A stretch of 32,126 nucleotides of DNA, from the NCBI GenBank assembly GCA_024697025.1, contig JAILGH010000058.1:1-32126 (forward strand), written 5' to 3'. The notes beneath the pieces are model-generated. The model made no database searches, had not been told where the DNA came from, and saw only the letters and a program-made list of their open reading frames with translations. Source of the DNA: Pseudobutyrivibrio sp. (GTDB lineage: Bacteria; Bacillota; Clostridia; Lachnospirales; Lachnospiraceae). Shown here piece after piece: positions 1 through 32,126 of this stretch. A program made the position numbers and the translations under genes. Position 1 is the first letter of the stretch; each line of letters begins with the position of its first letter.

Positions 1-1698
1 AAATATAAAGGCAGAATCTACGGCGCGTTTGTCATGTCCTTTCTTAAGGGTATGTTTATGAAGGTTCCTATTATACTAATGTATTTCATTCTTGAAGCAT
101 ATCTAGAGGGTTCCATCACAAAAGAAATCTGCATTCGAACTGCAATTATTTTGGTAGTGGGCGTAATAGCTCAGGCAGTCGCTCAGTATCTAGCTGATAG
201 AATGCAAAGTGCAGCCGGTTACCAGATTTTTGCTGACATGAGAATGAAACTCGGCGAGCATTTGCGCAAGCTTCCTATGGGTTACTTTACAGAGGGTAAC
301 ATAGGAAAGATTAGCTCTGTATTATCTACAGACATGGTCTTCATAGAAGAAAACTGTATGATGGTCATTGCGGACATGATGAGTTACTTGTTTGCACAGT
401 TTATCATGGTTGTTTTTATGTTCATTTTTGACTGGCGCTTAGGTATTACTTCTGCTATCCTCTCTTCATTTATGATTATGCTTGGACAAGGAATGATGAA
501 AAACGATCTTGTTCATTCAGACGAAAAGCAGGAAGCCTCAGAAGTACAAACTGAAGCGGTTCTCAACTTTACAGAAGGCATTGGTATTATCAAAACTTAT
601 AACCTTCTTGGAGATAAGTCAAAAGAACTTACTGAAAGTTTTGAAGAAAACTGTCGTGTAAATCTTGATTTTGAGGATTCCCACTCACCATGGAAGCGCG
701 GGGTATTTATCCTTTATGGTCTTAGTACCGTAACAATCCTTGGCATTTCTGCAATACTCTATTTCAATGGACTTATGGAGCTTAAGTTCTTCTTCGGAAT
801 GCTTCTTTGTCTCTTTGATTTATTTGTGCCAATCAGAACCTTCTACGATCAAGAATCTAGACTTACGGTGATGAACGCTTGTATGGATAGAATTGAAGCT
901 TTATTTGCTGAAAAAGAATTGGATGATAATGGCTCTGAAAAGCTTACTGACGAATCTGCTGTAGAAATTGAATACGACAATGTTACTTTCGCTTATGATT
1001 CTAAGGATGTTTTAAAGGATGTATCATTCAAAGCTAATAAGGGCGACATGATTGCACTTGTGGGTCCTTCCGGCGGCGGAAAATCTACTATAGCAAGTTT
1101 GCTCACTAGATTCTGGGATGTTAAGTCTGGAAGCATTCTCTTACGTGGAAAAGACATTAGAAATATTCCTCTTGCTACATTGATGGATAATATCAGTATG
1201 GTATTCCAAAGAGTATATCTTTTCCAGGATACCGTTTACAATAACATTGCCCTTGGAAGACCTGACGCTACTAAAGAAGAAATAATTGAAGCTGCAAAGA
1301 AAGCTCGTTGTTATGATTTCATTATGGAGCTTCCTGATGGCTTTGATACTGTTATCGGCGAAGGCGGTGCATCTCTTTCTGGCGGTCAGGCACAGAGACT
1401 TTCTATAGCAAGATGTATCCTCAAGGACTCTCCTATCGTAATCCTTGATGAGGCAACCGCAAGCGTGGATGCGGACAATGAAAGCTACATCCAGTCAGCT
1501 ATATCTGAGCTTTGCAAAGGCAAGACCTTACTTGTTATCGCACATAGACTTAATACTATAATGGGTGCTGACAAGATTATGGTTATAAAGGATGGCATGA
1601 TTGCCGAAACTGGAAACCATTCATCTCTTATGGAAAAACAGGGTATCTACCACAGCATGGTCACTAAGCGTGCCGTTGCTACTGGATGGAAAAATTAA
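1..1698 (+). CDS. ABC transporter, fused permease/ATPase, YbtP/YbtQ-like (5' partial)
   Basis: The gene is open from base 1 with no stop before the first ATG at 34, so its true start lies upstream of the window. The N-terminal half has several hydrophobic membrane segments (type IV ABC exporter fold). The C-terminal half is a full nucleotide-binding domain: Walker A GPSGGGKST near 1063-1089, signature LSGGQ near 1375-1390, Walker B VILDEATA near 1438-1460, and the H-loop in IAHRL. In yersiniabactin and equibactin loci such half-transporters occur as pairs (YbtP/YbtQ, EqbK/EqbL) and move the metallophore or its metal complex. A partner would be expected just upstream, outside the window. It is convergent with the metallophore operon and shares its terminator. 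The transport link is inferred from neighbourhood; the ABC exporter-fold call itself is secure. Confidence 0.88.
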   Translation, partial: KYKGRIYGAFVMSFLKGMFMKVPIILMYFILEAYLEGSITKEICIRTAIILVVGVIAQAVAQYLADRMQSAAGYQIFADMRMKLGEHLRKLPMGYFTEGNIGKISSVLSTDMVFIEENCMMVIADMMSYLFAQFIMVVFMFIFDWRLGITSAILSSFMIMLGQGMMKNDLVHSDEKQEASEVQTEAVLNFTEGIGIIKTYNLLGDKSKELTESFEENCRVNLDFEDSHSPWKRGVFILYGLSTVTILGISAILYFNGLMELKFFFGMLLCLFDLFVPIRTFYDQESRLTVMNACMDRIEALFAEKELDDNGSEKLTDESAVEIEYDNVTFAYDSKDVLKDVSFKANKGDMIALVGPSGGGKSTIASLLTRFWDVKSGSILLRGKDIRNIPLATLMDNISMVFQRVYLFQDTVYNNIALGRPDATKEEIIEAAKKARCYDFIMELPDGFDTVIGEGGASLSGGQAQRLSIARCILKDSPIVILDEATASVDADNESYIQSAISELCKGKTLLVIAHRLNTIMGADKIMVIKDGMIAETGNHSSLMEKQGIYHSMVTKRAVATGWKN

Positions 1699-1724
1699 AC
1701 TAAATCAATTATTTATAAGCATTC

Positions 1725-1758
1725 AAAAAGACAGTCGCAAAACCGCGGCTGTCTTTTT
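1725..1758. terminator. Bidirectional rho-independent terminator between convergent operons
   Basis: A 14-base arm at 1725-1738 (AAAAAGACAGTCGC) pairs with 1745-1758 (GCGGCTGTCTTTTT) with one G-T wobble and a 6-base loop. A-tracts and T-tracts flank both sides, so the hairpin can stop transcription from the ABC transporter gene on the + strand and from the long NRPS operon on the - strand. It sits 27 bases past one stop codon and 17 bases past the other. Confidence 0.9.
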
Positions 1759-1774
1759 CTTTATGCTATATGGC

Positions 1775-3058
1775 TTAAATATACGCAAGAGCCTGATCGA
1801 TATCTTCAATTATATCATTAACATTTTCAATTCCTACGCATATACGAATCAAATCTGGTGTAACTCCTGAAGCAACCAACTCCTCGTCATTGAGCTGTCT
1901 ATGAGTGGACGATGCAGGATGAAGAATTATGGAGTGTGCATCTGCTGCATGAGTACATATCATAGATACATTCAAATGCCTCATAAATTCCTCTGCTCCT
2001 TTTCTTCCACCTTTGACACCAAAGGAAATTACTCCGCATGTGCCATCTGGCATATATTTCTTAACAAGTTTACTGTACTTGTTGTCCTCAAGTCCTGGAT
2101 AGTTTACCCAGCTTATCTTATCGTGGTCCTTCATGAAGTTGGCCACCTTCATAGCGTTGCTACAGTGTCTTTCGATACGAACTGCAAGAGACTCAAGACC
2201 CAAGTTCAAGATGTAAGCATTCATAGGACTCTGCACGGCGCCCAAGTCTCTCATAATCTGAGCTGTCATCTTTGAAATATAGGCACCCTCCTGTCCAAAA
2301 TGCTTGGTATAAACAACACCATGGTATGAAGGGTCAGGTGTTGTAAGGGAAGGGTACTTATCAGCATGCTTTTCCCAATTAAAGTTTCCTGAGTCGATTA
2401 CACATCCTCCGATTGTTGAATCATGACCATCCATATATTTAGAAGTTGAATGTACTACTATATCTGCCCCCCATTCAAATGGTCGGCAATTTAAAGGTGT
2501 AGGGAATGAATTGTCCACAATAAGTGGCACCCCATGCTTGTGGGCCGCTTTTGCAAATTTTTCGATGTCCAATACTACTAATGCTGGGTTAGATACCGAC
2601 TCTCCAAAAACAGCCTTAGTATTTGGACGGAAGGCTGCGTCTAATTCTTCCTCAGAGCAATCAGGGTCTAAGAATGTAAACTCAACTCCCATTCGTCCCA
2701 TGGTCATGTGGAACAGATTGTAAGTTCCACCATAAATCATGCTAGAAACTATGACATGGTCACCGCAACCGCATATGTTAAATATTGAAAAGAAGGTTGC
2801 TGTCTGACCTGAACTTGTTAAAATCGCAGCACTTCCACCCTCAAGGGCACATATCTTTGCTGCAACATTATCGCAAGTTGGATTCTGAATACGTGAATAA
2901 AAATATCCAGATTTCTCCATGTCAAATAGTTTTCCCATCTCTTCACTTGAATCATACTTAAAGGTTGAGCCCTGTATAATTGGAACTATACGAGGCTCCC
3001 CATTCTTTGGCTCATATCCAGCCTGAACACATAAAGTCTCTTTTCTAAGCTTTTTCAT
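1775..3058 (-). CDS. O-acetylhomoserine sulfhydrylase-like PLP enzyme (Cys/Met metabolism family)
   Basis: A 427-residue PLP enzyme of the cystathionine gamma-synthase / O-acetylhomoserine aminocarboxypropyltransferase family, at normal length. Visible motifs are YSRIQNPT (about 54-61), SSGQTA (about 82-87) and the Schiff-base lysine in STSKYMDGH (Lys about 207). The family makes homocysteine (or cysteine) from an acetylated or succinylated amino acid and sulfide, or runs related gamma-replacement or elimination reactions. I chose the start at 3058, not the longer 3100 frame, because AAAGGAG (3065-3071) lies six bases before this ATG. The ATG overlaps the last codons of the VOC gene by 14 bases, so it belongs to the metallophore operon. 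It may supply sulfur amino acid or sulfide for cysteine-derived heterocycles; a purely housekeeping role is possible. Confidence 0.87.
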   Translation of the reverse strand: MKKLRKETLCVQAGYEPKNGEPRIVPIIQGSTFKYDSSEEMGKLFDMEKSGYFYSRIQNPTCDNVAAKICALEGGSAAILTSSGQTATFFSIFNICGCGDHVIVSSMIYGGTYNLFHMTMGRMGVEFTFLDPDCSEEELDAAFRPNTKAVFGESVSNPALVVLDIEKFAKAAHKHGVPLIVDNSFPTPLNCRPFEWGADIVVHSTSKYMDGHDSTIGGCVIDSGNFNWEKHADKYPSLTTPDPSYHGVVYTKHFGQEGAYISKMTAQIMRDLGAVQSPMNAYILNLGLESLAVRIERHCSNAMKVANFMKDHDKISWVNYPGLEDNKYSKLVKKYMPDGTCGVISFGVKGGRKGAEEFMRHLNVSMICTHAADAHSIILHPASSTHRQLNDEELVASGVTPDLIRICVGIENVNDIIEDIDQALAYI

Positions 3059-3806
3059 CTTCTTCTCCTTTAATATCATCCTCATTAACAAAGCCCACAT
3101 TCATTCCAAGTAATCCCTGCAATGGTGGTGGAGTAAAGTCATCTTTTTTAGTAAGGAATATAACTTTGCTAATAGCAGTTTTGCTGCCCCTTATTAGCTT
3201 AACCTTCTTATCACCGCCTACTAACCTTTCCATGGCCGGATAATCTCTATCAGAACAGGTAACTTCCATTCTATAAATACTATCTATTCCATTCTTATGC
3301 TCAATATGCTCAGGTATCTGAGGTATTGAATATGCAGTAACTAAAAATGGTAACTCCACTGGATTCAAAGGGCAAAAGCCAAATCCTACTTTTTCATCTC
3401 TCACATTTCGTCTAGATGAAATCATATTTTCTGAAAGCTCAAACCCTTCCTTTAACAACTGCTCTCTTACATTTCCCATGTTTTCAATAGCAGCTATTTT
3501 TCTATCACAAGGTTCAAATGCAAAGTCAGAAAATCCCTCTTTAGCATCACTCCAAAATCTAAAACGGTCACCCATAGGTTTTCCAAACTTTTTATCCATA
3601 AAAACATGAGCTATATTTGCAGGTCCCTTCATCATAAAAACTTCGATAAAAGCATGGTCATTAAAGAAAATAAAAGCGTTAGGTGATATTAATCCTTTAT
3701 GACCAAATTCAACAGTAAACCCCGCTTCTCTTAATTTTTTAACGGCAGACCTTGTACCATTTACCTTTAAATGTATATGACTAAGCCTATAATCAATATT
3801 ATTCAT
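3045..3806 (-). CDS. VOC/glyoxalase-like domain protein of unknown role
   Basis: A 253-residue cytosolic protein with repeated beta-alpha-beta-beta-beta character of the vicinal oxygen chelate (glyoxalase) superfamily. The N-terminal module begins with HIHLKV (His10/His12), followed by FFNDHAFIEVF (His51, Glu55), which are plausible metal ligands. A second module occupies about 110-250. VOC proteins range from isomerases and dioxygenases to resistance proteins that sequester small molecules, so sequence alone does not fix the reaction. It lies 13 bases after the FAAL-ACP gene and overlaps the sulfhydrylase gene, so it is co-transcribed with the metallophore genes. Tailoring of the product or its binding for self-protection are both reasonable guesses; neither is shown. 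Confidence 0.7.
   Translation of the reverse strand: MNNIDYRLSHIHLKVNGTRSAVKKLREAGFTVEFGHKGLISPNAFIFFNDHAFIEVFMMKGPANIAHVFMDKKFGKPMGDRFRFWSDAKEGFSDFAFEPCDRKIAAIENMGNVREQLLKEGFELSENMISSRRNVRDEKVGFGFCPLNPVELPFLVTAYSIPQIPEHIEHKNGIDSIYRMEVTCSDRDYPAMERLVGGDKKVKLIRGSKTAISKVIFLTKKDDFTPPPLQGLLGMNVGFVNEDDIKGEEDEKA
3065..3071 (-). promoter_or_regulatory. Ribosome binding site fixing the sulfhydrylase start
   Basis: AAAGGAG on the minus strand lies six bases before ATG at 3058-3056, inside the 3' end of the VOC gene. It supports the 427-residue product over the longer in-frame possibility from 3100 and indicates translational coupling. Confidence 0.75.
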
Positions 3807-3819
3807 GGTTCACACTTCC

Positions 3820-5916
3820 CTATCCTAATTCTTGTTCAAGTAACATTGCCAACTCATCTTCATTTAATGCATCTAAATCATCAGTCTTAATACTTTCACT
3901 AAAGCAGGTGTCAAAAATATGCGTAGCAAGTTTATCTACTGTATTTTGATTAAATACATCTACAACAGAAAGCTTCACTCCAGGAACTGTATTTAGTTGA
4001 GCGACAATATTCACATTCATCTGGGAGTTCATTCCCATCTTCATAAAGGTCATGTCTAAGTCAACTTCGGCTGTTGCAATACCAAGAGAATCTGCCAATA
4101 AATCAACAATGATATTCTTAATATCTTCAACTGTCTCAACTTCAATCTGACTTAAATCCGCATCCTTCATCTGCTCTTCATAAAGTACTCCGCAAAGAGC
4201 ATCCTTTATAAATAATTCCTTGGCGGTCCTTCTTTGTATCTTTCCGCTATCGGTACGAGGAATTGAATTCTCTTCTACCAAGATAATCTTGTGTGGTTGC
4301 AACTGATATGACTTAAAAATGTTGTTTCGCACATCCTTTGCAGCATCTTTCAATGTGTCCAGAGAAAGGGTCTTTCCCTTTATTTCCTGAATTATAATTA
4401 TGCTATCCTCATCCTCAAAGGTAGCCGAAAAAGCACAAGCAGCATAATTAAATGACTTATTACTCTTAACAGAAACAGTTTCCAAATCTGTTGGATAGTA
4501 GTTAACTCCGTGGATAACAATACTCTCCTTGTATCTGCCTGTTATATAAAGTTCACCATCATCACCTATAAAACCTGCATCTCCAGTATGCAAAATAACT
4601 TGTCCATCTTTGCCCTTAACAAAGGTCTTTGCCGTTTCTTTAGGTCGCTTCCAATAACCGGCAGCTACAGATGGACCACTTATACATATTTCTCCAATGG
4701 ACATTTTAGGAAGTTGCTCACCATCAGAAGAAAGAACCATAAGCTGGTTGTCATCTATTGGCTTTCCATTTCCCACTAGATAAGTTCCTATTTCATCGTT
4801 TTCAATGACCTTAACATTACCTGTAAACTGTCCCCTTTCGAGCACTACAATTTTATTTTCAGAAAGAGCTTTTTTATCAACTCTAAGCCAACCACCAGGT
4901 ATATCGCTTGTGTTCATTGAAAGCATCAAGGTAGCCTCCGCAAGACCATATCCCGCACGAACAGCCTCCTTTTTCATTCCAAACTTGTGGCACACTTCCA
5001 TCAACTCTACTTGAGTGTTAAATCGTACAGATTCAGAACCACTTACAATTCGCTCAATGCTGGCTAAAGAAATATTATCCGGATTTCCATTTTCATATTT
5101 CTCTTTTAATAATTTACAAAGTAATTCATAGCCAAAATTAGGGGCAACTACGTGTGTGGCCTCGTAATCATTCATGGCATATATCCATTTCTCTGGATTG
5201 CTTTTAAACAATTCTGGCTTCATGAATACATTTCGCCCACCGGTATATACTGCTGTGTATAGGCCAAAAATCAATCCCATATCATGGTGATAAGGCAACC
5301 ATCCTACAATCGAAGAGTCGCTAGTCAAATAAAATCTATCTGCTATCTGCTTAAGATTATCAAGCAATGAGCTCTGATTAATCATTACACCCTTTGGCTC
5401 TCCAGTTGAGCCAGATGTATATTGAAGAATGGCTAAGCAATCCTCAAACTCACAACAGTATGGCTTAGCATTTTCAGTCATTGCATAATGAAATACTGGT
5501 ATTCCACCAAAATACTTAGCTGAACTGTCTTCCATCATAGAAGCTGCGCTGTCATTTGTAAGAATTCCAGATGCTCCACAACTTTCATAAACATTTACAT
5601 AACGTTCCATATCTGTGTTCTCATCAAAAATATCTAATGGTACCGCTACAGCTCCTGCCATCAAGCAACCATACAGCCCGTACAAAAGCTCCATATCCTG
5701 CTTGTACATAATCAGGCATCTATCGCCCTTTTTAATTCCAGATTCCTTCAAAACACCTGCCACCTTAGCACTGTTATCATATAAAGTTTTAAAATCACAG
5801 TACTTAGCATCTCCTTCTTCAGGTACATAAATATAAGCGGTTTTATCTGGTGTATTTTTCCCTCGAAGGTATAGAATCTGAATTAAATTTTTAATTTCAC
5901 AATCATACAGAATCAT
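3820..5916 (-). CDS. Fatty-acyl-AMP ligase (FAAL)-acyl carrier protein didomain starter protein
   Basis: Residues 1-570 form an adenylate-forming ligase of FAAL type: P-loop YTSGSTGEPKG (about 165-176), the FAAL-typical GWLPYHHDMGLIFG (205-218), GYGLAEATL (322-330), HTGD (442-445), and the A10 lysine in RTDSGK (about 559). Residues 590-670 are an ACP with the phosphopantetheine serine in MGMNSQ (Ser631). The acidic C-terminal tail may be a docking element. FAALs activate fatty or other carboxylic acids as adenylates and load them directly on an ACP, here apparently in cis. No salicylate or dihydroxybenzoate genes are present, so this is the best candidate for loading the starter unit. The substrate cannot be read from the sequence. 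An AAAGGAG site precedes the ATG. Confidence 0.88.
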   Translation of the reverse strand: MILYDCEIKNLIQILYLRGKNTPDKTAYIYVPEEGDAKYCDFKTLYDNSAKVAGVLKESGIKKGDRCLIMYKQDMELLYGLYGCLMAGAVAVPLDIFDENTDMERYVNVYESCGASGILTNDSAASMMEDSSAKYFGGIPVFHYAMTENAKPYCCEFEDCLAILQYTSGSTGEPKGVMINQSSLLDNLKQIADRFYLTSDSSIVGWLPYHHDMGLIFGLYTAVYTGGRNVFMKPELFKSNPEKWIYAMNDYEATHVVAPNFGYELLCKLLKEKYENGNPDNISLASIERIVSGSESVRFNTQVELMEVCHKFGMKKEAVRAGYGLAEATLMLSMNTSDIPGGWLRVDKKALSENKIVVLERGQFTGNVKVIENDEIGTYLVGNGKPIDDNQLMVLSSDGEQLPKMSIGEICISGPSVAAGYWKRPKETAKTFVKGKDGQVILHTGDAGFIGDDGELYITGRYKESIVIHGVNYYPTDLETVSVKSNKSFNYAACAFSATFEDEDSIIIIQEIKGKTLSLDTLKDAAKDVRNNIFKSYQLQPHKIILVEENSIPRTDSGKIQRRTAKELFIKDALCGVLYEEQMKDADLSQIEVETVEDIKNIIVDLLADSLGIATAEVDLDMTFMKMGMNSQMNVNIVAQLNTVPGVKLSVVDVFNQNTVDKLATHIFDTCFSESIKTDDLDALNEDELAMLLEQELG

Positions 5917-5931
5917 AACTATTCTCCTTTG

Positions 5932-8751
5932 CTAAATTTCTCCAAACTCCATATCCTCATCATCTGAGCATGCTAATTTCTCATCTATAAGTGCAGCTAT
6001 GGAACCAAGCGTTGGTGTGCCATACATTTCCTTCAATGTAAATTCAACATTAAACTCCTGACGCACCTTTGTAAGTAAATGCGTAGCAAGAAGGCTATCA
6101 CCACCTGCTCTAAAGAAGCTCTGCTCTACTCCGACCTCATCCACATGGAGAATTTCCTGCCACATGACTGCCAACTTCTTTTCAGTGTCAGTAGAAGGTG
6201 GAGTAAGTTCAGAAAGCTCATCCGTATTTACCATATCGACTAATGCTTTATGATCTGGCTTTCCATTCTTAGTAAGAGGAATTCTGCTGGCAAAAACTAT
6301 TTTTTCCGGAACCATATATTCTGGAAGTCTTTGCCCCAAGTAATACTTAATGGCATTTGCGGTAAGGCTTTCATCTGAACTAATCTTTTCAGCTTCTAAA
6401 ATAATGAACACTGATTCCTCATAATGGTGCCAACTAATATTGCAAAATCCCTGTCGTAAATAATATCCTGCAGCAAGTTCCACCGGCATAACTGGATTAT
6501 TCGCCTCAGGTCGATTATCCTTTGTAAAATTGATAAATCCCTTTTCCAACTGAGCGGCAGAAAGGAATGATAATGGTGGTAATTCATTAAGGTCAACTAT
6601 ATATGCCTTACCATGATTCTTTAGTAATTCTCTTACAATAAATACCCCCTGTTCATAGTCGGGATAAGTATGCATATCATTTATGTCCACTACAACATCA
6701 AAAGCATTTCTTAAATCATCCGGAACAATATCCCTAATAATGTAATAACTATGGTTATCACCAAGTCTTTGCTTTGCTTGAGAAGTAAAGAAAGCAGTTT
6801 GATCAATAAATGTATAATCGATATCAGAATCCTCAGTGAGTTCAACTAATCTTTCAACTACTAGTCCAGTTCTGGCTCCAAGAACAGCAACGTGCAGATT
6901 CATTTCATCTTCTTCATAAAGGTCATTAATACGCTCTGCTATTTCTTTGACACCAGCGATTATTCCATTTTCTTGGGTAGAAATTGTTTCAGGAGACAGC
7001 CAATCATCTTCCATCATATCTGCAGCTGTTTTTTCGCCCTTCATAACATCTGATAATAGTTTGATACTATCCTTTATCTCCTCTAAAACTGGCTCCGCTT
7101 TTTTGTTAGTCAAATTGATTTGTCCACCAGAAATAGTGATATATCCATATTTTTCAAGGACAGATAACCAATAATCATAAACACTTCTATTTGCAGCATC
7201 AAAACCTAATTTGTTAAACAAATCCTCTACGCTCGCTGGTAAATCTTGTGAATCATTAAGACCAAGTATCCCCATCAATGCGGCTGTTGCCATAACTGCC
7301 TGCTTCCCACAAAGCTCAGATGTATCTGTCTTTTCACCAATTTGTCTTGGGGTTTCATCACACTGGTCGGTTTGCTCAGTCACAACTGAAGCTAACATTT
7401 GCTTTTCATTTTTTTGAATCATAACAGTTCCAGCACCGCTAATTCTTTCGTGAGCTATTAGAGTCTTGGTAATTTCGTCTAGCTCAACGCGATAACCGCC
7501 AAATTTTACCTGATTATCAAGGCGGCCTAGAAACTCAATATTGCCGTCCTCCAAATATCTTCCCTTGTCACCTGTTTTATACCAACGACAGCCTTGGTCT
7601 TCAATAAATCGCTCAGCTGTAAGCTCAGGAGAATTAACATATCCTTTGGCAAGGCCTACGCCACCAATCTGTAATTCACCTTCTTCATCAGCTCCTTCAA
7701 TTACTCCATTTTCAGAAACAATTCTGTACTTTTGATTGGTCAAAGCTTTTCCATAAGGCACTGATTTGAAGCTGCTATCAATTTCCTGACCAACCTCATA
7801 GCAGTTAGACCAGATAGATGCCTCTGTGGCACCGCCCAATGCTATGATTCTGGCAGTTTTATTCTTCTCACGAATTCGTGTAATTAATGATGGGTAAACC
7901 CAATCTCCAGAAAGGAGAATCAGTCTTAAATTAGCTACAACCTCGTTGTTGTAATCCGCTGACAAAAGCATATCGAATAACATTGGCACAGAGTTCCAAA
8001 CAGTAGGCTGCTCTTTTTTCATAAGCTCTTTCCACTGTTCAGCTTCCTTTTTCATATTCTTGTCGCAGATAACAATCTTGCCACCAACTGAAAGAATTCC
8101 AAAAATATCATAAACAGAAAGATCAAAATCAATTTCTGAAACTGCAAATGCACAATCCGCCTCAGAAACATCAAATCTTTCATTAATGTCTTTAATAGTA
8201 TTACTTGCAGCAAAATGCTGTATCTCAACTCCCTTAGGCTGGCCAGTAGTTCCTGAAGTGAAAATAATATAGGCATCGTTCTCTGGATTTACTTCTATAG
8301 GCTTAGCCTTTGCCGCCTCTAATACTGCTTCAGGAGTAAGAACCTTTAATCCCATTTCCTCAAAAAATGCCTTGCTTTCAGAATCTGTGATGACTGTTGT
8401 AACCTCGGCCTTTTCGCAAATATATTTTCTACGCTCCGCAGGCACAGTTGCACTTATTGGTAGATAAGCACAGCCTGCCCCTAAGATACCCATTATTGCA
8501 CTAATAAATTCCGCTCCTTTATCAAGAGCTGCTGCAACAATTCCATTTGCATTTATTTCTGTTAAAGCACCGCAATAATGCATTGCCTTTTCGGCTATAT
8601 CGCCATATGTAAAAGAGTTCACGCCACCATTTTCTTCTCTCTGAGCTACAGCAATGCGTTCAGGATGCTGTGATGCCATATTAAAAAATCCTTCATGAAT
8701 TAAACTTGGAGAAATAGTTACTCCCTGGTTTTCTATTACTTTGTTAGACAT
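5932..8751 (-). CDS. NRPS A-(embedded methyltransferase-like)-PCP protein, cysteine-type, no condensation domain
   Basis: A 939-residue NRPS protein that starts directly with an adenylation domain. Motifs are TSGTTGQPKG (165-174), FDLSVYDIFG (209-218), VWNSVP (251-256), GGATEASIWS (306-315), YKTGD (391-395) and the A10 lysine in NGKPDH (Lys831). The DLY..N..IW positions resemble those of cysteine-activating domains of pyochelin and yersiniabactin synthetases. A roughly 340-residue insertion (445-790) sits between A8 and A10, as do the MT/epimerase domains of PchE and PchF. Its glycine-rich loop is degenerate (VLGARTGL). A PCP with GGDSLL (Ser886) follows. There is no C or Cy domain, so it must work with a Cy on another protein, most simply the orphan C-terminal Cy of the PKS/NRPS. 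GGAGG lies upstream and only two bases separate it from the PP-loop gene. Confidence 0.88.
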   Translation of the reverse strand: MSNKVIENQGVTISPSLIHEGFFNMASQHPERIAVAQREENGGVNSFTYGDIAEKAMHYCGALTEINANGIVAAALDKGAEFISAIMGILGAGCAYLPISATVPAERRKYICEKAEVTTVITDSESKAFFEEMGLKVLTPEAVLEAAKAKPIEVNPENDAYIIFTSGTTGQPKGVEIQHFAASNTIKDINERFDVSEADCAFAVSEIDFDLSVYDIFGILSVGGKIVICDKNMKKEAEQWKELMKKEQPTVWNSVPMLFDMLLSADYNNEVVANLRLILLSGDWVYPSLITRIREKNKTARIIALGGATEASIWSNCYEVGQEIDSSFKSVPYGKALTNQKYRIVSENGVIEGADEEGELQIGGVGLAKGYVNSPELTAERFIEDQGCRWYKTGDKGRYLEDGNIEFLGRLDNQVKFGGYRVELDEITKTLIAHERISGAGTVMIQKNEKQMLASVVTEQTDQCDETPRQIGEKTDTSELCGKQAVMATAALMGILGLNDSQDLPASVEDLFNKLGFDAANRSVYDYWLSVLEKYGYITISGGQINLTNKKAEPVLEEIKDSIKLLSDVMKGEKTAADMMEDDWLSPETISTQENGIIAGVKEIAERINDLYEEDEMNLHVAVLGARTGLVVERLVELTEDSDIDYTFIDQTAFFTSQAKQRLGDNHSYYIIRDIVPDDLRNAFDVVVDINDMHTYPDYEQGVFIVRELLKNHGKAYIVDLNELPPLSFLSAAQLEKGFINFTKDNRPEANNPVMPVELAAGYYLRQGFCNISWHHYEESVFIILEAEKISSDESLTANAIKYYLGQRLPEYMVPEKIVFASRIPLTKNGKPDHKALVDMVNTDELSELTPPSTDTEKKLAVMWQEILHVDEVGVEQSFFRAGGDSLLATHLLTKVRQEFNVEFTLKEMYGTPTLGSIAALIDEKLACSDDEDMEFGEI

Positions 8752-8753
8752 TA

Positions 8754-9806
8754 TTAATCCTCCAATAACTGTTCAACTGAATCGATGCCCAAATCAGCAA
8801 CAATTTCATCTATCATCTCGCTGCTGTCATAAGCATTTTCATAAAATTCCTTGACTAATTTCTTGCTTAAGGTTCCTCGTCGAACCTGAGCAGATAATTC
8901 CTTATCAACATAATTTACTGTCTTGTTTCTATAAGCCAAATAAATCCAAAGATGCGCCAACTTACACCCTGATGCTATGTAAGTATCTGACATTGTTTTC
9001 ATAGGCTTCCAGTCTATTTCCTTCTTTATGTATTCCATCATCTCCACTGGTTTATATGGAAAATATTGATACATAAAAACACCTTTTACCCCTTCTGGAA
9101 AAAGCTCCATAGGAAACTTATCCATCAATTCAGGGGCTCTTTGCTCAGATAACTCCCTTGCATCAACAACAGTTTGTGTAATCATGTCACGAAGAGCATT
9201 TTGTTTTGCAATACGAGTTGGGTCAGTCTCATATCTTTCTCCCATACCAGAAATCTGGTCTGGGTTATGTCCCGAAAATACCATTGGTACACCATTTTCT
9301 TTTGCAAAATCAGCTGCCGCTCTTATCATCATTCTTCCGCAGTAATTGCATACATGACCAAATCCACTATCTCGTAATTCTTTTGACGTAAACAAAAACT
9401 TGAAATATTTTCGCATCATATCTTCATCAAAACGATTTACATAAAGCGGCATATCAAGCTTATCGCAAATATTTTTAGCCCCTTCAAAGGTCTGGGAATA
9501 CTCATAGTGAATATCATTAATAAAACCTATCAAACGTAGGCCATATTTTCTTCTCAATGTGCAGGCAAGATACGCGCTATCCTTACCTCCACTCATCATT
9601 ACGACACCGTCGTACTTCTCCCCCTTGCCTCGTTCTTTTTCTATTGTGTCCTCAAAGACATTTCGCAAAAGCATCCAATCCGGCTCTCTTTCTTCTTGAG
9701 CCTGGCGGCAAAGGGAACATATCCCTTTCTCATCAAGCGTAATGCCATTTTCCACATCTTCCTGAATATAGCAACGCTTGCATCTTCTTTCTGTAAAAAA
9801 CTGCAA
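8754..9806 (-). CDS. PP-loop (alpha-ANH) ATPase, N-acetyl-sugar amidotransferase/thiolation-like, TTG start
   Basis: A 350-residue PP-loop ATPase. SGGKDS (72-77) is the pyrophosphatase loop that adenylates a carbonyl oxygen before attack by ammonia or sulfur. Two N-terminal cysteine pairs (C9/C12, C30/C33) look zinc-binding, and a further CNYC (153/156) precedes SGHNPDQ (178-184). The closest recognised family is the WbpG/PseA-type N-acetyl-sugar amidotransferases, with more distant tRNA thiolases such as TtcA. No HisH-type glutaminase partner is in the window. PP-loop enzymes also install sulfur in some natural products such as 6-thioguanine. Placement in the middle of the NRPS operon next to a sulfhydrylase makes thio- or amide-tailoring of the metallophore plausible. 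The start is TTG at 9806; no in-frame ATG or GTG is near the strong GGGAGG site. Confidence 0.85.
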   Translation of the reverse strand: MQFFTERRCKRCYIQEDVENGITLDEKGICSLCRQAQEEREPDWMLLRNVFEDTIEKERGKGEKYDGVVMMSGGKDSAYLACTLRRKYGLRLIGFINDIHYEYSQTFEGAKNICDKLDMPLYVNRFDEDMMRKYFKFLFTSKELRDSGFGHVCNYCGRMMIRAAADFAKENGVPMVFSGHNPDQISGMGERYETDPTRIAKQNALRDMITQTVVDARELSEQRAPELMDKFPMELFPEGVKGVFMYQYFPYKPVEMMEYIKKEIDWKPMKTMSDTYIASGCKLAHLWIYLAYRNKTVNYVDKELSAQVRRGTLSKKLVKEFYENAYDSSEMIDEIVADLGIDSVEQLLED

Positions 9807-9814
9807 ATTTCACA

Positions 9815-9820
9815 CCTCCC
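9815..9820 (-). promoter_or_regulatory. Ribosome binding site fixing a TTG start
   Basis: GGGAGG on the minus strand lies eight bases before TTG at 9806-9804. The nearby GTG is out of frame. This supports TTG as the start of the PP-loop gene and keeps the first zinc-type cysteine pair inside the protein. Confidence 0.75.
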
Positions 9821-9832
9821 TTTTTTTCAAAG

Positions 9833-10594
9833 CTAGTCTTGTACCTGGTGATAGATGTGTGTCTTGAGCTCAAGCTCGTATTCCTTGCCAAGATCAAATG
9901 GGAAGAAATGCTCTCCTTGAAATTCCTTTTTAGTCATTCCAATGGTAGTCACGTTTTCCCACTCATCCATCATTTCATATGTTGCGTCAAAATCTTTTGA
10001 GCCAGCATATGCCTCAATTGGAATTCCAATTATTTCTCCGTTATAGACAAATGATTCGTTAAGCTTATAGTCGCTCTTTACTCTAGGTAGGAGAAAATCC
10101 ATAAGTTCCTTGTTTTCAAGAATTTCCTTAGGTGTGCCACCCATTACCTTTAGTTCTTTAAGGAGCATGCTGTCGTCCATATCTGTTGTATAGCGATCCT
10201 CTATACTAATACATGGAGAATGTCTACCTGACACTATCAAAAGCTCTGGCTTTGTATCACAGTAGGTTTGCATAGTATGAGCTGTTTTAAAAGCGATGGC
10301 AGCCCCCATACTGTGACCATAAAAGACAATTTTTCTTCCGTCCGAAAATTTCTCAATCGCCTCTGCAATCTGATCTGTTAGCTTTTTCATATCACAGATT
10401 GGTTCTTCGTCTATACGGCACCCCTTTCCCGGGAGTTCAATAGGAATAAATGATATGTTTCTGTCATTTATGTCTGTCCATTTTTTGTATACCGCTGCCG
10501 AGCCTCCAGCGTGATGAAAACAAAATACCATCACACCATCCTGCTCAGTTTCAACATTTTCCGAAAAAGGAAACCATACTTTATGTTTATCCAT
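9833..10594 (-). CDS. Type II thioesterase (YbtT/GrsT-like)
   Basis: A 253-residue alpha/beta hydrolase of the stand-alone NRPS/PKS thioesterase family. It has the oxyanion-region FHHAGGSA (about 26-33), the nucleophile elbow GHSMGA (Ser95), and a late catalytic-type histidine in GEHFFPF (His229). Family members remove stalled or wrongly primed acyl groups from carrier proteins; YbtT does this in yersiniabactin synthesis. It lies 10 bases after the PKS/NRPS gene, consistent with a proof-reading role for these synthetases. Unlike the terminal TE of the large NRPS, it retains the usual serine nucleophile. Confidence 0.92.
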   Translation of the reverse strand: MDKHKVWFPFSENVETEQDGVMVFCFHHAGGSAAVYKKWTDINDRNISFIPIELPGKGCRIDEEPICDMKKLTDQIAEAIEKFSDGRKIVFYGHSMGAAIAFKTAHTMQTYCDTKPELLIVSGRHSPCISIEDRYTTDMDDSMLLKELKVMGGTPKEILENKELMDFLLPRVKSDYKLNESFVYNGEIIGIPIEAYAGSKDFDATYEMMDEWENVTTIGMTKKEFQGEHFFPFDLGKEYELELKTHIYHQVQD

Positions 10595-10604
10595 TATTTG
10601 TACC

Positions 10605-13600
10605 TCACATTTCTTCCCAAGATTCTTCGTCCGCTAAAGCTTCCATAAAGGTTGTGTATTTATTAAACATTTCATTTATAACCTCTGGCTCAAATAGTTC
10701 CTCCACGTAATCCCATATAAGAACCAACTTGCCATCTCTAACTAACGCTTGATGGTCAAGAGATACCTGTGGTGTCTGGCTTATAGCAAATAGCTCCTTG
10801 GCCTCATCGAATATCTCTGATGTATCCTCTTCGTCAAGACTTCCAAACAACTCACTGGTAAATACAACTGGAAGTACTGCCTTAAAAGGATCATTTTTAG
10901 ACATCTCTTTTAGAATCTCCAATCCGTTGTATGTACGATGCTCAACAGCTTCAAGAATGCCTGTCTTAACCTGCTGCATCTCTTCTAAGAAGCTACCCTT
11001 CTTATCCCTTTCGTATTCAACGACAGTTACATTTGTAAAATCACCTAGAAGCTTTTTCACTTCGTTATTGAGAGGCAATCTGTTGTATACTGTTAGGTTT
11101 AATGAAAAGTTTTCTGAACCTCCAGCCAAGCTTAGTGCACGCATATATGCTGTACAAACTACTGCCGAAGCAGTGGTTAAATAATTCCTAAGGTGTTTAT
11201 TAAGCTTCATTGTCTGCTCTTTGCTAAGCTCATAACGCAACCTGCCAAAGTGTGGCTGCTTCACCTGATTGAACTGCACTTTGTATGGTAGGCTAGGAGC
11301 TGGTGCTAGATTTGAAGCATGTTTATTCCAATACTCCTTAGCTGCAATCACATAGTCCTTATCCTTCTGCCAGTCATCCTTTTCACACACGTACTGGCAA
11401 AAACTATAGTCCGGAATATCTATACTTCTATCCTTGTATAATTCATATATCTGCTTAATCATCATGTTTGCACTCCAGCCATCAAGCAGCATACAATCAA
11501 AACTAAAGTGCACCACCTTTGAACCATCTTGAAGTTCGCTGACAAACACATCAAACATTGGCCATTTACCAACCTGATATATCTTTTCTTTCCAATCTGC
11601 TCTTAAGGTTTTGAACTCTGCTTCTGATACCTTTCTATAAGCGACCTTGTACATAGGTACACTCTCAAGAATCATCTGTCGTCCATCCTCAAGTACAACT
11701 GATTGAAGAATGTCATGACTATCTATCATAGTATTTACTGCTTTTTCAAGCTTCACATAGTCCACATCATCCCAGATAAATTCTGCGTAGTAATGTGCGC
11801 TAGTTCCACCTAAGTCATAGTCATTTGAACGACCTAAGAGATAAGCTTTTTGTATTGGAGTAAGAGGATATGCATTATTCTTAATGTATTCTTCCTGATG
11901 CTTGTTCTTCTCCTCCTGCTCATGCAGATAATCTAATATCAGCTGCTTCTCTTGCTTAAGCTCTTGACGGATTTCATCTGTCATAGCGCCCTTCTCAGCC
12001 TTAAAGCGCAACGCTCCATCTTCGCTATACAAAGTTATTCCTTTTGCTTGGTATTTTTCTAATGGTGAGTCTGCCTGTGCTGCAGCTTCTGTTCTAATAA
12101 CTTTCTTGCGTGAGCCCTTGACTGTCTCATTTGATTTTGAGGTTTGCTTAGCTTTACCATCAAAGAACTCTACCAACTCAGATATAGCATTATAAGAAAG
12201 CATCTTACTAACTGATGGTCTGATTCCATATGCACTTTCCAGTTCGTCTGCAAGCCTTATCATATCTACAGAAGATACCCCCAGTCGTCCAAAGCTTTCA
12301 CTAGGGTCCACATCAGCTATATCAAGGATTTCACAGATCTTGTTTAAAACAGGTGAAGCATTATCACCAGCTTTGTTCTTTTTAACTTTTTTTAGTTCTA
12401 GAGTTTCATAAACTTCAGCAAGCTTTTTGCGGTCAAATTTGCCATTAGGTGTCAATGGGAAACTACTGATATTTACAACAGCTTCTGGAATAAAATAATG
12501 TGGCAAGTATGACTTTAATTGCTCTATTATTTTTGCACTATCTGGCTTGCTATCCGTTTCAATGAACACTGCCAATCGCTTAGTCTTGCTTCCAACAGGA
12601 ACAGCTGCTGCTCGTTCATCTATTCCGCATTTTTTTACTGCTGCTTCTATCTCTGCCGTCTCTACTCGGTATCCATTTATCTTGACCTGGCCGTCCTTTC
12701 TTCCAAGGAATTCTATGCAGCCTCCCTTGTGGTAGCAGCCATAGTCACCTGTATCATATAGCTGCTCTCCTGTCAGCTCGTGGTGGATAAATGCAGCTTT
12801 AGTAAGTTCTGGCTCGTTATAATATCCCTTTGCCAAACCTGTTCCTGCTATATGAAGTTTGCCAGGTACGTGGTCAGGACATCTTCTTCCAAACTCATCT
12901 AAAATATAGAATCTTTGATTAGCAAGAGGGTATCCATAAGGCACCGATGTCCAGCCCACAAGAGGTTCGTCAACGTCAAAATAATTAGACCAAATTGATG
13001 CCTCAGTAGCGCCACCCATACTAGTAAGCTTTCCAGTTGGCAAAGCCTTGGTAAGTTTATCTGGCAGTTCCATCGGTATCCAATCTCCTGAAAGGATTAC
13101 CTTTCTTATGTTGCATGTAAGCCCACGCTTTAATAGATGGTCCACAAATATATCCATAATTGTCGGTACCGAGTTCCATACTGTAACACCATTTGCTACT
13201 ACAAGCTCATACTGCTGTTTTGGGTCTATTCGCTGCTCTTCGGTAGGCATCACAATAGTTCCTCCGGCAGTGAGCATTCCAAAAATGTCATATACAGACA
13301 AGTCAAAGCTTAATGAAGAAACAGCTATAGCACTGTCACTTTCGCATATACGATATTTTCTATTAACATCCTCTATGGTGTTCATTGCCGCCTCATGTGT
13401 AATGAACACACCCTTTGGCTGGCCAGTGGAACCCGATGTATAGATAATATATGCTCCATCAGAGGTCTTTACCTGTCTATTAATATCCTTCTCACAAGCG
13501 CTAGTTATTTCACTTGGAATGATTTTCTTTAAACCTGTAATCTCATAATCTTGGTCTGTAATGATGCAAGCTGGCTTTGCTTTTTCTATGACGCGCTCTG

Positions 13601-16600
13601 TTCGTGATGTAGGCTGTCCATAGGTAAGTGGCACATATATGCAGCCCGCTTTTAATACTCCAAGAACTGCTGCAATCTGTTCAAAGGATTTAGGAAGTTC
13701 AATTAACACCCTATCCCCTTCCACGGCGCCCGCTTCAATAACGGCATTTGCTATACAGTTTGCTCTTTCATTTAATTGAGCATAGGTATAACTCTTACCA
13801 TCATTTACAAGGGCAGTCTTATCTGGAATAACTTTGACATTCGCAAAAAATCCTTCATGGAGTAACTTTCCAACATAATCCTGCTTTGTGTCATTAGCCT
13901 TGTCATGCTCTTTCTTCTGTTTTGCTGAACGCAAATCAAGAAGCTTAGTATTGAAAAATTCTTTGTTATCAATAGCGCCTTGAACGAGACTGCTATATGC
14001 TTCAAACATTGCATCCACAACGCCTTCGCAAAATGCCTCATCCAAAGAATCCCATGAGAGCACTAATGAACCATTCTCAAAGAACACCTGATGATCAAGA
14101 CACACCTGTGGTGTAGAGGATACAATGCTTCGCATGCTATCCATAATTCCTGACTCTTCCTGCAACGTTTCATCCAATCCAACAGCACTGGTAAATATCA
14201 CAGGATATAATCTAGATTCTCCAGTTTGCTTCCTCAACATATCGTTAAACTTCACTGCAGAATACTCACAATGAGAAATGTTTTCCATCATATTCTGCTG
14301 CAAAGCCAATGCATTCTCAGCTATAGTAGTCTGCTTTCTTTCGATGTCTACTAGAGCAAGCTTTGTGAAATCACCTATCATATTTTCTGTATCTGGCCCA
14401 ACGTCATGGCGCCTAAATACAGTTAACATAACAGCATAGTTGCTTCCACCACCATAAGCTGAAAGCACCTCAGAATAGAGGGCGAATAATGCAGCCGAAG
14501 GAGTCAATCCAAATTGGGCAGCATTCTTAGAAAAAACTTTCCACTTATCTGGGGTAATATCCATTCTTCTGCGAATGAACCTTCTGTTGGAGTTATCCAT
14601 AAACACACTTCGGTCATATGGCAACTGCGGAGCATTTGGGAAGTCCTTAGCCTTTTTAGCCCAGAAAGTCTCGTCCTCAATTTGTTTTTGTTGTATCTCC
14701 TTAGACTTACGATAGAACAATTCGTACTCTCTATAAGTAACAGTAAGGTCCTTTAATTCTTCTCCACGATACAGCTTGTTCAAATCTCTTTTGAAAATAA
14801 ACAAACTCATAGCGTCAGCTATCATAAAATCAACAAGGAAGTGTATTCTGTATTTACCACCTGATAATCTAGATAACCTAATCTCATAAAGCGGACCACC
14901 TAAAGGCAGTATTTTATGAGACATTTCTTCTCTAATCTCATCAAGTCTAACTTTATTGTCATCAGAAATATCTTCCACAACCACAGAAGATATACATTCT
15001 TTTTCTATGTATTGAATTGCATCCTCTGTAATGCGACATCTGAGCATATCATGACGAGCCTCAAGCTTTTTAAGAGCTTCAATAAATCTTCCTTCATCAA
15101 GGTCAGCTACATCAGCCTCAAAATATGCGCAACAAGCTGAGCCTGAAAGCATAGCTCTATTGTTGTCTCTACCTGCCCAATATGCGTATTGAACTTCATT
15201 TAATGGGAATTCTTTATTTCTATCTTCCTCATTTATGGTAAGTACGACTGAGCTTTCCTCACCCTTTTGACTACCTACTTTACTGTTTTCAATCAGAGCT
15301 TTGATAACTCCACCTGGTGTATGAGCATTAAAAAGCTGACTTAATGTAAGGTTTGTTCCAAGAGCCTTGTTAAGTTTCTTTAAAACAGCTACCGCACTAA
15401 TCGAATCGATTCCTAGGCTAACCAACTCTGCTTTTTCATCAAGTTCCTCTGGCTCCATTCCAAGAAGTTGTGCCAATATCGTCTTTACGTTATTTTCGTT
15501 GACTTCAATATCGTTTTCGCCATCATTTTCAACATTCAAATGTAGCTCAAGCGAAGTCTCCTTACACTCACTTTCACCTCTTATTGTGTGAACATAAGGA
15601 ATCTTATTAGGTGCGAATGCATAATTAGGAATGCTACATAAAACAGGTGAATACGCCCTATATAATTTTTTGAAATCAACCCTTATTCCGTACTGATACA
15701 GTTCGCTTACAGTCTTTATCGCATGACTGATATCAACATTTTTATCAGCCACACATACACAATCAGCCTCTCCGCCAGTGATTGCCGCAATAAGTCCATT
15801 TAAAATTGGCCATGCTCCAATCTCGACGAATACAACATCCTCAAGGTTTTCTACAGCATCTATACTGTCACAGTACTTTACCTCTGAAAGAATCTGATTC
15901 ATCCAATAAGAAGCATCAGCAAATAAACCACTTTCATATTTAGCTGTAACTGTGGATATCATTTTCACAATTGGCTTTTTATATTCAATGGTCTTTGCCA
16001 CTTCACCAAAGGCTTTTGCTGCTTCATCCATAAAAGGAGTATGGAATGGTCTTTCTGTTTTTAGAAATACAGTGCGTATTCCCTTTTTCTCAAAAATCTC
16101 ATCAGTCTTTTCTACAGCTTCTGTAGTACCAGCCACAACTGTTTGCATCGGTGAGTTTGAGGTTGATATGTAAAGTCCATCTATCTGTGAAACCACCTTT
16201 TCAACCTTGGCTCTATCTGCAAATATTGCCAGCATCTTTCCTTCTGGCGACAAATCCTGCATAAAGCGTCCACGGGCTGAAACAAGCTTTGCCGCATCCT
16301 CCACTGAAAATACCCCTGCTGTGCAAGCTGCTGCATACTCACCTATACTGTGACCAATCACAACCTCTGGCTTAATTCCATAGTCCTTTAGCATTTGCAC
16401 AAGGGCATATTCCACTGCAAATATTGCAGGCTGAGTGTTCTCCGTCTGATTCAAATCATATTCATCAGAAAAAACAACATCTCTTAAATCCTTATCAATG
16501 TACTTTTTAAATAGCTCTGCACAATAATCAAAGCTACGACGAAAAGCTTCGTTACCCTTGTAGTACTGAACGCACATATCCTTATACTGTGAGCCTTGTC

Positions 16601-18227
16601 CAGTGAAAACATATACGGCTTTTCGATTTCTATTTACATGCTCACTTGTAATGCGCTTTGAGAGGCGAGATATTAATTCATCCCTGCTACTTCCCATAAT
16701 TAAAGCGCGCTCTGGTAAGCTTTCTCTTGTAATATTGTAAGAATAAGATAAGTCCGTAAGACTACAATCAGCATTTGCCTCCAAATAGTTTTTAAGAGAA
16801 GCCGCCTGTCTTTCTATTCCCTTTCTATCAACGGAAGTTAATACAAATGGATATACCTCCATCGTTTTACTTTCCTGCTTTTTACCCTTATATTCCTTAA
16901 GCACTATATGTGAATTGGTTCCAGAAAGACCAAAGGAGCTAACTCCAGCAATTCGGGCTTTGCCATCTTCCACTTCCCAGTCCATAAGCTTATCTGCCAC
17001 TTTGACAGGAATAGCAGACCAATTTACATATTCTGATGGAGTATCATAATTCAAGCTCTTTGGAAGCTTTTTATTCTCCAGCATTAACGAAGCCTTTATT
17101 AAGCTGGCTATACCTGCTGCCCCTTCAAGGTGACCGATATTAGTTTTTACTGAACCAATGTAAACCGGCTTCTTCCTAGAAGATAACTGACTAGATATTG
17201 CCTGTATTTCTATAGGGTCTCCAAGTGCAGTTCCAGTTCCATGAGTTTCTATATATCCAATATCATTTACATCTATTCCCGCCTTGCTCCAAGCACGTTG
17301 CAATAATTCTTCTTGCGCAATACCATTGGGCGCAGTAAGACTAGTACTTTCACCGTCTTGATTTAGTTCAGAGGCGATAATAGTGCTGTGGATAAAGTCA
17401 TCATCTCTTTGTGCATCAGACAACTTTTTCAAAATAACAGCCGCTGCCCCCTCACCACGGACTGTACCATCAGCGTCCTTATCAAAGGCTCTTACTTCGC
17501 CCGTTTGCGATAATATGCCAAGCCCAGCAATCTTTTGGGTAATCTCCGGAGAAAACATAATGTTTACTCCACATACCAACGCCATGTCACAATCATCATC
17601 TTTTAAATACTTAAGGGCAGTATCTATCGCTACAGATGAAGATGAACATGCAGTATCTATTGAAATAGATGGGCCCCTAAGACCGAAGAAATATGATATC
17701 CTTCCTGACATAAAGGAATGATCCATTCCAGTTATGTTCATTTTTTCTTCGCTTCTAAGTATGTTTTCAAATCCAAAATCATTTTGTACCACACCTACAA
17801 ACACGCCGACTCTTTTGTTTTTTAAGGTTTCTGGAGAATAGCCAGCGTTTTCAAATGCCTCCCAGCAAACCTCTAAAAGAATTCGTTGCTGTGGATCTAA
17901 GTAAGCTGCCTCCTCTGGCAATATTTTGAATAGTCGGTTATCAAATTCTTCGATATCATCTATGAATCCACCTTTATTTAAGAATGGATTGTTTTTTAAT
18001 TGCTCTTTGCCATATTCATTCCAGCGATTATCTGGAATACTACAGATTCCGCTTTTTCCTTCCTCAAGGAGTTTCCAAAAATCTGCAGCATTGCGCACGC
18101 CTCCAGGAAATCGGCATGCCATTCCAATAATGGCAGCCGGTTCATTCCCCTTTACTTCTTTGAGTTGAGCTTTCAGCTGTCGTATCTCAAGAAGCGCTTT
18201 TTTCATCAACTCTTTGTCATTTGACAT
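10605..18227 (-). CDS. Hybrid PKS/NRPS: KS-AT-ACP-Cy-A-PCP-docking-Cy
   Basis: A 2540-residue megasynthase. KS (about 29-450) has Cys194 in DTACSSS, His329 in HGTGT and His366 in NIGH. AT (535-850) has GHSIGEY (Ser627) and RPFHTPFM, a phenylalanine-histidine pair typical of malonyl specificity. No KR, DH or MT lies between AT and ACP (LGIDS, Ser942). Cy1 (1005-1430) has DFMIADAMS (D1133, D1138, S1141). The A domain (1452-1940) has FDLSVYDIFG and ATEASIWS, cysteine-type, with no insertion. PCP is LGVSS (Ser1986). A TubC-like docking domain (2055-2102) is followed by Cy2 (2115-2530), with DCMLLDGWS (D2244, D2249, S2252). The protein ends after Cy2, so that domain must use an aminoacyl-PCP in trans. 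Predicted action: extend the starter by one unreduced malonyl unit, then condense and cyclize cysteine. Confidence 0.93.
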   Translation of the reverse strand: MSNDKELMKKALLEIRQLKAQLKEVKGNEPAAIIGMACRFPGGVRNAADFWKLLEEGKSGICSIPDNRWNEYGKEQLKNNPFLNKGGFIDDIEEFDNRLFKILPEEAAYLDPQQRILLEVCWEAFENAGYSPETLKNKRVGVFVGVVQNDFGFENILRSEEKMNITGMDHSFMSGRISYFFGLRGPSISIDTACSSSSVAIDTALKYLKDDDCDMALVCGVNIMFSPEITQKIAGLGILSQTGEVRAFDKDADGTVRGEGAAAVILKKLSDAQRDDDFIHSTIIASELNQDGESTSLTAPNGIAQEELLQRAWSKAGIDVNDIGYIETHGTGTALGDPIEIQAISSQLSSRKKPVYIGSVKTNIGHLEGAAGIASLIKASLMLENKKLPKSLNYDTPSEYVNWSAIPVKVADKLMDWEVEDGKARIAGVSSFGLSGTNSHIVLKEYKGKKQESKTMEVYPFVLTSVDRKGIERQAASLKNYLEANADCSLTDLSYSYNITRESLPERALIMGSSRDELISRLSKRITSEHVNRNRKAVYVFTGQGSQYKDMCVQYYKGNEAFRRSFDYCAELFKKYIDKDLRDVVFSDEYDLNQTENTQPAIFAVEYALVQMLKDYGIKPEVVIGHSIGEYAAACTAGVFSVEDAAKLVSARGRFMQDLSPEGKMLAIFADRAKVEKVVSQIDGLYISTSNSPMQTVVAGTTEAVEKTDEIFEKKGIRTVFLKTERPFHTPFMDEAAKAFGEVAKTIEYKKPIVKMISTVTAKYESGLFADASYWMNQILSEVKYCDSIDAVENLEDVVFVEIGAWPILNGLIAAITGGEADCVCVADKNVDISHAIKTVSELYQYGIRVDFKKLYRAYSPVLCSIPNYAFAPNKIPYVHTIRGESECKETSLELHLNVENDGENDIEVNENNVKTILAQLLGMEPEELDEKAELVSLGIDSISAVAVLKKLNKALGTNLTLSQLFNAHTPGGVIKALIENSKVGSQKGEESSVVLTINEEDRNKEFPLNEVQYAYWAGRDNNRAMLSGSACCAYFEADVADLDEGRFIEALKKLEARHDMLRCRITEDAIQYIEKECISSVVVEDISDDNKVRLDEIREEMSHKILPLGGPLYEIRLSRLSGGKYRIHFLVDFMIADAMSLFIFKRDLNKLYRGEELKDLTVTYREYELFYRKSKEIQQKQIEDETFWAKKAKDFPNAPQLPYDRSVFMDNSNRRFIRRRMDITPDKWKVFSKNAAQFGLTPSAALFALYSEVLSAYGGGSNYAVMLTVFRRHDVGPDTENMIGDFTKLALVDIERKQTTIAENALALQQNMMENISHCEYSAVKFNDMLRKQTGESRLYPVIFTSAVGLDETLQEESGIMDSMRSIVSSTPQVCLDHQVFFENGSLVLSWDSLDEAFCEGVVDAMFEAYSSLVQGAIDNKEFFNTKLLDLRSAKQKKEHDKANDTKQDYVGKLLHEGFFANVKVIPDKTALVNDGKSYTYAQLNERANCIANAVIEAGAVEGDRVLIELPKSFEQIAAVLGVLKAGCIYVPLTYGQPTSRTERVIEKAKPACIITDQDYEITGLKKIIPSEITSACEKDINRQVKTSDGAYIIYTSGSTGQPKGVFITHEAAMNTIEDVNRKYRICESDSAIAVSSLSFDLSVYDIFGMLTAGGTIVMPTEEQRIDPKQQYELVVANGVTVWNSVPTIMDIFVDHLLKRGLTCNIRKVILSGDWIPMELPDKLTKALPTGKLTSMGGATEASIWSNYFDVDEPLVGWTSVPYGYPLANQRFYILDEFGRRCPDHVPGKLHIAGTGLAKGYYNEPELTKAAFIHHELTGEQLYDTGDYGCYHKGGCIEFLGRKDGQVKINGYRVETAEIEAAVKKCGIDERAAAVPVGSKTKRLAVFIETDSKPDSAKIIEQLKSYLPHYFIPEAVVNISSFPLTPNGKFDRKKLAEVYETLELKKVKKNKAGDNASPVLNKICEILDIADVDPSESFGRLGVSSVDMIRLADELESAYGIRPSVSKMLSYNAISELVEFFDGKAKQTSKSNETVKGSRKKVIRTEAAAQADSPLEKYQAKGITLYSEDGALRFKAEKGAMTDEIRQELKQEKQLILDYLHEQEEKNKHQEEYIKNNAYPLTPIQKAYLLGRSNDYDLGGTSAHYYAEFIWDDVDYVKLEKAVNTMIDSHDILQSVVLEDGRQMILESVPMYKVAYRKVSEAEFKTLRADWKEKIYQVGKWPMFDVFVSELQDGSKVVHFSFDCMLLDGWSANMMIKQIYELYKDRSIDIPDYSFCQYVCEKDDWQKDKDYVIAAKEYWNKHASNLAPAPSLPYKVQFNQVKQPHFGRLRYELSKEQTMKLNKHLRNYLTTASAVVCTAYMRALSLAGGSENFSLNLTVYNRLPLNNEVKKLLGDFTNVTVVEYERDKKGSFLEEMQQVKTGILEAVEHRTYNGLEILKEMSKNDPFKAVLPVVFTSELFGSLDEEDTSEIFDEAKELFAISQTPQVSLDHQALVRDGKLVLIWDYVEELFEPEVINEMFNKYTTFMEALADEESWEEM

Positions 18228-18265
18228 AATATAAGGTCCTTCCTCAGTGTAAACACAAGTATCGT

Positions 18266-21200
18266 TTAGTAATCAGTTATAAGTTTGCACATGCTAGCGG
18301 CATATTCAGGATTTTCAACACAGCTGTAATGGTCTCCGTCAACATCTATTATCTCTATGTCGCCTATACATATATCAGTCCAATAGCCAATGTTCTTTTC
18401 CTTGCTATAGAACATGCTTTCATTGTCCTTTGCATTCAAGAATCGTATATCTCCAAAGTAAGAATCCATATCGCCATTACAGCATCTTATTGTTTGGCAG
18501 TATGATTTATATACGCCTTCCAACATAGCTGCATCTAGCGTCTCTCCTGTCTTTTCTGACCCAAGCTTTGCGTATAATTCAAAACGGCTAGACATATCTC
18601 TTTCGCCAAGCTTGTTCATTCCTTGACCAAACTTTGCATACTCTGGCATTTGTTGTAATTCGTCTCCAAGTCCATCTGGAATCTTTCCAAATTGCTCAAT
18701 TATATCAACAAACATTTTTTCCAAGTTGACATCTTCACAACCTTCAAACACGCCTAAATCTTCTAGAGTTATTCCAAAGTTTGGAAGGAACATTATCTCT
18801 ATCATCAAACGATCTTCAATAATCCAAGGCACCGTCTGACAATCTATAAGAATCATGTCTGCAATATCCTTACCTTGCTCTATAAGTCTATTAGCACACT
18901 GAGTTGCAAGCCAGCCACCAAAGCAATATCCAACAAGCTGTATCTGCTCAGCTCCTGTCTCTAAAATTATTTGGGTGTAATCATCCGCCAACTGCTGGAT
19001 AGCTGTTTCTCTATCCATCTGGTAGTATTTATCTGCATCGCCAAGAGAGATAGTAAGTACATCACCCTTTTGCTGATTAACTAAATTTTCAACAACATAT
19101 CTCAATGAATTCATAGTTCCAAAGGCAGCATGGAAAACTACATGAAGAGGACCATCTCCAGCTTTGTATAACTGGGCAGCTCCGATATGCTCTACTTTTT
19201 TAGTATTGCCCTCTGCTTGCTCTACAACATCCCCTCGCTTCTCAGCGACAAACTCAGATAAATCCTGAATATTAGGATGATTTAACATAAAGCGAAGCAC
19301 CGTATCAAATGGCACATCTTTAATAATCTTGTCTCTAATTGCACCTGTTGCCTGAGCTAGAATTAGAGAATCTGCTCCATGGTCATAGAAGCTATCTTGT
19401 AATCCAAGTCCCTTCAATCCTACACTGGCAAGAATCTCTACAAGCTCCTTTTGCAAATCATTCATTTCCATAGACAGGGCTTTAGAATTGTCATCCCCTG
19501 CCGCCATAGCTGCTGTCGCTCTCTTTTCAGCAAAAGCTTTTAATGCCTTACCATCAATCTTTCCGTTGGCAGTAACTGGCATACTATCTAACATAATGTA
19601 GGTAGTAGGTATCATGTATGAAGCAAGGTTATCTCTGATAAGAGAAGTGATTTCTCCACCAGTTATATTTTGTCTGTCTATCTTGAATTGCTTTATAAAT
19701 AATTTAGTTCCAGATTTATCTGCTTCATCATTTGCTTCAGACAGTACAATTGCAGATGTTGAAGAATCCGTTTCATCCAATAATTCTTGCCATCCCTTAG
19801 CATTCGCCAAATCCTTATCTTTGTTCAAAGCTTCCAGCGGCTCTGTAGAGAGGAAATATCCGCCCGGACGAACTAATCTTCTAATCTGCTTTAAGCTGTA
19901 GCTTATATCGATGCTATTCTTAAAAGTCTCTTGCGCCGTAACAATATCAAAGGCATTTTCTTCATATCCCTGTTCTAAAATATCTTTATCAACGTTTAGA
20001 ACTGTAGTATCTGCCCCAAGTTCAAGAATTCTAAGTGGCTTGTCTAAATTAGAATAGTTGTCAACAAATTTATGTATACAACCATTTATGCTTTCAGCCC
20101 CACTTACTTCTATATCCTTAGAAAGTTCGTTGCACTCATTTTTATATTCTTTCTTCTGTGCATCGTCAGAAAAAGCTGGCTCGTAGAAGCAAATCATTGC
20201 GTGCTCGCCCTCATTGCTGGTATATACTACCGAACAATTCTCGGTTACTCCGGAGCGCTTTACAGCACTTTCAATTTCTCCTAGTTCAATTCTGTGACCG
20301 TTGAACTTTATTTGAGAATCTGATCTTCCAAGGAATTCGATTTCACCATTTCTGTGATATTTTCCTATATCACCAGTCTTATACATCATCCTTCCGGTAA
20401 CAGGGTCCTTGATAAACTGAAGGTCAGTTTTTTCTTTGTCGTTATAATATCCATCAGCAAGTCCATCACCTAAAATATATATGTCGCCCTTCACCCCTAC
20501 AGGTCTGTCATTTAACCTGCTATCAAGAATTCTGAATTGCTGATTAGCAAGTGGAAGACCGTATGGTATGCTTGCAAATCCCTCAGATGGGCCTTCGTAG
20601 TCATGATAGATAGACCAGATTGCAGCTTCAGTTGCTCCGCCTAAGCTTACGACCTTAGCGTCTTTGGAATATGCATGGAGCTTATCTGGAAGGAAAAGTG
20701 GTATCCAATCGCCAGATAACATTACTAATCTTAATGAGGAAATATCTGGCGCATTATCCTCATAATCCAGATAAACCATCACCATGTTTAAAAGGGATGG
20801 AACACTGTTCCAAACAGTGACGCCCTCTTTTTCTATAATCCTTGCCAAGTACTCCGGCTCTTTCTTTCTGCTATCCTCAGGGTACACAACAGTACCACCA
20901 ACTGACAGCAAGCCAAATATATCAAACACTGACAGGTCAAAGCTCAACTGCGATACGCCTATAGCGCTGTCTTTATCTGTAATATCGTATTTGCGAATTA
21001 TATCCTCGATAGTGTTTACAGCCGCTGCATGTGATATAGCTACACCCTTTGGTTCTCCTGTAGAGCCCGATGTGAAAATAATATAAGCAAGACTATCTGA
21101 ATCAACTGCAGCTTCTTTTGGTAGCTTTATACTTTGACCATCGCCATCGGCAAATATCTTATTAATTCCCTCAGGATACTCTGTTTCATCGCTTGATAGC

Positions 21201-23065
21201 GTGACAACAGTTCGTATTTCAGCTCGCTCTATGATACGGCCTATTCGATTGGCACCCTGCTCCGTTGAGATAGGCACATATACAGCCCCTGCTGCTAATA
21301 TTGCCAGCGCTGCTGCAGGCTGATATACAGATTTCTTTGCAGCTATACCGACCGTTTGTCCTGGAGTTACTCCATTTTGAATCAGTTCGTTGTAGATTGC
21401 TCCTGCAATATCCATAAGCTGTGAATAAGTATATTTGTCCTCTCCCGCAACAACTGCAACCTTATCCGGATACTTTTCTGCTGATGCAAGAATATTTTCG
21501 TGAAGAAGATGTTTAGGCAACTCTAAAGTTGTGTCATTGGCCTTATTAAATATCTCTTCCTGATACTTTGGATATGTTTGCTTGGCAGCAAGCTCTGGTT
21601 CAACTCCATTTGCCATTGACTTGAGAAGCTGGCTGAAAAGCTCAAACATGTCATCAATAATACCATCCTTAAACACGCCTCTTCTCACATCCCAGTTAAC
21701 TTGCATTCCAAATTTTCCATCCATAACTTGGCAATCAATAAATACCTGAGGAGTTTGACTTATTCCAATTCCTGAAACCATTCCCTTTACAGATTCATCA
21801 TCCATTGAGGACAATAGTCCCACAGCACTTGTGAATACATATGGCATAGTTGCAGCTGCGCTTCCTTTTTTATTGGCCAGCTCACGCATGAAGGCTACGC
21901 CAGAATATAAATTGTGATCCATATCCTCAAAAAGCTGCATATTGGCACGCTTTACGTTTTCTATGAAGGTCTCATCATTATCTAAATCAATATCAAGTAA
22001 TGTAAGGGTTGTAAAATCACCTATAACCTTACCTATATCCTCGTGAAGAGGCTGCCTGTTTAGCATTGTAAGGTTGATAGCAAATCTCTTGTTATCACTG
22101 TAACAACTTAATGTATGAGCATAAGCCATTAACACAAGAGCTGTCGGTGTAACATTGCATTTATACGCATATTTCTTAACGTTCTCCCAAAGCTCAGGTG
22201 ATAACTGCAAAAACTTTCTATCGAACCTTGCCTCTTTATCTGCAGAGTATGGCTCTGTGTCAATCTGTGGGCAAGTTGGAAAATCCTCTAGCTTGCTAAG
22301 CCAATAATGTTTATCCCTTTCGCAAGCTGCGCTTTCCTTCATCTCTTTTTCTGCTAAAACGTAATCTCTAAAGCTTACCTGTGGTTCAGGAATCTCACTT
22401 GCTTTTCCAAAATACAATTCTTCAAATTGATGCAATAGCATCCAAATACTAGTCCAATCCGCAATGATAAATTCAATTGAAAAATGCATTATGGCACTAT
22501 CATCATAATTGGATACACCAACCGCAAAATATGGCCAGCTTCCCACCTCAAACTGCTGATGTCCCATTTCCTCCATCACCTCTTCGGCAGGAGTATCCTT
22601 ATAATCTTTGACAGTTAAATGAGGTGCTTTTTCAAGTATCTGCTGATAACCTTCTTCATGCATCACTGCTCTAAGCATCTCGTGACGTTCTATAAGATAG
22701 TTCCATATTTCTTCTACTTTATTAACGTCCAATTTTTCGTAGTTAAGTTGAAGGTATATATGGCATGATAATCCGCCATAGTTAAACAGATTACTTCTTC
22801 CCATAAGATAAGACTGCTGTACATCTGTAAGCACAAAAGGCTTATATCTGTCAGCTTTGTTCTCCGAAAGTGTAATTTTTCTATTGTCAGGATCTAGCAA
22901 CTCTAACACTTCACTTTTTAACTCTTTCAAAGCTGCAATATCATCAGGCTGTAACGCTCCGGTGTTGGCTTTAAATTTTATTTTTTCATCCTCTTTCCAG
23001 AGAGACACGCCCTTCTTTTCTAGTTTTTCTATCAAACTTAATGCTTTGCTATAATTTTCTGTCAT
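18266..23065 (-). CDS. NRPS: docking-Cy-A-(MT remnant)-PCP-TE, cysteine-type termination module
   Basis: A 1599-residue NRPS. It has an N-terminal TubC-type docking domain (1-55) and Cy (75-490). The Cy motif reads EFIIADWTS (E198, D203, S206), with Glu replacing the first Asp of DxxxxDxxS. The A domain (515-1175) has TSGSTGEPKG (665-674), FDLSVFDIFG (709-718), GGATEAAIWS (809-818) and Lys1169; the pattern fits cysteine. An insertion of about 200 residues (935-1135) holds LELGADTT and RPGGYF, a shortened methyltransferase-like remnant. PCP is HGADSL (Ser1233). The C-terminal thioesterase (1300-1599) has GYCFGG with Cys1381 in place of serine, Asp1408 and His1579. This is probably the last module, releasing the finished chain. 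The reductase gene ends only four bases before the start. Confidence 0.92.
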   Translation of the reverse strand: MTENYSKALSLIEKLEKKGVSLWKEDEKIKFKANTGALQPDDIAALKELKSEVLELLDPDNRKITLSENKADRYKPFVLTDVQQSYLMGRSNLFNYGGLSCHIYLQLNYEKLDVNKVEEIWNYLIERHEMLRAVMHEEGYQQILEKAPHLTVKDYKDTPAEEVMEEMGHQQFEVGSWPYFAVGVSNYDDSAIMHFSIEFIIADWTSIWMLLHQFEELYFGKASEIPEPQVSFRDYVLAEKEMKESAACERDKHYWLSKLEDFPTCPQIDTEPYSADKEARFDRKFLQLSPELWENVKKYAYKCNVTPTALVLMAYAHTLSCYSDNKRFAINLTMLNRQPLHEDIGKVIGDFTTLTLLDIDLDNDETFIENVKRANMQLFEDMDHNLYSGVAFMRELANKKGSAAATMPYVFTSAVGLLSSMDDESVKGMVSGIGISQTPQVFIDCQVMDGKFGMQVNWDVRRGVFKDGIIDDMFELFSQLLKSMANGVEPELAAKQTYPKYQEEIFNKANDTTLELPKHLLHENILASAEKYPDKVAVVAGEDKYTYSQLMDIAGAIYNELIQNGVTPGQTVGIAAKKSVYQPAAALAILAAGAVYVPISTEQGANRIGRIIERAEIRTVVTLSSDETEYPEGINKIFADGDGQSIKLPKEAAVDSDSLAYIIFTSGSTGEPKGVAISHAAAVNTIEDIIRKYDITDKDSAIGVSQLSFDLSVFDIFGLLSVGGTVVYPEDSRKKEPEYLARIIEKEGVTVWNSVPSLLNMVMVYLDYEDNAPDISSLRLVMLSGDWIPLFLPDKLHAYSKDAKVVSLGGATEAAIWSIYHDYEGPSEGFASIPYGLPLANQQFRILDSRLNDRPVGVKGDIYILGDGLADGYYNDKEKTDLQFIKDPVTGRMMYKTGDIGKYHRNGEIEFLGRSDSQIKFNGHRIELGEIESAVKRSGVTENCSVVYTSNEGEHAMICFYEPAFSDDAQKKEYKNECNELSKDIEVSGAESINGCIHKFVDNYSNLDKPLRILELGADTTVLNVDKDILEQGYEENAFDIVTAQETFKNSIDISYSLKQIRRLVRPGGYFLSTEPLEALNKDKDLANAKGWQELLDETDSSTSAIVLSEANDEADKSGTKLFIKQFKIDRQNITGGEITSLIRDNLASYMIPTTYIMLDSMPVTANGKIDGKALKAFAEKRATAAMAAGDDNSKALSMEMNDLQKELVEILASVGLKGLGLQDSFYDHGADSLILAQATGAIRDKIIKDVPFDTVLRFMLNHPNIQDLSEFVAEKRGDVVEQAEGNTKKVEHIGAAQLYKAGDGPLHVVFHAAFGTMNSLRYVVENLVNQQKGDVLTISLGDADKYYQMDRETAIQQLADDYTQIILETGAEQIQLVGYCFGGWLATQCANRLIEQGKDIADMILIDCQTVPWIIEDRLMIEIMFLPNFGITLEDLGVFEGCEDVNLEKMFVDIIEQFGKIPDGLGDELQQMPEYAKFGQGMNKLGERDMSSRFELYAKLGSEKTGETLDAAMLEGVYKSYCQTIRCCNGDMDSYFGDIRFLNAKDNESMFYSKEKNIGYWTDICIGDIEIIDVDGDHYSCVENPEYAASMCKLITDY

Positions 23066-23069
23066 ATCA

Positions 23070-24176
23070 CTAACTCTCTCCTATAAATTTTTCTCGCAAA
23101 TCTACTATGGTTGGGGTAACATCCGATTCTTCGCTCTTTTGTAGCTGAATAAGTTCAGGAAAACCTAGCTCAGCTGTCAGTTGCTGCCAAACCTTGGCTG
23201 AATGCACAGTTTTGGTATAGTAACTTCCTATTTCAGCTGGCGTTCCTTCTTTACATAATCGAAGCATCTGACTAATATCCTCTGCGATAGCAGGTATCCA
23301 CTGGGTTTTGAACACTTCCAAAAAGCTCTGCTCTTTAGATTCGTAAAGCCTAATGTGCTGTGGCACAGACATACTAGTACTATCAGATGAACTGTCGTGC
23401 ATAGTTGTATTGGTGCTATGAACAGGAACAAACATCTTTCCATACCACACAACGCCACCAGTGGTATCCTCAAGACAAAGTCTTCCTTGTTCTGTGATAA
23501 TTGTTATACGATGAAGATAATGCATGAAATTATCGGGATCATCGGGAGCCACTTCATTTTGTATCTGCATTAAAGCAGTTACTCCTCCGATGGATGCCGA
23601 TACTGCATCAAAAGGATGAGAATCTCTACCTACCTGCTTAATTTCAAATGGTCTCATCGACGGTAGAGCCTCAGAAAGAATTCTGACAAGCGGATATGTC
23701 ACTTGCGACGCCCCGCCTATATCTAGATAAATCGGTTTTGATATGTTACATATTGCCTTTGCGCTTTCGATAAAGCACTTGATATTCGGCAAGAACTCGT
23801 ATAAATCGCCTATACGATATAAAACTTTATTTTTCTTTGCTGCCCGTATACATCGTTCAGCATCTTTGTAGTGGACTGGCTGTTCTTGAATTACGTTTAT
23901 TCCCCGCTCCAGCAGCGCCTCTGCCAGTTCAGTTCCATTGCCCCCAAGAACTCCAGACCTAACTGCAACGCAGGCTAGTTGTATGTCATCCTCCAGTTGA
24001 TCGATTGAGGTATAAGATTTCACTCCATAACTAGCAGCGCATTTCTTTGAACGTTCACTTCCTGTAGAAAGAATGCCTACAAATTCAATTTCTCTCGGCA
24101 TTAAAGTTAACGCCTCGCAATAAAATTGCCCAAAGGTCGTTCCACAAACAATAGCTTTTATCTTTTCTGCACTCAT
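23070..24176 (-). CDS. Thiazolinyl imine reductase (Irp3/YbtU/PchG family)
   Basis: A 368-residue Gfo/Idh/MocA-type oxidoreductase. The N-terminal Rossmann strand ends in a glycine turn (CGTTFG, about 11-16). Residues 88-105 carry GINVIQEQPVHYKD, closely resembling the conserved region of the thiazolinyl imine reductases of yersiniabactin and pyochelin pathways. Length fits the family. These enzymes use NADPH to reduce one thiazoline C=N to thiazolidine while the chain is still on the synthetase. Its presence is the clearest single indicator that the operon makes a thiazoline/thiazolidine metallophore. The ATG overlaps the stop of the upstream gene in a TAATG junction, so translation is coupled. 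Confidence 0.9.
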   Translation of the reverse strand: MSAEKIKAIVCGTTFGQFYCEALTLMPREIEFVGILSTGSERSKKCAASYGVKSYTSIDQLEDDIQLACVAVRSGVLGGNGTELAEALLERGINVIQEQPVHYKDAERCIRAAKKNKVLYRIGDLYEFLPNIKCFIESAKAICNISKPIYLDIGGASQVTYPLVRILSEALPSMRPFEIKQVGRDSHPFDAVSASIGGVTALMQIQNEVAPDDPDNFMHYLHRITIITEQGRLCLEDTTGGVVWYGKMFVPVHSTNTTMHDSSSDSTSMSVPQHIRLYESKEQSFLEVFKTQWIPAIAEDISQMLRLCKEGTPAEIGSYYTKTVHSAKVWQQLTAELGFPELIQLQKSEESDVTPTIVDLREKFIGES

Positions 24177-25270
24177 TATATTTCTCCAAATGTTTCTGTG
24201 TTTAAATCATCAAGTTTAAGGTCATATTCTTCGAACATAATCATCTCTGGCGAGCTACGTATTCTTTGAACAATGCCATCGATATACTTCTCATAAAGAA
24301 TCGTTTCAGGTAACTGGGATAAACTGTAAGAACCTTTAACGCTATTTTCTTTTAGAGCAAGCTCACAAACTATTCCTGCCGAGATGCCAGTTAAGGCTGG
24401 TGAAGAAGTAAATTTCACAACTGTAGATTGAACTTTGTTCTCATCGTTCTTGTCCACTCCACTTACCTCAACCAAAAAAGCCATATGCTCTTTCCATCGG
24501 CTGAAGCTAATTTGGCTTTGCAGCATCAACTGTTCAACCGCTTCTTTAGGCTTGTCTGGAAAAATTAAAACTGAATGCTCCACAATCTTTTGTATATCTG
24601 TATCCCCAAAGGCAATGTAATGACAACTCTCTTTACATCCCACAACTCTAGATACCAACTCAGTTTCCAAGTCGTGGTACTGGCGTAAATCATTAACTCC
24701 AACAAAAGGAATATTAACGTCTTTACGTATTTCCGTTGGGGCCTTTTTTTCCAATACATCTTTGCTCACACCTTCTAGATAATCGTATGCTGCACCTCTA
24801 GAAAAGAGACCATACATCGAAGAAATGTGAACATATTCTTTTACTTCCTTAAAGTTTCTAGCAGCATAAGTTCCTATTATCGCTGATAAGCCTGGAAGTG
24901 CTCCCGCTCCATATATGAAGAGAGAATTTGTTGGAAGCTTATATGAATCAGAAGTGAAATTCCCCGTATCAACACATGGAATTCCATTATTTTCACAGGC
25001 TTTTACTATCAGTTCTCTAACATCTTCCGGGCAAAACATTGCATTTAAAATAATGTCTTTGCCCTTTATGAATTCGATTAATAATTCTTTTTGCAACATA
25101 TCTCCAAAAGTCCACTGGACATTAGGTAGATTATCGAAAAAGGAATCATCTTTGACTGTTTGTTCGTTGTGTCCAAAGGCATAAATATTGTATTCCCCTA
25201 TCTTAGAAAGATACTTCAGGGCGTGCCTTCCTACACTTCCTGCCGCTCCTAGTAGTCCTACATTTTTCAT
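24176..25270 (-). CDS. Saccharopine-dehydrogenase-like NAD(P)-dependent oxidoreductase
   Basis: A 364-residue protein starting with a dinucleotide-binding GLLGAAGSVGRHA (about 5-17) and containing GAGALPGL (about 121-128), a pattern typical of the saccharopine dehydrogenase / saccharopine reductase fold. The true family enzymes form or split secondary amines by reductive amination. Here the substrate is unknown: a second imine, a beta-keto group or a free amino-acid-derived intermediate are options. It is the first gene of the 23.5-kb operon, with AGGAGGA (25281-25287) ten bases before the ATG, and overlaps the thiazolinyl imine reductase by one base. That places it in metallophore synthesis, not in lysine metabolism. 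Confidence 0.8.
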   Translation of the reverse strand: MKNVGLLGAAGSVGRHALKYLSKIGEYNIYAFGHNEQTVKDDSFFDNLPNVQWTFGDMLQKELLIEFIKGKDIILNAMFCPEDVRELIVKACENNGIPCVDTGNFTSDSYKLPTNSLFIYGAGALPGLSAIIGTYAARNFKEVKEYVHISSMYGLFSRGAAYDYLEGVSKDVLEKKAPTEIRKDVNIPFVGVNDLRQYHDLETELVSRVVGCKESCHYIAFGDTDIQKIVEHSVLIFPDKPKEAVEQLMLQSQISFSRWKEHMAFLVEVSGVDKNDENKVQSTVVKFTSSPALTGISAGIVCELALKENSVKGSYSLSQLPETILYEKYIDGIVQRIRSSPEMIMFEEYDLKLDDLNTETFGEI

Positions 25271-25294
25271 AGAATCATTGTCCTCCTAACTTAC

Positions 25295-25310
25295 GTTAGT
25301 TTAAACTAAC
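25295..25310. promoter_or_regulatory. Candidate operator of the NRPS operon: perfect 16-bp palindrome
   Basis: GTTAGTTTAAACTAAC is a perfect palindrome built as GTTAG-N6-CTAAC. An additional CTAAC half-site lies at 25286-25290. It sits just upstream of the ribosome binding site of the first NRPS-operon gene. The same GTTAG-N6-CTAAC occurs at the ECF operon promoter (28226-28243). Half-sites recall DtxR/IdeR boxes, but DtxR sites have a shorter centre, so the regulator family is an open question. Confidence 0.68.
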
Positions 25311-25325
25311 CTTATGTCGCAACAA
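25298..25325 (-). promoter_or_regulatory. Weak candidate promoter of the NRPS operon
   Basis: On the minus strand, TTGTTG (25325-25320) and TAAACT (25303-25298) are 16 bases apart and could serve as -35 and -10. The -10 would lie inside the palindromic operator, as expected for repression. The match to consensus is modest, and the true start site could differ within 25290-25348. Confidence 0.35.
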
Positions 25326-25348
25326 TCCCTTATTGCTCCCCCGAGCAT

Positions 25349-25390
25349 AAAGATGTGCCTGATTAGACATACTCCATCAGGCACGTCTTT
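25349..25390. terminator. Terminator after the ECF operon
   Basis: The arms at 25349-25363 and 25376-25390 (AAAGATGTGCCTGAT against ATCAGGCACGTCTTT) pair with a single mismatch around a 12-base loop. The hairpin starts directly after the stop of the double ATPase gene. It separates the ECF operon from the NRPS operon, which therefore needs its own promoter. On the minus strand the tail is a short TCTTT, so read-through is possible. Confidence 0.75.
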
Positions 25391-26896
25391 TTACATCGCC
25401 TCTTTTCCAAAAAAGGCTTTTAATTTCGAGATGTTATTCTCGCATATATCGTAATTTTCCATAACTGTCCCCTTTTCAAGTCGAACCACTCTATCGCAAC
25501 AAGACAGTATCAACTCCAAGTCGTGAGTTACAACAAAAACAGTTTTGCCTAATTTTCTCAACTTAATAAGCTCATCTGATACTTGTTTCATGTGAGAAAG
25601 ATCCAGTCCACTTGTAGGTTCATCAAAAATCATAACCTCTTTCTCAGAAGCTAAACCTGACGCAATAGCAGTCCTTTGTTTCTGTCCTCCGGAAAGGGCC
25701 ATAGGATGAATATCTGCATACTCATTTAAATCAAGCTGAGATAAGATATCCAAAGCTTTCTTCTCTTTTTCTTCTTCGCTCAAAGATTTATCTGTTATGC
25801 TAAGAACCGCTTCATCTTTGACGCTTTCTGTAAAAAGCTGGTGGTTAACATCCTGCATAATCATGTAACAGTTGTGTAACCTATCTTTATTTTTCAAGGT
25901 TTTCTTGCCATAGCGCATTACACCCTTGAATCTTTTTTCTAAGCCACAAATATTTCTTGCGAGAGTGCTCTTTCCTGCCCCATTATGACCAATAACCGCA
26001 ATGACGCTCTTTGATGGCACTTCGAGCTCTGGTATGTCAATGCCGTGTTCACCGTCACTATATGTAAAACAGAAATTCTCAAGAGTTATTGTAATATCGG
26101 ACTGTTCCCTGTGTTGAAACTCAGCCTTTAAATCATCTAATCTCAAAGGACGTATGCCAAGCTTTTCTGTTTCTGCGCTACTAATGGTGGAAATCTTTTC
26201 TTTATCAAGCTCCTGAACAATCTCTCCATTTTGCATAATGAGCAATTTGTCCGCCAGTTCTCTTAAAAAGAACAGTCTATGCTCAGCCACTATGACAGTT
26301 TTGCCCTGCGCCTTCCAATTTTGGAGAATTTCTTTGAGTCTCTCAATAGCGTAAAAGTCAAGATTTGAAGAAGGCTCATCAAGCACAATCACATCTGGCG
26401 AAAGCACATTTATTCCAGCGCATGCAACAATCTGCTTTTCGCCTCCTGAAAGTTCAAATATATTTCTATTTAACAATCTTTCTATTGCCATTGAGGATGC
26501 AGTTTCACTTATAGACATCTTTATATCCACAGGCTCTCGTCTCTGGTTTTCCGACGCAAAAGCTATCTCATCAGTAGTGTTTACATTGAAAAATTGAGAA
26601 CGAGGATTTTGGAAAACACTGCCAACATTTTTAGCCGTTTCATATATTGGTCTTTCAGAGATATCTTTGCCGTCTATTTTTACTGTTCCACTCATAGTCC
26701 CTTTGTAGTAATGAGGTATAAGTCCATTTATCATTCGGGTTATGGTGGTTTTGCCGCAGCCTGAGCCTCCAGTTAAAACAACGAATTCTCCATCCGCAAT
26801 ATTTAAATTTATATTGGATACTCCACCCTTATCAACGGCGTTACCATCTGCATCCACCACATTATATGAATATGAAACATTTTTGAATTCTATCAT
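25391..26896 (-). CDS. ECF transporter double ATPase (fused EcfA-EcfA')
   Basis: A 501-residue protein with two complete ABC ATPase domains. Domain 1 has GGSGCGKTT (43-51), LSGGEKQ (149-155) and VIVLDEP (169-175). Domain 2 has GHNGAGKST (303-311), LSGGQKQR (401-408) and VMIFDEPTSG (421-430). Both sets of catalytic motifs are intact. In ECF importers a pair of ATPases, here fused, drives a transmembrane EcfT subunit. It is the last gene of the S-T-AA operon, eight bases after the EcfT gene. Location beside the metallophore operon, plus a shared operator, points to import of the metallophore complex or its metal; substrate identity is inferred. Confidence 0.93.
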   Translation of the reverse strand: MIEFKNVSYSYNVVDADGNAVDKGGVSNINLNIADGEFVVLTGGSGCGKTTITRMINGLIPHYYKGTMSGTVKIDGKDISERPIYETAKNVGSVFQNPRSQFFNVNTTDEIAFASENQRREPVDIKMSISETASSMAIERLLNRNIFELSGGEKQIVACAGINVLSPDVIVLDEPSSNLDFYAIERLKEILQNWKAQGKTVIVAEHRLFFLRELADKLLIMQNGEIVQELDKEKISTISSAETEKLGIRPLRLDDLKAEFQHREQSDITITLENFCFTYSDGEHGIDIPELEVPSKSVIAVIGHNGAGKSTLARNICGLEKRFKGVMRYGKKTLKNKDRLHNCYMIMQDVNHQLFTESVKDEAVLSITDKSLSEEEKEKKALDILSQLDLNEYADIHPMALSGGQKQRTAIASGLASEKEVMIFDEPTSGLDLSHMKQVSDELIKLRKLGKTVFVVTHDLELILSCCDRVVRLEKGTVMENYDICENNISKLKAFFGKEAM

Positions 26897-26904
26897 TTTT
26901 TCAC

Positions 26905-27624
26905 CTAATAAACTAAAAACAATACGAACATTACCATTGTGCCTGTAATCGCAAATACATCTAATGGCCTAATACTTACCTCGCATATGTGAGTACGTTT
27001 TTCACCGGCACTAAGCCCCTTAGATAAAGATGCTGCAGATAATTCATCCGCTATTCTAACTGTTGACATCATTAGAGGAACCAATATGTACTCGATGTAT
27101 GTCAATGGTTGGCTAAAAGGATGTCCAAGTTCACGCATTCTCTTTGCATCATTTATGGATTTATATTCCTCAGATAGTGTAGGAAAATACCTAAACATAA
27201 CTGACATAGGGATACTTATGAATGAGGGGCAATGCATCCTTTCCATAGCAGTTATAAATTCACTTACAGACGTGGATTTAACCGTATACCACCCCATCAT
27301 ATATCCAGCAACAAATCTTGTTATTAACCCGCATATCATCATGAGAACGATGTTACAGATTCCGTGCGTGTATGGAGCTATATGTTTTTCGCATATTAGT
27401 GCCGAGCCAAGAAGCAACAAATAGATAAACGAAGCCTTATATTCTCTTATTGATAGTAGCAAGACAAGCGGAATCGCCGCGCAAATAAGGCGCAACACTC
27501 CCTCAACTTCCACTGTTCTAGCACCTATCATAATAATAGAAATCGTAATTAGAAGGAGCAGTTTGCTTCGTGGATCTAACTTAATGAAGGCACCATTTTT
27601 ATTGCTGCATACTCCTATCTCCAT
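26905..27624 (-). CDS. ecfT: ECF transporter transmembrane subunit EcfT (CbiQ-like)
   Basis: A 239-residue membrane protein. The start motif KLDPRSKLLLL (about 16-26) is characteristic of EcfT/CbiQ, and several hydrophobic segments follow. The cytoplasmic coupling region includes DAKRMRELGHPF (about 158-169), corresponding to the arginine-containing coupling helices that contact the ATPases. The gene overlaps the S-component gene by one base (TAATG) and precedes the double ATPase. It should form the energy-coupling module with that ATPase and receive substrate from the S component. Confidence 0.9.
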   Translation of the reverse strand: MEIGVCSNKNGAFIKLDPRSKLLLLITISIIMIGARTVEVEGVLRLICAAIPLVLLLSIREYKASFIYLLLLGSALICEKHIAPYTHGICNIVLMMICGLITRFVAGYMMGWYTVKSTSVSEFITAMERMHCPSFISIPMSVMFRYFPTLSEEYKSINDAKRMRELGHPFSQPLTYIEYILVPLMMSTVRIADELSAASLSKGLSAGEKRTHICEVSIRPLDVFAITGTMVMFVLFLVY

Positions 27625-28208
27625 TAGGCCATACCTGCCTTACGAAAATGCTTTTTAAGTACCTTGGCGCCTAAAAGACCACCAACTGTACCGCCAACAA
27701 GGCACATTATTATCATTGCAAAGAATACCCATGTTGGTGTGTAACTCTTCATGGCATCAACATACTCCTGGCCATATCCATCAAGAATGCTTGCAAAATA
27801 AGCATCACGGAAGCTAAAGAAAAACGCGATAACCATTCCAAGGAACCACAAGCTAAAGACAGCCGATGCAGCCACACAATGCTTGATGCTCTGATAGTTT
27901 CCCATCTTTAAAACAACTTCAGTCAATAGTCCTGCACCTATGCAGAAAATAAGAATTGGATAAGGATGTCCGATAATAAACATAAGTATTCCAATTAACG
28001 TACCTGTTATAGTAATCATGCCAAAATGCTTAATCTTAGAAAAATAAAGCATAAGTGGAATAGCCGCTACAAGTGGACAAAGAAGTGGCATAAAAACCAT
28101 AAGGATTGGAATAAATCCTAAGCAAGCCACTGCAAACATAACTATACTGTAAAGAGCAGAAAAAACTCCCACAGTGATAAGGTCTTTGATTTCAAACTTT
28201 TTTTCCAT
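27624..28208 (-). CDS. ECF transporter S component, MptD/Trep_Strep family
   Basis: A 194-residue, very hydrophobic protein with about five to six membrane segments and a basic C-terminus. The opening KFEIKDLITVGVFSALY and the internal GHPYPILIFCIGAGLL resemble the MptD family of putative ECF S components (older name Trep_Strep), whose substrate is not established. It is the first gene of the ECF operon, with an AAGGAAG site about nine bases before the ATG. In equibactin-type loci an ECF-like importer accompanies the NRPS genes, so a metallophore or metal substrate is likely here. Expression is probably controlled by the operator immediately upstream. Confidence 0.83.
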   Translation of the reverse strand: MEKKFEIKDLITVGVFSALYSIVMFAVACLGFIPILMVFMPLLCPLVAAIPLMLYFSKIKHFGMITITGTLIGILMFIIGHPYPILIFCIGAGLLTEVVLKMGNYQSIKHCVAASAVFSLWFLGMVIAFFFSFRDAYFASILDGYGQEYVDAMKSYTPTWVFFAMIIMCLVGGTVGGLLGAKVLKKHFRKAGMA

Positions 28209-28225
28209 ATATTATACTTCCTTTC

Positions 28226-28243
28226 AGTTAGCAAAATCTAACT
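28226..28243. promoter_or_regulatory. Candidate operator of the ECF operon
   Basis: AGTTAGCAAAATCTAACT is an inverted repeat with the same GTTAG-N6-CTAAC core as the palindrome in front of the NRPS operon. It begins six bases downstream of the -10 box and would cover the transcription start, so a bound repressor would block initiation. Confidence 0.68.
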
Positions 28244-28248
28244 ATCAT

Positions 28249-28277
28249 TTTATATCACTTACCAAATACCTTGTCAA
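28249..28277 (-). promoter_or_regulatory. Sigma-70-type promoter of the ECF operon
   Basis: On the minus strand, TTGACA (28277-28272), a 17-base spacer, and TATAAA (28254-28249) preceded by TGA give a near-consensus extended promoter. Transcription should start near 28242, inside the candidate operator, giving a leader of roughly 35 bases before the S-component ATG. Confidence 0.85.
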
Positions 28278-28309
28278 CAAAACTTCGGGTATTATTTCTC
28301 TATTAATAA

Positions 28310-28345
28310 AAAAAGCCATTTAGCTTTTAAACTAAATGACTTTTT
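28310..28345 (-). terminator. Terminator of the 334-residue CBM gene
   Basis: On the minus strand, AAAAAGTCATTTAG (28345-28332) pairs with CTAAATGGCTTTTT (28323-28310) with one G-U wobble and an 8-base loop, followed by a run of T. It lies 20 bases past the stop codon and insulates the ECF promoter from the CBM gene. Confidence 0.88.
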
Positions 28346-28365
28346 ATGATTAATTCTATTTATTT

Positions 28366-29370
28366 TTATTGGAAATAATCTGCAGAAGGCATTGCGCTCC
28401 ACTCATCAAAATCAATTTCATTATTAGCTACGAAATATACATCATGGACGCCTGACACCTTTGAGCTTACGTAAGCGCAGCTTGTTCTGAAATCATATTT
28501 GCTAGCTAAGGTTCTTGCAATTGGTGTTCCTTTTGTATCATCAACATACACTTCAATAGTTGCATTATCATATCTTGTTCTTGTCTTCAAAGAAATGCTT
28601 GATAAACCTTGTTCAAAGTTTACGTTATGTGCCACAAGCACTCTTCTTTCACTAATGTAGGCATATGTTATCCTACCCTCTTGGAAGGCGCCTGCGTTTG
28701 TCAAATCCTCTGCTTCGTTCTCTACATATGGATCTACATTTTCTGGCTGTTCTGGATTTTCTGTATTCTCAGGTTCTTCAGTTACAGCTGGCTCTTCTAT
28801 TACAGTTGGCTCTTCTGTTACCTCTGGCTCTTCTGTTACCTCTGGCTCCTCTGTTACTGTCTGCTCCGCTATTTCAACCTCTTCCTTTGTGATTGCTCTC
28901 CAGCTGTCGATTGCGCAATCACCTACTGTACATACAAAAAAGATTTTGTTCTTTTCGGCTATGTCGTCTGTTTCTACAGAAAATTTCTCATACTTTCCTT
29001 GAGTATCCTTTATCTTAAATTTAGCCAGGACTCTTCCATCTTCCCTGTCTCTTCTGACTACAATAGCTGTAGGAGCATAGGTCTTTGCTGTTATTTCTAT
29101 TTTTTTCATTCCCTGATCAAACTTTACGTCATCAAATTTAATATACTCACCCTTAACAAGACCGACGGCTTTCGTTCCATCCTCCTCAGTGATATCTGTT
29201 CCAGTATCTCCGAAGTTTACTTCTGCCTCTTTGGTCATATATGGATTCAAACATGGGCCACTCTCCATTTCCCATCTTCCTGGCACATCTGATGCCATAG
29301 CTGTAATGCTTGATGCACCTATGCCTATAGCTGTAAGTAAACCCAATACTACTCTAAATCTCTTTTTCAT
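28366..29370 (-). CDS. Secreted protein with two CBM6-like modules and a Thr-Glu-Pro linker
   Basis: A 334-residue secreted protein. A Sec signal peptide covers residues 1-26 (basic start, hydrophobic core, cleavage after AMA). One beta-rich module lies at about 28-165, then a linker of repeated TEEPEV/TEEPTV units (about 172-212), then a second module (about 213-334). The second module contains the pattern VYVDDTKGTPIA ... GVHDVYFVANNEIDFDEW, which matches the repeats of the neighbouring 832-residue fragment and resembles CBM6. No catalytic domain is visible. It may bind a polysaccharide or the cell surface. GGAGG lies five bases before the ATG. The gene has its own promoter and terminator and has no evident link to the metallophore genes. 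Confidence 0.75.
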   Translation of the reverse strand: MKKRFRVVLGLLTAIGIGASSITAMASDVPGRWEMESGPCLNPYMTKEAEVNFGDTGTDITEEDGTKAVGLVKGEYIKFDDVKFDQGMKKIEITAKTYAPTAIVVRRDREDGRVLAKFKIKDTQGKYEKFSVETDDIAEKNKIFFVCTVGDCAIDSWRAITKEEVEIAEQTVTEEPEVTEEPEVTEEPTVIEEPAVTEEPENTENPEQPENVDPYVENEAEDLTNAGAFQEGRITYAYISERRVLVAHNVNFEQGLSSISLKTRTRYDNATIEVYVDDTKGTPIARTLASKYDFRTSCAYVSSKVSGVHDVYFVANNEIDFDEWSAMPSADYFQ

Positions 29371-29433
29371 TAAAACCTCCTTGCCTTCTACTTCTTGTCT
29401 CAGTTACCGATGGATTAAGAACCCATCCTTACG

Positions 29434-29462
29434 ATAATAACATTTAACAATTCTGTAATCAA
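29434..29462 (-). promoter_or_regulatory. Candidate promoter of the 334-residue CBM gene
   Basis: On the minus strand, TTGATT (29462-29457), a 17-base spacer and TATTAT (29439-29434), preceded by TGT as in extended -10 promoters. The leader of about 55 bases contains a small hairpin (GATGG/CCATC, about 29407-29425). The rest of the 29371-29620 gap holds only this promoter and the upstream gene's terminator. Confidence 0.6.
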
Positions 29463-29538
29463 ATTTTCATATTTTTAACATTTTTGAAATCATTCTTTTC
29501 CCTTTCGACTCCTTCGAAGAAATTTCTTCTAAAGAAAT

Positions 29539-29582
29539 AAAGGGCCCAGTGACTACCCAAAGGTAGATCCGCTGAACCCTTT
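29539..29582 (-). terminator. Terminator of the tandem-CBM gene
   Basis: On the minus strand a long stem forms from AAAGGGTTCAG (29582-29572) with CTGGGCCCTTT (29549-29539), with inner arms CTACC/GGTAG around TTTG. T-rich sequence follows. It lies about 40 bases downstream of the stop of the large CBM protein gene. Confidence 0.75.
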
Positions 29583-29620
29583 TTCTTTAAGAGAAGTTAA
29601 TAATCTTTTAGTCTAGCCTA

Positions 29621-32126
29621 TTATTCAACTGTATAGTTGAGAGTATTACTTGGTGTTCCACTTCCAATAATACCAAACTCTACAGTCTGGCCATTAGAAA
29701 GTGAAGAATTGTAATCCATTGGAGTAATTACATAGTAATCACCTTCCTGGCGTAAATTTACACACCAGCTCTGAGTAATATTTACATCACTCTTCTTAAT
29801 CTTAACCTTCCAGCTTGAAACGCTCTTACCAGACTTATTTGTAACCTTAATGTTCATCTGGAAACCACCGTTCCATACGCTTGTTGTGTATGAAAGATCC
29901 AATCCGCTCTGAACTACTGGTGGGTCAACTGGTGGATTTACTGGAGTCTGACCCTTTTCTACTGCCTTCCAAGAATCGATTGTAATAGCACCATTACCAG
30001 TATTTACAATGTAAATATCCTTCTTGCCAGTTACACCGCTACCAGAATATGTAGCTGTTCTTTCAGCAGCGCTGCCACTTACTAATGTACTAGCAAGCTT
30101 TGTACCTGTAGCAGAACCCATTCTTACTTCAAGGCTGCTAGGTGCTGTTGAACCTGCAGTGATTAAGAACTTTGAAAGTCCCTTTGATAAATCAACATTC
30201 TTGTAAACAGCATATCCGCCTGCATTAAGTAATACTGCATTCTTTGAAGGTGTAAGCATACCTGTATTGATATCAGCTGCATTCTCAGCCTCTACAGTGT
30301 TATAAGGATTGATATCACCATATACTGGTGGGTCTACTGGAGGTGTCTGTCCAGCGCCCATTGCTGACCAAGAGTCAAGTGTTAATGTGCCGCCCTTTGC
30401 CTCAAAGTAGAGGAAGTGCTTTCCTGTAATATCTGAAGTAAGCTTTATTGCTCTTGGAGATGTAATATCATTTCCAACCTCGATAGAACCTATTGGTGTT
30501 GGATTAGTATCAACATAAATGTTTAGCTTAATCTTTGGTGCTGCTGCGCTAGCATAAACATTGAAGCCTGAAAGACCCTTGCTGAAGCTGATATTGGATA
30601 CAAGAATATATCCGCCATCCTCAATAACTACAGCCTTCTTGTTATCTGAAAGCTTAGCATGAGAATATCCCTCAGCCCATTCAGCCTGAACTGTATCATA
30701 AGGATTAATTACTTGTGGAAGTGGAGTAACAGGTGTATCACCAGGAGCTACTGCCTTCCAGCTATCTACTGACAAGCCTGACATGTTTGCAACGAAGTAA
30801 ATATCATGCTTACCTGTAACGTTTCCTGTTATAGCTATTTCAACATCACCACTAGCGTTGCTAGCAAGTCTTGCCTTGCCGACTTCTGTTCCATCAACTT
30901 TATCTAACTTAATAGAAAGTACATTTACTGTTGTAGATGGAATCTTTACAACAATCTTTTCAACTCCCTTAGAGAAGTCTACATCCTTAAATCCGATGCT
31001 GCCACCGGCCTGATTAACAGCTACTATGCCCTTGTTAGATGGTGCAGTCATAGCGCCACTTAAGATACCTGACTCAAACTCAACTGTATCATAAGGATTT
31101 ATACCCTGTGTTACTGGTGGCTCTACTGGTGTATCACCTGATGCTACTGCTGTAAATGCATCAAGGTTTACTGTACCCATTGCTCCTACAAAGTAAAGCT
31201 TCTGTGTGCCTGTAACGTTCTTTAATGCATTTGCATTAATCTGAGCACCGCTTGAACCTACCATGACATTTGCAATTACATCACCTGTTGGGCTGCCTAC
31301 TCTTACTTCTACTTTACCGCCTGTTGATGATGTTGCATCTACTACAAACTTTGAAACGCCCTTTGAGAAGTTTACGCTTTCAGCTTCTACATATGCGCCT
31401 GCGCTGATGCTTACAGCTTTCTTATTTGGTGTAAGCATTGCACCGTTCTTAGCGTTTAATGTCTCAGCCTCAACCTTTTCGTAAGGATTGATTCCCTGTG
31501 TTACAGGTGGCTCCACTGGTGTTTCGCCAGAAGCTACTACCTTCCATGAATCAATACCAATTTTTCTAGTCTTAGCTACGAAATATAAATCATGTGTTCC
31601 AGTAATGCTAGAAGCAACATCTACTGTATAAGTATCAAATGCTGGCTTCTTAACCATTAAGGAAGCAACTGGAGTGCCTTCTACTTTATCTACATAAACA
31701 TCTACGTATGCAGATGGACCTGAAGAATTAACCTTCATTTCGATAGCAGAAACACCCTTAGATAAATCTACGCCCTTAGCAACGATGTAACCCTCTGTAT
31801 CGATAGATACATATGCTGTTCCATCATCTGCAGTAACCTTCTCTGCCTTATCGCCAAGAGTTACTGCCTCAGCCTGTACTGTCTCATAAGGATTAACCGT
31901 CTGAGTTACAGGTGGCTCTACTGGTGTATCTCCTGATGCTACTGCCTTCCAGTTATCTACTGTAAGTCCTGTTGATGTTGCAACAAAGTATACATCATGC
32001 TTGCCTGTAACTGTTCCTGTTACTGCTATTTCTACATCGCCTGTTGTCTTGCTTGTAAGCATTGCCTTGCCGACTTCTGTTCCATCAACACTATCTAACT
32101 TAATAGAGAATACGTTCATTGATGTA
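29621..32126 (-). CDS. Tandem CBM6-like repeat protein with C-terminal CBM2-like module (5' partial)
   Basis: The reading frame is open through the window end, and the ATG at 32119 lies inside a repeat (the equivalent position in a sister repeat is Val), so the gene continues beyond 32126. Counting from that Met, six CBM6-like modules follow at intervals of about 130 residues, each starting NPYxTVxAE and ending in GKHDVYFVA...DSWKAV, separated by short TPVEPPVTQ linkers. The last 95 residues (GLDLSYTTSVWNGGFQ to the end) resemble a CBM2-type cellulose/xylan-binding module with conserved tryptophans. No catalytic domain is seen in the visible part; a glycoside hydrolase, esterase or signal peptide may lie upstream. 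It is probably an extracellular plant-polysaccharide-binding protein. Confidence 0.82.
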   Translation of the reverse strand, partial: TSMNVFSIKLDSVDGTEVGKAMLTSKTTGDVEIAVTGTVTGKHDVYFVATSTGLTVDNWKAVASGDTPVEPPVTQTVNPYETVQAEAVTLGDKAEKVTADDGTAYVSIDTEGYIVAKGVDLSKGVSAIEMKVNSSGPSAYVDVYVDKVEGTPVASLMVKKPAFDTYTVDVASSITGTHDLYFVAKTRKIGIDSWKVVASGETPVEPPVTQGINPYEKVEAETLNAKNGAMLTPNKKAVSISAGAYVEAESVNFSKGVSKFVVDATSSTGGKVEVRVGSPTGDVIANVMVGSSGAQINANALKNVTGTQKLYFVGAMGTVNLDAFTAVASGDTPVEPPVTQGINPYDTVEFESGILSGAMTAPSNKGIVAVNQAGGSIGFKDVDFSKGVEKIVVKIPSTTVNVLSIKLDKVDGTEVGKARLASNASGDVEIAITGNVTGKHDIYFVANMSGLSVDSWKAVAPGDTPVTPLPQVINPYDTVQAEWAEGYSHAKLSDNKKAVVIEDGGYILVSNISFSKGLSGFNVYASAAAPKIKLNIYVDTNPTPIGSIEVGNDITSPRAIKLTSDITGKHFLYFEAKGGTLTLDSWSAMGAGQTPPVDPPVYGDINPYNTVEAENAADINTGMLTPSKNAVLLNAGGYAVYKNVDLSKGLSKFLITAGSTAPSSLEVRMGSATGTKLASTLVSGSAAERTATYSGSGVTGKKDIYIVNTGNGAITIDSWKAVEKGQTPVNPPVDPPVVQSGLDLSYTTSVWNGGFQMNIKVTNKSGKSVSSWKVKIKKSDVNITQSWCVNLRQEGDYYVITPMDYNSSLSNGQTVEFGIIGSGTPSNTLNYTVE
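29960..32126 (-). repeat. In-frame tandem repeats coding CBM6-like modules
   Basis: Six modules (the first incomplete) with a period near 390-400 bases lie inside the CBM gene. Linker and NPY start motifs recur about every 130 residues. Two non-adjacent copies, 31938-32119 and 30746-30928, are most alike, sharing runs such as VDGTEVGKA, GDVEIA and VTGKHD. This pattern fits internal duplication followed by drift. Confidence 0.8.

What the first reader, a model, noticed from the sequence alone, without database searches (positions are those of the whole stretch)
1..28208. Candidate undescribed thiazoline metallophore locus in an anaerobic Firmicute
Seen: three Cy domains, three cysteine-type A domains, a PchG/Irp3-type thiazolinyl imine reductase, a type II TE, a YbtQ-like ABC transporter and an ECF importer in one 28-kb block. 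Known: these parts define yersiniabactin, pyochelin and equibactin pathways. Inference: the arrangement (acyl starter, one PKS step, then three Cys modules, no aryl acid genes) does not match any of those I know and would give an acyl-polyketide tri-cysteine chelator. Strict anaerobes are rarely credited with such metallophores.
Basis: partly seen in the sequence, partly recalled or inferred. Interest (0 to 1): 0.88.

Follow-up and report, generated by a model that had tools for sequence, protein, structure and literature searches.

The report
Iron-regulated fatty-acyl thiazoline metallophore cluster
An anaerobic gut- or rumen-type bacterium carries a gene set that probably makes and re-imports an iron-grabbing molecule built from a fatty acid and three cysteines instead of the usual salicylic-acid head, a variant of a known family whose product has not been seen.

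Summary
In detail: a minus-strand operon (28208-1775) encodes three Cy domains, three cysteine-type A domains, a YbtU/Irp3-type imine reductase, a type II TE and an ECF importer, with a fused permease-ATPase ABC gene facing it. Layout: FAAL-ACP, KS-AT-ACP-Cy-A-PCP-Cy (no KR), A-MT*-PCP, Cy-A-(MT)-PCP-TE. Regulation supports a metallophore: two upstream regions in the operon carry GTTAG-N6-CTAAC, a box found 16 times in the genome (2 for the reversed control) and lying before feoA, a DtxR-type repressor and a ZIP permease. The class is known (equibactin; Clostridium kluyveri, a strict anaerobe, compared with it in 2008). New is the head: in the stretches read, none of 17 other Clostridia loci with this reductase (16 genomes) has the FAAL or a KS-AT joined to the NRPS; Butyrivibrio hungatei XBD2006 and one unnamed Clostridia genome do, with the same KR-less layout. 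Best reading: a beta-ketoacyl-tris-thiazol(id)ine whose enolizable ketone replaces the phenol. Here the terminal MT domain has four in-frame deletions (217 aa) and is probably inactive, so one methyl of the B. hungatei product should be missing; a WbuX-like PP-loop gene is extra. Structure unproven. New variant of a known kind.

The parts
28227..28242 (.). iron box GTTAG-N6-CTAAC, 19 bp before the ECF-S start (GTTAGATTTTGCTAAC on the - strand)
   Evidence: 2 exact sites in window, 0 in 100 shuffles; 16 sites in the genome versus 2 for the reversed control; same place in B. hungatei
27624..28208 (-). ECF transporter S component, Trep_Strep/MptD family
   Evidence: PF09605 198.5 bits, TIGR02185 above cut-off; no PDB sequence match at E 1
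26905..27624 (-). ECF transporter T component (CbiQ family)
   Evidence: PF02361 59.7 bits
25391..26896 (-). ECF transporter ATPase, two ATPase domains fused
   Evidence: two PF00005 stretches
25295..25310 (.). second iron box, 25 bp before the EqbM-like gene
24176..25270 (-). EqbM-like NAD(P)-binding dehydrogenase (saccharopine dehydrogenase fold)
   Evidence: PF03435 26.5 bits versus cut-off 25.1; EqbM was assigned to this Pfam family and needed in the E. coli reconstitution (PMC3672683); not compared with EqbM by sequence
23070..24176 (-). thiazolinyl imine reductase (YbtU/Irp3/PchG type)
   Evidence: TIGR01761 264.5 bits, cut-off 188.8; PF21390; PDB 4gmf YbtU
18266..23065 (-). terminal NRPS, 1599 aa: TubC_N dock - Cy (22825-21590) - A(Cys) - eroded MT (about 20113-19676) - PCP - TE (GYCFGG)
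   Evidence: four in-frame deletions of 438, 30, 129 and 54 bp against B. hungatei; the remnant still gives Methyltransf_11 25.6 bits, cut-off 21.2
10605..18227 (-). PKS-NRPS, 2540 aa: KS (18143-17046) - AT (16616-15798) - ACP - Cy - A(Cys) - PCP - TubC_N dock - Cy; no KR
   Evidence: KS Cys/His/His, AT GHSIGE and malonyl-like PFH motif (motif meaning recalled) present
9833..10594 (-). type II thioesterase
   Evidence: PF00975 134.6 bits; GHSMG
8754..9806 (-). WbuX-like PP-loop protein, TTG start; absent from B. hungatei
   Evidence: TIGR03573 128 bits, below its cut-off 203.2; PDB 8wex and TtuA; none in G145 or G082 at E 0.001; 0 of 396 other family genomes at E 1e-30
5932..8751 (-). A(Cys) - MT-like domain - PCP, 939 aa, without its own Cy
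   Evidence: best PDB match of residues 455-860 is PchE (48 bits), but that match runs into the following A subdomain
3820..5916 (-). fatty acyl-AMP ligase - ACP (starter loading)
   Evidence: PDB matches 3kxw, 7r7e and FadD-type FAALs; carrier Ser present
3045..3806 (-). VOC/glyoxalase-like protein of unknown role
   Evidence: 86%-identical B. hungatei protein passes the Glyoxalase_3 cut-off (30.8 vs 25.1 bits); the window protein itself has no Pfam match
1775..3100 (-). O-acetylhomoserine/O-acetylserine sulfhydrylase, possible cysteine supply
   Evidence: TIGR01326 above cut-off; 97% identical at the same place in B. hungatei
1..1698 (+). 3' part of an ABC permease-ATPase half-transporter; its start and its partner gene lie on contig C8
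   Evidence: 57% identical to an ABC gene in the G402 metallophore locus

Best explanation
An iron-regulated metallophore locus of the equibactin/yersiniabactin-type thiazoline class with a fatty-acyl polyketide head. FAAL-ACP loads a fatty acid; KS-AT-ACP adds one malonyl unit and leaves the beta-ketone (no KR). Cy1 and its A-PCP make the first Cys-thiazoline; the C-terminal Cy2 works with the separate A-MT*-PCP protein for the second; the terminal Cy-A-PCP makes the third; the imine reductase reduces one ring and the TE (Cys in the nucleophile position) releases the acid. The beta-keto-thiazoline can enolize to a six-membered N,O chelate, the donor geometry that 2-hydroxyphenyl-thiazoline gives in pyochelin and yersiniabactin. 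The ABC pair and the ECF importer handle export and/or uptake; a DtxR-type repressor acting on GTTAG-N6-CTAAC shuts the operon when iron is plentiful. Shown by sequence: parts, order, active-site residues, boxes, relatives. Inferred: chain order, single extension, ring number and reduction, chelation, transport roles, identity of the regulator. Predicted product with one reduction: C(n+11)H(2n+13)N3O3S3 for an n-carbon fatty acid; octanoyl starter: [M+H]+ 444.1444.
For: Domains and active sites. FAAL identity. Cys A domains. YbtU-like reductase. Boxes: 2 in window, none in 100 shuffles; 16 versus 2 in the genome, 17 versus 2 in B. hungatei; next to FeoA, an Fe-dependent-repressor-family protein, ZIP and CbiQ. 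B. hungatei has the cluster at 72-97% aa identity per protein in a region with 8 of its 17 boxes. The same KR-less FAAL + KS-AT-ACP-Cy head occurs in G914, 41% identical with no gap over 8 residues. 12 of 17 other reductase loci have a related ECF-S gene in the stretch read. The KS is nearer to the first KS of cyanochelin B (45%) than to an HMWP1-like KS (34%); best PDB matches are 7zma and CurL.
Against: No product is known, even for equibactin, which its authors did not detect by CAS or LC-MS (PMC3672683). Single versus iterative extension cannot be read from sequence; FAAL-KS lines of the micacocidin type make an aromatic head (recalled). Third Cy has Glu in its core; TE has Cys for Ser. 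The regulator of the box is inferred; 2 of 16 sites lie inside ORFs, and some lie by genes with no evident metal role. G914 shows no ECF-S and no reductase match in the 40 kb read. Two of the 17 other loci are near-duplicates (G592, G620) and several are cut by contig ends, so the contrast is somewhat weaker than 17 independent cases. The repressor family also holds manganese sensors; zinc or another metal is not excluded.
Confidence: 0.6

Rival explanations
1. The KS-AT-ACP works iteratively (three rounds), as in micacocidin-type lines, and gives an alkyl-resorcylic or similar aromatic head, so the product keeps a phenol-thiazoline chelator.
For: FAAL-ACP-KS in front of a Cy-A-PCP line is the micacocidin/massiliachelin layout (PMC6604713 passages; Undibacterium locus). 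The KS is 40% identical to the ligase-linked KS of Undibacterium.
Against: Undibacterium has a KR after the AT; the window, B. hungatei and G914 have none and no insert where one would sit. No product-template or DH domain was found. The KS is nearer to the cyanochelin first KS (45%).
Confidence: 0.2
2. The locus makes a zinc, copper or signalling thiazoline compound, or an antibiotic, and iron is not its main target.
For: Yersiniabactin acts as a zincophore in E. coli Nissle (PMC8636617, start of abstract in a listing); bilothiazoles showed no clear metal binding in preliminary tests (PMC11934131 passage); a ZIP gene shares the box.
Against: The box also precedes feoA and a gene of the iron-dependent-repressor family; the related eqb system raises iron accumulation (PMC3672683).
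Confidence: 0.15
3. A decaying, non-functional locus: eroded MT, altered Cy and TE motifs.
For: MT with 217 aa missing; Cy3 core E for D; TE Cys for Ser.
Against: All four deletions keep the frame; the operon ORFs are otherwise uninterrupted from 28208 to 1775; Cy3 Glu and TE Cys are shared with B. hungatei, whose MT is full-length.
Confidence: 0.05

Closest known systems
Equibactin locus eqbA-N of Streptococcus equi (PMC3672683)
   Same: three Cy domains, TE with altered nucleophile (Ala there, Cys here), type II TE, imine reductase, EqbM-type dehydrogenase, paired ABC proteins, separate three-gene importer, DtxR-type control
   Different: salicylate-AMP ligase and ArCP instead of FAAL-ACP and KS-AT-ACP; one A domain instead of three; no PKS; compared by the published description, not by sequence
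Clostridium kluyveri CKL_1504-1523 locus (as cited in PMC3672683)
   Same: strict anaerobe, reductases, EqbM-like gene, ligase plus NRPS, ABC genes
   Different: aryl-type AMP ligase CKL_1504 (55% identical to EqbD in that paper); not compared here by sequence
Micacocidin/massiliachelin-type lines (PMC6604713 passages; Undibacterium sp. KW1 plasmid, assigned by my reading)
   Same: FAAL-type ligase-ACP-KS-AT feeding Cy-A-PCP, imine reductase
   Different: KR present; alkylsalicylate-type head (recalled); second PKS step; TonB receptor
Cyanochelin B (PMC12628792 passages; AP017310.1)
   Same: FAAL-ACP-KS-AT start, a Cys thiazoline next to the acyl part, and a suggested thiazoline-plus-oxygen chelation site
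   Different: reduced and methylated polyketide, beta-OH-Asp chelators, cyanobacterium
Butyrivibrio hungatei XBD2006 locus (NZ_FMUR01000013.1)
   Same: synteny, 72-97% aa identity per protein, boxes
   Different: full-length MT in the terminal module, no WbuX-like gene, extra ECF sets beside it; not seen in the listings of the paper searches made here

Membership tests
Yersiniabactin/pyochelin/equibactin-type thiazoline metallophore | several Cy domains with D-x4-D-x2-S core | tested here: met
   two exact, third E-x4-D-x2-S
Yersiniabactin/pyochelin/equibactin-type thiazoline metallophore | cysteine-activating A domains | tested here: met
   pocket residues of all three (code recalled); best single-domain PDB match PchE for the one searched; not assayed
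Yersiniabactin/pyochelin/equibactin-type thiazoline metallophore | thiazolinyl imine reductase | tested here: met
   TIGR01761 above cut-off; YbtU in PDB
Yersiniabactin/pyochelin/equibactin-type thiazoline metallophore | aryl-acid starter (salicylate or DHB ligase and ArCP) | tested here: not met
   starter enzyme is a FAAL; filed as a variant of the class, not as a member of the aryl-capped families
Yersiniabactin/pyochelin/equibactin-type thiazoline metallophore | iron- or metal-dependent control | tested here: inconclusive
   box shared with feoA and a DtxR-type gene supports it; binding and response not testable here
Micacocidin-type alkylsalicylate siderophore | FAAL plus KS-AT-KR-ACP | tested here: not met
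   no KR in window, B. hungatei or G914
ECF-type importer | S, T and two ATPase domains | tested here: met
ECF-type importer | transports the metal-loaded product | not testable with these tools
   linkage only: ECF-S in 12 of 17 other loci, no background rate computed
N-acetyl sugar amidotransferase (WbuX) | score above the family cut-off | tested here: not met
   128 versus 203.2 bits

The most novel reading that the evidence does not exclude
A subfamily of anaerobic Clostridia metallophores uses a beta-ketoacyl-thiazoline (N,O enolate) head in place of the usual phenolate, catecholate or hydroxamate: a chelating group made by one unreduced PKS step on a fatty acid, which also gives the molecule a membrane-seeking tail. 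In the window lineage the molecule has further lost a methyl group, and a PP-loop enzyme may convert the terminal acid to an amide or thioacid.
Probability: 0.45. Interest if true: 0.78.

Novelty: new variant of a known kind. Interest (0 to 1): 0.6.

Why it matters
The authors of the equibactin study could not detect its product, so a related locus in a cultured isolate (B. hungatei XBD2006), with exact predicted masses, makes an open question testable. A beta-ketoacyl-thiazoline chelator would be a new head group that mining rules resting on known chelator-biosynthesis genes would miss (PMC12971057 passage, says its detection is based on such genes). It would also tie an ECF importer to a metallophore and give gut and rumen anaerobes a route to compete for iron.

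Tried and rejected
Rejected: that the 253-aa protein (3045-3806) is the phosphopantetheinyl transferase; its close homologue passes the Glyoxalase_3 cut-off, and two PF01648 matches lie elsewhere in the genome. Its structure prediction was poor (pLDDT 38.9), so no fold search was run. Rejected: a lone half-transporter; its partner lies on contig C8. Rejected: MT loss as one assembly slip; there are four separate in-frame gaps. One search printed five; the recount shows that the fifth (9 bp) was an end effect of the fragments used. The promoter scan was uninformative (14 found, 14.1 expected). The WbuX-like gene had no relative at E 1e-30 in 396 other family genomes, so its context gave no help. 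The listings of paper searches showed no title or abstract start on a FAAL-type thiazoline metallophore of Lachnospiraceae; the library lacks most subscription papers. Genus search with the EqbM-like protein: 0 of 28 other genomes at E 1e-10. Whether EqbHIJ is an ECF set was not tested.
Full report
Observation. The window is a whole contig (C72, 32,126 bases) of a 2.7-Mb, 110-contig genome, 91% complete, 5% contaminated. The main operon runs on the minus strand from 28208 to 1775. In transcription order it encodes an ECF S component (Trep_Strep/MptD), T component and double ATPase; an EqbM-like dehydrogenase; a YbtU/Irp3-type imine reductase; a 1599-aa NRPS; a 2540-aa PKS-NRPS; a type II TE; a WbuX-like PP-loop protein; a 939-aa A-MT-PCP; a FAAL-ACP; a VOC-like protein; and an OAH/OAS sulfhydrylase. 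All three condensation domains found in the genome are here.

Domain check. Cy cores are DFMIADAMS and DCMLLDGWS in the 2540-aa protein and EFIIADWTS in the 1599-aa protein; the Glu is shared with B. hungatei. The pocket residues of the A domains are DLYNISMIW, DLYNLSLIW and DLFNMSLIW, the cysteine type (positions and code recalled). For the 939-aa protein the best single-domain PDB match is PchE (309 bits); linear gramicidin synthase scores 377 only by summing two domains. KS Cys and two His, AT GHSIGE, a malonyl-like PFH motif, the carrier serines and the type II TE GHSMG are present. The terminal TE has GYCFGG in this genome and in B. hungatei; in EqbG the position is Ala (PMC3672683, passage). 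No KR or DH domain was found after the AT.

Closest relative. A scan of genome contigs with the EqbM-like protein gave one locus, B. hungatei XBD2006. Its cluster is syntenic, 72-97% identical per protein (terminal NRPS 84.7%) and about 80% at DNA level. Differences: no WbuX-like gene, a clean 1-kb difference between the TE and A-MT-PCP genes, and a full-length MT in a 1816-aa terminal NRPS. In the window that MT lacks 438, 30, 129 and 54 bp, each a multiple of three, 217 aa in all (one search's fifth gap of 9 bp was an end effect). Terminal NRPSs of about 1,800 aa in G082, G361, G641, G537 and G914 speak for deletion in the window rather than insertion in B. hungatei. The remnant still passes the Methyltransf_11 cut-off (25.6 vs 21.2 bits), so its inactivity is inferred. 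The MT of B. hungatei resembles CurJ, AprA and DisA methyltransferases. The domain inside the 939-aa protein has its best PDB match in PchE (48 bits), but the match runs into the A subdomain behind it, so calling it an epimerase-type domain, as in PchE (PMC6604713 passage), is tentative. Enolase of the two genomes is 81% identical, below most cluster proteins; this suggests, but does not show, transfer of the cluster.

Distribution. TIGR01761 is above cut-off in 2 of 145 relatives, 8 of 397 family genomes and 9 of 391 class genomes, this genome counted in each. I read the neighbourhoods of all other matches at E 1e-20: 8 and 8 genomes, 17 loci, of which G592 and G620 look near-identical and several are cut by contig ends. 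By protein match, 0 of 17 has the FAAL-ACP, and 16 of 17 have no match to the KS-AT part; the exception, G361, has only a separate FabD-like protein. In 12 of 17 a stand-alone AMP-ligase-like protein of 519-563 aa is present, in G082 and G854 one of 980-987 aa, in G704 one fused to the NRPS, and in G254 and G620 none was seen; that these are aryl ligases is inferred from size and layout. An ECF-S gene lies in 12 of 17, T in 13 of 17; no background rate was computed. A search of 381 genomes of the class of B. hungatei with the FAAL-ACP (E 1e-100, at most 3 candidates scored per genome) found B. hungatei and one more, G914. G914 has FAAL-ACP, KS-AT-ACP-Cy-A-MT-PCP-Cy, a separate A-PCP, Cy-A-MT-PCP-TE and a Sacchrp_dh protein, 41% identical over KS-AT-ACP-Cy with no gap above 8 residues. 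It has no ECF-S and no reductase match in the 40 kb read. So the head is a conserved variant, not a one-off. In the window's own genus 0 of 28 other genomes had the EqbM-like protein.

Regulation. Two upstream regions in the operon carry GTTAG-N6-CTAAC, at 28227-28242 and 25295-25310, and so do the same places in B. hungatei. None occurred in 100 shuffles. The genome has 16 sites against 2 for the reversed pattern; B. hungatei 17 against 2. Of the 16, 14 lie within 350 bp before an ORF of at least 50 aa and 2 inside ORFs. Neighbours are FeoA, an iron-dependent-repressor-family protein, a ZIP transporter, a CbiQ protein, DUF3793, two methyltransferases, an ABC ATPase and an ATC_hydrolase (L-2-amino-thiazoline-4-carboxylate hydrolase, PF14196), an enolase and a gene that reads like pyruvate:ferredoxin oxidoreductase (my reading). 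The half-site resembles the DtxR box (recalled). In B. hungatei 8 of 17 sites lie in C24:69-96 kb around the cluster, with three ECF sets, ABC pairs, ZIP and DUF3793 homologues and a gene that reads like a flavodoxin (my reading).

Mechanism. From the parts I infer: fatty acid to FAAL-ACP; one malonyl extension; three Cys cyclised; one ring reduced; release as acid. The unreduced beta-ketone next to a thiazoline can enolize and bind metal through N and O in a six-membered ring, as the phenol-thiazoline does. The cyanochelin B paper raises a similar thiazoline-plus-oxygen site (passages). Tail length is not predicted. The operon's sulfhydrylase may feed cysteine.

Known versus new. The class is known, including in strict anaerobes: C. 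kluyveri (PMC3672683 passages), an Anaerococcus prevotii plasmid, Bilophila (PMC11934131, abstract and passages; oxygen habits of the last two recalled). Two gut-isolate announcements mention equibactin in their abstracts (search listing only). New here are the KR-less FAAL-KS-AT head in three Clostridia genomes, the MT deletions, the WbuX-like insertion and the box regulon; 'new' rests on the paper searches listed in Tried and rejected.

Limits. No chemistry was seen. Equibactin was not detected chemically by its authors. MIBiG could not be searched. Papers were seen as passages or abstracts, except one whole section of PMC3672683. PMC12918008 passages report NRP-metallophore clusters among cattle epithelial genomes without naming the organism there.

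Noticed in passing
L102 1676-2320 (own genome contig C80): An ATC_hydrolase gene (thiazoline-carboxylate hydrolase family, PF14196) starts 159 bp after an iron box; it could open thiazoline rings to release metal in the cell.
   Followed up: partly
window 8754-9806: WbuX-like PP-loop protein between the type II TE and A-MT-PCP genes, absent from B. hungatei and from 396 other family genomes at E 1e-30; could tailor the terminal acid.
   Followed up: partly
window 19676-20113: Methyltransferase domain eroded by four in-frame deletions while the rest of the NRPS aligns without gaps to B. hungatei.
   Followed up: yes
L119 (own contig C8, 16603 bases): Probable neighbouring contig: second ECF set, two ABC pairs, regulator-like genes (my reading) and three iron boxes; its last 141 bases equal the window's first 141.
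   Followed up: partly
L122/L123 (B. hungatei C24:62000-93000): Box-rich region with two further ECF sets, one with its ATPase in the same 1086-aa ORF as an ABC half-transporter.
   Followed up: partly
window 28366-32119: Two proteins with CBM6 repeats, one also with a CBM2, upstream of the operon; such modules are usual in plant-fibre degraders.
   Followed up: no
L054 (Anaerococcus prevotii pAPRE01): Equibactin-like locus on a plasmid typed as conjugative, with a substrate-binding-protein importer instead of ECF.
   Followed up: no
window 1775-3100: The sulfhydrylase is 97% identical to that of B. hungatei while the other operon proteins are 72-92%.
   Followed up: no
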